From Pseudomonas parafulva (lineage in GTDB: Bacteria; Pseudomonadota; Gammaproteobacteria; Pseudomonadales; Pseudomonadaceae), in contig NZ_CP019952.1 in NCBI RefSeq assembly GCF_002021815.1, positions 3,069,001-3,133,000 of the forward strand: DNA of 64,000 nt. Direction: 5' to 3'. Position 1 is the first letter of the stretch. Each line of letters starts with the position of its first letter. This document shows positions 1 to 64,000 of the stretch, in pieces. The position numbers were made by a program, and so were the translations under genes. The notes below the pieces were generated by a model that worked only from the letters and a program-made list of their open reading frames with translations, was not told the origin of the DNA and did not search any database.

Positions 1-39
1 GACTCCGGAACATTGCTGCTCTTTCCGGGGACCGCCCTC

Positions 40-1422
40 ATGCTCGACGACCTACGTTGGGACACCGACCTGATCCGCCGCTACGATCTGGCCGGCCCAC
101 GCTACACCTCCTACCCAACCGCCGTGCAACTGCACAGCGAAGTGGGCTCGTTCGACCTGCTGCACGCCCTGCGCGAAAGCCGGCGGGCCGTGCGCCCGTT
201 GTCGCTGTACGTGCATGTGCCGTTCTGCGCCAACATCTGCTACTACTGCGCATGCAACAAGGTCATCACCAAGGACCGGGCACGCGCTGCCCCCTACCTG
301 CAACGCCTGGAACAGGAAATCCAGCTGGTGGCTTGCCACATGGACAGCAGGCAACGTGTGGAGCAGCTGCACTTTGGCGGCGGCACCCCAACCTTCCTGA
401 GCCACGTAGAGCTGCGTCAACTGATGGCCACGCTGCGCCAGCACTTCAGCCTGCTCGATGACGATTCCGGCGACTATGGCATCGAAATCGACCCGCGCGA
501 GGCGGACTGGTCGACCATGGGCCTGCTGCGTGAGCTGGGCTTCAATCGCGTCAGCCTCGGCGTGCAGGACCTGGACCCGGCCGTGCAACGCGCCGTCAAC
601 CGCCTGCAGAGCCTGGAGCAGACGCGGACCTTGATCGAGGCGGCTCGCACCCTGCAGTTCCGCTCGGTGAACCTGGACCTGATCTACGGACTGCCGCGCC
701 AGACGCCCGAAGGGTTCGCCCGCACCGTTGAGGAAGTGATCCGCCTGCAGCCCGATCGCCTGTCGGTCTTCAACTACGCCCACCTGCCTGAACGGTTCAT
801 GCCGCAACGGCGCATCGAAGCCGGGGAGCTGCCCAGTGCAGCGGCCAAGCTGGACATGCTGCACGCCACCATCGAGCAACTGACCGCTGCCGGCTACCGC
901 TACATCGGCATGGACCACTTCGCCCTGCCCGATGACGAACTGGCCGTCGCCCAGGAGGAAGGCACGCTCCAGCGTAACTTCCAGGGCTACACCACCCATG
1001 GGCACTGCGACCTGATCGGCCTGGGCGTGTCGGCGATCAGCCAGATCGGCGATTTGTACTGCCAGAACAGCAGCGACCTCGCCACCTACCAGGACAGCCT
1101 GTCCAACGCCCAGCTCGCCACCCAGCGTGGCCTGCTGTGCACCCCCGACGACCGCCTGCGCCGGGCGGTCATCCAGCAGCTGATCTGCCACTTCGAGCTG
1201 GACTTCGAGCCGATCGAACAAGCATTCGCCGTCGATTTTCGTGGCTATTTCAACGACCTGTGGCCGGAGCTTCTGACCTTGCAGCGCGACGGCCTGATTC
1301 GCCTGGACGACAAGGGCATTCGGATCCTGCCGGCTGGGCGACTGCTGGCCCGCGCGGTGTGCATGGTCTTCGATGCCTACCTGGCCATGCACAATCGCCA
1401 ACGGTTCTCCCGTGTGATCTGA
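40..1422 (+). CDS. hemN: Oxygen-independent coproporphyrinogen III oxidase (HemN)
   Basis: HemN is a radical-SAM enzyme that decarboxylates coproporphyrinogen III to protoporphyrinogen IX in the cytoplasm without oxygen, so haem can be made in anoxia. The 460-residue protein carries the iron-sulfur motif C63-x3-C67-x2-C70-x-C72, followed by the GGGTP motif near residue 105 that is typical of this family, and a HemN C-terminal domain. ATG at 40 is preferred over the in-frame TTG at 13 because family members start with the MLD..RWDTDLI sequence. The next gene on the same strand is anr; in Pseudomonas hemN is a known Anr target, but any Anr box would lie before the window start. Confidence 0.95.
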
Positions 1423-1600
1423 GCGAGACATTTGGCCGCACTCACCACGCCCCGGCCATGTGGCCCTTGGCACACAGGCGATCGGGCAATGCGCTGGCGG
1501 GTCTGACAGGTCATCCTGCTGGTCGCGGCCACTGGCCTACACCCTATGTCGTGGGTTACCCTTACGACTTATGTGTGCTTTCCCACAAGGATCGAGTCAA

Positions 1601-2335
1601 ATGTCCGAGCCAGTCAAACTGCGCCCACACAGCCAGGCCCATTGCAAGGATTGCAGCCTGGCCCCCCTGTGCCTGCCCCTTTCACTCAACCTGGAAGACA
1701 TGGACGCACTGGACGAAATCGTCAAGCGAGGTCGCCCTCTCAAGAAAGGCGAGTTCCTGTTCCGCCAGGGGGATAATTTTGGCTCGGTCTATGCCGTACG
1801 CTCCGGCGCCCTGAAAACGTTCAGCCTGAGCGACAGCGGCGAAGAGCAGATCACCGGTTTCCACCTGCCCAGCGAGCTGGTGGGCCTGTCCGGCATGGAC
1901 ACCGAGGCATACCCGGTGTCGGCCCAGGCCCAGGAAACCACATCCGTTTGCGAGATTCCGTTCGAGCGCCTGGATGAGCTGTCGGTGCAGTTGCCGCAGC
2001 TGCGTCGCCAGCTGATGCGCGTGATGAGCCGCGAAATTCGCGACGATCAGCAGATGATGCTGCTGCTGTCGAAGAAGACCGCCGATGAGCGCATCGCGAC
2101 GTTCCTGGTCAACCTGTCGGCGCGCTTTCGCGCCCGTGGTTATTCGGCCAACCAGTTCCGCCTGAGCATGTCGCGCAACGAGATGGGCAACTACCTGGGT
2201 CTGGCGGTGGAAACCGTGTCGCGCGTGTTCACCCGCTTCCAGCACAATGGCCTGCTGCGCGCCGAAGGCAAGGAAGTGCATATCCTCGACCCGATCCAGC
2301 TTTGCGCGCTGGCCGGTGGGGCAATGGAGGCCTGA
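1601..2335 (+). CDS. anr: Anaerobic global regulator Anr (FNR/CRP family)
   Basis: Anr is an oxygen-sensing transcription factor that dimerises on a [4Fe-4S] cluster when oxygen is low and binds TTGAT-N4-ATCAA sites. The 244-residue protein has the N-terminal cluster cysteines C15-x2-C18-x5-C24 plus C117, matching FNR spacing, then a cyclic-nucleotide-binding-like beta roll and a C-terminal winged helix with the FNR-type recognition sequence VETVSR. ATG at 1601 follows AAGG and gives the usual family start; a longer open frame to 1460 has no support. It lies 178 bp downstream of hemN. I saw no convincing Anr box in that gap, so autoregulation is not shown here. Confidence 0.95.
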
Positions 2336-2351
2336 GGGCTGCATTAGCAGG

Positions 2352-2357
2352 TATACT
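2352..2357 (+). promoter_or_regulatory. Possible -10 element of the apt promoter
   Basis: TATACT lies 32 bp before the apt start codon, in the short gap after anr. No good -35 hexamer is visible at 16-18 bp spacing, so this is a weak call. Confidence 0.3.
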
Positions 2358-2389
2358 GGGCCATTCGTTTTCCCAGGATACCTGCAACA

Positions 2390-2938
2390 ATGCACAGCGA
2401 CGCCTTCGACCTCAAAGCCCTGATCCGTCCGGTAGTGGACTTCCCCAAGCCGGGCGTGATCTTCCGCGACATCACCCCACTGTTCCAGTCGCCGCGCGGG
2501 CTGCGCTATGTAGCCGATCAGTTCATCGAGCGCTATGTCGAGGCCGAGTTCAGCCACATCGGCGCCATGGACGCACGTGGTTTTCTGATCGGTTCGATCA
2601 TCGCCCACCAGCTGAACAAACCCCTGATCCTGTTCCGCAAGCAAGGCAAGCTGCCCGCTGACGTGCTCAGCGAGGGGTACCAGACCGAGTACGGCGAAGC
2701 CTTCCTAGAAGTGCACGCCGACAGCCTGTGCGAGGGCGACTCGGTACTGATCTTCGACGACCTGATCGCCACCGGCGGTACGCTCCTGGCCGCCGCCAAC
2801 CTGGTGCGCCGTACGGGTGCGCAGGTGTTCGAGGCGGCAGCCATCATCGACCTCCCCGAACTGGACGGCTCGCGCCGCTTGCAGGCGGCGGGCGTACCGA
2901 CCTTCTGCCTGACCGAGTTTTCCCTCAGCGAGCGCTGA
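2390..2938 (+). CDS. apt: Adenine phosphoribosyltransferase
   Basis: Apt salvages adenine by joining it to PRPP to give AMP and pyrophosphate. The 182-residue protein has the type I phosphoribosyltransferase fold with the PRPP loop [13 protein letters not shown] at about residues 118-130 and the adenine-specific N-terminal segment [16 protein letters not shown] at about residues 18-33. Length and start match the family. It follows anr by 54 bp on the same strand and is convergent with recR. It is a salvage gene and shows none of the shared operators that mark the purine catabolic genes further downstream. Confidence 0.95.
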
Positions 2939-2941
2939 GGG
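2922..2941. terminator. Hairpin at the end of apt
   Basis: CCCTCAGCG and CGCTGAGGG form a 9-bp perfect stem with a two-base centre overlapping the apt stop codon, between convergent apt and recR. There is no T run on either side, so it may stop transcription only weakly or act as a stability hairpin. Confidence 0.4.
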
Positions 2942-3030
2942 GGGACGGATGGGCGGCGATGGGGTTCAGGATCAACTTCGCCGCTGGAAGCCCTCTGTCA
3001 CGGCACTGCCAGTCGAACCCGATCGCTGCC

Positions 3031-3633
3031 TCAGAGCGAAATAGGACGACGCCCTGCAAAAGCATGGGCCAGCGTGCCGCCGTCCACCAGCTCCAGCTCG
3101 CCGCCCAAGGGCACGCCATGGGCGATACGCGAGGCGACCAGACCCTTTTCAGCCAGCAACTGGGCAATGTAGTGCGCCGTGGCTTCACCTTCCACCGTGG
3201 GGTTGGTGGCAAGAATGACTTCGGTGAAGGTGCCCTGCTCCTGGATGCGTGCCATCAGCTGGGGAATGCCGATCGCCTCCGGGCCCAGTCCGTCGAGCGG
3301 CGACAGATGCCCCTTGAGCACGAAATAACGCCCGCGATAGCCAGCCTGCTCGACGGCATAGACATCCGTCGGGCCTTCGACCACGCACAGTTGCGTGTCG
3401 TCACGCCGTGGGTCGGCACACTGGGGGCAGAGGTCCTGTTCGGTCAGGGTGCGGCATTGACGGCAATGTCCTACCCCTTCCATGGCCTGGGTCAGCGCCT
3501 GGGCGAGCCGCAGCCCCCCGCTGCGGTCACGCTCCAGCAATTGCAGGGCCATGCGCTGTGCCGTTTTCTGGCCAACGCCGGGCAGAATGCGCAAGCCGTC
3601 GATCAGCTGGCGGATGAGAGGACTGAAGCTCAT
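3031..3633 (-). CDS. recR: Recombination mediator protein RecR
   Basis: RecR works with RecF and RecO to load RecA on gapped DNA. The 200-residue protein shows an N-terminal helix-hairpin-helix ([20 protein letters not shown], about residues 11-30), a four-cysteine zinc finger (CRQC...CPQC, about residues 57-72) and a Toprim domain with the [13 protein letters not shown] segment near residue 83. ATG at 3633 was chosen because it gives the family start [14 protein letters not shown]; the open frame runs back to 3693 without support. It is the last gene of the dnaX-ybaB-recR set, but a clear terminator-like hairpin separates it from ybaB. Confidence 0.95.
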
Positions 3634-3710
3634 GGGAAACGCCTGACAAGTCATTAAGAGGCGGTTTATACCCACCATGGGGAGTGGCGTCAAATCGGCA
3701 CGGCGGCCAT

Positions 3711-3741
3711 AAAAAAACCGCCGCTGTTACCAGCGACGGTT
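3711..3741 (-). terminator. Rho-independent terminator between ybaB and recR
   Basis: On the minus strand, AACCG-T-CGCTG and CAGCG-G-CGGTT pair around a GTAA loop and are followed directly by TTTTTTT. This is a textbook intrinsic terminator placed inside the dnaX-ybaB-recR series, so recR would be partly uncoupled from dnaX-ybaB transcription. Confidence 0.8.
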
Positions 3742-3758
3742 CGTCGGCACGCAAATGC

Positions 3759-4094
3759 TCAGAACGGCATCTTGAAGCCTGGCGGCAGTTGCATGCCAGC
3801 GGTCATGCCGCCCATCTTTTCCTGGCTGCTCTGTTCGATCTTGCGCACGGCATCGTTCAGGGCTGCAGCGATCAGGTCTTCGAGCACTTCCTTGTCGTCT
3901 TCTTCGGTCGACATCAGGCTCTGGTCGATGCTCACGCGCTTGACGTCGTGGCGGCCGGTCATCACCACGCTGACCAGACCACCGCCGGACTGGCCGGTGA
4001 CTTCTGCGTTGGCCAGCTCTTCCTGCATTTTCTGCATCTTTTCCTGCATCTGCTGGGCCTGCTTCATCAGGCCGGCCATGCCACCTTTCATCAT
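3759..4094 (-). CDS. ybaB: YbaB/EbfC family nucleoid-associated protein
   Basis: This 111-residue protein belongs to the YbaB/EbfC family, small dimeric DNA-binding proteins associated with the nucleoid. The N-terminus is rich in methionine, glutamine and lysine ([20 protein letters not shown]) and forms the family's long helix, followed by the conserved [10 protein letters not shown] segment near residues 33-42. It lies between dnaX and recR, an arrangement conserved in many bacteria, which suggests a link to replication or repair, although its exact job is not settled. The start gives the standard family length. Confidence 0.93.
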
Positions 4095-4120
4095 GGGGAA
4101 TACCTCGATTGGGTCATGTG

Positions 4121-4148
4121 ATGCGGCCTGGCGCTAGGCTGGCCGCAT
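4121..4148. other. Hairpin between dnaX and ybaB
   Basis: ATGCGGCC and GGCCGCAT form a perfect 8-bp stem around a 12-base loop in the 63-bp gap. There is no T run, so it is more likely a processing or stability element than a terminator. Confidence 0.4.
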
Positions 4149-4157
4149 GGTTATCCG

Positions 4158-6206
4158 TTACTGGCCCTGACTGGCCAGGGCCTCTACAGGCTCAATAGTA
4201 TCGTGCCGCACCTTGGCGCCAAACAGCTTGATCATCTGCTGGATCAGCGGGTCGTGCTCGATTGACGCCTCGGCTTCATGCTGGCGTTCAAGGCGCTTGC
4301 GGGCCGCGGCCTGGGCTGGCGTTTCCTGTTCGGGCCGAATCAGCTCGATGCGCAGGTTCAACGTACGCCCCAGGTGCTGGTTGAGCGCCTCGTTCAGGCG
4401 CCTTTGCTGGGTGGCGTTGAACAACGCGCCTTGCCCCGGGTCCAGGTGCAGGAGCCAGTCATCACCGTCGGCGGCGATCAACGTGCAGTTGGCCGCGATG
4501 TTGCCTGTCATACCAGAGACAGGCAACTGCGGGAACAATTCCAGCCACTGCAAGGCTAGCCCGGTCGCCGGCTTGGCAGCGGGCAGCGGCTCGGCGGCGG
4601 CCTGGGGTTGTTCCTGGACGTGCTCGGCCAGCTCATCGAGGTAGCTGAAGCCCACCGGATCGCTTTCGCCAGCATAGTAGTCTTCGTCGAGCGGCGGCTC
4701 ATCGTCGCGGTCCATGCCCACCGACGCGTACGCACCTGGATCGAACGGGGGTACGTCATCGTGGGCTGGCGCCTGTTGGGCAGGCGCAGGTTTTGCAGCA
4801 ACGGGTGCTGGGGCCGGCTGGGGCTCCGGCACGGCCGGTGCGGCAGGCTCTTCCCATGGCAGATCGACAACCGGCGCAATGGGCTCAGGCACCGAGATGG
4901 CGGAGATTTCCGCCTCGAGTTCGCGGTCACGCTCAGCTTCGGGTTCATGGTCGGCCGTTGCTGGTGCAGGCACCTCGATCACGGGCGCTGACGGCGCCGA
5001 CGCAACCGGTTCGCTTACCGGTTGGGCAACCGCTGCCGGGGGCGCCACCGGCTCGACGGAATCAGCTGTGGCCTGGCTGATCCCCACTGGCTTTAGCACC
5101 GGCCTCGGGGCCCCGTCCGCATCGGCCGGGCGGAACGCCAGCATGCGCAGCAGTACCATTTCGAAGCCACCACGCGGGTCGGGCGCCAAGGGCAGGTCAC
5201 GCCGCCCTATCAGGCCCATCTGGTAATAGAACTGTACGTCTTCGGCCGGCAAGGCAGCAGCCAGGGCCAGCACGCGCTCCCGGTCACCCTGGCCGTTGTC
5301 CACCGCCTCGGGCAAGGCCTGGGCGATGGCCACGCGGTGCAGCACGTTGAGCATTTCGGCCAGCACCCCGGCCCAGTCCGGGCCCTGCTCGGCCAGGTTG
5401 CGCACGGCTTCGAGCAGTGCGCGTGCATCCCCTTCGAGCAATGCCTGCAGCACCCCGTACACCTGGCCGTGGTCCAGGCTGCCGAGCATGGCGCGCACAT
5501 CGGCAGCCAGCACCTTGCCTTCACCGAAGGCAATGGCCTGGTCGGTCAGGCTCATGGCATCGCGCATCGAGCCGTCGGCCGCACGGCCGAGCAACCACAG
5601 CGCATCGGCTTCGAACGGCACGTTCTCGGCCTCGAGCACGTGGCTCAGGTGCTCGACCACACGCTCCGGGCTCATGTTCTTCAAGGAGAACTGAAGGCAG
5701 CGCGAAAGAATGGTAGCCGGCAGTTTCTGCGGGTCGGTGGTGGCGAGGATGAACTTGACGTAGGGCGGTGGTTCTTCCAGCGTCTTGAGCAACGCGTTGA
5801 AGGAATGGGTCGAGAGCATGTGCACTTCGTCGATCAGGTAGACCTTGAAGCGACCACGGCTCGGCGCGTACTGGACATTGTCCAGCAGCTCGCGGGTATC
5901 CTCGACCTTGGTACGGCTGGCGGCGTCGATCTCGATCAGGTCGACGAAACGCCCTTCATCGATTTCCCGGCAGACCGAGCAGGTACCGCAGGGCGTGGAG
6001 GTGATACCGGTTTCGCAGTTCAGGCATTTGGCGATGATGCGCGCGATGGTAGTCTTGCCTACGCCGCGCGTGCCGGTGAACAGGTAGGCATGGTGCAGGC
6101 GCTGGTTGTCCAGCGCGTTGATCAAGGCCTTGAGCACATGGGCCTGGCCGACCATTTCGCGAAACGAGCGCGGACGCCATTTACGTGCAAGAACCTGATA
6201 ACTCAT
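4158..6206 (-). CDS. dnaX: DNA polymerase III subunit tau (and possibly gamma)
   Basis: DnaX is the AAA+ clamp-loader subunit of DNA polymerase III. The 682-residue protein has Walker A GTRGVGKTT at about residues 45-53, a four-cysteine zinc module (CLNC...CGTCSVC, about 64-79), Walker B region LIDEVHML near 124-131 and a sensor 1 region after it. A proline/alanine-rich linker covers roughly residues 365-520, followed by the tau C-terminal domain that contacts the polymerase. No run of six or more A is visible in the coding strand, so the E. coli type of slippery heptamer that makes gamma is absent. It heads the dnaX-ybaB-recR series. Confidence 0.95.
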   Translation of the reverse strand: MSYQVLARKWRPRSFREMVGQAHVLKALINALDNQRLHHAYLFTGTRGVGKTTIARIIAKCLNCETGITSTPCGTCSVCREIDEGRFVDLIEIDAASRTKVEDTRELLDNVQYAPSRGRFKVYLIDEVHMLSTHSFNALLKTLEEPPPYVKFILATTDPQKLPATILSRCLQFSLKNMSPERVVEHLSHVLEAENVPFEADALWLLGRAADGSMRDAMSLTDQAIAFGEGKVLAADVRAMLGSLDHGQVYGVLQALLEGDARALLEAVRNLAEQGPDWAGVLAEMLNVLHRVAIAQALPEAVDNGQGDRERVLALAAALPAEDVQFYYQMGLIGRRDLPLAPDPRGGFEMVLLRMLAFRPADADGAPRPVLKPVGISQATADSVEPVAPPAAVAQPVSEPVASAPSAPVIEVPAPATADHEPEAERDRELEAEISAISVPEPIAPVVDLPWEEPAAPAVPEPQPAPAPVAAKPAPAQQAPAHDDVPPFDPGAYASVGMDRDDEPPLDEDYYAGESDPVGFSYLDELAEHVQEQPQAAAEPLPAAKPATGLALQWLELFPQLPVSGMTGNIAANCTLIAADGDDWLLHLDPGQGALFNATQQRRLNEALNQHLGRTLNLRIELIRPEQETPAQAAARKRLERQHEAEASIEHDPLIQQMIKLFGAKVRHDTIEPVEALASQGQ

Positions 6207-6325
6207 CGAAAAACCATCGTAGCCTGATCGAGCGGAAGAGCGCTAATGCTAGCGGAGCGGGGGCAAAATTGCACTGCCTGACTGGCCGGGCGCGACGATG
6301 GACAGCGGATCATGGAGGACCTGCG

Positions 6326-7084
6326 GTGCGGACCCTGCTGACTTTGCTTCTTTTCTGGTCGGCTCACAGCCTGGCTGAACAGCCGGTACTGCGTTTTTCG
6401 GTGGCCGAGAGCTGGAGCATGCCGCTGATTCGCATCGAGAACGGCCAGCCGGTCGAGGGCCTGTTGTTCGATGTGATGCAGGCGGCCGCCGAGCAAGCCG
6501 GTGTACGCGCCGAATATCATGTAATGGCTCGAATGCGCCTCGAGGAGGCGATGAACCAGGGTGATATCGATGTACGTTGCTATGTCAGCGATCAGTGGCT
6601 GATGGCGCGGCCGAAGGACTTCATCTGGAGCGTGCCGCTGATTCACCAGCGCGATGTGCTGGTAGGCCGCATAGGCGAAGGCGGCCCGATTTCGCCGCAA
6701 CGGTTGTCACCCCAGCCCATCGGCACCGTCCTGGGCTACACCTACACCACGCTTGAACCCCTGCTGGCGGCACACCGCCTTTACCGGGAGGATAGCCGCA
6801 GCCAGGAGCTGGCCCTGCAGAAGCTGCAAGCGGGACGGTACCGCTATGCCGTCAGCAACCAACTGTCACTGCGGTGGTTCAATCACCAGCGCCATGCGCA
6901 ACTGCAGCCACTGGCGGTGCTGGACGAACAGGACCTGGGCTGCCTGGTACGCAACGACCCTGACATCCCCGCCCAAGCGCTTCTGCGCGCATTGGTGCGC
7001 CTCAAGCAGAGCGGGGAGATGGAGCGCTTGCTGCAACGCTACGGCAGCACCGAAGAGCCCCAACCCGCCGGGACGGGCACCTGA
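6326..7084 (+). CDS. Periplasmic solute-binding protein (amino-acid ABC type, family 3-like)
   Basis: This 252-residue protein begins with a signal peptide (MRTLLTLLLFWSAHSLAEQ) and continues as a small periplasmic binding protein of the amino-acid SBP type, with the familiar opening LRFSVAESWSMPLIRIENGQ and a two-lobed layout. GTG at 6326 was chosen because GGAGG lies 8 bases upstream and it places the signal peptide at the N-terminus; the open frame to 6185 overlaps the dnaX promoter region. No permease or ATPase gene accompanies it, so it may be an orphan binding protein or a sensor-like protein. The ligand cannot be read from sequence. It is convergent with the next gene, only 3 bp away. 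Confidence 0.8.
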   Translation: MRTLLTLLLFWSAHSLAEQPVLRFSVAESWSMPLIRIENGQPVEGLLFDVMQAAAEQAGVRAEYHVMARMRLEEAMNQGDIDVRCYVSDQWLMARPKDFIWSVPLIHQRDVLVGRIGEGGPISPQRLSPQPIGTVLGYTYTTLEPLLAAHRLYREDSRSQELALQKLQAGRYRYAVSNQLSLRWFNHQRHAQLQPLAVLDEQDLGCLVRNDPDIPAQALLRALVRLKQSGEMERLLQRYGSTEEPQPAGTGT

Positions 7085-7087
7085 CGC

Positions 7088-7567
7088 CTACAGCGCCAAG
7101 GCCGTCACGTACATCCCGATACCGAATACCAGGTGATTCACCAGGCTCTTGAACCGCGCGCGCCAGGGGCTGGGCGTGCGTGAAGCAAAAAAGCCCATGC
7201 CCATGGCAGGCTGCATCAGGCACAGGGGCGCCAGTACCGTACCTGCGCCCACAGCCAATGCCGGCCACAGGGTCGGGGCGCTCAGCCAGGGAGTGCCCGC
7301 CGTGATGACCAGCAGCATCGCGAACGCCACGCCAATGACGTAGTGCAGCGTCCAGCCCAAGATCCGCTCATGCTTGATGGGCGGGGCCTGACGGATTGCC
7401 TGGTGGCGCCAGCGCCCTCGCAGTGCATGCCCCGCCCAGCGACCCACCAAGGCGTAATCGAGCGTGCTAACGCCCAGGCGCCTGGAGACCGCCGACCAGC
7501 CGTCCATGACCAGTGTGGCCCCGACGCCGATGCCTATTGCTGCAATCCACTGTTCGCTGATGCCCAT
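7088..7567 (-). CDS. DUF2938 family membrane protein
   Basis: This 159-residue protein has about four hydrophobic segments (near residues 8-22, 70-90, 95-118 and 138-158) and matches the DUF2938 pattern, including the conserved WAGHALRGRWRH and LGWTLHYVIGVAFA stretches. The function of the family is not known to me. ATG at 7567 is preceded by GAGGGAG, better than the upstream in-frame ATG at 7615. It is divergently transcribed from a MerR regulator, and its promoter has the 19-bp spacer with a central dyad that MerR proteins activate, so it is very probably the target gene of that regulator. Confidence 0.8.
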   Translation of the reverse strand: MGISEQWIAAIGIGVGATLVMDGWSAVSRRLGVSTLDYALVGRWAGHALRGRWRHQAIRQAPPIKHERILGWTLHYVIGVAFAMLLVITAGTPWLSAPTLWPALAVGAGTVLAPLCLMQPAMGMGFFASRTPSPWRARFKSLVNHLVFGIGMYVTALAL

Positions 7568-7606
7568 GACGCTCCCTCTGATTTGACGTTGTCGGATTCG
7601 CCGGTC

Positions 7607-7637
7607 AGCATGCAAGTTGAAGTCAACTTCAAGTCAA
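7607..7637 (-). promoter_or_regulatory. MerR-type promoter with 19-bp spacer driving the DUF2938 gene
   Basis: On the minus strand, TTGACT (-35, at 7637-7632) and CATGCT (-10, at 7612-7607) are 19 bp apart. The spacer contains the dyad TTGAAGT-TG-ACTTCAA (plus-strand 7617-7632), a perfect 7-bp inverted repeat. An overlong spacer filled by a dyad is the hallmark of MerR-activated promoters. Confidence 0.75.
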
Positions 7638-7647
7638 GGGCTTGTAC

Positions 7648-8064
7648 ATGGACATTGCAGATGTGGCGAGACGCACGGGCGTGCCGTCTTCGACGCTGCG
7701 TTATTACCAGAAGAAGGGACTGCTCACGGCGCGTGGCGAGCCCGGCCAACGCCGGCAGTTTTCGGCTGACGTGGCGCAAAGGCTCGCATTGATAGCGCTG
7801 GGCCAGTCCGCCGGTTTTTCGCTGGACGAAATCAGCACCCTGCTGGTGGACATGAAGGTCGACCGGGCGCAGCTGCTGGCGAAGGCCGATGAGCTCGACA
7901 GCCGGATCAAGACGTTGCAGGCCATGAGCAAAGGCTTGCGCCACGCGGCTGAGTGCCCTGCCGACGATCATCTGGCTTGCCCGAGGTTTCGCCGGTTGAT
8001 GGCAGTGGCCTCAGCGAGGTCAGCACGCATGAAAGTATCGAGCCGCTCTGTGAAGGCCGGGTAG
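7648..8064 (+). CDS. MerR family transcriptional regulator
   Basis: This 138-residue protein has an N-terminal MerR winged helix (DIADVARRTGVPSSTLRYYQ, residues 2-21), a coiled-coil dimerisation helix (about 78-105) and a short effector tail with two cysteines in ECPADDHLACPRF near residues 110-122. ATG at 7648 is used; the TTG two codons earlier is less likely. The tail cysteines suggest metal or redox sensing, but the exact signal is not recognisable. It lies back to back with the DUF2938 gene and the shared 80-bp gap holds a classic MerR operator, so it most likely controls that gene and itself. Confidence 0.88.
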   Translation: MDIADVARRTGVPSSTLRYYQKKGLLTARGEPGQRRQFSADVAQRLALIALGQSAGFSLDEISTLLVDMKVDRAQLLAKADELDSRIKTLQAMSKGLRHAAECPADDHLACPRFRRLMAVASARSARMKVSSRSVKAG

Positions 8065-8236
8065 AAACGCGGTAGTGTGCGCAGCGCCATAGCCAATTGC
8101 CTCAGGGGCGTGAACGGGCTGCGCTTACAACAAAAACCGAAACGCCTTGGCGCATTGTGGCAAAGGCCGACAGATTTTCGTGTGCAGTCTGAGTGACCAA
8201 GCGCTTGGCCTTTTAGAATTTAAGGCCTGAAATGGA

Positions 8237-8346
8237 GGCGGCCCCGCCAGCCACACCCCGGCACTCGATGTTCCCGCTATGGCTGCTCCCTTCCGGGCCT
8301 GACCAGGTTAACGGGTAATCAATGCGGGAGGACCGACAGGGCCACC
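8237..8346 (-). ncRNA. ffs: Bacterial small signal recognition particle RNA (4.5S RNA)
   Basis: Read on the minus strand, this stretch contains the universally conserved SRP helix 8 region CAGGCCCGGAAGGGAGCAGCC, whose GGAA tetraloop and flanking internal loops bind Ffh. The 5' end GGTGGCCC pairs with the 3' end GGGCCGCC to close the rod, giving about 110 nt, the size of gammaproteobacterial 4.5S RNA. With Ffh it targets nascent membrane proteins to FtsY at the inner membrane. The ends are set from the terminal pairing and may be off by a few bases. Confidence 0.93.
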
Positions 8347-8378
8347 ACTACATGTCTCGCTGAACAGCGAGTGGCGCC

Positions 8379-8406
8379 ATTGTACCGGTCCTGAGCCCAG
8401 ATACAA
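8379..8406 (-). promoter_or_regulatory. Sigma-70 promoter of ffs
   Basis: On the minus strand, TTGTAT (-35) and TACAAT (-10) lie 16 bp apart. Transcription would begin about 25 bases before the mature 5' end, leaving a leader with the hairpin TCGCTG-TT-CAGCGA, as expected for an RNase P-processed 4.5S precursor. Confidence 0.7.
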
Positions 8407-8418
8407 CCTCTGCAGCAG

Positions 8419-8444
8419 AAAAAGTCATCATTTCTCAATGACTT
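8419..8444 (-). terminator. Intrinsic terminator downstream of ligA
   Basis: On the minus strand AAGTCAT and ATGACTT form a 7-bp stem with a 9-base loop, followed by a run of five T. It lies between the ligA stop and the ffs promoter and would insulate ffs. Confidence 0.5.
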
Positions 8445-8552
8445 GTCTGGCTAGCGCGCGCCACGCGGTCAAACACCTCGCCAGCCACCCCCGCACGCCA
8501 AGATGGCCAAGTGCCGACAATCACGCACCGGGCCAACACGGCTCCAGGGTTA

Positions 8553-10943
<2,391 letters not shown>

Positions 10944-10964
10944 TCATCGCCTTGTGCCTTAGGC

Positions 10965-11032
10965 AGCGAGCCCGCTCCACAGGTTCGCCACAGCCTTCAA
11001 AGGCTGCGGTGAAACCGTGAAGCGGGCTCGCT
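10965..11032. repeat. Long inverted repeat between zipA and ligA
   Basis: AGCGAGCCCGCT and AGCGGGCTCGCT form a perfect 12-bp outer stem, and the intervening bases hold a second stem, CCACAGCCT with AGGCTGCGG. This composite cruciform resembles P. putida REP-type intergenic palindromes that contain AGCGGGCT cores. There is no T run. Confidence 0.6.
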
Positions 11033-11107
11033 TGCCGAAAGCCGAGTCGATGAGCAAGAGGCCTGAACCGACCAGCACGCCCCGAGGCTGCTCTTCGTCT
11101 GGATTTA

Positions 11108-11998
11108 TCAGCGCTTCTGGGTCAGGGCACGGCGCTCGAATTCCACGATGCGCTGGCGGTAGTGTTCGATGGTCTGCGCCGTTAAAACGCTGCGCTGGTC
11201 ATCCTTGAGTTCACCGTTGAGCTCATGGGCCAGCTTGCGCGCTGCCGCCACCATGACGTCGAAGGCCTGCTTCGGATGGCGCGGGCCGGGCAGGCCGAGG
11301 AAGAAGCTCACCGCACGCGTGCTGAAATGGTCGATGTCATCCAGGTCGAAGATGCCAGGCTTGACGGCATTGGCCATGGAGAACAGCACTTCGCCGTGAC
11401 CGGCCATGCTCTCGTGACGGTGGAAGATGTCCATCTCGCCGAACCGCAGGCCACTTTCCAGAATGTTCTGCAGCAACGCCGGGCCCTTGAACCCACCCTC
11501 GTCACGGGAAATAACGCTGATCACCAGCACTTCCTCAGCCGGCGGCAGCTCCTTGACGCTGTTGTTGGCCGCTGCAGGGGATGAGCTACGCCCCCTGTCC
11601 GCCGCGAAGTCGTCCTCGTCGTCGATCACGATATCCGCTTCACGGGAGGGCGCGCTGAAGCCTGCGTCAACGCGCGGCGCTTCTGCAGCCGCCGGGCGTT
11701 TTGGCCACTTGCTGACCTTGGCAGGTTTAGGTTCGCGCTCACGGTCCCGGTCCGAGGCACTGAGCGACGGAAGATCACTTTCGTCCAGCTCAGGCTCCCT
11801 GTGGGTGTCGAGCACGCGGGGTGGGCCGAGCACTTCGGCACCACCGCCTTCATCGTCCGCCGCATTGGCATAACTGCGGTCCAGACGGAATTTCAACTTA
11901 CCCTTGCCGCCGCGCATACGGCGCCAGCCATCGAAAAGAATGCCGGCAATGACAATGATGCCGATAAGGATCAGCCACTCGCGCAGACCGATTTCCAT
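11108..11998 (-). CDS. zipA: Cell division protein ZipA
   Basis: ZipA anchors FtsZ to the inner membrane during septation. The 296-residue protein has an N-terminal transmembrane helix ([21 protein letters not shown], about residues 5-25), a short basic stretch, a charged proline- and serine-rich linker to about residue 155, and a C-terminal FtsZ-binding domain ([39 protein letters not shown]). ATG at 11998 is chosen because it places the membrane helix at the very N-terminus as in other ZipA proteins. It lies between smc and ligA, a conserved Pseudomonas order. Confidence 0.94.
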
Positions 11999-12202
11999 GT
12001 AATCCCGTGCCTCTAATAAATATGCTGAAAACAAAGGCTTCAAAGGCCTTTAACACGTGGCGCCAAGCCTATGTTCTGACAGGCGTTTTACCCACGCATA
12101 AAACGAGTGACATAAAGCTAGCACGACCAAAGACAACTTTACACCGTCTGTCTCACATGACAGGGGCATTTCAATGAAGATTGTGCCGTTCGACCACAGG
12201 TT

Positions 12203-15200
12203 TCACGCATCGACCATCGCCATGGCCGCCTCCACATCCACGGCCACCAGGCGCGAACAGCCCGGCTCGTGCATGGTGACCCCCATCAGCTGGTCGGCCA
12301 TTTCCATGGCGATCTTGTTGTGCGTGATGTAAATGAACTGCACGCTCTCACTCATTTCCTTTACCAGCCGGGCATACCGCCCGACGTTGGCATCGTCCAG
12401 CGGTGCGTCGACTTCATCGAGCATGCAGAACGGTGCGGGGTTCAACTTGAAGATGGCAAACACCAACGCCAAGGCGGTCAGTGCTTTTTCGCCACCGGAC
12501 AGCAGATGAATGGTGCTGTTCTTCTTGCCCGGTGGTCGCGCCATGATCGTCACCCCTGTATCGAGTAGATCTTCGCCCGTCAGTTCCAGATAAGCGCTGC
12601 CGCCACCGAAAACTTTTGGGAAAAGTGCCTGCAATCCGGCATTTATCTGATCAAAGGTATCTTTGAAGCGGTGGCGGGTTTCCTTGTCGATCTTGCGAAT
12701 GACATTTTCAAGCGTGTCCAGCGCTTCGACCAGATCAGCATCCTGGGCATCGAGGTAGCGCTTGCGCTCGGACTGCTGTTCGTACTCCTCGATGGCGGCC
12801 AGGTTGATCGCGCCCAGCCGCTGGATACGGGCATCGAGCTGCTCCAAGGCCTGCTCGGTGCCGGCCTCGGTAGCGTCGGGCTCGACCGTGGCGAGAACGC
12901 CCTGCAAGTCGTAACCGTCGGCGAGCAACTGCTCCTGCAATGTAGTACGCCGCACTTCCAGGCCCTGACACTCCAGGCGCAGTTGTTCGAGTTGACCACG
13001 CAGCAACTGAGCCTGCTGCTCGGCCTGGGTGCGGCGCTTTTCGGCATCGCGCAGTTCGCGGTCGGCCTCGTCCATTTGCAGGCGTGCCTGGCGCATTTCT
13101 TCGTCGACACCCATGCGCCGTTCCAGCAACTCTTCGAGCTTGAGCCGCAGCTCCTCCAACGGCGCCTCCCCCTCCTCCAGGTTCAGACTCAGCTGCTCCT
13201 GTCGCTCGCTCAGACGGGCCGCTTGCAGTTCCAGGCGTTCCAGGGCCTGACGCGTGGAGTCATGCTGGGCGCGCAGCGACCCCAGGCGCACGGCCAGCTG
13301 GTGGGCATGGTCCTTGTGCTGCCTGGCTTCCTGACGAATGCGGTCCAGGCCCTCACGCAGCCGGTCGCGCTGGGCCAGCAGCACTTCGCGCCGATCGGTG
13401 TCCTGGGCCATGAGTTCGAGGGCATCCTGCAACAGCAAACGGGCTTCGCCCAGTTGCTCATGCTCGAGGGCGCGCTGCTCGTCGAGCTCAGCCAGCTCTT
13501 CGTCCAAACGGCGGCGGCGCAGCGCGACCTGTTCGGCACGGGCACGGTTGGCTGACAAGCTGGCCTTGAGTTCGGCTTGCAGGCGGCTTTTTTCCTGGGC
13601 GCGACGGCGTACCTGCTCGCGCTGCGCTTCCAGGTGCTGCTGCTGTTCACGCAGGGTGTGCAGCTGCTGGTCAAGCTGCTGCAGGGCGATGTGCTGCTCA
13701 CGCTGACTGTGCTCGAGCCGCTCGATCTCCTGACCGCGCGCCAGCACCCCGCCTTCACCGCTGCCACCGCGGCGCACACGAAGGCTGTGGCGGGCGACCC
13801 AGTAGCCATCGCGGCTGACCAGGCTCTGCCCTTCGCCCAACGCAGCACGCAAGGCCAAGGCCTCGGCCAGGTCTTCCACGGGCCTGACCTGGCCCAGCCA
13901 TGGCGCGAGGTCGACGGGGCCTTGTACCTTGTCCAGCAGGCTGCCGGAAGGCACCGCCTGGCTGGCGCAAGCCGCGAGCAGCAGGCTCACATCGCCCTGC
14001 TGCAAGCCCGCCAGATCCAATGGTGCGAAGTCGTCCACCAGCACGGCTTGCAAGTCGGCGCCCAACACGGTTTCCACCGCAAGCTCCCACCCGGGCTCAA
14101 CGCGCAACGCTTGTGCCAGGCGAGGGCAGTCTGACAACCCCTGCCCCTGCAACCATTGGACCACACCAGCACCTGGGTCCAGGGCTGCCTGCTGCAGGGC
14201 TTCCAGCGATGCCAGGCGCCCGCCCAGGCGTTGCACATCACCCTGGGCCTGTTGCTGAGCCAGCCCGGCCTCCTGCAGCGCCTGGCGCACCGTTTCCAGG
14301 CGCTCGATAACCTCCTCTTCCTCCAGTTGCAGTGCTTCGAGCGACAACTCGCTGCTGGCCAACTGCTCAACCTGCTCCAGCATCGCCGCGTCTTGCGGGT
14401 CTTCGCCCAACTGCACCTGTTCGTCGGTGAGTTTGCGCTGACGCTCGGCCAGGCGCTCCAAGCCGCTTTCCAACTGCTGCAAGCGCGCCTGCTGCACTTC
14501 GGCCTGGCGACGCGGTTCAGCCGAGCGACTGTTGAAGGTGTCCCACTGCTCCTGCCAACCGTGCATGCCTGATTCGGCCTCTTCCAGCACGGCAGCGCTT
14601 TCTTCGGCAGCCGCCAGGGTCAGCGCCTGCTCGGGCTCGAGCATGGCCAGTTCTTCTGCCAAAGTTGCCAGCAGCGTACGGTCATGCCCCAGGTGCGATT
14701 CGGTTTCCTGGCGCGTGCGTTCGGCTTCCTTGAAATCGTCCTGCAACTGGCGCAAACGTTGCTGGCCGTGCTGGATGCTTTGCTCGACCCGGGCGATGTC
14801 GCCGGCCACCGAGTAGAACCGGGCCTGCACCTGGTTGAAGCGCTCGGACAGCTCATGATGACCGTCACGCAGCCGCTCGATGCTGGCATCGGCATTGCGC
14901 TGCTCGGCCACCAGCGCCTCGAAGGACACATCCTGGTTACCGATCACCGACTGACGCTGACGAACCCGTTCGTCCAGCTCGCGCCAGCGCAACGCCGCCA
15001 GGCGCGCCTTGAGCTGGCGTTCCTGCGCCTTGTATTCACGGTATTTCTCGGCCGCCTGGGCCTGGCGGTGCAGGCGCTCAAGCTGGCGTTCCAGCTCCTC
15101 GCGCAGGTCGGTCAGGCGCGCCAGGTTCTCCTGGGTTCGGCGGATGCGGTTTTCAGTTTCGCGGCGACGCTCCTTGTACTTGGAGATACCCGCCGCTTCC

Positions 15201-15694
15201 TCGATGAAATTGCGCAGTTCCTCGGGCTTGGCTTCGATCAGCTTGGAGATCATGCCCTGTTCGATGATCGAGTAGCTGCGAGGCCCGAGGCCTGTGCCCA
15301 GGAAGATATCGGTGATGTCCCGACGCCTGCACTTGGTGCCGTTGAGGTAATAGCTGTTCTGGCTGTCGCGGGTGACCTTGCGCCGAATTGAGATCTCGGC
15401 GTAGGCGGCATACTCGCCCACAAGGGTAGTCTCGCTGTTGTCGAACACCAGTTCGATGCTGGCCTGGCTGACCGGCTTGCGGCCGCTGGAGCCGTTGAAG
15501 ATGACGTCGGTCATCGACTCGCCGCGCAGGTTCTTTGCCGAACTTTCGCCCATTACCCAGCGTACGGCGTCGATGATGTTGGACTTGCCACAGCCATTGG
15601 GGCCCACGACCGCCGCCATATTGCTCGGGAAGTTGACGGTGGTGGGGTCGACGAAAGACTTGAACCCTGCCAGGCGGATGCACTTCAGACGCAT
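12203..15694 (-). CDS. smc: Chromosome segregation ATPase SMC
   Basis: SMC forms the condensin-like complex with ScpAB that organises and segregates the chromosome. The 1163-residue protein has an N-terminal ABC head with Walker A GPNGCGKSN at residues 32-40, two very long coiled coils rich in E, Q, R and L (about 170-500 and 670-1000), a central hinge (about 510-640), and a C-terminal head with signature LLSGGEKALTALAL near 1065 and Walker B FCMLDEVDAPLD near 1090. Length is normal. Its start codon lies 3 bp after the stop of a GntR regulator gene, which suggests the two are cotranscribed. Confidence 0.96.
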   Translation of the reverse strand: MRLKCIRLAGFKSFVDPTTVNFPSNMAAVVGPNGCGKSNIIDAVRWVMGESSAKNLRGESMTDVIFNGSSGRKPVSQASIELVFDNSETTLVGEYAAYAEISIRRKVTRDSQNSYYLNGTKCRRRDITDIFLGTGLGPRSYSIIEQGMISKLIEAKPEELRNFIEEAAGISKYKERRRETENRIRRTQENLARLTDLREELERQLERLHRQAQAAEKYREYKAQERQLKARLAALRWRELDERVRQRQSVIGNQDVSFEALVAEQRNADASIERLRDGHHELSERFNQVQARFYSVAGDIARVEQSIQHGQQRLRQLQDDFKEAERTRQETESHLGHDRTLLATLAEELAMLEPEQALTLAAAEESAAVLEEAESGMHGWQEQWDTFNSRSAEPRRQAEVQQARLQQLESGLERLAERQRKLTDEQVQLGEDPQDAAMLEQVEQLASSELSLEALQLEEEEVIERLETVRQALQEAGLAQQQAQGDVQRLGGRLASLEALQQAALDPGAGVVQWLQGQGLSDCPRLAQALRVEPGWELAVETVLGADLQAVLVDDFAPLDLAGLQQGDVSLLLAACASQAVPSGSLLDKVQGPVDLAPWLGQVRPVEDLAEALALRAALGEGQSLVSRDGYWVARHSLRVRRGGSGEGGVLARGQEIERLEHSQREQHIALQQLDQQLHTLREQQQHLEAQREQVRRRAQEKSRLQAELKASLSANRARAEQVALRRRRLDEELAELDEQRALEHEQLGEARLLLQDALELMAQDTDRREVLLAQRDRLREGLDRIRQEARQHKDHAHQLAVRLGSLRAQHDSTRQALERLELQAARLSERQEQLSLNLEEGEAPLEELRLKLEELLERRMGVDEEMRQARLQMDEADRELRDAEKRRTQAEQQAQLLRGQLEQLRLECQGLEVRRTTLQEQLLADGYDLQGVLATVEPDATEAGTEQALEQLDARIQRLGAINLAAIEEYEQQSERKRYLDAQDADLVEALDTLENVIRKIDKETRHRFKDTFDQINAGLQALFPKVFGGGSAYLELTGEDLLDTGVTIMARPPGKKNSTIHLLSGGEKALTALALVFAIFKLNPAPFCMLDEVDAPLDDANVGRYARLVKEMSESVQFIYITHNKIAMEMADQLMGVTMHEPGCSRLVAVDVEAAMAMVDA

Positions 15695-15697
15695 CAG

Positions 15698-16357
15698 TCA
15701 GGGCCGGGCCAGCGCTGCCAGTACCAGTTCGCAACTGCGCTGGCCATAGGCGGTAAGTACTTCACGAATGCGCAGCAAGTCGCGCAGCACCACCGCCTCG
15801 AGCAAGTGATCGAACAGGCCCAGGTAATCGACCATGTTCGCCTGGCGCTGGTCCAGGGACAGGTAATAGGCGCGGCTCATGGCGGGCTGCAAGTTCTCGA
15901 CGGTTTCCTGCAGGAACGGGTTGTCGGCGAAGGGGTAGGCAGCACGCATCACCTCGAAACTCTCGGCCACGAACGCCTCAATGTCACGTGCGGCATGCGC
16001 CACCTGAAGACGCTGCTGAATGTCCAGAAACGGGCGCAGTTCGTCTTCATTGCGCCAGCGTTGTGCAACCGCGTTGCCCAGCAGGATGTAAAACTCGCTC
16101 ATGAGCGTGCACAGGCTGCGCACGCTGCGCTCATCCAGCTCGGTGACGTGGGCGCCCCGGCGCGGCAATATCGCCACCAGGTGGCGACGTTCAAGGATCA
16201 GCAGCGCTTCGCGCACCGAACCCCGGCTGACGTTGAGCGCCTGGGTCACCTTCTGTTCCTGGATACGCTCTGCAGGCGCCAGTTCGCCGCGGATGATGCG
16301 CTCGGCCAGGTAATCGGCAATCTGCTCGGCGAGGCTGTCCGGGGCCTTGAACGTCAT
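15698..16357 (-). CDS. GntR family regulator, FCD (FadR-like) domain
   Basis: This 219-residue protein has an N-terminal GntR winged helix (residues 5-75, with VTQALNVSRGSVREALLILERRHLV) and a helical FCD effector domain (about 85-210). It is divergent from xdhA across 268 bp and ends 3 bp before smc. By position it is a candidate regulator of xanthine dehydrogenase, and a 17-bp dyad in the shared gap (16483-16499) could be its operator. It does not carry the TTGTAYACAA sites around its own promoter, unlike the GntR gene at 22750. The effector is unknown. Confidence 0.85.
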   Translation of the reverse strand: MTFKAPDSLAEQIADYLAERIIRGELAPAERIQEQKVTQALNVSRGSVREALLILERRHLVAILPRRGAHVTELDERSVRSLCTLMSEFYILLGNAVAQRWRNEDELRPFLDIQQRLQVAHAARDIEAFVAESFEVMRAAYPFADNPFLQETVENLQPAMSRAYYLSLDQRQANMVDYLGLFDHLLEAVVLRDLLRIREVLTAYGQRSCELVLAALARP

Positions 16358-16482
16358 GGTTTTCCTTCAAATCACTGAACGGGACACAAGGGGGCGGATT
16401 GTAGCCTACTTGCCCCCGGGAAGCGCAGCGGGCTATCGGGGTTTATTTGACCACCCGGACAGCTGCCGGGCCGGCGCGATCT

Positions 16483-16499
16483 ATGCTTGGTGTAAGCAT
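16483..16499. promoter_or_regulatory. 17-bp dyad between gntR and xdhA
   Basis: ATGCTT-GGTGT-AAGCAT is a perfect 6-bp inverted repeat with a 5-bp centre, placed about equally between the two divergent starts. It is a candidate operator for the adjacent FCD regulator; this is inference from position and symmetry. Confidence 0.4.
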
Positions 16500-16535
16500 C
16501 ATCAACCAGGGTGGGCCGGCCGCCGGACGATTTCC

Positions 16536-16549
16536 TGACCTTTGAGTCA
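16536..16549. promoter_or_regulatory. RutR-like operator upstream of xdhA
   Basis: TGACC-TTTG-AGTCA is an imperfect palindrome, extended to CTGAC...GTCAG. It is one of four similar sites in this window in front of purine uptake and oxidation genes and resembles the E. coli RutR consensus TTGACCA-NN-TGGTCAA. Confidence 0.55.
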
Positions 16550-16557
16550 GAAAAACA

Positions 16558-16587
16558 TTGACCCGCGCGACAGGTGTTGCTTAGAGT
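16558..16587 (+). promoter_or_regulatory. Possible sigma-70 promoter of xdhA
   Basis: TTGACC and TAGAGT are 18 bp apart, ending 38 bp before the xdhA start and just downstream of the RutR-like dyad. The -10 is weak. Confidence 0.35.
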
Positions 16588-16625
16588 CGGCCCAACAACA
16601 ATAAAACCATTGCGAGGCCATCCCC

Positions 16626-18080
16626 GTGATCCAGTTTCTCGTCAACCAAGAGCTGCGCAGCGAGCACGCCCTGGACCCGAACATGACCGTGCTGCAATAC
16701 CTGCGCGAGCAGTTGGGCAAACCCGGCACCAAAGAGGGCTGCGCCAGCGGTGACTGCGGCGCCTGCACCGTGGTGATCGGTGAACTGACCCAGGACGACG
16801 CCGGCAACGATGCCTTGCGCTATCGCAGCCTCAACTCATGCCTGACGTTCGTGTCCAGCCTGCACGGCAAGCAACTGATCAGCGTCGAAGGCCTCAAGCA
16901 CCAAGGCCAGCTGCACAGCGTGCAACAAGCCATGGCGGACTGCCATGGATCGCAATGCGGTTTCTGTACGCCAGGCTTTGTGATGTCGTTGTTCGCCCTG
17001 CAAAAGAACAGTCAAGGTGCCGACGTGCATCAGGCCCAGGAAGCACTGGCCGGCAACCTGTGCCGCTGCACGGGTTACCGGCCCATCCTCGACGCCGCCC
17101 AGCAGAGCTGCCGGCAGCCCTGCCCTGACCAGTTCGATGCCCAGCAAGCGCAGACCATCGCCCGCCTCAAGGCCATTGCACCGTCGCAGACCGGCGAGCT
17201 GAACAGTGGCGACAAACGTTGCCTGGTCCCGCTGACCGTCGCCGACCTGGCCGAGCTGTACAGTTCGCACCCCGAAGCCCGGTTGCTGGCAGGCGGTACC
17301 GACCTGGCGCTGGAAGTCACGCAAATGCACAAGACCCTGCCAGTGATGATCTACGTGGGGCATGTAGCCGAGCTCAAGCGGATCGAGCAGACCGCCACCC
17401 ATCTTGAAATCGGTGCCGCTACCCCGCTCACTGACTGCTACCAGGCGTTGAACGCCCAATACCCGGACTTCGGCGCGCTGCTGCATCGCTTCGCTTCGCT
17501 GCAGATCCGCAACCAGGGCACCCTGGGCGGCAACATCGGCAACGCTTCGCCCATCGGCGACTCACCGCCCTTGTTGATCGCGCTGGACGCCCAGGTGGTC
17601 CTGCGCCAGGGCGAGCGCCAGCGCACGATGCCGCTGGAAGCCTATTTCATCGACTACCGCATCACCGCCCGGCAGGACAGCGAGTTCATCGAGAAGATCC
17701 TGGTACCCCTCGCCCGGCACGACTGGACGTTCCGCGCCTACAAGGTTTCCAAGCGCCTGGACGATGACATTTCGGCGGTGTGCGCAGCGTTCAACCTGAG
17801 CATCGAGCACGGGGTGGTCAGCGGCGCACGCATCGCCTTCGGCGGCATGGCGGCCATCCCCAAGCGCGCCCGTGCCTGCGAGGCGGCGTTGCTTGGCCAA
17901 CCCTGGAACAAGGCCAGCGTGGAGCGCGCCTGCCAGGCCCTGGCCGAAGACTTCACCCCGCTCAGCGACTTCCGCGCCAGCCAGCAATACCGCCTGCTGA
18001 CCGCGCAGAACCTGCTGCGCAAGTACTTTATCGAACTGCAAACGCCGCACATCGAAACCCGGGTGACCGCTTATGTCTAA
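16626..18080 (+). CDS. xdhA: Xanthine dehydrogenase small subunit XdhA (2Fe-2S and FAD)
   Basis: XdhA passes electrons from the molybdenum centre in XdhB to NAD+ during oxidation of hypoxanthine and xanthine to urate. The 484-residue protein has two 2Fe-2S domains, one with CASGDCGAC near residues 40-48 and one with CGFC and CRCTG near 115-150, and an FAD domain (about 195-480) with LLAGGTDLALEVT and the QIRNQGTLGGNIGNASPIGD loop. The start is GTG at 16626 with GAGG about 10 bases upstream. It overlaps xdhB by 8 bp, so the two are translationally coupled. A RutR-like dyad lies 77 bp upstream. Confidence 0.95.
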   Translation: MIQFLVNQELRSEHALDPNMTVLQYLREQLGKPGTKEGCASGDCGACTVVIGELTQDDAGNDALRYRSLNSCLTFVSSLHGKQLISVEGLKHQGQLHSVQQAMADCHGSQCGFCTPGFVMSLFALQKNSQGADVHQAQEALAGNLCRCTGYRPILDAAQQSCRQPCPDQFDAQQAQTIARLKAIAPSQTGELNSGDKRCLVPLTVADLAELYSSHPEARLLAGGTDLALEVTQMHKTLPVMIYVGHVAELKRIEQTATHLEIGAATPLTDCYQALNAQYPDFGALLHRFASLQIRNQGTLGGNIGNASPIGDSPPLLIALDAQVVLRQGERQRTMPLEAYFIDYRITARQDSEFIEKILVPLARHDWTFRAYKVSKRLDDDISAVCAAFNLSIEHGVVSGARIAFGGMAAIPKRARACEAALLGQPWNKASVERACQALAEDFTPLSDFRASQQYRLLTAQNLLRKYFIELQTPHIETRVTAYV

Positions 18081-20469
18081 CCATCATGTGCCCAAAAGCC
18101 AGGCCGAAATGGCCGACCTGTTCCGCCAGGACCTGACCACCGGGGTCGGGCGCAGCGTCAAGCACGATAGCGCCGACAAGCACGTGTCCGGCGAAGCGTT
18201 GTACATCGACGACCGACTGGAATTCCCCAACCAGCTGCACGTCTACGCACGTACCGCAGACCGTGCCCATGCGCGCATCCTGCGCATCGACACCACGCCC
18301 TGCTACGCCTTCGAAGGGGTGCGCATCGCGATCACCCATCAGGACATTCCCGGGCTCAAGGACATCGGCCCGGTGGTGGCAGGCGATCCCTTGCTGGCCA
18401 TCGACAAGGTCGAGTTCTTCGGTCAGCCGGTCCTGGCCGTGGCCGCACGTGACCTGGACACCGCACGCCGCGCCGCCATGGCCGCCGTCATCGAATACGA
18501 GGACCTCGAACCGGTGCTCGATGTGGTCGAGGCGCTGCGCAAGCGGCACTTCGTGCTCGACAGCCACACCCATCAGCGCGGCGACAGCGCTGCAGCCCTG
18601 GCCAGCGCCCCGCATCGCCTGCAAGGCACCCTGCACATCGGCGGCCAGGAACACTTCTACCTGGAGACCCAGATTTCCTCGGTGATGCCCACCGAAGACG
18701 GCGGCATGATCGTGTACTGCTCCACCCAGAACCCCACCGAGGTGCAGAAACTGGTGGCCGAAGTGCTCGATGTGCCCATGAACAAGGTGGTGCTGGACAT
18801 GCGCCGCATGGGCGGCGGATTTGGCGGCAAGGAGACCCAGGCCGCGAGCCCGGCTTGCCTGTGCGCCGTCATCGCCCGCCTGACCGGGCAACCGACGAAG
18901 ATGCGCTTGCCGCGGGTCGAGGACATGACCATGACCGGCAAGCGACACCCCTTCTACGTCGAGTACGACGTGGGCTTCGACAACCAGGGTCGCCTGCACG
19001 GCATCAACCTGGAGCTGGCCGGCAACTGTGGCTACTCCCCGGACCTGTCCGGCTCGATCGTCGACCGCGCCATGTTCCACTCCGACAACGCCTACTACCT
19101 GGGCGATGCCACCGTCCACGGGCACCGCTGCAAGACCAACACCGCGTCGAATACGGCCTACCGGGGCTTTGGCGGACCGCAAGGCATGGTCGCCATCGAG
19201 CAGGTGATGGACCACATCGCCAGGCACCTTGGCCGCGACCCGTTGGCCGTGCGCAAGGCCAACTACTATGGCAAGGACAAGCGCAACGTCACCCATTATT
19301 ACCAGACCGTCGAGCACAACATGCTCGAGGAGATGACCGCCGAGCTTGAAGCCAGCAGTGACTACGCCGAACGGCGGGCGGCCATCGGCCGCTTCAATGC
19401 CAGCAGCCCGATCCTGAAAAAAGGCCTGGCGCTGACTCCGGTCAAGTTCGGCATCTCGTTCACCGCCACCTTCCTCAACCAGGCAGGGGCGCTGATCCAT
19501 ATCTACACCGATGGCAGCATCCACCTGAACCACGGCGGCACTGAAATGGGCCAGGGCCTGAACACCAAGGTGGCGCAGGTGGTGGCCCAGGTCTTCCAGG
19601 TCGATATCGACCGGATCCAGATCACCGCCACCAACACCGACAAGGTACCCAACACCTCCCCTACCGCCGCTTCCAGTGGGGCTGACTTGAACGGCAAGGC
19701 CGCACAGCATGCTGCCGAGATTCTCAAGAAACGTTTGACCGAATTCGCTGCCAAGCACTACCAGGTCACCGAGGAAGACGTGGAGTTCCGTAATGCCCAC
19801 GTGCGTGTGCGCGACCAGATCGTCAGCTTCGAGCAGTTGGTGCAGCAGGCTTATTTCGGTCAGGTGTCGCTGTCGAGCACCGGGTTCTACCGCACGCCAA
19901 AGATCTTCTATGACCGCAGCCAGGCACGGGGGCGCCCCTTCTACTACTACGCCTTTGGCGCGGCCTGCGTGGAAGTGATCGTCGACACCCTGACTGGCGA
20001 ATACAAGATGTTGCGCGCCGATATCCTGCACGATGTGGGCGACTCGCTGAACCCGGCCATCGACATCGGACAGGTCGAGGGAGGATTCATTCAAGGCATG
20101 GGCTGGCTCACCACCGAGGAGCTGGTGTGGAACGCCAAGGGCAAACTCGTGACCAACGGCCCGGCCAGCTACAAGATTCCAGCGGTGGCCGACATGCCGC
20201 TGGACATGCGGGTCAAGCTGGTGGAGAACCGCAAGAACCCGGAGGACACGGTGTTCCATTCCAAGGCCGTGGGCGAGCCGCCGTTCATGCTCGGGATCGC
20301 CGCCTGGTGCGCGATCAAGGATGCGGTGGCCAGCCTTGCCGACTACCGCGTGCAACCGAACATAGATGCCCCTGCCACGCCGGAGCGGGTGTTGTGGGGC
20401 TGTGAGCAGATGCGCAAGGCGGCCACCCTGCAACCTGCGGTGCAGGAACTGGACGCAGTGAACAATTGA
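18073..20469 (+). CDS. xdhB: Xanthine dehydrogenase molybdopterin-binding subunit XdhB
   Basis: XdhB is the catalytic subunit that hydroxylates hypoxanthine and xanthine at a molybdenum-cofactor site. The 798-residue protein contains the N-terminal aldehyde oxidase/xanthine dehydrogenase a/b hammerhead domain (about 25-140) and the molybdopterin-binding region, with GGGFGGKETQ near 250-260, NTAYRGFGGPQGM near 360, GGTEMGQGLNTK near 490 and the late KAVGEPPFMLG loop near 735 that supplies the active-site glutamate. It is the bacterial two-subunit XDH type, acts in the cytoplasm, and needs XdhC from the next gene for cofactor insertion. Confidence 0.95.
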   Translation: MSNHHVPKSQAEMADLFRQDLTTGVGRSVKHDSADKHVSGEALYIDDRLEFPNQLHVYARTADRAHARILRIDTTPCYAFEGVRIAITHQDIPGLKDIGPVVAGDPLLAIDKVEFFGQPVLAVAARDLDTARRAAMAAVIEYEDLEPVLDVVEALRKRHFVLDSHTHQRGDSAAALASAPHRLQGTLHIGGQEHFYLETQISSVMPTEDGGMIVYCSTQNPTEVQKLVAEVLDVPMNKVVLDMRRMGGGFGGKETQAASPACLCAVIARLTGQPTKMRLPRVEDMTMTGKRHPFYVEYDVGFDNQGRLHGINLELAGNCGYSPDLSGSIVDRAMFHSDNAYYLGDATVHGHRCKTNTASNTAYRGFGGPQGMVAIEQVMDHIARHLGRDPLAVRKANYYGKDKRNVTHYYQTVEHNMLEEMTAELEASSDYAERRAAIGRFNASSPILKKGLALTPVKFGISFTATFLNQAGALIHIYTDGSIHLNHGGTEMGQGLNTKVAQVVAQVFQVDIDRIQITATNTDKVPNTSPTAASSGADLNGKAAQHAAEILKKRLTEFAAKHYQVTEEDVEFRNAHVRVRDQIVSFEQLVQQAYFGQVSLSSTGFYRTPKIFYDRSQARGRPFYYYAFGAACVEVIVDTLTGEYKMLRADILHDVGDSLNPAIDIGQVEGGFIQGMGWLTTEELVWNAKGKLVTNGPASYKIPAVADMPLDMRVKLVENRKNPEDTVFHSKAVGEPPFMLGIAAWCAIKDAVASLADYRVQPNIDAPATPERVLWGCEQMRKAATLQPAVQELDAVNN

Positions 20470-20477
20470 AGGTGCGT

Positions 20478-20528
20478 TGCCTGTTCGGGCCCATTGCCGG
20501 CAAGTCGGCGAGAAGGCCCGAACAGGCA
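20478..20528. repeat. Strong hairpin between xdhB and xdhC
   Basis: TGCCTGTTCGGGCC and GGCCCGAACAGGCA form a perfect 14-bp stem around a 23-base interior that itself holds TTGCCGGCAA. There is no T run. It fills the 82-bp gap and may stabilise the xdhAB message relative to xdhC, or be a REP-like element. Confidence 0.65.
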
Positions 20529-20551
20529 CCCATAGATGAGGATCTTGCATC

Positions 20552-21397
20552 ATGCACCAATGGATCAACGCCCTGGCCGAACACCAGGCCCGCGGCGAGG
20601 CCTGCGTACTGGTGACCATCATCGAAGAACGCGGCTCCACCCCGCGCAATGCCGGTTCGAAAATGGTGGTCAGCGCCTGCGGATCATACGACACCATCGG
20701 CGGCGGCCATCTGGAATACAAGGCGCTGCACATCGCCCGGCAGATGCTCGGCGAGCACCGCGGTACCCCGCACCTGGAACGCTTCAGTCTTGGCGCCAGC
20801 CTCGGCCAGTGCTGCGGGGGTATGACGGTGTTGTTGTTCGAACCCATGGCCGCCGTGCAGGCGCAGATCGCCGTGTTCGGCGCGGGCCATGTCGGCCGGG
20901 CTCTGGTACCCTTGCTCGCCGCGCTGCCCTGCCGGGTGCGCTGGATCGATTCGCGCGAGCAGGAATTCCCTGCCCAGATTCCCGCCGGCGTGACGCGCGT
21001 GGTCAGCGAGGAACCGGTCGATGAAGTGGCAGACCTGCCGCCGGGCAGCTACTGCATCGTCATGACCCATAACCATCAGCTCGACCTGGAGCTGACCGCT
21101 GCCATCCTCAAGCGCAACGATTTCACCTGGTTCGGCCTGATCGGCTCGAAGACCAAGCGAGTCAAGTTCGAGCATCGCCTGCGCGAGCGCGGGTTCGACC
21201 CCGCCCTGGTGGCGCGCATGCGGTGCCCGATGGGCCTGACCGAGGTCAAGGGCAAGCTGCCCATCGAAATCGCCGTGTCCATCGCCGGCGAAATCATCGC
21301 CACCTACAACGCCCGCTTCGGCCAGCACGACGCTGCCGCCAACGCCGGCCCCATTGCCCAGTTGCTGCCGCCTTCACGGCGCAGCCAAGCCATTTGA
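20552..21397 (+). CDS. xdhC: Xanthine dehydrogenase accessory protein XdhC
   Basis: XdhC binds molybdopterin cofactor, promotes its sulfuration and inserts it into XdhB. The 281-residue protein has an N-terminal CoxI/XdhC domain with the ERGSTPRNAGSKM motif near residues 24-36 and the GQCCGG segment near 88-93, then a C-terminal Rossmann domain with VFGAGHVGRALVPLL near 110-124 and the FGLIGSKTKRVKF segment near 195. It follows xdhB after a hairpin and precedes guaD by 10 bp, so xdhC and guaD are probably cotranscribed. Confidence 0.94.
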   Translation: MHQWINALAEHQARGEACVLVTIIEERGSTPRNAGSKMVVSACGSYDTIGGGHLEYKALHIARQMLGEHRGTPHLERFSLGASLGQCCGGMTVLLFEPMAAVQAQIAVFGAGHVGRALVPLLAALPCRVRWIDSREQEFPAQIPAGVTRVVSEEPVDEVADLPPGSYCIVMTHNHQLDLELTAAILKRNDFTWFGLIGSKTKRVKFEHRLRERGFDPALVARMRCPMGLTEVKGKLPIEIAVSIAGEIIATYNARFGQHDAAANAGPIAQLLPPSRRSQAI

Positions 21398-21407
21398 CGA
21401 GTGAGAT

Positions 21408-22718
21408 ATGACCGTTACCCGCAAAGCCTACCGAGCCGCCATCCTGCACAGCATCGCCGACCCGGCCGAGGTAGGCCTGGACGCTTCCCATGAGTATTTC
21501 GAAGACGGCGTGCTTGTGATCGACGACGGACGCATCCAGGCCGTGGGCCATGCCAGCGACTTGTTGCCGACCCTGGACGCCGACATACCGGTAGAGCACT
21601 ACCAGGACGCATTGATCACCCCAGGGTTCATCGACACCCACATCCACTTCCCCCAGACCGGCATGATCGGCTCCTACGGGGAGCAGTTGCTGGACTGGTT
21701 GAACACCTACACCTTCCCTTGCGAGAAGCAATTTGCCGACAAGGACCATGCCGACCAGGTGGCGCAGATCTTCCTCAAGGAGCTGCTGCGTAACGGCACC
21801 ACCACCGCCCTGGTGTTCGGCAGTGTGCACTCCGAATCGGTCAACGCCTTGTTCGAAGCAGCCGAGCGCCTGGACCTGCGTCTGATCGCTGGCAAGGTGA
21901 TGATGGACCGCAACGCCCCCGATTACCTGACCGACACCGCCGAGTCCGGTTACGCCCAAAGCAAAGCGCTGATCGAGCGCTGGCATGGCAAAGGCCGCCT
22001 GCACTATGCCGTCACCCCGCGTTTCGCACCGACCAGCACGCCTGAGCAGCTGGCACGGGCGGGCCAACTGCTCAAGGAACACCCAGGCGTTTACCTGCAC
22101 ACGCACCTGTCGGAGAACCTTCAGGAAATCGACTGGGTCAAGTCGCTGTTCCCGGAACAGAAGGGCTACCTGGATGTGTACGACCATTTCGAACTGCTGG
22201 GCGAGCGCTCGGTCTTCGCCCATGGCGTGCACCTGTGCGACGAAGAATGCCAGCGCCTGGCCGAGACGGGCTCGGCGGTCGCGTTCTGCCCCACCTCCAA
22301 CCTGTTCCTGGGCAGCGGGCTGTTCAATCTGCCTCAGGCGGAGCGCTTCAAGGTCAATGTCGGCCTGGGCACCGACGTAGGCGCCGGTACCAGCTTCTCG
22401 CTGCTCAACACGCTCAATGAGGCATACAAGGTGATGCAGCTGCAAGGCGCACGCCTGCACCCTTTCAAGTCGCTCTACCTGGCGACCCTGGGCGGTGCGC
22501 GCGCGCTGCGCCTGGATGACCGGATCGGCAGCCTGCGCCCGGGCAATGACGCGGACTTTGTGGTGCTGGACTACAAGGCAACGCCGCTGCTGGACTATCG
22601 CCTGCAGCAGTCCAGAAGCATCGAGGAGACGTTGTTCGTGCTGACCACCCTAGGCGACGACCGCACGGTTCGTGAAACCTATGCGGCCGGGCGTTGCGTG
22701 CATCAGCGCGAAAGGTAA
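21408..22718 (+). CDS. guaD: Guanine deaminase
   Basis: GuaD hydrolyses guanine to xanthine and ammonia, feeding the xanthine dehydrogenase encoded just upstream. The 436-residue protein is an amidohydrolase with the metal-binding HxH in GFIDTHIHFPQTG (about residues 68-80), a second histidine in THLSEN (near 230), HGVH near 272 and the metal aspartate in GLGTDVGAG (near 323). The start at 21408 follows xdhC by 10 bp and the length matches GuaD of Pseudomonas. It is the last gene of the xdhABC-guaD set. Confidence 0.94.
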   Translation: MTVTRKAYRAAILHSIADPAEVGLDASHEYFEDGVLVIDDGRIQAVGHASDLLPTLDADIPVEHYQDALITPGFIDTHIHFPQTGMIGSYGEQLLDWLNTYTFPCEKQFADKDHADQVAQIFLKELLRNGTTTALVFGSVHSESVNALFEAAERLDLRLIAGKVMMDRNAPDYLTDTAESGYAQSKALIERWHGKGRLHYAVTPRFAPTSTPEQLARAGQLLKEHPGVYLHTHLSENLQEIDWVKSLFPEQKGYLDVYDHFELLGERSVFAHGVHLCDEECQRLAETGSAVAFCPTSNLFLGSGLFNLPQAERFKVNVGLGTDVGAGTSFSLLNTLNEAYKVMQLQGARLHPFKSLYLATLGGARALRLDDRIGSLRPGNDADFVVLDYKATPLLDYRLQQSRSIEETLFVLTTLGDDRTVRETYAAGRCVHQRER

Positions 22719-22749
22719 GGGTCGCGCTGATGCGAGCCCAGGCGAACGG

Positions 22750-23505
22750 TCAGTTCTTGACCGTGAGCTTGGGCTTTTTCAGCAGATGGGAGAACACCGC
22801 ATGCAGATCGTCCGAGGCGCTCTCCTCGTCCAGGTTCAGCTTGCTGTCGATGTGGTCCATGTGATGCATCATCAGGCTGACTGCCTGGGCGGCGTCACGC
22901 GCCTCGATGGCATCGATCAGCTGCAGATGCTCGTCGTACGAGCAGTGGGAACGATTGCCGCTCTCGTACTGGGCGATGATCAGCGAGGTCTGCGATACCA
23001 GGCTGCGCTGGAAGCTCACCAGCGGCGCATTCCCCGCCGCTTCGGCAAGCTTGAGGTGAAACTCGCCGGACAGCCGGATGCCGGCGCCGCGATCCCCTCG
23101 GGAAAAACTATCGCGCTCTTCGCGGACCATCTGCCGAAGCTCGGCCAACTGCTCGGCGGTGGCGTGCTCCACGGCAAGCTCGGTGATGGCACGCTCGACC
23201 ATGCGCCGCGAGAAGAACACCTGGCGCGCCTCCTCCACGGTTGGGCTGGCGACCACGGCGCCCCGATTGGGCCGCAGCAGCACCACGCTCTCGTGGGCCA
23301 ACCGTGACAGGGCCCGGCGGATGATGGTGCGGCTGACGCCGAAAATCTCGCCCAGCGCCTCTTCGCTGAGCTTGGTGCCCGGCGCCAGACGTTGCTCCAG
23401 GATGGCCTCGAAGATGTGCGCATAGACAATGTCGTCCTGGGTACCACTGCGACCGGCCTTGCCAGCACGCGCGGGTTTTTTCAGGGGTTGCAGCTGTTCG
23501 TTCAT
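22750..23505 (-). CDS. GntR family regulator, FCD domain; likely controller of the allantoin/glyoxylate regulon
   Basis: This 251-residue protein has a lysine/arginine-rich leader, a GntR winged helix (about residues 25-95, with LGEIFGVSRTIIRRALSRLA) and a helical FCD domain (about 105-235) carrying the histidines HLKLAEAAGN and DEHLQLIDAI typical of metal-dependent ligand pockets in this family. ATG at 23505 is preferred over 23547. The gene is convergent with guaD and divergent from the purine permease. TTGTACACAG lies 35 bp upstream and TTGTACACAA 134 bp upstream. FadR-type GntR proteins bind sites of this form, and the same motif precedes hiuH, puuE, gcl and the NCS1 permease, so this protein is the best candidate for their regulator. 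The effector is unknown; allantoin or glyoxylate are guesses. Confidence 0.88.
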   Translation of the reverse strand: MNEQLQPLKKPARAGKAGRSGTQDDIVYAHIFEAILEQRLAPGTKLSEEALGEIFGVSRTIIRRALSRLAHESVVLLRPNRGAVVASPTVEEARQVFFSRRMVERAITELAVEHATAEQLAELRQMVREERDSFSRGDRGAGIRLSGEFHLKLAEAAGNAPLVSFQRSLVSQTSLIIAQYESGNRSHCSYDEHLQLIDAIEARDAAQAVSLMMHHMDHIDSKLNLDEESASDDLHAVFSHLLKKPKLTVKN

Positions 23506-23539
23506 GGGCTCTCGAGGCACGAAGGAAAGTATGGCGTCA

Positions 23540-23549
23540 TTGTACACAG
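23540..23549. promoter_or_regulatory. GntR-type operator upstream of gntR
   Basis: TTGTACACAG matches nine of ten bases of the TTGTAYACAA motif and lies 35 bp before the gntR start, a position suited to autoregulation. Confidence 0.6.
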
Positions 23550-23638
23550 GCTGAGCCGTTTCTGCAGGCGTGCTTTAACGCATATAGCGATTGTTCACCT
23601 CACCTAGCATACAAAACATAAAACAGTATTTGCTTTCT

Positions 23639-23648
23639 TTGTACACAA
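23639..23648. promoter_or_regulatory. GntR-type operator upstream of the purine permease
   Basis: TTGTACACAA lies between gntR and the permease gene, 26 bp from a RutR-like dyad, so both predicted regulators could act at this promoter. Confidence 0.65.
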
Positions 23649-23673
23649 AAGCATAATCGCTCAGGCAACTTCC

Positions 23674-23687
23674 TGACCTTACGGTCA
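23674..23687. promoter_or_regulatory. RutR-like operator upstream of the purine permease
   Basis: TGACC-TTAC-GGTCA is a perfect 5-bp inverted repeat with a 4-bp centre, the most symmetric of the four such sites in the window. Confidence 0.6.
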
Positions 23688-23804
23688 ACAATGCGCCACG
23701 GCACTGCATGCTGCTGGCCAGTTGCCGCCCTCGCGGAGCCGCCAAGTGCATTGCTCAGGACCACGGGCTCCATAACAACAAGAAAGACTTGAGGAGTACT
23801 CGCT

Positions 23805-25154
23805 GTGGAAAGCCGCAAAACCGAAGTCCCTACGCTGGACATCGCTTCACCGCCCGCCACGGGTTGGCTGGAGCGCATTTTCAAACTCAGGCAACACGGC
23901 AGTACCGTTAAAACCGAGCTGATCGCCGGGGTGACCACCTTCATCACCATGGCCTACATCATTTTCGTCAACCCCAACATCATGGCCGATGCCGGCATTG
24001 ATCATGGCGCAGCCTTCGTGGCGACTTGCATCGCCGCCGCCCTCGGCTGCCTGCTCATGGGGCTGTATGCCAACTGGCCAGTGGGTCTGGCACCCGGCAT
24101 GGGCCTCAATGCGTTCTTTACCTACACCGTGGTCGGCACCATGGGCTACAACTGGGAAACGGCACTGGGCGCGGTCTTCATCTCCGGCGTGCTGTTCATG
24201 TTCCTGACGCTGTCCAAGGTGCGCGAGTGGCTGCTCAACAGCATCCCCGTCAGCCTGCGCCATGCCATGGGCGCCGGGGTGGGCCTGTTCCTCGGCCTGA
24301 TCGGCCTGAAGACCGCAGGTATCATCGTCGACAGCCCCGCCACCCTGATCAAACTCGGTTCGCTGCATGAGCCAGGCCCGCTGCTGGCGGCGATGTGCTT
24401 TTTGATGATCGCCATCCTCAGCTACAAGCGGGTATTCGGGGCGATCCTGATCAGCATCATCGGCGTAACGCTGGCGGGCTGGGGTCTGGGACTGGTGAAG
24501 TTCGGCGGCGTGGTGTCGATGCCGCCCAGCCTGGCGCCGACCTGGATGGCCATGGACGTGGCGGGCGTGTTCAACGTGAGCATGATCAGCGTGGTCCTCG
24601 CGTTTCTGTTCGTGCACATGTTCGACACCGCAGGCACGCTGATGGGCGTGGCGCAGCGGGCGAACCTGGTGGCCCCCGACGGCCGTATCGAGAACCTGTC
24701 CAAAGCGCTCAAGGCCGACAGTGCTTCGAGCGTGTTCGGCGCCGTAGTCGGCGTGCCGCCGGTCACCAGCTATGTGGAAAGTGCCGCGGGAGTGGCCGCC
24801 GGGGGGCGCACCGGCCTGACGGCTGTGGTGGTAGGCGTGCTGTTCATCGCCGCCATGTTCTTTGCACCGCTGGCCGGCATGATCCCCGCCTATGCAACCG
24901 CTGGCGCCCTGATCTACGTCGCGATGCTGATGATGGGCAGCATGGCGCACATCAACTGGGACGAGGCGACCGACAGCATTCCGGCGATCGTCACAGTGAT
25001 CATGATGCCGTTGACCTTCTCGGTGGCCGATGGCATTGCGCTGGGTTTCATCAGCTATGTGGCGCTGAAGGCCGGTACGGGTAAATACAAAGAGATCTCT
25101 GCTAGCTTGTGGGTGCTGTGTGCGATCTTTATTGCCAAGTTCATCTTCCTCTGA
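23805..25154 (+). CDS. NCS2 AzgA-type purine permease (guanine/hypoxanthine family)
   Basis: This 449-residue inner-membrane protein has 12-14 predicted hydrophobic helices and belongs to the AzgA branch of NCS2, proton symporters for adenine, guanine or hypoxanthine. Recognisable signatures are GVTTFITMAYIIFVNPNIM near residues 43-61, ANWPVGLAPGMGLNAFFTY near 88-106 and the VGVPPVTSYVESAAGVAAGGRTG segment near 312-334. GTG at 23805 follows AGGAG by 8 bases. It has both operator types upstream, consistent with purine-dependent control. The exact base transported is not set by sequence, but its neighbours guaD and xdh favour guanine/hypoxanthine. Confidence 0.92.
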   Translation: MESRKTEVPTLDIASPPATGWLERIFKLRQHGSTVKTELIAGVTTFITMAYIIFVNPNIMADAGIDHGAAFVATCIAAALGCLLMGLYANWPVGLAPGMGLNAFFTYTVVGTMGYNWETALGAVFISGVLFMFLTLSKVREWLLNSIPVSLRHAMGAGVGLFLGLIGLKTAGIIVDSPATLIKLGSLHEPGPLLAAMCFLMIAILSYKRVFGAILISIIGVTLAGWGLGLVKFGGVVSMPPSLAPTWMAMDVAGVFNVSMISVVLAFLFVHMFDTAGTLMGVAQRANLVAPDGRIENLSKALKADSASSVFGAVVGVPPVTSYVESAAGVAAGGRTGLTAVVVGVLFIAAMFFAPLAGMIPAYATAGALIYVAMLMMGSMAHINWDEATDSIPAIVTVIMMPLTFSVADGIALGFISYVALKAGTGKYKEISASLWVLCAIFIAKFIFL

Positions 25155-25172
25155 AACTTTCGCAACAGCCAA

Positions 25173-25195
25173 GGGCGCTTCGGCGCCCATTTGTC
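25173..25195 (+). terminator. Terminator-like hairpin after the purine permease
   Basis: GGGCGC-TTCG-GCGCCC forms a 6-bp stem with a stable UUCG tetraloop followed by ATTTGT. The T tract is short. Confidence 0.6.
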
Positions 25196-25299
25196 ATTAC
25201 CGGCGCGATTGGCGTGCAAATCGATCAAACTAGGATTTTTGCCAGGTGCAAACTGAATCGGTGCTTGTTACAAGTGAAAGCCTTTACGGAGGCCTGCCG

Positions 25300-26043
25300 A
25301 TGCACATACCTACCTCTGCCTTATCCACCTATACCCCATATGGTCATAGCCTATGGAGCAAGAGCTCATTGGGCTTCAACGGCGAGTTCAGTGATCCGAT
25401 TTCCCGCCTGTACCCTCTAGGCAAAGGCCACCGGCTCTACGACCCGACACTGATGAGGTTGCAGAGCCCTGACCACTGGAGTCCATTTGCTCAGGGTGGG
25501 CTCAATCCATACGCCTACTGCCAGAACGATCCGGTGAACATGGCCGACCCGTCGGGTCGAGCGCCCGTGACGTTCAGCGCAATCAAGAAGTGGTGGAGGT
25601 CAAATCATGAGCTCGCGGCCGAAAGCTTGGGTCTTACCCGAAAGTCGATATCGCCAAACCCGCAGTCCATACCTAGCTTCAATGGGGGACGGGCCGTGAT
25701 CCATGAATACACGAGGAAACTCTCAACCAGTACGCCTTTCATCCACAAGCTTGGCGTGGTCAACAGCAACCTGGCCAGCCACGGTGATAATTCCCTGAGC
25801 ATCGAGCACGCGCAAGTCTATGTAGACATCGCCGATCGCACTAGACGCGCTAGCATTTCCAACACATCTGCGCATTTACTGGCCAGTCAGGAATGGATGA
25901 AGGAACGGGGAGCACCGCGCCTGGTCGGCACGAGTTTCAACCTGCTAGGTGCGTTGGCCGCAGGCGCAGAAGACCACGCATTGTTCAGGACCGGCAAGTC
26001 GCTGGCATATATGCAACAGAGCATTCGTACCGAAACCACCTAG
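25300..26043 (+). CDS. Orphan RHS-core tip protein with unique C-terminal domain
   Basis: This 247-residue protein contains only the last part of an RHS repeat core: YTPYG near residue 11, LGFNGEFSDP near 25, RLYDPTLMRLQSPD near 46, and NPYAYCQNDPVNMADPSGR near 68-86, which is the usual junction before a variable toxin-like C-terminus. The remaining 160 residues match no family I recognise. ATG at 25300 follows ACGGAGG. There is no full-length rhs gene, transport signal or obvious immunity gene beside it, and it sits in the middle of the purine cluster. It may be a displaced Rhs/YD-repeat tip or one of the small stand-alone RHS-core genes seen in pseudomonads. Function is unknown. Confidence 0.78.
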   Translation: MHIPTSALSTYTPYGHSLWSKSSLGFNGEFSDPISRLYPLGKGHRLYDPTLMRLQSPDHWSPFAQGGLNPYAYCQNDPVNMADPSGRAPVTFSAIKKWWRSNHELAAESLGLTRKSISPNPQSIPSFNGGRAVIHEYTRKLSTSTPFIHKLGVVNSNLASHGDNSLSIEHAQVYVDIADRTRRASISNTSAHLLASQEWMKERGAPRLVGTSFNLLGALAAGAEDHALFRTGKSLAYMQQSIRTETT

Positions 26044-26052
26044 GCTTAGGCG

Positions 26053-26082
26053 AAAAAAAGCCCGCCAGTGTGAGAGCGGGCC
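26053..26082 (-). terminator. Rho-independent terminator of hiuH
   Basis: On the minus strand GCCCGC and GCGGGC pair around a 10-base loop and are followed by TTTTTTT. It lies between convergent rhs tip and hiuH genes. Confidence 0.75.
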
Positions 26083-26114
26083 AAAGGACCTACGAAGATT
26101 CTTCTAGCGACCAA

Positions 26115-26468
26115 CTAGCTTCCACGGTAGGTCGAATAACTGTACGGCGATATCAGCAGCGGCACATGGTAGTGCTCCTGCTGCGCATCGATGCCAAAGC
26201 GCAATACCACCACATCCAGAAACGGCTGCTCAGGCAGCGCCACGCCACGCCCACGGTAGTAGTCACCGGCATTGAACTGCAGCTGGTAAACACCCGAACG
26301 GTAGTCATCGCCTTGCAACAATGGCGCGTCGACGCGGCCATCGCTGTTGGTGAGCGCCGAGGTGACCAACGTCAACTGGCTGCCTTCGACACGGTACAAC
26401 TCCACCTTGATTGCGCTGCCTGGGCAGCCATGGGCTGCGTCCAGTACGTGAGTGGTCAAACGTCCCAT
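26115..26468 (-). CDS. hiuH: 5-hydroxyisourate hydrolase (transthyretin-like)
   Basis: HiuH hydrolyses 5-hydroxyisourate, the product of urate oxidation, to OHCU. The 117-residue protein has the family marks: the N-terminal TTHVLDAAHG with its catalytic histidine at residues 5-14, an arginine in SDGRVDAPL near 45, and the exact C-terminal tetrapeptide YRGS that separates the enzyme from true transthyretin. ATG at 26468 is used; the upstream in-frame ATG at 26507 adds an unrelated leader. No signal peptide is seen. It is divergent from puuE, and TTGTACACAA lies 106 bp upstream. Confidence 0.95.
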   Translation of the reverse strand: MGRLTTHVLDAAHGCPGSAIKVELYRVEGSQLTLVTSALTNSDGRVDAPLLQGDDYRSGVYQLQFNAGDYYRGRGVALPEQPFLDVVVLRFGIDAQQEHYHVPLLISPYSYSTYRGS

Positions 26469-26573
26469 CTGCTTGTCGCCTCTTGTTTGCCAGGGGCAAG
26501 TACGCACGCCAGTGACCCGAAGCGGGGCAACGTGCGGCTTGAATTCGCATAATTAAGACATTCTCAAAAAAAA

Positions 26574-26583
26574 TTGTACACAA
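26574..26583. promoter_or_regulatory. GntR-type operator upstream of hiuH
   Basis: TTGTACACAA is flanked by eight A on the left and seven T on the right, so the symmetry extends well beyond the 10-bp core. It lies 106 bp upstream of hiuH. Confidence 0.65.
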
Positions 26584-26757
26584 TTTTTTTGCTTGCCCAG
26601 CCAATTAGCCAACAGACCATGGCTTCAGCGGCAACAATGCAGGGCATAGCGTCTTCATCGCGCTTAGCTGACCAAGTGGGCAGGTTTCTTGCAAGGTATC
26701 CAGACACGACACCTGGGCAGAAATACGGAAATTCAGACTTACAAAAGAATTCATAAG

Positions 26758-26767
26758 TTGTATACAA
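26758..26767. promoter_or_regulatory. GntR-type operator upstream of puuE
   Basis: TTGTATACAA is a perfect palindrome 73 bp before the puuE start. Confidence 0.7.
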
Positions 26768-26840
26768 TCATCGCATCCGGTGGTGCGACACAGCGACGCG
26801 GCCCGCCACCCTGCCCACACGTACAAGAAGGAAGACTGCA

Positions 26841-27767
26841 GTGAGCGCTGACTACCCTCGCGACATGATCGGTTACGGCAATAACCCTCCTCACCCGCAA
26901 TGGCCAGGCAACGCCCGCATTGCCCTGTCATTCGTGCTCAACTACGAAGAAGGCGGCGAGCGCAACATCCTGCACGGCGACAAGGAGTCCGAAGCCTTTC
27001 TCTCCGAGATGGTCGCTGCCCAGCCGTTGCAGGGCGTGCGCAACCAGAGCATGGAGTCGCTCTACGAATACGGCAGCCGCGCAGGCGTGTGGCGCCTGCT
27101 CAAACTGTTCAAAGACAGCGGCATTCCCTTGACCATCTTCGCCGTGGCCATGGCCGCCCAGCGCCACCCCGACGTGATCCGCGCCATGGTCCAGGCCGGC
27201 CATGAAATCTGCAGCCACGGCTACCGCTGGATCGACTACCAGTACATGGACGAGGCCCAGGAGCGCGAGCACATGCTCGAAGCCATCCGCATCCTCACCG
27301 AGATCACCGGCGAACGCCCGCTGGGCTGGTACACCGGCCGCACCGGCCCCAACACCCGCCGACTGGTCATGGAAGAAGGCGGCTTTCTCTACGACAGCGA
27401 CACCTATGACGACGACTTGCCCTACTGGGAGCCGAACAACCCCACCGGCAAGCCGCACCTGGTCATTCCCTACACCCTGGACACCAATGACATGCGCTTC
27501 ACCCAAGTGCAGGGCTTCAACTGTGGCGAGCAGTTCTATCAGTACCTCAAGGACGCTTTCGACGTGCTGTACGCCGAAGGCGCCGAGGCGCCGAAGATGC
27601 TCTCCATCGGCCTGCACTGCCGCCTGGTCGGTCGGCCGGCACGCCTGGCAGCGCTCAAGCGTTTTGTCGACTACGCCAAAAGCCACGAGCAGGTATGGTT
27701 CGCCCGCCGCGTCGACATCGCCCGCCACTGGCAAGCCACCCACCCGTACCAGAAAGGGGCCGTCTGA
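26841..27767 (+). CDS. puuE: Allantoinase PuuE (polysaccharide deacetylase fold)
   Basis: PuuE hydrolyses S-allantoin to allantoate and is unrelated to amidohydrolase-type allantoinases. The 308-residue protein opens with the family sequence YPRDMIGYGNNPPHPQWPG, followed by LNYEEGGERNILHGD near residue 34 and the NodB-like HEICSHGYRWIDYQYM near 119-134; it lacks the metal-binding aspartate of classical deacetylases, as expected for PuuE. The start is GTG at 26841 with GAAGGAAG upstream. The stop overlaps the uraD start by one base. It heads the puuE-uraD-allA-puuD series. Confidence 0.94.
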   Translation: MSADYPRDMIGYGNNPPHPQWPGNARIALSFVLNYEEGGERNILHGDKESEAFLSEMVAAQPLQGVRNQSMESLYEYGSRAGVWRLLKLFKDSGIPLTIFAVAMAAQRHPDVIRAMVQAGHEICSHGYRWIDYQYMDEAQEREHMLEAIRILTEITGERPLGWYTGRTGPNTRRLVMEEGGFLYDSDTYDDDLPYWEPNNPTGKPHLVIPYTLDTNDMRFTQVQGFNCGEQFYQYLKDAFDVLYAEGAEAPKMLSIGLHCRLVGRPARLAALKRFVDYAKSHEQVWFARRVDIARHWQATHPYQKGAV

Positions 27768-28282
27768 TGACCACCTTCAAGACCCTCAAGCCGTCCACCC
27801 TTGACCGTGACGCGTTCGTCCATGCCTTCGCCGACATCTACGAGCACTCGCCGTGGGTCGCCGAGAAGGCCTACGACCTCGGTCAACTGGACGAACTGGA
27901 CAACGTACAAACACTGCACCAGCGTATGAGCGACATCCTGCTGAGCGCACCCCAAGCCGACCAACTGGCCTTGATCAACGCTCACCCGGACTTGGCCGGC
28001 AAGGCTGCCGTGCAGGGTGAACTGACCGCCTCGAGCACCAACGAACAGGCCGGAGCCGGTATTCACCAATGCACCGCCGAGGAATTTGCGCGCTTCACCT
28101 CGCTCAACGAGGCGTACAAGGCCAAGTTCCAGTTCCCGTTCATCATGGCCGTCAAGGGCAGCGACCGGCACCAGATCCTGGCCTCGTTCGAACAGCGCAT
28201 CCACAACGATGCCAAGGCCGAATTCGCCGAGGCGCTCAAGCAGATCAACCAGATCGCCCTGTTCCGCCTGCAACAGCTGTAA
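27767..28282 (+). CDS. uraD: 2-oxo-4-hydroxy-4-carboxy-5-ureidoimidazoline (OHCU) decarboxylase
   Basis: UraD decarboxylates OHCU stereospecifically to S-allantoin, following HiuH. The 171-residue protein is all-helical, with the LYEHSPWVAEKAYD-like segment (residues 24-38), the active-site histidine in INAHPDLAGKAA near 64-75 and the EFARFTSLNEAYKAKFQFPFI segment near 105-125. ATG at 27767 overlaps the puuE stop (TGATG), so translation is coupled. In some bacteria the gene is fused to hiuH or puuE; here it is separate. Confidence 0.95.
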   Translation: MTTFKTLKPSTLDRDAFVHAFADIYEHSPWVAEKAYDLGQLDELDNVQTLHQRMSDILLSAPQADQLALINAHPDLAGKAAVQGELTASSTNEQAGAGIHQCTAEEFARFTSLNEAYKAKFQFPFIMAVKGSDRHQILASFEQRIHNDAKAEFAEALKQINQIALFRLQQL

Positions 28283-28331
28283 GCGACCGACGATTCTTAA
28301 CAGAACAACGAACAATAGAAGAGATAACCGC

Positions 28332-28835
28332 ATGCGCACCCTGATGATCGAGCCCCTGACCAAAGAAGCCTTCGCCCCTTTCGGTGACGTGATCGAAACC
28401 GACGGCAGCGACCACTTCATGATCAACAACGGCTCGACCATGCGCTTTCACAAGCTCGCCACGGTCGAGACCGCCGAGCCCGAAGACAAGGCGATCATCA
28501 GTATTTTCCGCGCCGACGCGTTGGAAATGCCGCTGACCGTGCGCATGCTCGAACGCCATCCGCTGGGCAGCCAGGCTTTCATTCCGCTGCTCGGCAACCC
28601 CTTTCTGATCGTGGTCGCGCCACTTGGCGATGCACCTGTATCAGGCTTGGTCCGCGCCTTCCGCAGCAACGGCAGGCAGGGCGTCAATTACCATCGCGGC
28701 GTCTGGCACCACCCGGTGCTGACGATCGAAAAGCGGGATGACTTCCTGGTGGTTGATCGCAGTGGTTCTGGCAACAACTGCGATGAGCATTACTTCAGCG
28801 AGGAACAGATGCTGATCCTCAACCCCCACCAATAA
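28332..28835 (+). CDS. allA: Ureidoglycolate lyase AllA
   Basis: AllA splits S-ureidoglycolate into glyoxylate and urea in the cytoplasm. The 167-residue cupin-like protein shows the family segments EPLTKEAFAPFGDVIE (residues 7-22), MLERHPLGSQAFIPL near 73-87 and GVNYHRGVWHHPVL near 117-130. ATG at 28332 is used. It is 49 bp after uraD. In P. aeruginosa-type clusters an allantoicase gene supplies its substrate, but none lies here; the gap before allA is too short to hold even a remnant. Its product glyoxylate would feed the gcl cluster at 38.4 kb and its urea matches the urea transporter gene at 45 kb. Confidence 0.93.
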   Translation: MRTLMIEPLTKEAFAPFGDVIETDGSDHFMINNGSTMRFHKLATVETAEPEDKAIISIFRADALEMPLTVRMLERHPLGSQAFIPLLGNPFLIVVAPLGDAPVSGLVRAFRSNGRQGVNYHRGVWHHPVLTIEKRDDFLVVDRSGSGNNCDEHYFSEEQMLILNPHQ

Positions 28836-28894
28836 GAAAAGGTCGGTCATGCCAGGGCACTGCCCGCGCCTGTGACCGGCAAGAGGTACATACT

Positions 28895-30208
28895 GTGGAA
28901 GCACACCTTCACGAGTGGCTGAACCTGAGCATTCGCTGGGTTCACATGATCACCGGCGTGGCCTGGATCGGTGCATCGTTCTACTTTGTCTGGCTGGAAA
29001 ACCACCTGAATCGAAGCAACCCGCGCGATGGGTTGTCAGGTGACCTCTGGGCCATCCATGGCGGTGGTATTTACCACCTGGAAAAATACAAGCTCGCCCC
29101 GCCGAAAATGCCCGAGAACCTGCACTGGTTCAAATGGGAAGCCTACTTCACCTGGATGTCCGGCATTGCCCTGCTGTGTGTGGTGTTCTACTGGAACCCC
29201 ACCTTGTACCTGCTGGCACCGGGCAGCACCCTCAGCGGCGCCGAGGGCGTGGCGATCGGTATCGGGTCGCTGGTCGTGGGCTGGTTCGTCTACGACTTTC
29301 TCTGCGACTCGCCCCTGGGCAAGCGCCCTGCCCTGCTGGGTGCGGTGCTGTTCGTGCTGATCATTGCCGCCTGCTGGGGCTTCAGCCTGGTGTTCAGCGG
29401 CCGTGGGGCCTACCTGCACACGGGCGCGATCATCGGCACCATCATGGTCGGCAACGTGTTCCGCATCATCATGCCGGCCCAGCGCCAGCTGGTGGCTGCC
29501 ATCGAGAACAACCAGACCCCGGACCCGGTGTTGCCGGCCAAGGGCCTGCTGCGTTCACGCCACAACAACTACTTCACGCTGCCGGTGCTGTTCATCATGA
29601 TCAGCAACCACTTCCCCAGCACCTACGGCAGCCAGTACAACTGGCTGATCCTGGCGGGGATCGCAGTGGCGGCGGTGTTGATCCGTCACTACTTCAACAC
29701 CCGCCACGACAGCAACAAGTACGCCTGGACGCTGCCGGTCGGCGCCCTGGCCATGATCTGCCTGGCCTATGTCACAGGTCCCAAGCCGATGCCGGTCAGC
29801 CCGGAACAGGCCGCTGCCAAGATCGAGTACCAGCCGTTGCCAGCCACGGCCGTGGGCGGCAAGACGGCGGCCGAACGCCGCGCCGAAGACGCGGCCAAGC
29901 CCGCCGAACCGGCAGTGCCGGCCGAGGCGACGGCGCAGGCCGGCGGTGACAGCTTCGAGAAGATCCACCACGTCATCCAGGAACGCTGCACCGTGTGCCA
30001 CTCCTCCAAGCCGACCAGCCCACTGTTCAGTGCCGCCCCAGGTGGCGTGATGTTCGACACCCCGCAACAGATCCAGGCCCAGGCCGCGCGCATCCAAGCG
30101 CAAGCGGTTGCCAGCCAGATCATGCCGCTGGGCAACATCACCCAGATGACCACCGAAGAGCGCAAGCTGGTAGGCGACTGGATCGCCAAGGGCGCGCCTG
30201 TCAACTGA
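28895..30208 (+). CDS. puuD: Membrane urate oxidase PuuD with C-terminal cytochrome c domain
   Basis: PuuD oxidises urate to 5-hydroxyisourate and is the alternative to uricase found in many bacteria. The 437-residue protein has about eight transmembrane helices in the N-terminal PuuD domain (residues 8-300, starting LNLSIRWVHMITGVAWIGASFYF, with a conserved histidine), an alanine/proline-rich linker, and a C-terminal cytochrome c domain with the haem motif CTVCH near residues 366-370 and a likely axial methionine in QIMPLGN near 409. Electrons should therefore go to the respiratory chain instead of making peroxide. The start is GTG at 28895 after AAGAGG. It closes the uricolytic pathway with hiuH, uraD and puuE. 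Confidence 0.92.
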   Translation: MEAHLHEWLNLSIRWVHMITGVAWIGASFYFVWLENHLNRSNPRDGLSGDLWAIHGGGIYHLEKYKLAPPKMPENLHWFKWEAYFTWMSGIALLCVVFYWNPTLYLLAPGSTLSGAEGVAIGIGSLVVGWFVYDFLCDSPLGKRPALLGAVLFVLIIAACWGFSLVFSGRGAYLHTGAIIGTIMVGNVFRIIMPAQRQLVAAIENNQTPDPVLPAKGLLRSRHNNYFTLPVLFIMISNHFPSTYGSQYNWLILAGIAVAAVLIRHYFNTRHDSNKYAWTLPVGALAMICLAYVTGPKPMPVSPEQAAAKIEYQPLPATAVGGKTAAERRAEDAAKPAEPAVPAEATAQAGGDSFEKIHHVIQERCTVCHSSKPTSPLFSAAPGGVMFDTPQQIQAQAARIQAQAVASQIMPLGNITQMTTEERKLVGDWIAKGAPVN

Positions 30209-30280
30209 CCGCAATTGGCTACACCGCATAACGTCGTACGCAAGCATCGAGCGCAGGCGCTGGCCCAGGCTTAAAGCAAC

Positions 30281-30303
30281 GCGATCTTCAAGTCGAAGAT
30301 CGC
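30281..30303. other. Hairpin in the leader of the NCS2 permease
   Basis: GCGATCTTC-AAGTC-GAAGATCGC is a perfect 9-bp stem without a T run, 65 bp before the permease start. It could be a mild terminator after puuD or a leader element; no known riboswitch pattern was recognised. Confidence 0.45.
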
Positions 30304-30367
30304 CGCTTGAACCTTGGGCTCGCCCGCCGCTTGGATCCGAGAATAAAAACAAAACTCGAGGTGCTGC

Positions 30368-31723
30368 ATGTCCGAGTCATCCAAGGCGTCTATCCCGGTA
30401 GCGCCGCCGCGACAGCCCCTGCCCCTGTTCCAGCTCTTTCTGGTTGGCCTGCAACATGTGCTTCTGATGTACGGTGGCGCCATCGCGGTACCGCTGATCA
30501 TCGGCCAGGCCGCAGGCCTGTCCCGCGAAGAAGTCGCCTTTCTGATCAACGCCGACCTGCTGGTCGCTGGGGTCGCCACCCTGGTGCAATCGCTGGGCAT
30601 CGGCCCGGTGGGCATTCGCATGCCCGTGATGATGGGGGCCAGTTTTGCCGCCGTTGGCAGCATGGTGGCCATGGCCGGCATGCCCGGCGTGGGCCTGCAG
30701 GGTATCTTCGGGGCCACCATTGCCGCAGGCTTCTTCGGCATGCTGGTCGCGCCCTTCATGTCCAAGGTGGTGAGGTTTTTCCCGCCGCTGGTGACCGGCA
30801 CGGTGATCACGTCCATCGGCCTGTCGCTGTTTCCCGTGGCGGTGAACTGGGCCGGAGGCGGCCAGCAAGCGACCACCTTCGGCTCACCGATCTACCTGCT
30901 GGTCGCCGGCCTGGTGCTGGCAGTGATTCTGTTGATCAACCGTTTCATGCGGGGCTTCTGGGTCAACGTGTCGGTGCTGGTGGGGATGGGCCTGGGTTAC
31001 CTGCTGGCGGGATCGATCGGCATGGTCGACCTCTCGGGCCTGGGGGCCACGCCCTGGTTGCAGGTGGTCACCCCGCTGCACTTTGGCATGCCCACCTTCA
31101 GCCTGGCCCCGATCCTGTCGATGTGCCTGGTGGTGGTGATCATCTTCGTCGAGTCCACCGGCATGTTCCTGGCCTTGGGCAAGGTCACCGACCGCGAAGT
31201 CACCCCAGGCATGCTGCGCCGCGGGCTGCTGTGCGACGCTGGCGCTTCCTTCATCGCAGGTTTTTTCAACACCTTCACCCATTCCTCGTTCGCCCAGAAC
31301 ATCGGCCTGGTGCAGATGACCGGCGTACGCTGCCGTTTCGTCACGGTGGTGGCCGGCGGCTTGCTGGTGGTGCTCAGCTTGCTCCCCAAGGCGGCCTACC
31401 TGATCGCCTCGATTCCGCCAGCGGTGCTCGGCGGCGCGTCCATTGCCATGTTCGGCATGGTCACTGCCACTGGCATCAAGATCCTCCAGGAAGCGGACAT
31501 CGGGGATCGGCGCAACCAGTTGCTGGTGGCGGTCAGCGTCGGTTTCGGCCTGATCCCGGTGGTACGGCCGGAATTCTTCGCTCAGATGCCCCAGTGGATG
31601 GAGCCCATCACCCATAGCGGCATCGCCATGGCCACGGTCAGTGCACTGGTGCTCAACGTGCTGTTCAACATTCTCGGCGGCGCGGACCGCGCGGCGCACA
31701 ACGCGCCCTGCCACCCCCACTGA
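30368..31723 (+). CDS. NCS2 xanthine/urate-type permease
   Basis: This 451-residue inner-membrane symporter belongs to the classical NCS2 branch (XanP/UacT/PbuX-like), distinct from the AzgA-type permease at 23.8 kb. It has 12-14 hydrophobic helices and the family landmarks QHVLLMYGGAIAVPLIIG near residues 34-51, ATAxxG-like FTHSSFAQNIGLVQMTGVRCR near 303-323 (the NCS2 signature, normally ending in NxGxxxxTGVxSR) and PPAVLGGASIAMFG near 357-370. Placement after puuD suggests xanthine or urate as substrate. It is followed by two Tsx-like outer-membrane channels. Confidence 0.92.
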   Translation: MSESSKASIPVAPPRQPLPLFQLFLVGLQHVLLMYGGAIAVPLIIGQAAGLSREEVAFLINADLLVAGVATLVQSLGIGPVGIRMPVMMGASFAAVGSMVAMAGMPGVGLQGIFGATIAAGFFGMLVAPFMSKVVRFFPPLVTGTVITSIGLSLFPVAVNWAGGGQQATTFGSPIYLLVAGLVLAVILLINRFMRGFWVNVSVLVGMGLGYLLAGSIGMVDLSGLGATPWLQVVTPLHFGMPTFSLAPILSMCLVVVIIFVESTGMFLALGKVTDREVTPGMLRRGLLCDAGASFIAGFFNTFTHSSFAQNIGLVQMTGVRCRFVTVVAGGLLVVLSLLPKAAYLIASIPPAVLGGASIAMFGMVTATGIKILQEADIGDRRNQLLVAVSVGFGLIPVVRPEFFAQMPQWMEPITHSGIAMATVSALVLNVLFNILGGADRAAHNAPCHPH

Positions 31724-31727
31724 GCCA

Positions 31728-31801
31728 ACGGGCGGCGCCCTGCCCGCCCGTGCTTTACGCCTGAATCACTGCTGTGCCGTCGGCCCACCCCGCGTGGGCC
31801 G
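31728..31801. terminator. Two tandem GC-rich hairpins between the permease and the first tsx-like gene
   Basis: ACGGGCGG pairs with CCGCCCGT (31728-31751) and CGGCCCAC pairs with GTGGGCCG (31781-31801), each a perfect 8-bp stem. Neither has a T tract, so they may dampen read-through or protect the upstream RNA. Confidence 0.5.
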
Positions 31802-31856
31802 CCCGGGGCGCGCACGCGCCTGACAACCCACAAGAACAACATCCGGGAGCTGTCAC

Positions 31857-32642
31857 ATGAACCACATCCCCACAGCCTTGTTGCTGGGCACCAGCCTGCT
31901 GGCCAGCGTACCGAGCCAGGCCGGCCAATGGCTGCAATGGCACGGCGAGAGCCTGACCTACCTGTACGGCAAGGATTTCAAGATCAACCCTGGCATCCAG
32001 CAGACGCTCACGTTCGAGCACGCCAACAAGTGGAAATACGGCGACACCTTCCTGTTCGTCGACAAGATTTTCTACAACGGCAAGGCCGACCCCGGCAAAG
32101 GGGTGACCACCTACTACGGCGAGTTCAGCCCTCGTTTCTCGCTGGGCAAGATCCTCGACCGCAAGCTCGCGTTCGGCCCGGTCAAGGACGTGCTGCTGGC
32201 CATGACCTACGAGCGTGGCGAAGGTGACAATCAAGCCTACCTGATCGGCCCAGGCTTTGACCTCGACGTGCCAGGCTTCAACTATTTCGTGCTCAATTTC
32301 TACGTGCGCAATACCGAAGGCAGCCGCCCCGGCGACAACGTATGGCAGATCACACCCGCCTGGTCCTACACGGTGCCACTGGGCAAGTCCGACATTCTGA
32401 TAGACGGCTATATGGACTGGGTGACTGACAACGACCAGAACCGACGGGGCACCTACCACGCCAACCTGCACTTCAACCCGCAGGTGAAATACGACCTGGG
32501 CAAGGCGCTGAGCCTGGGCAACAAGCAGCTGTACGTGGGCTTGGAGTACAGCTACTGGAAGGACAAATACGGCATCGACAGCCGGGGCGCCCTGGACAGC
32601 AATCAGAGCGTGGCCAGTGCCTTGATCAAGGTACACTTCTGA
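31857..32642 (+). CDS. Tsx-like outer-membrane channel, copy 1 (OmpK/nucleoside channel family)
   Basis: This 261-residue protein has a signal peptide (cut after SQA near residue 22) and then alternating strands ending in a C-terminal phenylalanine, the mark of an outer-membrane beta barrel. The sequence LQWHGESLTYLYGKDFKINP and the TFEHANKWKYGDTFLFVDK segment place it in the OmpK/Tsx nucleoside-channel group. It is followed by a closely related copy; the two share runs such as GPVKDVLLAMTYE and RRGTYHANLHFNPQ. Placement behind a purine permease suggests diffusion of purines or nucleosides across the outer membrane. Confidence 0.87.
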   Translation: MNHIPTALLLGTSLLASVPSQAGQWLQWHGESLTYLYGKDFKINPGIQQTLTFEHANKWKYGDTFLFVDKIFYNGKADPGKGVTTYYGEFSPRFSLGKILDRKLAFGPVKDVLLAMTYERGEGDNQAYLIGPGFDLDVPGFNYFVLNFYVRNTEGSRPGDNVWQITPAWSYTVPLGKSDILIDGYMDWVTDNDQNRRGTYHANLHFNPQVKYDLGKALSLGNKQLYVGLEYSYWKDKYGIDSRGALDSNQSVASALIKVHF

Positions 32643-32996
32643 CAACCTGACCACATGCACAGGTTTGCTCCACCATGCTCCACGACGGAGCACTTGAGGC
32701 CAGGCGCGCAAGCCAGTAATCTGCGCGCCCCCTCGATCAGGGCAGAACGGATTCTGCCTGCGTTTACTGACCGCTCAGTCAATGAATTCGGGCGGTTGGC
32801 CAACGTGTTGCCAGCCTGAAAGACCCTTTTCATCCGTTCAGAACGACGTCGAGCAGGACGGTTTCGCCAACCGGGAGAAAGTTGGCTCAACCCTTGCCAG
32901 ACAGCTGTGGCCCATCGAAAAAAGCTGACTAAAAAGACAGAAAAAGCGCCAACACCGAGCGCTGACAACAGATCAACCAAGGGAGCGACATCCGCA
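32643..32996. other. Intergenic region between the two tsx-like genes
   Basis: This 354-bp gap holds no convincing gene. It contains a RutR-like dyad at 32768-32781, which suggests that the second channel gene has its own regulated promoter instead of relying on read-through. Confidence 0.6.
32768..32781. promoter_or_regulatory. RutR-like operator upstream of the second tsx-like gene
   Basis: TGACC-GCTC-AGTCA is an imperfect palindrome with 4 of 5 arm positions matched, extended by ACTGACC...GTCAAT context. It lies 215 bp before the start codon. Confidence 0.45.
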
Positions 32997-33779
32997 ATGC
33001 GTACCATCAACAGCCTGATCCTCGCCGGCGGCCTGCTGGCCTGTGGCACCACCTTCGCCGGCGATCTGCTGCAGTGGCAGAGCAACAGCCTGACCTACCT
33101 GTGGGGCAAGAACTTCAAGGTCAACCCGTCGACCCAACAGACCCTGACCTTCGAGCACGCCGACGGCTGGAAGTACGGCGATAACTTCCTGTTCGTCGAC
33201 AAGATCTTCTACCAAGGCCAGAAGGACGCCGGCAACGGTCCCAACACCTACTACGGCGAAATCAGCCCGCGCCTGTCTTTCAACAAGATCTTCGACCAGA
33301 AGCTGTCCTTCGGCCCGGTCAAGGACGTGCTGCTGGCCATGACCTATGAGTTTGGCGAGGGCGACACGGAAGCCTACCTGATCGGCCCCGGCTTCGACCT
33401 GGACATCCCAGGCTTTGACTACTTCCAGCTGAACTTCTACCAGCGCACCACCGATGGCAGCCGCCCTGGCGACAATGTCTGGCAGATCACCCCGGTGTGG
33501 GCCTACACCATCCCGGTCGGCTCCTCCGACGTGTTGATCGATGGCTTCATGGACTGGGTGGTGGACAACGATGAAAACCGCCGTGGCACCTACCACGCCA
33601 ACCTGCACTTCAACCCGCAGATCAAGTATGACCTGGGCAAAGCCATGCACCTGGGCGAGAAGCAGCTGTACGTGGGTGTTGAGTACGACTATTGGAAGAA
33701 CAAGTACGGCATCAAGGACTCCGGCGCCTTCACCACCGACCAGAACACCATGAGCTTCCTGGTCAAGGTGCTGTTCTGA
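32997..33779 (+). CDS. Tsx-like outer-membrane channel, copy 2 (OmpK/nucleoside channel family)
   Basis: This 260-residue protein is a close paralogue of the preceding one, with a signal peptide cut after FAG/AGD near residue 22, the segments LQWQSNSLTYLWGKNFKVNP and TFEHADGWKYGDNFLFVDK, and a C-terminal LF typical of BAM recognition. ATG at 32997 follows AGGGAG; the longer frame to 32907 would add a charged leader that does not fit an exported protein. The two copies probably arose by tandem duplication. A RutR-like site lies upstream and a GC-rich terminator follows. Confidence 0.87.
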   Translation: MRTINSLILAGGLLACGTTFAGDLLQWQSNSLTYLWGKNFKVNPSTQQTLTFEHADGWKYGDNFLFVDKIFYQGQKDAGNGPNTYYGEISPRLSFNKIFDQKLSFGPVKDVLLAMTYEFGEGDTEAYLIGPGFDLDIPGFDYFQLNFYQRTTDGSRPGDNVWQITPVWAYTIPVGSSDVLIDGFMDWVVDNDENRRGTYHANLHFNPQIKYDLGKAMHLGEKQLYVGVEYDYWKNKYGIKDSGAFTTDQNTMSFLVKVLF

Positions 33780-33794
33780 TCACGGCATGATCGC

Positions 33795-33816
33795 GGGGCC
33801 GCGAGCCGGCCCCTTT
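33795..33816 (+). terminator. Terminator after the second tsx-like gene
   Basis: GGGGCCG-CGAGC-CGGCCCC is a perfect 7-bp stem followed by TTT, between convergent genes. Confidence 0.6.
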
Positions 33817-33832
33817 GCCGAGGCGTCGTCGC

Positions 33833-34753
33833 TCAACCGGTCGCGCGTGCGCGAACCCAAGAGAATCCGCCGACTACCAGTGCCGTCAGGCCTCCGGCGA
33901 CAGCCCCGACAACCCCGAACACGACGTGCTTGGCAACCGCTTCCCAGCTTCCGCTGTGCGCAACCCAGCCTTCGATGACATGCTCCAGGGGTGCAATGCC
34001 TTCGGCAATGAATGTCCCGCCGACCAAGAACATCGCGACCGTTCCGATCCAGGACAGCGCCTTCATCAGGAAAGGCGCGGCCGACACCAGCACTTCACCC
34101 AACTTTCTGACCGCACGGCCCCACATACCCTGGGCCTTGGATTTCGCCAAGGCGAAGCCTGCGTCGTCCAGCCGCACAATGCCAGCGACCAGCCCATAGA
34201 CGCCCATCGTCATGACCAGGGCGATCAGAACCAAGGTCAGGATCTGCTGGTACAGCGCAGCCTCAGCCACCACGTTGAGGGTGATGACGATGATCTCCGC
34301 GCTCAAAATGAAGTCGGTCTTGATCGCCCCTTTGATCTTGCGTTGCTCATACGCGGCCAGTTCCTCGGGGGTTTTGGGAAGCGCCTTTTTTCCTTGCGCC
34401 TTGGCGCCATGCTCGCTGCGAGAAAACTTGTCCTTGATCGCCTCGAAGCCCTCGTAGCACAGATACAGGCCGCCGGCCATGAGCAGCCATTTGACCGCTG
34501 CCGGCAGCACTGCACTGAGGATCAGGGCGCAGGGCACCAGGATGGCCTTGTTCTTTAGAGAGCCCTTGAATACCGCCCATACCACCGGCAGTTCGCGATC
34601 GGCCTTCATGCCCGTCACTTGCTCGGCGTTAACGGCCAAGTCATCGCTCAGCACGCTGGCCGACTTCTTGGCCGCGACCTTGGTCATCAACGAGATGTCA
34701 TCCAACAGGGCCGCGATGTCATCCAACAACGCAAAAAAACTGCTGCCAGCCAT
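33833..34753 (-). CDS. DUF808 (YedI-like) membrane protein
   Basis: This 306-residue protein matches the DUF808/YedI family: it starts AGSSFFALLDDIAALLDDISLMTKVAAKKSA, which is the family signature, and has about seven hydrophobic helices from residue 70 onward. The function of the family is not established. ATG at 34753 is chosen over 34762 because the AAGGG upstream is then 8 bases away and the MAGSSFF start is usual. It is convergent with the tsx-like gene and divergent from poxB; no shared operator is seen. Confidence 0.88.
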   Translation of the reverse strand: MAGSSFFALLDDIAALLDDISLMTKVAAKKSASVLSDDLAVNAEQVTGMKADRELPVVWAVFKGSLKNKAILVPCALILSAVLPAAVKWLLMAGGLYLCYEGFEAIKDKFSRSEHGAKAQGKKALPKTPEELAAYEQRKIKGAIKTDFILSAEIIVITLNVVAEAALYQQILTLVLIALVMTMGVYGLVAGIVRLDDAGFALAKSKAQGMWGRAVRKLGEVLVSAAPFLMKALSWIGTVAMFLVGGTFIAEGIAPLEHVIEGWVAHSGSWEAVAKHVVFGVVGAVAGGLTALVVGGFSWVRARATG

Positions 34754-35035
34754 TCCATTCACCCTTAGTAGACGCTTGCGATTTCATCATCCTGAAACGC
34801 CTGAATAGCCAGACGTGCTCCCAGGGCAATCACGATGGCATACAGACCGGCCGGTGGCTGAACAGTTCTGCCGGGCGTGTGTGCGGTGGCCTGCGGCAGC
34901 AGAGGAGGTTCAGGGCAGCGTCAGGCACGGGGCAGCGCGCATGACGATTCGTTCATGGACGCAAACGAACAGCCGTGGCCAAGCGCCTGTCTCTATCTCA
35001 TCGATCACGTCCTTTCATTCGCACTAGGAGTATTC

Positions 35036-36760
35036 ATGGCAAAGCTCAACATGGCCCAGCAGTTGGCCTCGACCCTCGAACAGGCCGGTATCAAACGGAT
35101 CTGGGGCCTGACCGGCGACAGCCTCAATGGCCTGACCGACGCCCTGCGCAGCATGGACAGCATCGAATGGATGCACGTGCGCCATGAGGAAGTCGCCGCC
35201 TTCGCCGCCGGTGCCGAGGCGGCGGTCACCGGTGAGTTGACGGTGTGCGCTGGCAGTTGCGGGCCGGGCAACCTGCACTTGATCAATGGCCTGTTCGACT
35301 GCCATCGCAACCGGGTGCCCGTGCTGGCCATCGCCGCGCAGATCCCCTCCTCGGAGATTGGCCTGAACTACTTCCAGGAAACCCATCCGCAAGAACTGTT
35401 CAAGGAATGCAGCCATTTCATCGAACTGGTCAGCAACCCTGCGCAGATGCCGCAGGTGCTGCACCGGGCCATGCGCTCGGCCATCCTCAATCGCGGTGTG
35501 GCGGTGGTGGTGATTCCCGGGGACGTATCGCTGCTAGAGGTCGAGCAGAAACCGGCGGCCTGGCCTTCCCTGCAGCAGCCACGCATCCTGCCTACGGAAG
35601 TCGATCTGCAGCGCCTGACCGAGTTGTTGCAGGACAGCCACAAGGTGACCCTGCTGTGCGGCAGCGGCTGCGCCGGTGCGCATGACCAAGTCGTGGCCCT
35701 GGCCGATGCACTCGGCGCACCGGTGGTCCATGCGTTGCGCGGCAAGGAGCATGTGGAATGGGACAACCCCTTCGATGTCGGCATGACGGGCTTGATCGGC
35801 TTCAGTTCCGGTTACCACGCGATGCTCGGCTGCGACACGCTGGTGATGCTGGGCACCGACTTCCCCTACCGGCAGTTTTTCCCAAACGACGCCAAGATCG
35901 TGCAGGTCGACCGTGATCCGCAAGCGCTGGGACGACGCGCCACGTTATCGCTGGGCATCGCTGCCGATGTCGGCGAAACCCTCAACGCCTTGCTGCCACG
36001 CCTGACGCGCAAGACCGATCGGCGCTTCCTGGATGATGCACTCAACGCCTACAGCAAGGCGCGGCAGGGGCTGGACGATCTGGCGGTACCCTCCAAGGGT
36101 GACCGGCCGATTCACCCACAATACGTCACGCGCCTGCTCAGCGAACTGGCCAGCGAAGACGCGATCTTCACCGCCGACGTCGGTTCGCCCACGGTCTGGG
36201 CGGCGCGTTACCTGAAGATGAATGGCCAGCGTCGCCTGGTCGGCTCGTTCAACCACGGCTCGATGGCCAACGCCATGCCACAGGCCATGGGCGCACAGGC
36301 GGCCTTCCCGGGGCGCCAGGTGATCTCGATGAGTGGCGACGGTGGGTTCAGCATGCTGATGGGTGACTTCATCTCGCTCGCCCAGCTCAAGCTGCCCGTG
36401 AAGGTGGTGGTGTTCAATAACGCGTCACTGGGCTTCGTCGCCATGGAAATGAAGGCTGCCGGTTACCTGGATACCGGCACCGACCTGCACAACCCCGACT
36501 TCGCCGCCATGTCCAATGCCATGGGCATTCTGGGCATTCGCGTCGAGCGCTCCGAAGACCTGGAGCAGGCCCTGCGCCGTGCTCTGGACCACGACGGCCC
36601 CGTACTGGTCGATGTGGTCACCGCCACGCAAGAGCTGGTCATGCCGCCGGCGATCAAGCTGGAGCAGGCCAAGGGCTTTAGCCTGTACATGCTCAAGGCA
36701 GTGATGAGCGGGCGCGGCGACGAAGTGCTGGACCTGGCGAAGACCAACCTGCTGCGCTAG
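35036..36760 (+). CDS. poxB: ThDP-dependent pyruvate dehydrogenase (quinone), PoxB-like
   Basis: PoxB-type enzymes decarboxylate pyruvate to acetate and CO2 and pass electrons via FAD to ubiquinone at the membrane. The 574-residue protein has the ThDP glutamate E51 in [14 protein letters not shown], a central FAD domain (about 190-330), and the C-terminal ThDP motif [14 protein letters not shown]...NN near residues 435-465. The C-terminus ([21 protein letters not shown]) resembles the lipid-binding tail of E. coli PoxB. ATG at 35036 follows AGGAG. Other ThDP oxidases are possible, but length and end favour PoxB. It is not obviously linked to purine breakdown. Confidence 0.88.
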
Positions 36761-36850
36761 CGCCCACGCGCGCGACTGGATGCAAAGGCCCTGCCCAAAG
36801 CCGCTGCCTTGAGCCGCCCTTGGGCACGGTGCTACCATGCCGGCTGCCTC

Positions 36851-36997
36851 CTAGGCTCTGTGTGAAAAGTCTTGAGACGAAGGTCAGGCAAGGCGAAAAC
36901 AGCCGAGGAAGCGGAGTTTACGGGTTGTAAATGAGCATTCCGAGGCTGTTTTCAACGCAGCATCACCGAGTATCAAGGCTTTTCACACAGAGCCTAG
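36851..36997. mobile_element. 139-bp MITE-like element with CTAG target duplication
   Basis: The ends GCTCTGTGTGAAAAG (36855 onward) and CTTTTCACACAGAGC (to 36993) are perfect inverted repeats, and the next bases inward continue to pair (TCTTGA with TCAAGG). The element is flanked on both sides by CTAG (36851-36854 and 36994-36997), which fits the YTAR duplication of IS5-group transposases. An internal pair GAAAACAGCC and GGCTGTTTTC is also inverted. There is no coding capacity. It lies between poxB and the RutR-like gene, 32 bp before the latter's start. Confidence 0.75.
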
Positions 36998-37028
36998 AGG
37001 TGGCCTGACACGAGGAAAATCCCTGACC

Positions 37029-37640
37029 ATGAGCACCATTCGCGAGCGCAACAAGGAATTGATCCTGCGCGCGGCCAGCGAGGAATTCGCCGACAAGGGC
37101 TTCGCAGCCACCAAAACCAGCGATATTGCCGCCAAGGCTGGCCTGCCCAAACCCAACGTCTACTACTACTTCAAGTCCAAAGACAACCTGTACCGCGAGG
37201 TGCTGGAAAGCATCATCGCGCCGATCATGCAGGCCTCCACCCCGTTCAACGCCGATGGCGATCCTCGCGAGGTGCTGAGCGCATACATTCGCTCCAAGAT
37301 CCGCATCTCCCGCGACCTGCCCCATGCGTCGAAGGTGTTCGCCAGCGAAATCATGCACGGCGCCCCGCATTTGTCGCCCAGCCAGGTCGAACAGCTCAAC
37401 GAGCAGGCGCGGCACAACATCGAGTGCATCCAGCACTGGATAGACCGCGGCCAGATCGCCCACGTCGATGCGCATCACCTGATGTTCAGCATCTGGGCGG
37501 CAACCCAGACGTACGCTGATTTCGACTGGCAGATCTCGGCAGTGACCGGCAAGGCCAAGCTGGCCGACAGCGACTACGACGCGGCGGCCGAAACCATCAT
37601 CCGCATGGTGCTCAAAGGCTGCGAACCCGAGCCGGCCTGA
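37029..37640 (+). CDS. RutR-like TetR family regulator
   Basis: This 203-residue protein has an N-terminal TetR helix-turn-helix (TKTSDIAAKAGLPKPNVYYYF, about residues 29-49) and a C-terminal domain that follows E. coli RutR closely in places: SRDLPHASKVFASEIMHGAPHL near 96-117 and the LMFSIWAATQTYADFDWQISAVTG segment near 147-170. RutR senses uracil and controls pyrimidine and purine use. Four sites resembling the RutR operator occur in this window upstream of xdhA, the AzgA-type permease, a tsx-like gene and the NCS1 permease, so this protein is their likely binder. The ligand here could be a purine; that is inference. A MITE sits in its promoter region. Confidence 0.87.
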   Translation: MSTIRERNKELILRAASEEFADKGFAATKTSDIAAKAGLPKPNVYYYFKSKDNLYREVLESIIAPIMQASTPFNADGDPREVLSAYIRSKIRISRDLPHASKVFASEIMHGAPHLSPSQVEQLNEQARHNIECIQHWIDRGQIAHVDAHHLMFSIWAATQTYADFDWQISAVTGKAKLADSDYDAAAETIIRMVLKGCEPEPA

Positions 37641-37721
37641 GCAGTACCGCCTTGCCGTTTGCCCTGCCCCGTCCCAGGTCCTCTGGGGGCTGGGGCATCG
37701 AGCAACGGCAGTTGATGCGGG

Positions 37722-38162
37722 TCAGGCCACCGCGCCCGCATCGGCGCGCAGCCCCAGCGCCTCGATGGCACTGATCGCACACTGCTCGTCGATATCCGAT
37801 GTGTCCCCGCTGATCCCCACCGCCCCCAGCACCCGCCCATCCTGATCACGCACCAGCACACCGCCTGGCGCCGGCACGACCGCCCGTTCGCCCAACCCGT
37901 TGAGCGCGGCGAAGAAGGCCGGCCGTTGCTGCGCATCCAGCGCCAGCAGACGCGAGCCCTTGCCCAGTGCTATCGCACCCCAGGCTTTGCCCGTGGCGAC
38001 CTCGGGTCGGATCAGGCTCGCCCCGTCTTCACGCTGCAAGGCAAGCAAGTGCCCACCGGCATCGAGCACCGCCACCGTCAGCGGCGCCGCCTGGATGGTA
38101 CGCCCGGCAGCCAATGCGGCGTTTACCAGGCTCAGCGCCAGGTTCAGGTTCAAAGCATTCAT
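37722..38162 (-). CDS. GlcG/HbpS-like small protein
   Basis: This 146-residue protein belongs to the GlcG/HbpS (DUF336) family, with the opening LNLNLALSLVNAALAAG, the VAVLDAGGHLLALQREDGA segment (residues 29-47), PGGVLVRDQDGRVLGAVGISGDT near 98-120 and the DEQCAISAIEAL ending. No signal peptide is seen. The family includes a haem-binding member in Streptomyces and GlcG of the glycolate operon, whose exact role is unclear. It is divergent from gcl and shares a 246-bp region with two TTGTATACAA sites, so it is very likely coregulated with glyoxylate use. Confidence 0.82.
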   Translation of the reverse strand: MNALNLNLALSLVNAALAAGRTIQAAPLTVAVLDAGGHLLALQREDGASLIRPEVATGKAWGAIALGKGSRLLALDAQQRPAFFAALNGLGERAVVPAPGGVLVRDQDGRVLGAVGISGDTSDIDEQCAISAIEALGLRADAGAVA

Positions 38163-38243
38163 GGGAAGGTCCTCTTTTTATTGTGAGAAGCCCTGAGGGC
38201 AGTTGAAAACCGATACCGCAATAGAACACAACCGAAAATATTT

Positions 38244-38253
38244 TTGTATACAA
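38244..38253. promoter_or_regulatory. GntR-type operator upstream of the glcG-like gene
   Basis: TTGTATACAA, a perfect palindrome in an AT-rich stretch, lies 81 bp before the glcG-like start and 155 bp before gcl. Confidence 0.7.
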
Positions 38254-38373
38254 TATTTAGATTCAATCGTATTCGATAGCGCAAGCACCCTATTTCACGG
38301 CCGCATCGACTTGCCCGATCAAAACCCATTGACCGGATCACCTGAGCATGAATACACTGAATCGCAACGCAGG

Positions 38374-38383
38374 TTGTATACAA
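38374..38383. promoter_or_regulatory. GntR-type operator upstream of gcl
   Basis: TTGTATACAA, identical to the preceding site and 120 bp from it, lies 25 bp before the gcl start codon, well placed for repression. Confidence 0.7.
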
Positions 38384-38408
38384 TTACAAAATCGATGAGG
38401 CACAAATC

Positions 38409-40184
<1,776 letters not shown>

Positions 40185-40233
40185 TCGCCTGACGCCCCGG
40201 CTGGCCCGGGGCTCTCAACGCAAGGAGACAACC

Positions 40234-41016
40234 ATGCCTCGCTTCGCTGCCAACCTGTCCATGCTGTTCACCGAGCAGGACTTCCTGGCCCGCTTCAAGG
40301 CCGCCGCCGACGCCGGTTTCAGTGGTGTCGAATACCTGTTCCCCTACGATTTCAGCGCTGCCGAAATCCAGGCGCAGCTCAAGGCTCACAGCCTGACCCA
40401 GGTGCTGTTCAATCTTCCCGCGGGGGATTGGTCCAAGGGTGAGCGTGGCATCACCTGCCACCCCGATCGCGTCGAAGAATTCCGTGCAGGTGTCGACAAG
40501 GCCATCGAGTACGCCAAGGTGCTGGGCAACACCCAGGTCAACGCCCTGGCTGGGATTCGCCCAGACGGCCCGGACTGCGCCACCGTGCGCAAGACCTTCG
40601 TGGAAAACCTGCGCTATGCCGCCGACAAGCTCCAGGCCGCCGGTATTCGCCTGGTCATGGAAATGATCAACACCCGCGACATTCCGGGCTTCTACCTCAA
40701 CACCACCGAGCAGGCATTGGCCATTCAGGCCGAAGTGGGCAGCGACAACCTGTTCCTGCAATACGACATCTACCACATGCAGATCATGGAAGGTGACCTG
40801 GCGCGCACCATGGAAACCAATCTGCAGTCGATCAACCACATCCAGCTGGCCGACAACCCGGGCCGTCACGAGCCGGGTACTGGCGAGATCAACTACCGCT
40901 TCCTGTTCGAGCACCTGGACCGCATCGGCTACCAGGGCTGGGTGGGCGCGGAATACAAGCCCAAGACCACCACCGAAGCGGGCTTGGGCTGGCTGAAAAC
41001 GCACAACGCGATCTGA
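40234..41016 (+). CDS. hyi: Hydroxypyruvate isomerase
   Basis: Hyi interconverts hydroxypyruvate and tartronate semialdehyde. The 260-residue protein is a xylose-isomerase-like TIM barrel with the start MPRFAANLSMLFTE, the GFSGVEYLFPY segment near residues 29-39, and the conserved VMEMINTRDIPGFYL (near 140-154), QYDIYHMQIMEGDL (near 174-187) and LADNPGRHEPGTGEINY (near 207-223) regions that hold the metal ligands. ATG at 40234 follows AAGGAG. It lies 49 bp after gcl and 43 bp before glxR in a typical gcl operon order. Confidence 0.95.
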   Translation: MPRFAANLSMLFTEQDFLARFKAAADAGFSGVEYLFPYDFSAAEIQAQLKAHSLTQVLFNLPAGDWSKGERGITCHPDRVEEFRAGVDKAIEYAKVLGNTQVNALAGIRPDGPDCATVRKTFVENLRYAADKLQAAGIRLVMEMINTRDIPGFYLNTTEQALAIQAEVGSDNLFLQYDIYHMQIMEGDLARTMETNLQSINHIQLADNPGRHEPGTGEINYRFLFEHLDRIGYQGWVGAEYKPKTTTEAGLGWLKTHNAI

Positions 41017-41059
41017 ATCCCACCGGGAACGCGAACAACGATAAAAGAGGTAATTTCTG

Positions 41060-41953
41060 ATGGCTAAAATCGGTTTCATCGGCACCGGCATCATGGGCAA
41101 GCCCATGGCCCAGAACCTGCAAAAAGCAGGGCACAGCCTGTTCGTCTCCACCCACCACGATGCAGCTCCAGCCGACCTGATCGCCGACGGCGCCGTGGCC
41201 CTGGCCAACCCCAAGGAGGTGGCCCAGGAAGCCGAGTTCATCATCGTCATGGTCCCGGACACCCCACAGGTCGACAGCGTACTGTTCGGGGACAACGGCG
41301 TTGCCCAGGGCGTGGGCCCGAACAAGGTGGTGATCGACATGAGTTCGATTTCCCCTACTGCCACCAAAGCCTTTGCCGAGAAGATCAACGCCACCGGCGC
41401 TACCTACCTTGATGCCCCGGTGTCCGGGGGTGAAGTGGGCGCCAAGGCCGCGACCCTGAGCATCATGGTCGGCGGCTGCCCAAAAGCCTTCGAGCGCGCC
41501 CTGCCGCTGTTCCAGAGCATGGGCAAGAACATCACCCTGGTAGGCGGCAATGGTGACGGTCAGACCGCGAAGGTGGCCAACCAGATCATCGTCGCCCTGA
41601 ACATCCAGGCCGTCAGCGAGGCGTTGCTGTTTGCCGCGAAGAACGGCGCCGACCCGGCCAAGGTGCGCGAGGCACTGATGGGCGGCTTCGCATCGTCGAA
41701 AATTCTGGAAGTGCACGCCGAGCGCATGATCAAAGGCACCTTCGACCCAGGCTTCCGCATCAACCTGCACCAGAAGGACCTTAACCTGGCCCTGCAAGGC
41801 GCCAAGGAACTGGGCATCAACCTGCCTAACACTTCCAATGCCCAGCAAGTGTTCAACACCTGCCAGGCCCTGGGTGGCGGCAACTGGGACCACTCGGCGC
41901 TGATCAAGGGCCTGGAGCACATGGCCAATTTCTCGATCCGCGACGACCGCTGA
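41060..41953 (+). CDS. glxR: 2-hydroxy-3-oxopropionate (tartronate semialdehyde) reductase
   Basis: GlxR reduces tartronate semialdehyde to D-glycerate with NAD(P)H. The 297-residue protein is a beta-hydroxyacid dehydrogenase with the N-terminal Rossmann motif IGFIGTGIMGKPMAQNL (residues 4-20), the substrate-binding DAPVSGGEVGA segment near 118-128, the catalytic lysine in NGDGQTAKVANQII near 165-178 and the KDLNLAL segment near 236-242. It follows hyi. A 177-bp gap with a hairpin separates it from ttuD. Confidence 0.95.
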   Translation: MAKIGFIGTGIMGKPMAQNLQKAGHSLFVSTHHDAAPADLIADGAVALANPKEVAQEAEFIIVMVPDTPQVDSVLFGDNGVAQGVGPNKVVIDMSSISPTATKAFAEKINATGATYLDAPVSGGEVGAKAATLSIMVGGCPKAFERALPLFQSMGKNITLVGGNGDGQTAKVANQIIVALNIQAVSEALLFAAKNGADPAKVREALMGGFASSKILEVHAERMIKGTFDPGFRINLHQKDLNLALQGAKELGINLPNTSNAQQVFNTCQALGGGNWDHSALIKGLEHMANFSIRDDR

Positions 41954-42011
41954 TCCGAGCGCAGGGCCTGCCTTGCAGCCCTGCTGCCGGTAACCCGGCA
42001 CACCTGTTACG

Positions 42012-42036
42012 CCCCTTGGCTGAGCACAGCCAGGGG
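42012..42036 (+). other. Hairpin between glxR and ttuD
   Basis: CCCC-T-TGGCT and AGCCA-GGGG form a 9-bp stem with one bulged base and a 6-base loop. There is no T run, so transcription may partly continue into ttuD. Confidence 0.45.
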
Positions 42037-42130
42037 TGAACCCGAGCAACACCGCCCCTGGTTCGGCCTGCACGGAGGCTGTTCCAGGGGCGTTCTCGAT
42101 TGTGCAGAACAACAATAAAGGGAGCCTGCC

Positions 42131-43405
42131 ATGTCGGTCGATCCACACAAACTGCTGCGTGAGCTGTTCGACACAGCCATCGCCGCGGCCCATCCCAGCC
42201 ACGTGCTCGAACCCTACCTGCCCGCCGACCGCAGCGGTCGGGTGATCGTCATCGGCGCAGGCAAGGCGGCCGCCGCCATGGCCGAGGTGGTTGAGAAGCA
42301 CTGGCAAGGCGAGGTCAGCGGCCTGGTCGTGACCCGCTACGGCCATGGTGCCAACTGCCAACACATCGAAGTGGTCGAAGCCGCCCACCCGGTGCCTGAT
42401 GCGGCCGGCCTGGCGGTTGCCAGGCGCGTGCTGGAACTGGTCGGCAACCTCAGCGAGCAGGATCGGGTGATATTCCTGCTGTCCGGCGGCGGCTCTGCCT
42501 TGCTGGCGCTGCCCGCCGCCAACCTGACCCTGGCGGACAAACAGCACATCAACAAGGCCCTGCTCAAATCCGGCGCCACCATCGGCGAGATGAACTGCGT
42601 GCGTAAGCACCTCTCGGCGATCAAGGGTGGGCGCCTGGCCAAGGCCTGCTGGCCGGCCACGGTCTACACCTACGCGATCTCGGACGTGCCGGGCGATCTG
42701 GCCACGGTCATCGCTTCAGGCCCCACCGTGGCCGACCCGAGCACCTCGGCCGAGGCACTGGCGATCCTCAAGCGCTACGCCATTGACGCTCCACAGGCCG
42801 TCATCGACTGGCTCAACGACCCGGCCTCGGAAACCCTCAAGGCTGGCGACCCAGCCCTGGCCCGCAGCCATTTCCAGCTGATCGCCAAGCCTCAACAGTC
42901 GCTCGAAGCTGCGGCGGTCAAGGCGCGCCAGGCAGGTTTCAGCCCGTTGATATTGGGCGACCTGGAAGGTGAGTCACGGGAAGTGGCCAAGGTGCATGCA
43001 GGCATTGCCCGACAGATCGTTCAGCATGGCCAGCCGCTCAAGGCCCCTTGCGTGATTCTGTCCGGCGGCGAGACCACTGTCACCGTGCGCGGTAATGGCC
43101 GCGGCGGGCGCAATGCGGAATTTCTGCTCAGCCTCACCGAAAGTCTCAAGGGCCTGCCGGGCGTCTACGCACTGGCAGGCGACACCGACGGCATCGACGG
43201 CTCGGAAGAAAACGCCGGCGCTGTCATGACGCCTAACAGCTACGCACGCGCCCAAGCGTTGGGCCTGTCGGCCAGCGACGAGCTGGACGACAACAACGGC
43301 TACGGCTACTTCGCCGCACTCGATGCGCTGATCGTCACCGAACCCACGCGCACCAACGTCAATGACTTTCGCGCCATCCTGATTCTCGAGACCGACCCCT
43401 CATGA
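42131..43405 (+). CDS. ttuD: TtuD family protein: glycerate 2-kinase or hydroxypyruvate reductase (MOFRL)
   Basis: This 424-residue protein belongs to the TtuD/GckA family, with an N-terminal DUF4147 domain and the C-terminal MOFRL domain. Seen segments are VIVIGAGKAAAAMAEVVEKHW (residues 38-58), VSGGGSALLALP-like LLSGGGSALLALPA near 117-130, SDVPGDLATVIASGPT near 189-204 and RGGRNAEFLLSL near 326-337. Such genes are often named hydroxypyruvate reductase, but characterised relatives are glycerate 2-kinases. Its location between glxR, which makes glycerate, and pyk, which uses phosphoenolpyruvate, favours the kinase. It overlaps pyk by 4 bp. Confidence 0.88.
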   Translation: MSVDPHKLLRELFDTAIAAAHPSHVLEPYLPADRSGRVIVIGAGKAAAAMAEVVEKHWQGEVSGLVVTRYGHGANCQHIEVVEAAHPVPDAAGLAVARRVLELVGNLSEQDRVIFLLSGGGSALLALPAANLTLADKQHINKALLKSGATIGEMNCVRKHLSAIKGGRLAKACWPATVYTYAISDVPGDLATVIASGPTVADPSTSAEALAILKRYAIDAPQAVIDWLNDPASETLKAGDPALARSHFQLIAKPQQSLEAAAVKARQAGFSPLILGDLEGESREVAKVHAGIARQIVQHGQPLKAPCVILSGGETTVTVRGNGRGGRNAEFLLSLTESLKGLPGVYALAGDTDGIDGSEENAGAVMTPNSYARAQALGLSASDELDDNNGYGYFAALDALIVTEPTRTNVNDFRAILILETDPS

Positions 43406-44817
43406 CGCCTGACAAGAAAGTGAAAATCCTCGCCACCCTGGGCCCGGCTACGGGTGGCATCGACGATGTGCGGCAACTGGTGGAAGCAGGCGTGAACATT
43501 TTTCGCCTCAACTTCAGCCATGGCGAGCATGCCGACCATGCGCTGCGCTATCAGTGGATCCGCGAGGTGGAGCAGCAGCTGCACTACCCGCTAGGCATCC
43601 TCATGGACCTGCAAGGGCCGAAGCTGCGTGTGGGCCGTTTCGCTGAAGGCAAGGTGCAGTTGCAACGCGGTCAGGCCCTGCGCCTGGACCTGGACGAGGC
43701 CCCTGGCGACAGCCGCCGGGTCAACCTGCCACACCCTGAAATCATCGCAGCCCTTGAGCCCGGCATGGACCTGCTGCTGGACGACGGCAAGCTGCGCCTG
43801 CAGGTGACCGCCAAACACAGCGATGCGATCGACACCGAAGTGCTGAACGGTGGCGAGCTGTCCGACCGCAAGGGCGTCAACGTGCCGCAAGCGGTGCTCG
43901 ACCTCTCCCCGCTCACCGAAAAAGACCGCCGCGACCTGGCTTTCGGCCTGGAGCTGGGTGTGGACTGGGTGGCCCTGTCGTTTGTACAGCGCCCCGAGGA
44001 CATCCTTGAAGCGCGCCAGCTGATTGGTGACCGCGCCTTCCTGATGGCCAAGATCGAGAAACCTTCGGCGGTCGAACAACTGCCAGCCATTGCCGAACTG
44101 GCGGACGCGATCATGGTGGCCCGTGGCGACCTGGGCGTGGAAGTGCCGGCCGAGAGCGTGCCGCAGATTCAGAAGCGCATCATCGGCACCTGCCGGCAGC
44201 TGGGTAAACCGGTGGTAGTGGCTACGCAGATGCTCGAATCGATGCGTTTCTCGCCAGCACCGACTCGTGCCGAAGTCACCGACGTGGCCAACGCCGTGGC
44301 CGAAGGTGCGGACGCTGTGATGTTGTCGGCGGAGACGGCCTCGGGTGACTACCCGCTCGAAGCCGTGCAGATGATGAGCAAGATTATCCGCCAGGTGGAG
44401 AACGGCCCGGACTACCAGGCCCAGCTCGACGTTGGCCGGCCGAAGGCCGAGGCCACCGTATCGGACGCCATCAGCTGCGCCATCCGTCGCATCAGCGGCA
44501 TCCTGCCGGTGGCGGTGCTGGTCAACTACAGCGAGTCGGGCGCCTCGACCCTGCGTACTGCGCGCGAGCGCCCACGGGCACCGATCCTCAACCTGACGCC
44601 GAACCTGAACACCGCTCGCCGCCTTAGCGTGGCCTGGGGCGTGCATTCGGTAGTGAATGACCGCCTGCGCCAGGTGGACGAAGTGGTTTCCACTGCGCTG
44701 GAAATTGCCCAGGCCCAAGGCATGGCTAACCGTGGCGACACGCTTCTGATCACTGCCGGTGTGCCTTTCGGCAAGCCAGGCTCGACCAACACGCTGCGCA
44801 TCGAGACGTTGAACTGA
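43402..44817 (+). CDS. pyk: Pyruvate kinase
   Basis: This enzyme converts phosphoenolpyruvate and ADP to pyruvate and ATP. The 471-residue protein has the start KKVKILATLGPAT, NFSHGEHADH near residues 33-42, the signature IMVARGDLGVEVP near 235-247 with the MAKIEKPSAVEQL lysine segment near 214, and ATQMLESM near 274-281. ATG at 43402 overlaps the ttuD stop as ATGA, so the two are translationally coupled and this isoenzyme is dedicated, at least partly, to glyoxylate/glycerate use. The genome probably has another pyruvate kinase; that is inference. Confidence 0.95.
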   Translation: MTPDKKVKILATLGPATGGIDDVRQLVEAGVNIFRLNFSHGEHADHALRYQWIREVEQQLHYPLGILMDLQGPKLRVGRFAEGKVQLQRGQALRLDLDEAPGDSRRVNLPHPEIIAALEPGMDLLLDDGKLRLQVTAKHSDAIDTEVLNGGELSDRKGVNVPQAVLDLSPLTEKDRRDLAFGLELGVDWVALSFVQRPEDILEARQLIGDRAFLMAKIEKPSAVEQLPAIAELADAIMVARGDLGVEVPAESVPQIQKRIIGTCRQLGKPVVVATQMLESMRFSPAPTRAEVTDVANAVAEGADAVMLSAETASGDYPLEAVQMMSKIIRQVENGPDYQAQLDVGRPKAEATVSDAISCAIRRISGILPVAVLVNYSESGASTLRTARERPRAPILNLTPNLNTARRLSVAWGVHSVVNDRLRQVDEVVSTALEIAQAQGMANRGDTLLITAGVPFGKPGSTNTLRIETLN

Positions 44818-44845
44818 GATCCCCGGGGGCGCCCTGCGCCCCAGT

Positions 44846-44925
44846 CGCGGGCCAAGCCCACTCCCACAGGATGCGCGCCGCTCCATGGCACAGCGCAGAC
44901 CTTGTGGGAACGGGCTTGCACCGGG
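44846..44925. repeat. Inverted pair of REP-like elements
   Basis: CGCGGGCCAAGCCCACTCCC followed by ACAGG (44846-44870) and, in the opposite sense, CTTGTGGGAACGGGCTTGCA followed by CCGGG (44901-44925) resemble the P. putida REP type (CGCGGG..AAGCCCGCTCCCACAGG). The two face each other across 30 bp, forming a BIME-like pair after pyk. Confidence 0.65.
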
Positions 44926-45027
44926 AATGGAGGGCGGAGCCCTCCCCGAACACCGATGTACCAGACCTGCGGTCAATCGAGGCCCAAAGAGGCCCACCGC
45001 CCTCCCATCCACCTCACTGACTGCCCT

Positions 45028-45903
45028 ATGTACACCAAAAATTTCGTAAACCCGTGCCCCGACTGGGCCACGGCGCTGCTAAACGGCTTCAGCCAGGTGC
45101 TGTTGCTGCGTAACCCCTTGTGCGGGCTATGCTGCCTGCTGGCGATCTTGTTGACCGCACCGGCGCTGCTGGGCGGCGCGCTGCTTGGCGCGCTGGCAGG
45201 CCTGCTGACGGCACAGGCCCGCGGCTACGACCGCGCCGATCGACAGGCTGGGCTGTACAGCTACAACGGCGTGCTCATCGGTTTGTTGATCAGCGCTGTG
45301 CTGCCTTGGTCGATCATCCAGCCACCGCTGGTAATCGCTGCCGCCGGCCTGTCCAGCATCATCACCCACCAATGGCGCAAGCGGGGGGGCAAGCTGCTGG
45401 TCGCCTACACGGCGCCCTTCGTACTGCTGGGCTGGGGCACGTTGCTATTCGTGCAGACGGCTAGCGCACCCGTGGTGGTCGAGGCCGACCTGGCGAGTGC
45501 CCTGGCAAGAGGGGTCGGGCAGATTTTCCTGCTCGATCAACCCCTGGCCGGGCTGCTGATCATCGTCGGCCTATTGATCGCCAACCCGTATGCCTGTCTC
45601 TGGGCGGTCATAGGCTCTGCCGCGGGTGCAGGCCTGGCACTGCTCGTGGGTGATGCGCAGTCAGCATGGATGGGGCTGTATGGATTCAACGCGGCCCTGG
45701 CAGCCCTGGCCTTCAGCCGACAAGGGGAAAAACCCTGGGTCACGCTGTTGGCCATTGGCCTGGCGCTGGCGTTGCAGCCGCTTTTGAGCAGGCTGCCGGT
45801 CCCGGCGCTCACGGCACCCTTCGTCGCCGCCTGCTGGCTCATCCACTTCGGTCGTCACCTGAAGCTTGGCAAACGCCAGACCCCGGGGCGCTTGCATAGC
45901 TGA
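45028..45903 (+). CDS. Urea transporter (UT family)
   Basis: This 291-residue inner-membrane protein matches bacterial urea channels of the UT family, with about ten hydrophobic helices, the opening WATALLNGFSQVLLLRNPLCGL, the GLYSYNGVLIGLLIS segment near residues 74-88 and the second-repeat counterpart MGLYGFNAALAALAF near 215-229. These two related stretches reflect the family's internal duplication. ATG at 45028 gives the family start; the upstream open frame covers REP-like DNA. Urea is released by AllA, so it could export or import urea during purine use. No urease gene is present in the window. Confidence 0.87.
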   Translation: MYTKNFVNPCPDWATALLNGFSQVLLLRNPLCGLCCLLAILLTAPALLGGALLGALAGLLTAQARGYDRADRQAGLYSYNGVLIGLLISAVLPWSIIQPPLVIAAAGLSSIITHQWRKRGGKLLVAYTAPFVLLGWGTLLFVQTASAPVVVEADLASALARGVGQIFLLDQPLAGLLIIVGLLIANPYACLWAVIGSAAGAGLALLVGDAQSAWMGLYGFNAALAALAFSRQGEKPWVTLLAIGLALALQPLLSRLPVPALTAPFVAACWLIHFGRHLKLGKRQTPGRLHS

Positions 45904-45947
45904 AAGGCACCCCATAGGCTCAGCCGACTTCACGATGGACAGAGCCA

Positions 45948-46772
45948 ATGAACAAACCTGCAAGCCTGCGCGAGCGGCTTTACGTGATCGTCTTCCAGAG
46001 CGATACCGTGGCCGGAAGACGCTTCGACAAGACCCTGTTGCTGATCATCCTGGCCAGCCTGGTCACGGTCATCCTGGACAGCATCGACGAGGTGCATCGC
46101 GGGTACGGGGGCCTGCTGGCCGCGATCGAATGGGGCTTTACCGCCATTTTCCTGTGCGAATACCTGACACGGTTGTACTGCTCGCCCCGGCCCTTGCGCT
46201 ACGCATTCAGCTTCTACGGCCTGGTGGATCTGCTGGCGATCGTGCCGGGCATCATCGCGCTGTACTACAGCGACGCGCAGTACCTGCTGATCGTGAGGGT
46301 CATCCGCATGTTGCGGATCTTCCGTGTGCTCAAGCTCAGCCCGTACCTCAAGCAGGCCAATTACCTGCTCGATGCCCTGCGCGGCAGCAAGCAGAAGATC
46401 ATCGTGTTTCTGGTCAGCGTCTCGACGCTGGTTACCGTGTTCGGCACCCTCATGTATGTGATCGAAGGCCCGGAACATGGCTTCACGAGCATTCCCAAGG
46501 GGATCTACTGGGCCATCGTCACGCTGACCACGGTCGGGTTCGGCGATATCGTGCCCAGAACGCCATTGGGCCAGGTGCTCTCTTCACTGGTGATGATCAT
46601 CGGCTATTCGATCATCGCGGTGCCGACCGGGATCTTTACGGCCGAGCTCGCCAATGCCATGCGTGGAGAACAACTGCAGCACGCCTGCCCGACCTGCAGC
46701 AAGAAATCCCATGAAAGTGGCGCGGCGTTTTGTGCCCGGTGTGGCAATGCGTTGTTCCCGAAATCCGGTTGA
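45948..46772 (+). CDS. Voltage-gated potassium channel-like ion transporter with C-terminal zinc-ribbon-like tail
   Basis: This 274-residue protein has six transmembrane helices, an S4-like helix with regularly spaced arginines (LIVRVIRMLRIFRVLKL, near residues 112-128) and the potassium selectivity filter TTVGFGDIVP near 194-203. It ends with CPTCSKKSHESGAAFCARCGNALF, in which two CxxC pairs resemble a zinc ribbon; such a tail is not part of the basic channel and may be a cytoplasmic regulatory domain. No neighbouring gene explains its role. Confidence 0.87.
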   Translation: MNKPASLRERLYVIVFQSDTVAGRRFDKTLLLIILASLVTVILDSIDEVHRGYGGLLAAIEWGFTAIFLCEYLTRLYCSPRPLRYAFSFYGLVDLLAIVPGIIALYYSDAQYLLIVRVIRMLRIFRVLKLSPYLKQANYLLDALRGSKQKIIVFLVSVSTLVTVFGTLMYVIEGPEHGFTSIPKGIYWAIVTLTTVGFGDIVPRTPLGQVLSSLVMIIGYSIIAVPTGIFTAELANAMRGEQLQHACPTCSKKSHESGAAFCARCGNALFPKSG

Positions 46773-46799
46773 CTAAGGCGCCCCTGACGATCTGAAGGG

Positions 46800-46825
46800 C
46801 TCGCTCACCTTGACGGCTGAGCGAG
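46800..46825 (+). terminator. Hairpin after the channel gene
   Basis: CTCGCTCA and TGAGCGAG form a perfect 8-bp stem with a 10-base loop, followed by TCATT. It is a weak terminator candidate. Confidence 0.45.
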
Positions 46826-46977
46826 TCATTAAGTGGGCAAAGCCCCTGGACAACTGCCAGAACCGCCAATCGGCCAGCGCATATAAGCAAAGACGCATTG
46901 ATTCTTTAATACCTGAAGAACAAGACGCTATAGTCGCTGGCACATTGCCCAACATTCATACCCATAAGGAATGCGTC

Positions 46978-47976
46978 GTGAAAAAGTTCTTCACCGTCTC
47001 GCTGGCCGCCGCCAGCCTGGCCTTCGGCACCCTGGCCCACGCTGCCCCGACCTTGCTGAACGTTTCCTACGACGTGATGCGTGACTTCTACAAGGATTAC
47101 AACCCCGCCTTCCAGAAGCACTGGGAGGCCGAGCATAACGAGAAGGTCAATGTGCAGATGTCCTTCGGTGGCTCGAGCAAACAGGCGCGCGCGGTGATCG
47201 ATGGCCTGCCGGCCGACGTGATCACCATGAACATGGCCACCGACATCAATGCCTTGGTCGACAACGGCAAATTGATCCCTGACAACTGGGTCACGCGCCT
47301 GCCGAACAACAGTGCACCGTTCACCTCTGCCACGGTGTTCATCGTCCGCAAAGGCAACCCCAAGGCATTGAAAGACTGGCCCGACCTGCTCAAGGATGGC
47401 GTACAGGTCATCGTACCCAACCCCAAGACCTCGGGTAACGGCCGCTACACCTACCTGTCGGCGTGGGGCTATGTGCTCAAGCAAGGCGGTGACGAGAACA
47501 AGGCGCGCGCGTTCGTCGGCAAGCTGTTCAAGCAGGCGCCGGTGCTCGACACCGGTGGTCGCGCCGCCACCACCACGTTCATGACCAACCAGATTGGCGA
47601 TGTGCTGGTGACGTTCGAGAACGAAGCCGAAATGATCGCCCGCGAATTCGGTCGCGATCAGTTCGAGGTGGTTTACCCAAGCGTGTCGGCCGAAGCCGAG
47701 CCGCCGGTGAGCGTGGTCGATAAAGTCGTCGCCCGCAAAGGCACTCAGGCGGTGGCCGAGGAATACCTGAAATACCTGTGGTCCCCGGCCGCCCAGGAAC
47801 TCGCCGCCCAGAACTACCTGCGCCCACGCGATGCGACTGTGTTGGCCAAGTACACCGACCGTTTCCCCAAGGTTGAATTCCTCTCGGTCGAGAAGACCTT
47901 TGGTGACTGGCGCACCGTGCAGAAAACGCATTTCAACGATGGGGGCGTGTTCGATCAGATTTATACCGGTCAGTGA
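46978..47976 (+). CDS. sbp: Sulfate-binding periplasmic protein
   Basis: This 332-residue protein binds sulfate or thiosulfate for an ABC importer. It has a signal peptide ending in AHA (near residue 22), the mature start APTLLNVSYDVMRDFYKDYNP, the MSFGGSSKQARAVIDGLPADV segment near 61-81 and NPKTSGNGRYTYLSAWGY near 143-160, all typical of Sbp/CysP proteins. The start is GTG at 46978 with AAGGA upstream. No cysTWA permease or ATPase genes lie nearby, so it works with transporter parts encoded elsewhere. Confidence 0.92.
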   Translation: MKKFFTVSLAAASLAFGTLAHAAPTLLNVSYDVMRDFYKDYNPAFQKHWEAEHNEKVNVQMSFGGSSKQARAVIDGLPADVITMNMATDINALVDNGKLIPDNWVTRLPNNSAPFTSATVFIVRKGNPKALKDWPDLLKDGVQVIVPNPKTSGNGRYTYLSAWGYVLKQGGDENKARAFVGKLFKQAPVLDTGGRAATTTFMTNQIGDVLVTFENEAEMIAREFGRDQFEVVYPSVSAEAEPPVSVVDKVVARKGTQAVAEEYLKYLWSPAAQELAAQNYLRPRDATVLAKYTDRFPKVEFLSVEKTFGDWRTVQKTHFNDGGVFDQIYTGQ

Positions 47977-48044
47977 AGCGGGCTGAGCTGGGTCAGCCGC
48001 GCACGCGCCTGGGGGCTTGAGCTTCGCCGCGTGGGCCCGCCCCA

Positions 48045-48971
48045 TCAACCCAACCGAAACACCAACGCCTTCAATCCCCCAGCCGGATCCACATCCGGAA
48101 ACTCGGGCGGGTTCTGCAGGCGTTCGACGAAGGCAAGGCCGGGCGCGTGCTCGGCCATGCCCTCGATCAAGAACTCAGGCCCGATGCCCGGGTCGTTCAC
48201 ACAGGCCAACACCGTCCCACCTTCATTCAACAGCTCAGGCAAGCGCCGCAGGATCTTCGCGTAGTCCTGGGTCAGCACGAAGCTACCGCGTTGGAAGGTA
48301 GGCGGATCGATGATGATCAGATCGTAAGGCCCGTATTTGCGCACCTTGCCCCACGACTTGAACAGCTCATGGCCCAGGTAGGCCACCCGGGACGGGTCGT
48401 GCTGGTTAAGGCGGTGGTTATCGCGCCCTCGGGACAGTGCCGATTTGGCCATGTCCAGGTTCACCACCTGCTCGGCGCCACCTGCAATCGCCGCCACCGA
48501 AAAACCACAGGTGTAGGCAAACAGGTTCAGCACGCGCTGCCCCTTGGCCTGGGCACGCACCCACTGGCGACCAAGGCGCATGTCCAGGAACAGGCCATTG
48601 TTCTGGCGTACCCCCAGGTCCAGCAGGTAGGTCAGACCGTCCTCGATCACTTCACGTTGCTGACACGGCTCGCCCACCAGCCATTGACCGGGGCTGTCGG
48701 GCAGGTAACGGTGTTGCAGCAGGATCGCCTGGCCTGTCCACTGCTCAAGGCGCGACAGCCGCAACAGCATCGCCTCAAGCGCTGCCAATTGTCCTTCCGG
48801 GGGCTCACGGAACAAGGCGACCGACAACACGCCTTGAAGCCAGTCCACCGTGATTTGCTCAAGACCAGGCCAGCAACGGCCACGACCGTGGAAAAGACGA
48901 CGGGTTTCTTCAGGGGCGGGGTTCAGGGCGGCAAGCAGATGCTGCTCGAGGGCGGCAATCGGAGAGGTCAT
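48045..48971 (-). CDS. SAM-dependent methyltransferase, RlmI/RlmL-like rRNA type
   Basis: This 308-residue protein matches the class I methyltransferases of the COG1092 type. The SAM-binding region is VLNLFAYTCGFSVAAIAGGAEQVVN (near residues 145-169), followed by the catalytic-type motif IIIDPPTFQRGSF near 220-232. Upstream, GVRQNNGLFLDMR near 120-132 is the family's linker. It lacks the N-terminal PUA domain of RlmI. The likely substrate is rRNA, but the site is not known from sequence. It is divergent from the NCS1 permease across a 500-bp control region. Confidence 0.83.
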   Translation of the reverse strand: MTSPIAALEQHLLAALNPAPEETRRLFHGRGRCWPGLEQITVDWLQGVLSVALFREPPEGQLAALEAMLLRLSRLEQWTGQAILLQHRYLPDSPGQWLVGEPCQQREVIEDGLTYLLDLGVRQNNGLFLDMRLGRQWVRAQAKGQRVLNLFAYTCGFSVAAIAGGAEQVVNLDMAKSALSRGRDNHRLNQHDPSRVAYLGHELFKSWGKVRKYGPYDLIIIDPPTFQRGSFVLTQDYAKILRRLPELLNEGGTVLACVNDPGIGPEFLIEGMAEHAPGLAFVERLQNPPEFPDVDPAGGLKALVFRLG

Positions 48972-49049
48972 GTCAGGTCACATCGGTAAGCGGAGTCGTA
49001 TTTTACATGGCAAGGCCACGAAGGAGCGCCATCTCGGATTGTCTATTTT

Positions 49050-49059
49050 TTGTACACAC
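49050..49059. promoter_or_regulatory. GntR-type operator, distal to the NCS1 permease
   Basis: TTGTACACAC matches nine of ten bases of TTGTAYACAA. It is 79 bp before the methyltransferase start and 413 bp before the permease, so it may be an auxiliary site. Confidence 0.5.
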
Positions 49060-49181
49060 TAATGTCACCTTAAGTGCCATTTTTGTGTGCACTTGCACCG
49101 ATTAAGCCCCGATGTGTTACATGAAGCGCTCATTGAATGCTGACTAACTGATCAACTAAGCCCATGAATTCAAACAATTAT

Positions 49182-49195
49182 TGACTTTGTGGTCA
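49182..49195. promoter_or_regulatory. RutR-like operator upstream of the NCS1 permease
   Basis: TGACT-TTGT-GGTCA is an imperfect palindrome with 4 of 5 arm positions matched, in an AT-rich stretch. Confidence 0.5.
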
Positions 49196-49308
49196 GTTTA
49201 AAAACCTGATTTTTCAGATTGTTACCGCAATATACCCGCTTTCCGAATGAACACCTTGGTGGTCGCTTACTCAAGCTGGCATGGAAATGGCTTTACTGTG
49301 CTTGTGTT

Positions 49309-49318
49309 TTGTATACAA
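49309..49318. promoter_or_regulatory. GntR-type operator upstream of the NCS1 permease
   Basis: TTGTATACAA is a perfect palindrome 154 bp before the permease start. Confidence 0.65.
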
Positions 49319-49471
49319 GTTTCAACGAACATAAATACACAAGAACCCGCGACGCCGATTGACCGTCGGCCGCCGCGCCCAGAACCCGAGATGCCAACGC
49401 TGCACCGACGAGATGGCGAGCCCGTGCGCTGCCCGCTCATCGCAGTCAACGTGCATCAGGAGCCCGCCGGA

Positions 49472-51004
49472 ATGAGTAGCAGCCTCAACCTTGCCCCTGA
49501 ACTATCCGTCGCCAGCACCCAGACCCACCCAACCCCGGCCGACACGATGCCGGACATGGCACTGAGCCCTCGCCTGCACAACCGGGACCTGGCCCCCACG
49601 CGCATCGCCGGACGCCGCTGGGGCCGTTACAGCATCTTCGCGCTGTGGACCAACGATGTGCACAACATCGCCAACTATTCATTTGCCATGGGTCTGTTCG
49701 CCCTGGGCCTGGGCGGCTGGCAGATATTGCTGTCGTTGGCCATTGGCGCGGCCCTGGTGTACTTCTTCATGAACCTGTCGGGCTACATGGGGCAGAAAAC
49801 CGGCGTACCCTTCCCGGTCATCAGCCGCATCGCCTTCGGCATTCACGGCGCGCAGATCCCGGCGCTGATACGTGCGGTCATCGCCATCGCCTGGTTTGGC
49901 ATCCAGACCTACCTGGCCTCGGTGGTCCTGCGCGTGCTGCTCAGCGCCATCTGGCCGCAAATGGCAGCCTATGACCACGACAGCATCCTTGGCCTTTCCA
50001 GCCTGGGCTGGGCCTGTTTCGTGGCCATCTGGCTGGTGCAGCTGGTGATCCTCGCCTACGGCATGGAGATGGTGCGTCGCTACGAAGCCTTCGCAGGCCC
50101 TGTCATCCTGGTAACGGTCGCGGCGCTGGCGGTATTCATGTACTTCAAGGCCGACACCCGCATCGCATGGTCGGTGGCAGAGCCCCTGAGTGGTTACGAG
50201 ATGTGGCGCAACATTTTTGCCGGCGGTGCCTTGTGGCTGGCCATCTACGGCACGCTGGTGCTCAACTTCTGCGACTTCGCCCGCTCCTCGCCGTGCCGCA
50301 AGACCATTCGCGTCGGCAATTTCTGGGGCCTGCCGGTGAACATCCTGGTGTTTGCCGTGATCACCGTCGTGCTGTGCGGCGCTCAATTCAAGATCAACGG
50401 CCAGATCATCGATAGCCCCACCCAGATCGTGGCAGCCATTCCAAACACCACCTTCCTGGTGCTGGGCTGTCTGTCGTTCCTGATCGTCACGGTCGCGGTC
50501 AATATCATGGCCAACTTCGTGGCGCCGGCCTTCGTGCTCAGCAACCTGGCACCGCGTCACCTCAACTTCCGCCGCGCGGGGCTGATCAGCGCCACGCTGG
50601 CGGTGCTGATCCTGCCGTGGAACCTGTACAACAGCCCCTTGGTGATCGTCTACTTCCTCTCCGGCCTGGGTGCATTGCTGGGCCCGTTGTACGGGGTGAT
50701 CATGTCCGACTACTGGCTGCTGCGCAAAGGCTGCATCAACGTCCCGCAGCTCTACAGCGAAGACCCGGCCGGCGCTTATCACTACACCAAGGGCATCAAC
50801 CTGCGCGCGGTCGCGGCGTTCGTGCCGGCGGCCCTGCTGGCCATCGTGCTGGCCCTGGTCCCCAACTTCCACAGCGTCGCGCCGTTCTCGTGGCTGATCG
50901 GGGCTGGCATCGCCGCCGCCCTGTACCTGTTGATCGCGCCGCGCAACCGTCATTACCACGACGTCAGCGGCGAATGCATCGCCGTCGACCACAGCAGCCA
51001 CTGA
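49472..51004 (+). CDS. NCS1 family permease (allantoin/hydantoin/cytosine type)
   Basis: This 510-residue inner-membrane symporter has 12 hydrophobic helices and the NCS1 marks NRDLAPTRIAGRRWGRYSIFALWTNDVHNIANYSFAMGL (near residues 36-75) and GYMGQKTGVPFPVISRIAFGIHG (near 104-126). The NCS1 members closest in style are PucI (allantoin) and Mhp1 (hydantoin). ATG at 49472 follows CAGGAG. The next gene, 16 bp downstream, is a hydantoin-racemase family member, and the promoter carries the same operators as the uricolytic genes, so allantoin is the favoured substrate; this is inference. Confidence 0.9.
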   Translation: MSSSLNLAPELSVASTQTHPTPADTMPDMALSPRLHNRDLAPTRIAGRRWGRYSIFALWTNDVHNIANYSFAMGLFALGLGGWQILLSLAIGAALVYFFMNLSGYMGQKTGVPFPVISRIAFGIHGAQIPALIRAVIAIAWFGIQTYLASVVLRVLLSAIWPQMAAYDHDSILGLSSLGWACFVAIWLVQLVILAYGMEMVRRYEAFAGPVILVTVAALAVFMYFKADTRIAWSVAEPLSGYEMWRNIFAGGALWLAIYGTLVLNFCDFARSSPCRKTIRVGNFWGLPVNILVFAVITVVLCGAQFKINGQIIDSPTQIVAAIPNTTFLVLGCLSFLIVTVAVNIMANFVAPAFVLSNLAPRHLNFRRAGLISATLAVLILPWNLYNSPLVIVYFLSGLGALLGPLYGVIMSDYWLLRKGCINVPQLYSEDPAGAYHYTKGINLRAVAAFVPAALLAIVLALVPNFHSVAPFSWLIGAGIAAALYLLIAPRNRHYHDVSGECIAVDHSSH

Positions 51005-51020
51005 ATAAGGAGGACTGCGC

Positions 51021-51749
51021 ATGCGAATCCTGATTGCCAACGTCAACACCACCGAAGCCATCACCGAGGCCATCGCCGAGCAGGCCCGCGCCGTGGCGGC
51101 GCCGGGCACCGAGATCATCGGCCTGACGCCGTGGTTCGGCGCAGAATCGGTGGAGGGCAACTTCGAGAGTTACCTGGCCGCCATCGCCGTGATGGATCGG
51201 GTACTGGCCTATGAGGGCCCCTATGATGCCGTGATCCAGGCCGGTTATGGCGAGCACGGCCGTGAAGGCTTGCAGGAGCTGCTGAACGTGCCGGTGGTGG
51301 ACATCACCGACGCCGCCGCCAGTACCGCCATGTACCTGGGCCACGCTTACTCCGTGGTCACCACCCTGGACCGTACCGTGCCCTTGATCGAGGACCGCCT
51401 CAAACTTTCCGGGCTCTACGATCGGTGCGCCTCGGTACGCGCCAGCGGCCTGGCGGTGCTGGAGCTCGAGGCCGATCCGCAGCGCGCCGTCGAGGCCATC
51501 GTCGAGCAGGCCGAACGGGCCGTACGCGATGACAAGGCCGAGGTCATCTGCCTGGGATGCGGAGGCATGGCCGGGCTGGACGAGCAGATCCGCCAACGCA
51601 CCGGGGTACCGGTGGTCGATGGGGTCAGCGCGGCGGTGACCATCGCCGAGTCGCTGGTGCGCCTGGGTCTGAGTACGTCCAAGGTCCGCACCTACGCGAC
51701 CCCTCGGGCAAAGAAGGTCATAGGCTGGCCGATGCGCCTGGGCCGCTAG
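51021..51749 (+). CDS. Asp/Glu/hydantoin racemase family protein, first catalytic cysteine replaced
   Basis: This 242-residue protein belongs to the Asp/Glu/hydantoin racemase superfamily, like hydantoin racemases and the allantoin racemase HpxA. The usual start ILIANVNTT is seen. Racemases use two cysteines; here the first lies in AVIQAGYGEHG, where glycine (G75) stands at the cysteine position of the usual CFGDP-type motif, while the second is kept as C180 in CLGCGGMAG. A one-cysteine pattern is known from arylmalonate decarboxylase, so this may be a lyase or decarboxylase instead of a racemase. It follows the NCS1 permease by 16 bp and is probably cotranscribed with it. Confidence 0.85.
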   Translation: MRILIANVNTTEAITEAIAEQARAVAAPGTEIIGLTPWFGAESVEGNFESYLAAIAVMDRVLAYEGPYDAVIQAGYGEHGREGLQELLNVPVVDITDAAASTAMYLGHAYSVVTTLDRTVPLIEDRLKLSGLYDRCASVRASGLAVLELEADPQRAVEAIVEQAERAVRDDKAEVICLGCGGMAGLDEQIRQRTGVPVVDGVSAAVTIAESLVRLGLSTSKVRTYATPRAKKVIGWPMRLGR

Positions 51750-51764
51750 GGCACCACGGCGCAA

Positions 51765-51797
51765 CCTGCGCGGGATCGGCAACCGACCCTGCGCAGG
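51765..51797. terminator. Bidirectional hairpin between convergent genes
   Basis: CCTGCGC and GCGCAGG, then TCGG and CCGA, form a long imperfect stem around a CAA loop. It lies between the racemase-family gene and the oxidase gene. T tracts are lacking. Confidence 0.6.
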
Positions 51798-51803
51798 GCC
51801 TGC

Positions 51804-52997
51804 TTAACCGATCATTCTGGCCAGCCGCTGGCCACTGCCGCAGGCCAGGGTGAAGCCCAGCGCGCCATGGCCAAGGTTGAGCCAAAAGTTGCGATAAGGC
51901 GTTGCGCCGATGATCGGCACACCGGTGGGCGTCGCCGGTCGCATGCCGGCCCACTCCACCGCGTGGGCGTAATCGGCGGCTTGGGGCAGTGTCTCCAGGG
52001 CCAGGCGTCGCATGCTCTGCAACCGGCGTTTGTCCAGCGCCTCGTCTTGCCCCACGATGTCGACCATGGCCGCAACGCGCAGGTGCCGATCCAGCCGGGC
52101 ATAGACGATCTTGCGCTCGTAGTCCGTCAGGCTGATTTCAGGCGCACGCTGCCCTGATGCTAGCGGCGCAGTCAGGCTGTACCCTTTGAGTGGATAGATC
52201 GGAATGTTCACCCCTGGCAACTTCAGCGCAGCGCTGCGGTAACCGGCGCACAGCACCAACTGATCGACTGCCAGTTCTTCGTGGCCAAGGCGCAGCGCTA
52301 CCACCTGATGCCCACGGTGAAGCAGCTGGGTCACCGGCTGACCGAGCCGGAACCGGCATTGGCCAGAGGCTTGCAGCGCGGCGGCCAGGCCCAGGCAGAA
52401 GGCATGGCAGTCGCCTACCTCTTCGTCCGGGGTGAATATGCCACCCACGAAGGACGACTCTTGCAGCGCAGGTTCCAGTGTCCGCAGCTCAGCAGCGCCC
52501 AGTACCTGCTGGTGATCAGGATCGGTCAGTTGCAGACGGCTGCGCTTGAACTGGGACTCGCTGCGAAACGCTACAAGCTTGCCATTGCGGCGCCAGGCAA
52601 AGTCGCCGAGGTCCTGGGCTTGGCGCCACTGGGCCAACACCGCCTGGCTGTGCAGGGCAAGGTCAAGCAAGACGGCGGCGTTGCGCCGGTTGACGCTGCG
52701 TCGACATGCCAGGGTAAAGGCCAACAGCCAGCGCCACTGCGCCGGGTCCAGACGCAGGCGCAGACGCAGCGGGGAATCGCCCTGCAGCAACCATCCCAGC
52801 GCCTGCCACGGCACGCCCGCATCAGCCAGTGGCGCGACGTAGCGGTAGGACAATTGACCGCCATTGGCAAAGCTGGTGGCTGCCCCCAAGGTGTCGTGGG
52901 CCTCGATCAATTCTACGCAATGGCCTTCCTGCACCAGCGCATAGGCCGTCGCCAGCCCGACCACGCCGCCCCCTATCACCGTCACCTGCCGCTTCAT
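51804..52997 (-). CDS. FAD-dependent D-amino-acid dehydrogenase/oxidoreductase (DadA/DAO family)
   Basis: This 397-residue protein starts with the FAD-binding motif VTVIGGGVVGLATAYALVQEGH (residues 5-26) and an acidic residue closing the second strand (VELIEA), followed by a DAO-fold substrate domain and the C-terminal GMRPATPTGVPIIGATPYRNFWLNLGHGALGFTLACGSGQRLA region (from near 350) typical of DadA-like D-amino-acid dehydrogenases. It is convergent with the racemase-family gene. A D-amino acid derived from a hydantoin or carbamoyl compound would be a sensible substrate, but no carbamoylase or hydantoinase is present, so this stays open. Confidence 0.85.
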   Translation of the reverse strand: MKRQVTVIGGGVVGLATAYALVQEGHCVELIEAHDTLGAATSFANGGQLSYRYVAPLADAGVPWQALGWLLQGDSPLRLRLRLDPAQWRWLLAFTLACRRSVNRRNAAVLLDLALHSQAVLAQWRQAQDLGDFAWRRNGKLVAFRSESQFKRSRLQLTDPDHQQVLGAAELRTLEPALQESSFVGGIFTPDEEVGDCHAFCLGLAAALQASGQCRFRLGQPVTQLLHRGHQVVALRLGHEELAVDQLVLCAGYRSAALKLPGVNIPIYPLKGYSLTAPLASGQRAPEISLTDYERKIVYARLDRHLRVAAMVDIVGQDEALDKRRLQSMRRLALETLPQAADYAHAVEWAGMRPATPTGVPIIGATPYRNFWLNLGHGALGFTLACGSGQRLARMIG

Positions 52998-53040
52998 CGT
53001 TCATCCCTGTTCAGCATCCTGGCTCAACAGTACCAGCGGA

Positions 53041-53703
53041 TCAGGTCGGGCAGCTATGCTTACCGTCATCGAGCCCCTGACGCACGTTACGGCTGCGCAG
53101 GCTGGCCTTGCCATCGTGCCAGTTCAGGGTCAGAACATAGAGGGTGTCGAAATCACCATCCTGCCAATCCTCGGTGATGACGTGCTCCTTGCCGACAGCT
53201 TTTTCCGCGACGGTATTGATCAGGTCCGGCAGGTAGCCGTGTGACCACGCGGTATAGATGGTCGCGTTACGGTACTTGTTGCTGAGCAGCTCATCGGCCA
53301 GGTCATCGGTGTCGTTGGCGCTGTAGTCGATGTTGACCGGCAGGCCAAGGCGAATGGCACTGGGGCTGATGGTCATGAGCGGACGCAGGTAGCTGTAGCT
53401 TTGATCATCGGCGCCCTCCTCCACGTGCCGGGACGGGTTGGCGGCAAACACGTAATCGGCCTTGCCGAAACGTTCGGGTAAAACCGTGGCCAGGTCCAGT
53501 GCACGGTTCAGGCCCTGGCAGTTCAATTGGCCTAAGCCTTCACCGGGTTTTTCGGCATGGCGCAGAAACACCAGGGTCTGGGTGCCATCGACCGGTTGCG
53601 CGCGGCTCTCGACGGCGTCCAGCGCCAGCGGTACGCCTACGGCGGTCAGGGTCAGGCCCAGCAACCAATGACGGCGACGATGCAGGTGTGGAATCAACTT
53701 CAT
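53041..53703 (-). CDS. Histidine phosphatase family protein, exported or membrane-anchored
   Basis: This 220-residue protein has an N-terminal basic stretch and hydrophobic segment (HWLLGLTLTAVGVPLALDAVES, about residues 12-33) that suggests export or a membrane anchor. The phosphoglycerate-mutase-like active-site motif appears as FLRHAEKPGEG near residues 46-56, and a second histidine in YTAWSHGYLPDLI near 150-162. ATG at 53703 was chosen over 53733 because it puts the hydrophobic segment close to the start. It lies 43 bp upstream of the dehydrogenase gene on the same strand. The substrate is unknown. Confidence 0.78.
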   Translation of the reverse strand: MKLIPHLHRRRHWLLGLTLTAVGVPLALDAVESRAQPVDGTQTLVFLRHAEKPGEGLGQLNCQGLNRALDLATVLPERFGKADYVFAANPSRHVEEGADDQSYSYLRPLMTISPSAIRLGLPVNIDYSANDTDDLADELLSNKYRNATIYTAWSHGYLPDLINTVAEKAVGKEHVITEDWQDGDFDTLYVLTLNWHDGKASLRSRNVRQGLDDGKHSCPT

Positions 53704-53879
53704 CAATGCAGGCTCGTGTGACAAACGGGTCACCCGCGCATCGCCCGGACGGGCACAGGGCGCCTTTTGCAGTGAGTGCCTTCCTTGACGACGGGTTCGG
53801 TTCAGAGTGCCAAAAACCCGATTTGTTCCCCGCTGCCCGGGTTCCAGGCGTCTGGCACGGGCATTACGGGGCCATCCTG

Positions 53880-54218
53880 TCAGTCGTCGCGCGTCAGCAC
53901 TTCAAGCAGCTCGATTTCGAACGCAAGGTCCGAATCAGGTGGAATAGATCCGACGCTACGCGCCCCGTAGCCCAGGTGCGCCGGCACCAACAGCTTGCGC
54001 TTGCCGCCAACGCGCATGCCCATGATGCCCTGGTCCCACCCCTTGATAACGCGCCCGGTACCGATCACGCATTGAAACGGCTTGCCGCGTGACCAGGAGG
54101 AGTCGAACTCGGTGCCATCGGCCAGCCATCCGGTGTATTGGGTAGTGATCAGGGCACCTTTGACGGCCGCTTTGCCGTCGCCCTCGACCAGGTCGATGAT
54201 CTGCAGTTCTTGGTTCAT
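53880..54218 (-). CDS. FKBP-type peptidyl-prolyl cis-trans isomerase
   Basis: This 112-residue single-domain FKBP speeds proline isomerisation during protein folding. It has TTQYTGWLADGTEFDSSWSRG (near residues 25-45), the FQCVIGTGRVIKGWDQGIMGMRVGGKRKLLVPAHLGYG run (48-85) and the FEIELLEV ending, all family hallmarks with the usual aromatic pocket residues. No signal peptide is present, so it is cytoplasmic. ATG at 54218 gives the common MNQELQIIDLVEGDGKA start. Neighbours give no clue to a client. Confidence 0.93.
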   Translation of the reverse strand: MNQELQIIDLVEGDGKAAVKGALITTQYTGWLADGTEFDSSWSRGKPFQCVIGTGRVIKGWDQGIMGMRVGGKRKLLVPAHLGYGARSVGSIPPDSDLAFEIELLEVLTRDD

Positions 54219-54323
54219 GCGCAGGCTCCAGCCGCTACGAAAATGCCGTCCTTTTCGCAGCATTGCCCGGATTTGGCAAGCCTTGGTGTCGGCTCGCGCA
54301 TTGTCCGTGACGACAGGGCCGTC

Positions 54324-55112
54324 CTATAGGTAGACGGTACCGCGCATGAACAACGCCGCCCGCCCACTGATGATCACCCGGCCATTGCCCGGCAGCACGC
54401 AGCGCAGCTGCCCCTTGCGCGCACCGCCCTGCTCGCACTCAAGTGACTGCTTGCCCAGCCGTTGTGCCCAGATCGGTGCGAGCGAGGTATGGGCCGAGCC
54501 GGTCACCGGGTCTTCATTGACCCCCACGCGTGGCCCGAACCAGCGCGTCACGAAATCGAACCCACGCCCCGCCGCCGTCACGGCGATGCCGCGCACGTCA
54601 AAGCCGGCCAGCGCGACAAAATCTGGCGTGAGGGTGTCGAGCAACCCAGGGTCATCGACCACCACCACGTAGTCGTCGCTGCGATATACCGCCAACGCTT
54701 GGCGCAGGCCCAACGCCTGCAACAGACCGGCTGGCACGGGCTGGACCTCTGGTTGGCGAGCGGGGAAATCCATGGCCAGCAGGCCGTCCGCTTGACGAGT
54801 TACCCGCAGTTCACCGCTGCGGGTATTGAAGCGCAGCACCTGCGCCGGTTCATTGAGGTGTTCGAACAACACGTAGGCCGAGGCCAGCGTGGCGTGGCCG
54901 CACAAGTCCACTTCCACGGTGGGCGTGAACCAGCGCAGGTCGAACGCCTCGCCGTTGCGTACGAAATACGCCGTTTCGGAAAGGTTATTTTCCTCGGCGA
55001 TGCGCTGCAGCACGGCATCGGGTAGCCAGTGATCGAGCGGGATGACCGCAGCCGGGTTGCCGCCGAAGGGTTCGGCACTGAAGGCGTCGACCTGGAAGAT
55101 TTCAAGTTGCAT
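54324..55112 (-). CDS. PhzF family isomerase-like protein
   Basis: This 262-residue protein matches the PhzF family, which shares the diaminopimelate epimerase fold. Seen are the start LEIFQVDAFSAEPFGGNPAAVIPL (residues 3-26), the catalytic glutamate in EENNLSETAYFV near 42-53, RWFTPTVEVDLCGHATLASA near 60-79 and VTGSAHTSLAPIW near 212-224. ATG at 55112 is preferred over 55148. No phenazine genes are present, so it is one of the many stand-alone PhzF proteins whose substrate is unknown. Confidence 0.9.
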   Translation of the reverse strand: MQLEIFQVDAFSAEPFGGNPAAVIPLDHWLPDAVLQRIAEENNLSETAYFVRNGEAFDLRWFTPTVEVDLCGHATLASAYVLFEHLNEPAQVLRFNTRSGELRVTRQADGLLAMDFPARQPEVQPVPAGLLQALGLRQALAVYRSDDYVVVVDDPGLLDTLTPDFVALAGFDVRGIAVTAAGRGFDFVTRWFGPRVGVNEDPVTGSAHTSLAPIWAQRLGKQSLECEQGGARKGQLRCVLPGNGRVIISGRAALFMRGTVYL

Positions 55113-55163
55113 GGATACGCTCCTTGTTGCCTGCCCTTGTGCAGGCATTTGGCAGTATGGGGC

Positions 55164-56102
55164 TTAATGAAGCACAGGTGTCAGCACTGGCTTGCCGGCG
55201 AAAAAAGCATCGAGGTTACGCAGGACCAACGTCACCGTGGCTTCTGCCGCTTCTGGCGATTGTCCGGCGACATGGGGCGTCAATACCGTGTTCGGCAGCG
55301 ACTTGAGGGTGTCGGGAACGTCAGGTTCCTCATCGAACACGTCCAGGGCCGCACCGGCCAATTGCCCGCCCTGCAGTGCCTGGGTCAGCGCCTGGGTATC
55401 GACGACGCTGGCCCGCGCGATGTTGACCAGGTAGCCCTGGGGGCCGAGTGCGTGCAGCACCTGTGCATCCACCAGGTGGCGTGTATCGGCGCCGCCGGGT
55501 GTGGCGACCACGAGAATATCGACTGCCCCGGCCAGGGCCAGGACGCTGTCGTAGCCGGTGTAGGGCAATGCCGGACGTGGTGTACGGTTGTAGTAGCTTA
55601 CGGGCATGTCGAACCCTTGATGCGCGCGCTTGGCGATGGCTCGGCCAACGGCGCCCATGCCCAGAATGCCCAGGCGTTTGCCAGTGACCGATGGGCTGAT
55701 CACGCGCTGCCATTGGCCGCGCCGGGTACTGGCGTCGGCTTGTGGGATGTTGCGCAGCAGGGCCAGGAGCATAGCCATGGCGTGATCGGCCACAGCGTCA
55801 GCGTTGGCGCCGGCGCCGTTGGTGACGGTGATGTGGCGGGCATGGGCGGCTTGCAGGTCGACCTGCTCATAGCCGGCACCGATGACGCAGATGATCTGCA
55901 GGTTGGGCAGTGCGTCGATTTCCTGGGCGGTCAGGCCGAGGGGGCCGCGGGTGAGGACGGCGTCGATGCGGGGGCCGTTGTGCTCGATGGCTTGGGCGCG
56001 CAGGTCGGGGGTTTGGGCGAGGATCAGGTGGTAGCCGGCGTTGGTCAACAGGGGTAGATAGGTGTCTACGGTTTCGACCAGGACCAGGATTGTCTTGTGC
56101 AT
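55164..56102 (-). CDS. D-2-hydroxyacid dehydrogenase (glyoxylate/hydroxypyruvate reductase-like)
   Basis: This 312-residue NAD(P)-dependent enzyme has the D-2-hydroxyacid dehydrogenase layout: a split catalytic domain, the Rossmann motif LGILGMGAVGRAIAKRAHQGFDM near residues 143-165, the conserved NADAVADHAMAMLLALLRN near 98-116, a catalytic arginine in NIARASVVDTQAL near 224, glutamate in FDEEPDVP near 255 and histidine in LTPHVAGQSPEAAE near 275. Substrates such as hydroxypyruvate, glyoxylate or 2-ketogluconate are possible. It is 51 bp upstream of phzF on the same strand. A direct role with the gcl pathway is possible but not shown. Confidence 0.88.
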   Translation of the reverse strand: MHKTILVLVETVDTYLPLLTNAGYHLILAQTPDLRAQAIEHNGPRIDAVLTRGPLGLTAQEIDALPNLQIICVIGAGYEQVDLQAAHARHITVTNGAGANADAVADHAMAMLLALLRNIPQADASTRRGQWQRVISPSVTGKRLGILGMGAVGRAIAKRAHQGFDMPVSYYNRTPRPALPYTGYDSVLALAGAVDILVVATPGGADTRHLVDAQVLHALGPQGYLVNIARASVVDTQALTQALQGGQLAGAALDVFDEEPDVPDTLKSLPNTVLTPHVAGQSPEAAEATVTLVLRNLDAFFAGKPVLTPVLH

Positions 56103-56255
56103 GGTGCCTCCGGGTGGGTTGGGGATTATGCGGAGGGGGTGGGTGGTACAGTCAATGGGTATTGTCGGTGGGGACTTTATGGGAGGTGGGAATGGGGTTT
56201 ATGGGCGGGCGCTTAGCTTAGTAGTCACCCGGATTTTGAATCAAACTCGGCGGGA

Positions 56256-56339
56256 TTTGAACTTTGAACTTTGAACTTTGAGTTCTGAGTTCTGAGTTCT
56301 GAGTTCTGAGTTCTGAGTTCTGAGTTCTGAGTTCTGAGT
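56256..56339. repeat. Heptanucleotide tandem repeat, 12 copies
   Basis: Three copies of TTTGAAC are followed by one TTTGAGT and eight copies of TCTGAGT, in perfect 7-bp register over 84 bp. Such an array is prone to slippage, so copy number may vary between strains. Confidence 0.9.
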
Positions 56340-56393
56340 ATCAGTGTGGGCATTTATATTGAGTTGGTATTCAATAGTTAGGGTGGCGCATGA

Positions 56394-56690
56394 TCACCTT
56401 TCCGCCCTTACGGCGGCTCACTTTTTGTCTTGTCAAAAAGTGAGCAAAAACCGCCTGCTCCTATCATCCGGCCCCTGCGCTGCGCTCCGGGGTTCCCTCG
56501 CTCCGGGCTTGCTCCCGGAAGGACCGCGCTGCAGGCCCCATCCTGGGGCCCAGCGCTTGACAGGCATCCATGCCTGTCACCTCCCTCCGCAAGCCCTGCG
56601 CTCGGCCTCCTGAAGTCGCGATCTGCGGCGCCTGAACTACCGCGCGCTTAGAAGCAAGATCAAGATCAAGATTGACGGTCTCGATGGCAC
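56394..56690. repeat. Pseudomonas intergenic repeat element with 12-bp hairpin
   Basis: GCTCACTTTTTG-TCTTGT-CAAAAAGTGAGC (56416-56445) is a perfect 12-bp stem. The GC-rich tail that follows, with GGGGCC/GGCCCC-type pairs and the ending GATCAAGATCAAGAT, has the look of a dispersed intergenic element of Pseudomonas genomes; I recognise this type from memory, and copy number cannot be tested here. The boundaries are approximate. Confidence 0.5.
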
Positions 56691-56788
56691 TGAGGCTCTT
56701 TTGTATGAAGTGTCTTAAGTACTAAGAATTCATCTTGCTCTTTGCGGTGCAGCTGCCTTGTACAACATTACAGGGCTACCCCATTTCG

Positions 56789-56889
56789 TGTAGGAGCGGT
56801 CTTGTACCGCGATGGGCCGCGCAGCGGCCCCGGTTGTTTGGCTGTACCACTTACACAATTAACGCCGTTGTGCGGCCCATCGCGGCCGG
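56789..56889. repeat. REP-like palindromes upstream of the ccm-linked lipoprotein gene end
   Basis: TGTAGGAGCGGTCTTGTACC followed by GCGATGGGCCGC and GCGGCCCC (56789-56833) is a typical P. putida REP-type sequence. A second, inverted fragment GCGGCCCATCGCGGCC lies at about 56872-56887, so the two may pair. Confidence 0.6.
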
Positions 56890-56905
56890 TGCGGTGCCGA
56901 AAAAT

Positions 56906-57328
56906 CTACTGCCCAAACGCCCGCCCCAGCCCTCCAGGCACACCACTGCTATCGGTCTGCTGCCAAGGCCCATCCGGGCTCACCGACCAGCTCCAGCCGT
57001 TGTCGAACCGGTAATACGTCCGCTGGCGGTAGAACGTGTTGGGTTTTTTGTCCAGCACATACACGCCCAACTTGGGGTCCCAGTGGCTCGCCCCGCCCGG
57101 CGGCGGGGCAAAGCTTGCCGAGGTGCGCGGCACTGGTTTGGCTGGGGGGGCAGGCTTGCTCCCAGGTCCAGCAGGCTGTCCACCTGGCAGCGGCTTGACC
57201 ACCGGCCCTTTGGGCGGGAGCCGTTCGATCGGCGGTTCGGGCTCAGGCTGCGAAGCAGGGCCATGCACCGTACAGGCCGACAAACCCAGTGCCAGGGTGA
57301 TCAGGCTAAGGCGTACCGTCGCGTGCAT
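56906..57328 (-). CDS. Small proline-rich lipoprotein, last gene of the ccm operon
   Basis: This 140-residue protein has a lipoprotein signal (LITLALGLSAC, lipobox LSAC with cysteine 19), a proline-, lysine- and glycine-rich spacer (residues 22-75) and a small aromatic C-terminal domain with HWDPKLGVYVLDKKPNTFYRQRTYYRFDNGWSWS. No known family is recognised. Its start is 11 bp after the ccmI stop, on the same strand, so it is very likely cotranscribed with the cytochrome c maturation genes. It should sit on the periplasmic side of a membrane. A role in maturation is only suggested by position. Confidence 0.78.
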   Translation of the reverse strand: MHATVRLSLITLALGLSACTVHGPASQPEPEPPIERLPPKGPVVKPLPGGQPAGPGSKPAPPAKPVPRTSASFAPPPGGASHWDPKLGVYVLDKKPNTFYRQRTYYRFDNGWSWSVSPDGPWQQTDSSGVPGGLGRAFGQ

Positions 57329-57339
57329 AGGGAACTCTC

Positions 57340-58530
57340 TTACGAATCAGGGCTGTCGATGATCAGGCGCTGCTGGGCCTGGGTCGTGTTGGGCAAAGGC
57401 GCGCTCTGGCCAACCCACTCGCCGCGGGTCGGCTGCCCATCCTTGGAAACGCGCGCAACCAGTTGGACTTCGGCGAAATCGGACAGTTTCATCTGCGCCA
57501 TCATCGCATCCGCATCTGAAAGCTCGACCTCGATGGGCAACTGCGCCACCGTCACCCGCTTGGCGGCAAGTGGCATGGGCGGGCCGCTGCTGGCGCGGGC
57601 GAAAATGAAGACGGTGTCCTGTGCCTTGACCTTGTCCCGCAAAGCTGGCGCCAATTCCACCCGCACCTTCAAACGCACCGCAGCAGGTGCCGGCGCCTGA
57701 GCAGACTGAGTGCCCAACCGTTCAGCTGCACGGTCAATGCCGCCCTGCAATGCCGCGCGCGACGCATCCCCTTGCGGCAACTGCGCCAACAGCCGCTTCC
57801 AGTACTCGATAGCCTCCTGATAGCGCTCACCTTCAAATGCCGCAATGCCACGCAGCCCCAAGCTGGTGACCTCATTGGGATCGGCTTTCAGCGCCTCGTC
57901 AGTCAATGCCTGCAGTTGCCCACTCCAGCGCTTGTCGGCCGCGAAATACAGGGCCTGAGCCCACTGGCCCAGCAACTCGGGCTGGCGACCGGCCAGGGCT
58001 ACTGCGCGCTCGAACGTGCGGGCCGCCTCGGCAGGGCGTTGTTCGGCCATGTAGGCACGGCCCAGGAAGTACACCGCCTCGGCCGAATCAGGTTGTGCCT
58101 GAACCACGCGCTCCAGGCGTGCCGTCATTTCTTCCATCGACTTAGGTGCCTGGGCAAATTCCTGGGTAAGGGCCACTTTGTCCGCCGCACCGAAGTGCAG
58201 GTACAGCCCCAACGCCAGCAGCGGCACCAGAACCGCTGCCAGCAACGGCAAGGCCCTGCCCAATTGACGCTGCCTGGCGGGTTCGGCGCCCTCGGTGTCA
58301 GCCAGCAGTTCACGGGCGGCTTCGTCACGGCCCTGACTCAATTGCAGGTCATCGAGCACACCCGACGCTTGCTGCGCGGCCAGCGCGGCGATGCGTTCCT
58401 GATAGAGCACCACGTTGAGCGCCGTGCGGTCTTGCTCCTGCTGGTGGCGACGGCCACGCAGGATCGGGATCAGCAGAAAGCTGAGGGCCGCGAGCAGCAA
58501 CAAGCCCGCGCTAAGCCAGAATTCAGTCAT
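57340..58530 (-). CDS. ccmI: Cytochrome c maturation protein CcmI
   Basis: CcmI presents apocytochrome c to the haem ligation complex CcmF/CcmH. The 396-residue protein begins with a hydrophobic helix ([21 protein letters not shown], residues 4-24), a cytoplasmic RxR-type loop, a leucine-zipper-like stretch and a second membrane helix near 92-112, followed by periplasmic TPR repeats ([26 protein letters not shown] near 145-170) and a C-terminal domain. ATG at 58530 overlaps the ccmH end by 8 bp. It is the CycH-type full-length form, not the shorter fused CcmH of E. coli. Confidence 0.93.
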
Positions 58531-58999
58531 GGGTGCGTTCTTTTTCCAGCAGGTTGGCCAGCCGTGCGCGCTCCTCGGCTGACAATTCATCAGTGCCTTG
58601 CACGGCCGCCAGGCGACGACGCCGTACAATCACCGCCAATACGGCGAACCCGCCGACCAGCAGAATGCCCGGGCCAAACCAGAGCAACCAGGTCCGGCCG
58701 CTCAGCGCAGGCTTATAGCGCACGAAATCACCGTAACGGTCGACCATGAAGTCGACGATCTGCTGGTTGCTCTTGCCCTCACCCAGCATGCGGAATATTT
58801 CCCGGCGCAGGTCAGCCGCAATGGGTGCATTGGAGTCGGCGATATCCTGGTTCTGACACTTGGGGCAGCGCAATTCCTTGGTCAGTTGCTGATAGCGCTC
58901 ACGCTCGGCCTGGTCACGAAACTGATAGGTATCGATGGCGGCCTTGGCCACCCCACCGACGCACAGGCTCAAGGTCAGGGCTGCGAACCAGCGCTTCAT
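58523..58999 (-). CDS. ccmH: Cytochrome c maturation protein CcmH
   Basis: CcmH is a membrane-bound thiol oxidoreductase that reduces the apocytochrome CxxCH cysteines before haem attachment. The 158-residue protein has a signal peptide (to about residue 20), the redox motif [19 protein letters not shown] (near 43-61) with the family's LRCxxCQ pattern, and one transmembrane helix ([22 protein letters not shown], near 104-125). The start overlaps the ccmG stop by 4 bp. Confidence 0.95.
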
Positions 59000-59532
59000 G
59001 GCGTCGCCTCGTCGAGCAGCGCCTGGTAGCGTGGCGCCAACTGCTCGCGCCAGACACTGGCGTCGACCACGCCCACATGCTTGTAGCGAATCACGCCATC
59101 GCCATCGATCAGGAACGTCTCCGGCGCACCGTAGACACCCAGGTCCAGCCCCAGGCTGCCCTGCTCGTCACTGATGTCCAGCAGGTAGGGGTTGTGGAAC
59201 TCGGTCAACCACTTCTGCGCTGCGGCGTTGTCGTCCTTGTAGTTCACCCCATAGATGACCACACCCTGGGAAGCCAGCTGGTTGAGATAAGGATGCTCGA
59301 CCTTGCACGACGCGCACCAGGTGGCCCAGACGTTGACCAGCGCAGGCCGGCCCTGCAGGTCTGCCTGGGTAAGCGTACGGTCGCCTTGGGTGGAAGCCAG
59401 CGAAAAGACCGGGAACGGTTTGCCGATCATGGCCGAGGGCAATTCATCGGGCTTGAGAAACAAACCTTTGTACAGGAACACCGCCACCAGCAGGAACACC
59501 GCCAGGGGCATGACCATCAACCAACGTTTCAT
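58996..59532 (-). CDS. dsbE: Thiol:disulfide interchange protein CcmG/DsbE
   Basis: This periplasmic thioredoxin-like protein, anchored by an N-terminal helix (LMVMPLAVFLLVAVFLYKGLF, residues 4-24), supplies reductant for cytochrome c maturation. The 178-residue protein has the active-site segment NVWATWCASCKVEHPYL near residues 68-84 and the later GAPETFLIDGDGVIRYKHVG near 135-154 with its cis-proline region. It overlaps ccmF and ccmH by 4 bp on each side, inside the ccm operon. Confidence 0.95.
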   Translation of the reverse strand: MKRWLMVMPLAVFLLVAVFLYKGLFLKPDELPSAMIGKPFPVFSLASTQGDRTLTQADLQGRPALVNVWATWCASCKVEHPYLNQLASQGVVIYGVNYKDDNAAAQKWLTEFHNPYLLDISDEQGSLGLDLGVYGAPETFLIDGDGVIRYKHVGVVDASVWREQLAPRYQALLDEATP

Positions 59533-61517
59533 GCAACTGCTCCAGACACACCCAGGGCCTCGCGCACCCGGGACTTGACCTTGACGCGGTAGCGCCGGTC
59601 GAGGGCCGCCAGCAACCCGCCAAGGCCAGTCAACAGACCGCCCAGCCAGATCCAGCGGACAAAGGGCTTGATGTGCACACGCACCGCCCAGGCACCGTTT
59701 TCCAAAGGCTCCCCGAGGGCCACGTACAGGTCGCGGGTAAACCCTGCGTCGATCCCGGCCTCGGTCATCATCGACTGCTGCACGGTGTACAGGCGCTTCT
59801 CCGGGTGCAGGGTGGCCACAAGGCGACCCTCGCGGCTGACCACCACCGTGCCCTTGTCGGAAATGAAGTTGGGCCCTTCGAAGTGCCTGGCGCCCTGGAA
59901 CAGGAAATGATATCCGCCCAGCTCCACGCTTTCGCCGGGGGCCATGCGCAGATCACGCTCGGCGCTATTGTTGCTCGACAGCACCACCCCAAGGGCACAC
60001 ACCGCAAGCCCCAGGTGAGCGACCTGCATGCCCCAGTAACTGCGTCCTAGGCCAGGCAGCCCTCTGAGCAGCCCCTTGTGGCGCGTCTTGTCGAGCACAT
60101 CGCGCAACCCCCCGAGCACTACCCAGGCGGCCAGGGCGAACGTGGCCAGCACCTGCCAGTCGAAATCGTCGACGATCAGGCCCGCCACCGGCGCCAGCAC
60201 GGCGCTGCCGACCAGGACCGGCGTCATCATGCCCAGTAGCCACTTGCCAGGCGTATCTTTCCACCGCACCACCACCCCTACTCCCAGCACCAGCATCAGC
60301 AGTGCCATAAGCGGCAGGAACAGGGCGTCGAAATAGGGCGGGCCTACCGAGAGCTTGGCGCCGGTCAGGGCATCGAGCACCAGCGGGTACAAGGTGCCCA
60401 GTAAAATCATCGATGCCGCGACCACCAACACCAGATTGTTCGCCAGCAGCAGGGTTTCGCGCGACCACAGGGCAAACCCCACCTGGCTCTTGACCACTGG
60501 CGCACGCAAGGCGAACAGGGTCAGTGAGCCGCCGACCACGAACAGCAGGAAGAACAGGATGAAAATGCCGCGCGACGGGTCGGCGGCAAAGGCATGCACG
60601 GAGGTGAGAACCCCGGAACGCACCAGGAACGTCCCCAGCAGGCTCAGTGAGAACGCAGCGATGGCCAACAGGACGGTCCAGCTCTTGAACACCCCGCGCT
60701 TCTCCGTCACTGCCAGGGAATGGATCAGCGCCGTGCCTACCAGCCAGGGCATGAACGATGCGTTTTCCACCGGGTCCCAGAACCACCAGCCACCCCAGCC
60801 CAGTTCATAGTAGGCCCACCAGGAACCCAGGGTGATGCCCACGCCCAAGAACGCCCAGGCCACCAGGGTCCAGGGCCGCGACCACCGGGCCCAGGCGGCG
60901 TCTAGACGCCCGCCGAGCAGGGCGGCGATGGCGAAGGCGAAGGCGACCGAAAAACCGACGTAGCCCATGTACAGCATTGGCGGATGCACGATCAGGCCAA
61001 TGTCCTGCAGCAGCGGGTTGAGGTCCCGGCCATCGACAGGCACCTGTGGCAGCAGGCGCTGAAACGGGTTGGAGGTGATGATCAAAAAGCTCAGAAAGCC
61101 CACGCTGATCATGCCCATGACCGCCAGCACGCGGGCGAGCATCACCTGGGGCAATTGCCGCGAGAACACCGACACGGCGAAGGTCCAGCCCCCCAGAATC
61201 AGCGCCCAGAGCAGCAGTGAGCCCTCATGCGCCCCCCAGACCGCGCTGAACTTGTAGTACCACGGGAGTGCACTGTTCGAGTTGCTGGCCACGTAGGCAA
61301 CCGAAAAGTTGTCGGTCATGAAGGCATGGGTCAGGCACGCGAACGCGAACGTCAGAAAGGCGAACTGCCCCCAGGCTGCGGGCCGCGCCAGGCTCATCCA
61401 CAAGCTGTCACCACGCCACGCCCCAATCAGCGGCAGGCTGGCCTGCACAGCCGCGAAGCAGATGGCCAGAATCATCGACAGTTGGCCCAGTTCGGGTATC
61501 ACCAAGGCTGCGTTCAT
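59529..61517 (-). CDS. ccmF: Haem lyase CcmF
   Basis: CcmF takes haem from holo-CcmE and attaches it to apocytochrome c. The 662-residue protein has about 15 transmembrane helices and the tryptophan-rich WWD-type motif [26 protein letters not shown] near residues 235-260. Conserved histidines flank it, as in the [12 protein letters not shown] segment near 268. Overlaps of 4 bp with ccmE and dsbE show tight coupling. Length is normal for the family. Confidence 0.96.
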
Positions 61518-61969
61518 GGCCGCGCCCCCGTCTGGGTTGCCGCCTGGCCGCTTTCTTTCAGCGCCTTGCTGACTTCAGGGGGCATGTACTTTTCGTCATG
61601 CTTGGCCAGCACTTCGTCGGCCACCACCACGCCGTCGCCGTTGAGCTTGCCCAAGGCCACGATGCCCTGCCCTTCACGGAACAGGTCCGGCAGGATGCCG
61701 CGGTAAGTGATGGGTACGGACTTGTTGAAATCGGTGACCACGAAGCGCACGTCCAGCGAGTCGGAGGAGCGTTGCACCGAGCCCTGTTCGACCATGCCGC
61801 CGGCGCGGATGCGCGTGTCCAGCGGTGCCTCGCCATTGGCGATCTGGGTGGGGGTGTAGAACAGGTTGATGTTCTGTTGCAAGGCAGTGAGGGCAAAGCC
61901 CACGGCAACCCCGACGCCGACCAGCAGACCGACGATGAGCAACAGGCGTTTCTTGCGCTGCGGATTCAC
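61514..61969 (-). CDS. ccmE: Haem chaperone CcmE
   Basis: CcmE carries haem covalently to CcmF in the periplasm. The 151-residue protein has an N-terminal anchor ([22 protein letters not shown], residues 9-30), an OB-fold domain with [29 protein letters not shown] near 37-65 and the haem-attachment motif in [13 protein letters not shown], where the histidine is near residue 126 and the HxxxY spacing is kept. The start overlaps ccmD by 4 bp. Confidence 0.95.
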
Positions 61970-62142
61970 TGCGTTTTCTCCCGGCGCAAGCGGCGCGCCT
62001 CTTCTTGCAGGTAGCGGCGCCGGGCCAACACCGGCACGGCGACGTTAAGCGCCAGCACCGCGGCGCAGATGCCGTAGGCCGACCACACATAAAGGCCGTG
62101 GTGACCCATGGCGATGAAATCACCGAAACTGGCGAAACTCAT
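61966..62142 (-). CDS. ccmD: Haem exporter protein CcmD
   Basis: CcmD is a small membrane protein that helps release holo-CcmE from the CcmABC complex. This 58-residue protein has the family start [22 protein letters not shown], one transmembrane helix (about residues 18-40) and a basic, charged tail ([17 protein letters not shown]). ATG at 62142 overlaps the ccmC stop by 4 bp and gives the expected small size; a longer in-frame start at 62190 lies within ccmC. Confidence 0.92.
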
Positions 62143-62906
62143 GGCACGACCCTCCCAGCCAGGCTGCTCGATATTTCTTCCTTCACCCAACTGGCGCGTG
62201 CCTCGCGCTTGAGTACCTCAAGGCGCATGCGCATCAAGAGCACCGCGCCAAAGAAGCAGTAGAAGCCCAGCGCCGTGCACAACAGCGGCAACCACATATC
62301 GGCGGGCATCGCAGGCTTTTCGGTCAGGGTAAAGGTGGCGCCCTGATGCAGCGTGTTCCACCACTGGACCGAATACTTGATGATGGGAATGTTCACCACG
62401 CCAACGATGGCCAGCACGGCGCAGGCTTTTGCCGAGCTGTCACGATTACTGATTGCCTGGCCCAGCGCAATGATGCCGAAGTACAGGAACAACAGGATGA
62501 GCATCGAGGTGAGGCGCGCATCCCACACCCACCAGCTGCCCCAGGTTGGCTTACCCCAGATGGCTCCGGTCACCAGCGCCACGGCGGTCATCCAGGCGCC
62601 GATGGGGGCAGCGCATTGCAGGGCGACATCGGCCAGCTTCATCTTCCACACCAGCCCCACCACACCGGCCACCGCCAGCAGAACGTAACAGGACTGGGCC
62701 AACATCGCGGCCGGGACATGGATGTAGATGATGCGAAAGCTGTTGCCCTGCTGGTAGTCCTGGGGCGCGAAGACCAGCCCCCAGACCACGCCGACCACTA
62801 ACAAGAGCCCGGCAGCGATGGACAGCCACGGCAACATGCGCCCGCTAATGGCATAGAACCATTTCGGAGAGCCCAGCTTGTGAAACCACGTCCAGCTCAT
62901 TTTCAT
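62139..62906 (-). CDS. ccmC: Haem exporter/handling protein CcmC
   Basis: CcmC binds haem through its tryptophan-rich periplasmic loop and passes it to CcmE. The 255-residue protein has six transmembrane helices and the WWD-type motif [28 protein letters not shown] near residues 116-143, with flanking histidines in [12 protein letters not shown] near 59-70. The start at 62906 (MKMSWTW) is chosen; ATG at 62900 is two codons later and equally possible. It lies 45 bp after ccmB. Confidence 0.94.
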
Positions 62907-62951
62907 CAGGGTGCATCCAGGGTATTGGCCAGGCTTCAAAGCCCAGGCTCG

Positions 62952-63620
62952 TTATTCGCCGACGCTGATTTTCAGGCCGGCGGCGATCGCAAAGGGTGCC
63001 AGGGTCACGGCCAGGGCCGTCAGGCTGGCGAGCCAGAGCAGGTGGCCGGTGGCGGGCATATTCTGCAACGCCGCCTGCAATGCACCACTGCCCAGGATCA
63101 ATACAGGGATATACAACGGCAGAATCAGCAACGCCAGCAACAAACCGCCGCGCTTGAGGCCGACCGTCAGCGCAGCGCCCACCGCGCCCAACAGGCTCAA
63201 CACCGGCGTGCCCAGCAGCAGCGAGCCCAGCAGCACCGGCAGACAGTGCCCTGGCAGGCCGAGCATCAGCGCCAGCAACGGTGCCAGCAACACCAGCGCA
63301 AGCCCGGAGAACAGCCAATGCGCCAGCACTTTGGCCAACACCATCAGTGCCAGCGGATGCGGCGAGAGCACCCACTGCTCCAGCGAGCCATCTTCGAAGT
63401 CGCTGCGAAACAGCCCGTCCAGGGACAACAGCACCGCCAGCAGTGCAGCCACCCACATAAGCCCCGGGGACAGGTTCTGCAGCATCTGGGTCTGCGCCCC
63501 GACGGCCAAGGGGAACAAGGCCACCACGATGGCGAAGAACACCAGCGGGTTGGCAAGCTCCGCAGGCCGGCGAAACAGCAACCGCGCTTCGCGTCGCAAC
63601 AACAGGGTAAAGACGCTCAT
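62952..63620 (-). CDS. ccmB: Haem exporter membrane subunit CcmB
   Basis: CcmB is the transmembrane partner of the CcmA ATPase, needed to release holo-CcmE. The 222-residue protein has six transmembrane helices, the opening [38 protein letters not shown] and the [18 protein letters not shown] segment near residues 79-96 that contacts the ATPase. ATG at 63620 overlaps the ccmA stop by 4 bp; longer open frames upstream are shadows of ccmA. Confidence 0.94.
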
Positions 63621-64000
63621 GCTGCCCACTGCCCCAGGTTGAGTTCTCGGTAGCCCGCAGGCGTGTGGGACAGGGTGTGGTGGGTGGTCAGCACCACGGT
63701 GCCACCGTGCTCGCAATGGGCGGCCAGATGGGCCTCCAGGTCCGCGACGCCCTGTTTGTCCAGGGCAGTGAACGGCTCGTCCAGAATCCACAACGGTGCG
63801 GCTGCCAGATGCAGGCGCGCCAGGGCCACGCGGCGTTGCTGCCCGGCCGACAAGGTATGGCAAGGCACGTCCTCGAAACCGCGCAGCCCGACGGCAGCCA
63901 GGGCCTGCCAGATCTGTTCGCGGCTGGCTGGACGGTGCAGTGCGCACAGCCAGGTCAGGTTCTCTTCGGCTGTGAGCAGTTCCTTGATGCCCGCGGCATG
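63617..64000 (-). CDS. ccmA: Haem exporter ATPase CcmA, 3' part only (cut by window end)
   Basis: CcmA is the ABC ATPase of the CcmABC complex. Only the C-terminal 127 residues are in the window; the frame is open to base 64000, and the Walker A part lies beyond it. Visible are the ABC signature [16 protein letters not shown], Walker [13 protein letters not shown] and the switch histidine in VVLTTHHTL. The tail is normal and overlaps ccmB by 4 bp. This is the first gene of the ccm operon seen here. Confidence 0.93.

Follow-up and report, generated by a model that had tools for sequence, protein, structure and literature searches.

A stretch of 64 kb from Pseudomonas parafulva (hereafter the window) carries the palindrome TTGTAYACAA again and again before genes of purine uptake, urate breakdown and glyoxylate use. 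Which protein reads this word, and how far does its control extend? The initial annotation proposed a GntR-controlled allantoin and glyoxylate regulon, a reading now supported by conserved sites, by background site counts in genomes without the regulator and by published work on UgmR. The word very probably serves as operator for a GntR/FCD repressor orthologous to GclR/UgmR, whose gene lies at 22750-23505. The eight copies reported earlier, six perfect and two with one mismatch, were all found in place:

23540..23549, plus strand: one-mismatch operator TTGTACACAG, 34 bp before the gclR ATG; the same variant occurs in many relatives
23639..23648, plus strand: perfect operator TTGTACACAA, gclR/azgA
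26574..26583, plus strand: perfect operator TTGTACACAA, hiuH side, 66 bp before the start
26758..26767, plus strand: perfect operator TTGTATACAA, puuE side, 73 bp before the start
38244..38253, plus strand: perfect operator TTGTATACAA, glcG side
38374..38383, plus strand: perfect operator TTGTATACAA, gcl side, 25 bp before the ATG
49050..49059, plus strand: one-mismatch operator TTGTACACAC, 259 bp from its partner
49309..49318, plus strand: perfect operator TTGTATACAA, NCS1-hpxA

As first argued, chance does not account for these copies: six perfect places were observed in 64 kb, where the window's own GC content (62.8%) predicts 0.04. Allowing up to one mismatch gives 15 strand-matches in the window; 100 dinucleotide shuffles averaged 1.58 and never exceeded 5. 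A scan of the genome found 11 perfect places where 2.9 are expected at window GC: the six in the window, one before a xanthine permease gene and four at other genes. The eight listed copies are intergenic as described, but a further copy with one mismatch, on the minus strand at 39878, lies within gcl. Nor is gclR flanked by two sites; both stand on its upstream side, between gclR and azgA. Paired operators occupy all four intergenic regions (gclR/azgA, hiuH/puuE, glcG/gcl and NCS1-hpxA), with one mismatched member in two of them.

The proposed FadR-type form also holds: with a zero-base spacer, the word agrees with NyGTM-N0-1-KACNy, the consensus given for the FadR subfamily in excerpts of PMC4494728. 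Of its two forms, TTGTA-TACAA fits with spacer 0 and TTGTA-CACAA with one half-site change. The excerpted literature on GclR and UgmR yielded no printed operator sequence, which the primary reports may well contain, and TTGTATACAA as a string returned only papers with unrelated titles among the matches listed. The regulator and its putative targets in the window are:

22750..23505, minus strand: gclR/ugmR, GntR-family FCD repressor (Pfam GntR 4.5e-17, FCD 1.5e-23)
23805..25154, plus strand: purine permease (Pfam PF00860 3.5e-49), which we take to be of the AzgA type
26115..26507, minus strand: hiuH, 5-hydroxyisourate hydrolase (Pfam Transthyretin 4.8e-36)
26841..27767, plus strand: puuE allantoinase (NCBIfam TIGR03212 1.6e-164), heading the puuE-uraD-allA-puuD-uacT run
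37722..38162, minus strand: glcG/HbpS-like gene (Pfam PF03928)
38409..44817, plus strand: gcl-hyi-glxR-ttuD-pyk, glyoxylate to pyruvate
49472..51749, plus strand: NCS1 allantoin-type permease (from its likelier start) and an Asp/Glu/hydantoin racemase, presumably hpxA-like

The NCS1 permease matches the NCBIfam ncs1 and allantoin permease models, both under their curated cut-offs. Operator 49309 falls inside the longest possible open reading frame (49247-51004), where the permease Pfam match starts only at residue 122; the ATG at 49472 is the likelier start, so that the operator probably lies 153 bp upstream of the gene. Across the operators, the distance from site to gene start ranges from 25 to 156 bp.

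The protein encoded at 22750-23505 carries both domains of an FCD regulator, with 61.9 bits for Pfam GntR (cut-off 27) and 84 bits for FCD (cut-off 24.3). A match at E<=1e-60 is present in 108 of the 119 genomes of the genus; in 107 of these it spans almost the entire protein at 76-100% identity, and in the other it is partial and 88% identical. This high identity and a conserved neighbourhood (guaD, azgA, hiuH, puuE, gcl) place the protein in the UgmR/GclR orthologue group, and from gene context and the literature it is taken as the orthologue of PP_4283 and PA1520. The metal site of FCD regulators consists of an acidic residue and three histidines. At the presumed positions, His 150, 193 and 215 are kept, but the acidic residue is replaced by Gln95, where 3c7j has Asp and 7xp0 and 7u5q have Glu; Gln is also found there in three orthologues and the paralogue aligned.

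In P. aeruginosa, the GntR regulator UgmR (PA1520; Xu et al. 2022, as excerpted in PMC12694930) reportedly binds in front of both gcl and the allantoin cluster PA1513-PA1518 and represses them, an effect that uric acid relieves; the regulon is therefore real but already known. The species differs, and these excerpts do not mention NCS1-hpxA, the distant xanthine permease or mcpH as targets. In P. putida KT2440, GclR (PP_4283; Li et al. 2019, via excerpts of PMC13357446, PMC11166783 and PMC6978631) is likewise a GntR repressor linked to xanthine metabolism. Some 12 kb separate its gene from the gcl cluster, and its loss opens the glyoxylate carboligase pathway (same excerpts); it was studied for growth on ethylene glycol, and that text gives neither the operator nor the full regulon. 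Among the points against the GclR-operator reading are two from the literature: gcl is induced by allantoin, though UgmR is reportedly unresponsive to it (PMC12694930), and deletion of the gclR orthologue in P. umsongensis GO16 left growth on ethylene glycol unchanged (PMC13357446).

On the GclR reading, the repressor would bind directly in P. parafulva: a dimer on each palindrome would shut off azgA, hiuH, glcG, gclR itself and the puuE, gcl and NCS1-hpxA runs. Release from the operators would come through a purine intermediate (in P. aeruginosa, reportedly urate), so that uptake, urate-to-glyoxylate breakdown and glyoxylate use would switch on together. In Escherichia coli, AllR belongs to the IclR family, reads a different operator and senses allantoin and glyoxylate. 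AllR is alike in joining allantoin breakdown to glyoxylate use, as a reference title in PMC12694930 indicates. Among the effectors suggested at the outset (allantoin, allantoate, glyoxylate and urate), urate is favoured by the literature and allantoin is spoken against. Glyoxylate as a sufficient inducer is thought unlikely, because ethylene glycol yields glyoxylate and yet KT2440 with GclR uses it only as an energy source (excerpts of PMC11166783 and PMC13357446).

Conservation across Pseudomonas supports the GclR reading. Among 80 named loci, a perfect site stands upstream of gclR in 80/80, azgA in 69/69, hiuH in 57/57 and puuE in 57/57; the internal negative controls in the same loci, xdhA and guaD, have one in 0/70 and 0/78. 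Of 17 orthologous NCS1 loci, 16 have the perfect site and one has a single mismatch; the distant xanthine permease site is perfect in 18 of 24 loci, one mismatch away in 5 and missing in 1. Against the reading, two of the 18 gcl loci (L063 and L149, both in gclR-bearing genomes) have no site with at most one mismatch nearby. Where the cluster is dispersed, the sites are kept before puuE (L125-L128 and L130-L132) and gcl (L141-L147), so that conservation is not just synteny. Perfect places number 10-15 per genome in seven genomes with gclR, against 0-3 in ten without it; strand-matches of a reversed control word number 0-7 and 1-8, respectively. The gcl gene itself is present in 9/9 of the tested genomes with gclR and in 1/11 of those without.

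Short and nearly invariant, the operator makes the regulon readable from sequence alone. Predicted new targets, each marked by an operator, are NCS1-hpxA, the distant xanthine permease and, in a subset of species, mcpH, which encodes the purine chemoreceptor; purine breakdown would thus share its control with two additional transporters and, in those species, with a chemoreceptor. With the core regulon already known, the map of operators has practical value: work on ethylene glycol and PET monomers in engineered P. putida employs gclR mutants, according to excerpts of PMC11166783.

Could a further FCD regulator share the sites with GclR, be it a paralogue of about 50% identity (G000:C1:2883388-2884008) or another GntR protein? 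We consider this unlikely. A second reader would explain sites kept without gclR as well as sites at unrelated genes. Two genomes without a gclR match at E<=1e-60, G026 and G050 (best FCD relatives 39% identical), still carry the puuE site in perfect form and the hiuH site with one mismatch, a point against the GclR reading. The paralogue, in the P. parafulva genome itself (51% identical), has a very similar recognition helix, SRTVIRRVLGRL versus SRTIIRRALSRL, at the position where we presume the helix to lie, and predicted sites for both PA0120 and UgmR have been described at P. aeruginosa gcl (excerpts of PMC12694930). However, the 16 kb surrounding the paralogue hold no site with at most one mismatch, and the ten genomes without gclR have background site numbers. 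Moreover, the paralogue occurs at E<=1e-60, a cut-off that may hide weaker paralogues, in only part of the genus genomes, whereas the sites are near universal.

That the word instead serves RNA polymerase, as a structural or promoter element such as an extended -10 made of TATACAAT, is highly improbable. Several sites do read TTGTATACAAT, which contains TACAAT, and the operator flanks are AT-rich; but the sites stand 25 to 156 bp before starts with their symmetry kept, and their number tracks the presence of gclR. No sigma-70-like promoter was predicted on the sites: the only one near an operator, at 38329-38358, lies upstream of the gcl site, which begins 15 bases after it. The other FCD regulator of the window (15698-16357, beside xdhA) belongs to the same family and adjoins purine genes, but its binding to TTGTAYACAA can practically be dismissed because its own xdhR/xdhA intergenic region has a perfect word in 0/70 loci (a one-mismatch copy in 2), and its helix-turn-helix clearly differs from that of GclR (19% overall identity).

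The spacing of the GclR operators adds a further aspect. In the hiuH/puuE pair, species differ mostly in multiples of about one helical turn, and the glcG/gcl pair behaves likewise on fewer data; distinct-spacing Rayleigh values are 0.0016 and 0.016 at period 10.5, with the relatedness of genomes ignored. The gclR/azgA pair gave no helical phase (Rayleigh 0.18). A parsimony reconstruction of spacing returned a null p of 0, which overstates the phasing because the reconstruction prefers near states, and the Rayleigh values are fairer. Steps of about one turn suggest that paired sites are probably bound cooperatively across 130-200 bp, perhaps via a small loop.

A second word, YTGACYNNNNRGTCAR, marks xdhA, azgA and tsx and, less firmly, puuE and ncs1; before gcl it is perfect in only 1/18 loci. 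It resembles the E. coli RutR box, TTGACCA-N2-TGGTCAA. Its copies, its candidate regulator and a neighbouring promoter-like match are:

16535..16550, plus strand: second element CTGACCTTTGAGTCAG before xdhA
23673..23688, plus strand: second element CTGACCTTACGGTCAA before azgA
26668..26683, plus strand: second element with one mismatch, between hiuH and puuE
26678..26693, plus strand: conserved GG-N10-GC (sigma-54-like) element before puuE, a consensus match only, with 32 matches of equal or better quality in the window
32767..32782, plus strand: second element CTGACCGCTCAGTCAA before the tsx-like porin gene
37029..37640, plus strand: RutR-like TetR regulator (Pfam TetR_C_3), candidate for the second element
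49181..49196, plus strand: second element TTGACTTTGTGGTCAG before NCS1, weakly conserved

The best solved relatives of the 37029-37640 protein are E. coli RutR (TetR family; E 1e-35), to which it is related over the full length. Unlike in E. coli, the second word here marks purine genes, and its link to the regulator is putative. The RutR-like PA1504 was named as a candidate, then untested, by Parkhill et al. 2025. A two-word code may thus run the whole Pseudomonas purine pathway, a joint reading to which we give about even chances: GclR/UgmR, on helically phased twin operators, would govern urate-to-glyoxylate breakdown, allantoin and xanthine import and, in some species, McpH, and a RutR-like regulator on YTGACYNNNNRGTCAR would govern the upstream genes xdhABC, azgA, tsx and puuE. 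If so, swimming towards purines would begin only once purine breakdown is underway, and PA1504 would gain a target set; the second word points to a further regulator of the upstream purine genes, one that can be put to the test.

The four remaining perfect sites of the genome lie at unrelated-looking genes (a gly-zipper protein, azurin, ccoN and fliK). Many equally good sites at unrelated genes would, as the initial annotation stated, speak against the regulon; four is about the chance number, yet all recur in relatives, and the objection stands in part. The ccoN site was rejected as a target, as it sits in a long conserved AT-rich block, and so was the fliK site, in a conserved block running into coding sequence; conservation there does not single out the operator word. 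A site at an OprB porin gene (L171, L176) was set aside since it lies inside coding DNA. Of two possible targets, an lpd3/cfa site is kept in 3 genomes with poor flanks; the gly-zipper site recurs across 6 aligned genomes, and the C-to-T substitution seen there does not break the consensus.

The operator observation is well supported and the core regulon is already known; what is new here is a set of added regulon members, a phased spacing of operator pairs and a second word. The initial annotation had placed eight copies of TTGTAYACAA in the window, six perfect and two with one mismatch, and a word scan returned every one of them at exactly the coordinates it had given. Allowing up to one mismatch gives the word 15 strand-matches in the window, where shuffles predict 1.58, and the six perfect copies compare with 0.04 places expected at a GC content of 62.8%. 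An extra one-mismatch copy (39878-39887) lies inside gcl, recurs in the gcl of close relatives and is probably a coding coincidence. Two sites had also been said to flank the regulator gene gclR (22750-23505, minus strand): both are indeed close by, but both lie upstream of it.

The window holds the purine genes xdhA, xdhB, xdhC, guaD and puuE, together with gclR, hiuH, uraD, allA, puuD, uacT, a tsx-like porin gene, a RutR-like TetR gene, a glcG-like gene, gcl, hyi, glxR, ttuD, pyk and genes for a urea transporter, an NCS1 permease and a hydantoin-type racemase; some of these short names are taken over from the matched families. A second FCD regulator gene adjoins xdhA, and the other TPP enzyme (34877-36760) matches a ubiquinone-dependent pyruvate dehydrogenase. 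No allantoicase gene lies between uraD and allA (27764-28835), and one is present in the Pseudomonas genome G026; a whole-genome Pfam search also found none, but it was equally silent in control genomes. Between azgA and hiuH sits an orphan Rhs-core ORF (25246-26043), with 55-59% identical matches in the loci of 2 of 19 relatives.

The window covers bases 3069001-3133000 of the single contig of its genome. Its GclR protein is 99% identical to the P. fulva NBRC 16637 counterpart in the GTDB set, which suggests a P. fulva-like genome, and is predicted to be the same orthologue as GclR of P. putida and UgmR of P. aeruginosa, an assignment that rests on within-genus identity and neighbourhood. According to passages of Um et al. 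(2026, PMC13357446), GclR (PP_4283) is encoded 12 kb away from the gcl cluster and is connected with xanthine metabolism, and deletion of its relative in P. umsongensis GO16, with 89% identity, left growth unaffected.

Conservation was counted as a perfect site within 350 bp upstream of a gene, loci lacking the gene being excluded. Among the best 80 of 544 confirmed gclR loci, which are the closest relatives, exclusions numbered 0 for gclR, 11 for azgA and 23 each for hiuH and puuE. The operator is perfect upstream of gclR in 80/80 of these loci, azgA in 69/69, hiuH in 57/57 and puuE in 57/57, where gclR and azgA share an intergenic region, as do hiuH and puuE, so that neither pair makes two independent tests. 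In the same set, as a negative control, no perfect operator precedes xdhA or xdhR (0/70 each, one-mismatch in 2 each), guaD (0/78), uraD (0/57), allA (0/54), puuD (0/54) or uacT (0/53), and random 350-bp windows from these loci, real sites included, contain one in 741 of 20,000 cases. Across 19 more diverse genomes, the site upstream of gclR is perfect in 17 and carries one mismatch in two (loci L065 and L066). A perfect operator accompanies gcl in 16 of 18 loci (the window, 7 and 10 from two locus sets); L063 and L149 have no site close to gcl. For NCS1, it is perfect in 16 of 17 orthologous loci, the remaining one reading TTGCATACAA; at E<=1e-150 an NCS1 match is missing from 11 of 28 genomes. 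In genomes with gclR, puuE and gcl widely separated, the operators remain beside the genes.

The number of operators follows the presence of gclR, which was found at E<=1e-60 in 108 of 119 genus genomes. Nine gclR-bearing genomes tested in parallel all have gcl and puuE; the 11 genomes without gclR include one with gcl (G076, a fragmented assembly) and four with a close puuE. Perfect places number 11 in the window's own genome (G000), 15 in G065, 15 in G103, 11 in G015, 14 in G118, 11 in G107 and 10 in G061, against 0, 1, 1, 2, 1, 0, 1, 3, 1 and 1 in ten of the eleven genomes without gclR (G076 left out). A reversed control word gave 0-7 strand-matches with gclR and 1-8 without. Two genomes lacking gclR, G026 and G050, yet keep a perfect puuE site and a one-mismatch hiuH site, and G043 has a puuE site with one mismatch; recent loss of the regulator or a stand-in is possible.

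The whole 4.69-Mb genome has 11 perfect places, where 2.9 would be expected if GC is set to the 62.8% of the window. The five outside the window are:

68 bp before a second xanthine permease gene (pbuX family)
before a gly-zipper protein gene
before a gene whose sequence marks it as probable azurin
before the cbb3 oxidase gene ccoN
at the start of fliK

The distant xanthine permease would belong to the operator regulon: it is present in 23 of 28 genomes, and of its 24 loci 18 have a perfect operator, five have one with a mismatch and one has none, the last being a second copy in G015. The other four sites are about as numerous as chance predicts, and each occurs again in at least two of six relatives with listed sites. 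The gly-zipper operator is conserved (L012:5001, L085-L087, L107, L108), one species having a C-to-T change that leaves the consensus intact. In three genomes (L089, L161, L170), an operator with poorly conserved flanks precedes a gene of the dihydrolipoamide dehydrogenase type, which adjoins one of the cyclopropane synthase type.

Chemoreceptor genes also carry the operator. In G107 and G061, found through having the site, a perfect copy stands 50-57 bp before an mcpH-type gene: the protein it encodes (L106) is similar at E 5e-103 to McpH, the uric-acid receptor of structure 8bmv. Two genomes with similar gclR, G036 and G010, were picked without knowledge of their sites, and both have the operator 50-51 bp before mcpH. 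The word is constant and its flanks vary; TTGTATACAA lies just upstream of this purine chemoreceptor gene in all four (L106:1501, L109:1501, L324:8930, L329:778), which would be fluorescens-type genomes, judging by gclR identity and a dispersed cluster. In the 200 kb examined of the window's own genome mcpH was not found, and none of the sites inspected in the five remaining genomes with site lists precedes an mcpH-type gene. That inspection left aside one site of G061 (5013868) and four of G103 (4431551-4441434), the latter with spacings of 183 and 140, those of the hiuH/puuE and glcG/gcl pairs. A second chemoreceptor gene (dCache, similar to 6mni; L162:1542, L173:1472) has the operator upstream in G103 and G118.

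With sites allowed one mismatch, the operator distance in 78 distinct hiuH-puuE sequences is 183-184 (21), 192-196 (32), 204-207 (18), 216 (1) or 246-247 (2), and 179, 179, 181 and 289 in the other four; in 16 glcG-gcl sequences it is 128-130 (4), 139-140 (11) or 150 (1). Slippage of one repeat is argued against because aligned hiuH-puuE representatives have indels at no fewer than three different places. No phase was seen in the gclR-azgA pair. The mechanism would be a repressor bound to paired palindromes and freed by urate or another pathway compound; the phased hiuH-puuE and glcG-gcl pairs suggest cooperative binding. The gcl operator lies just downstream of the sole predicted sigma-70-like promoter, a position that would suit a roadblock. 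In the effector pocket of GclR the three FCD histidines are kept, and Gln95 replaces the acidic residue of three solved relatives, which could suit a non-carboxylate ligand such as urate.

The second word, YTGACYNNNNRGTCAR, is an inverted repeat that resembles the E. coli RutR box, and the purine cluster contains a RutR relative (37029-37640). Its copies in the window, four perfect and one with a mismatch, are:

16535, perfect, upstream of xdhA
23673, perfect, upstream of azgA
26668, one mismatch, between hiuH and puuE
32767, perfect, upstream of tsx
49181, perfect, upstream of ncs1

Within one mismatch the window has 10 matches against 1.49 expected. Across loci the word is perfect before xdhA (71/71) and azgA (79/80), with changing inner bases, and before tsx in 56 of 59 gene-holding loci (one-mismatch in 2, absent in 1). 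Before puuE it has one mismatch in 65/68 and is perfect in 0/68; at ncs1 its conservation is weak (2/17 perfect, 7 with one mismatch, 8 without the word). It is absent before guaD (0/79), uraD (0/68), puuD (0/65) and uacT (0/60), and 350-bp windows drawn at random from these loci, with the real sites left in, hold it perfectly in 138 of 4000 and within one mismatch in 232 of 4000. We predict from these patterns that YTGACYNNNNRGTCAR is a second regulatory word. A conserved sigma-54-like GG-N10-GC element before puuE overlaps it, matches of equal quality being common (32 in the window). Before gcl, YTGACYNNNNRGTCAR is perfect in 1 of 18 loci and one-mismatch in 2 more, and it does not account for the induction of the gcl promoter by allantoin described in passages of Parkhill et al. 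(2025, PMC12694930), where PA1504, a TetR protein whose C-terminal domain is of the RutR type, is a possibility under investigation.

Elsewhere in the genome (L047:6621-8009) two FCD GntR genes lie in tandem, the second a 51% GclR paralogue with a similar recognition helix. Just past the window end, a 946-aa ORF (L016:2232-5072; G000:C1:3135232-3138072) combines ToxA_N and glycosyltransferase-like domains.
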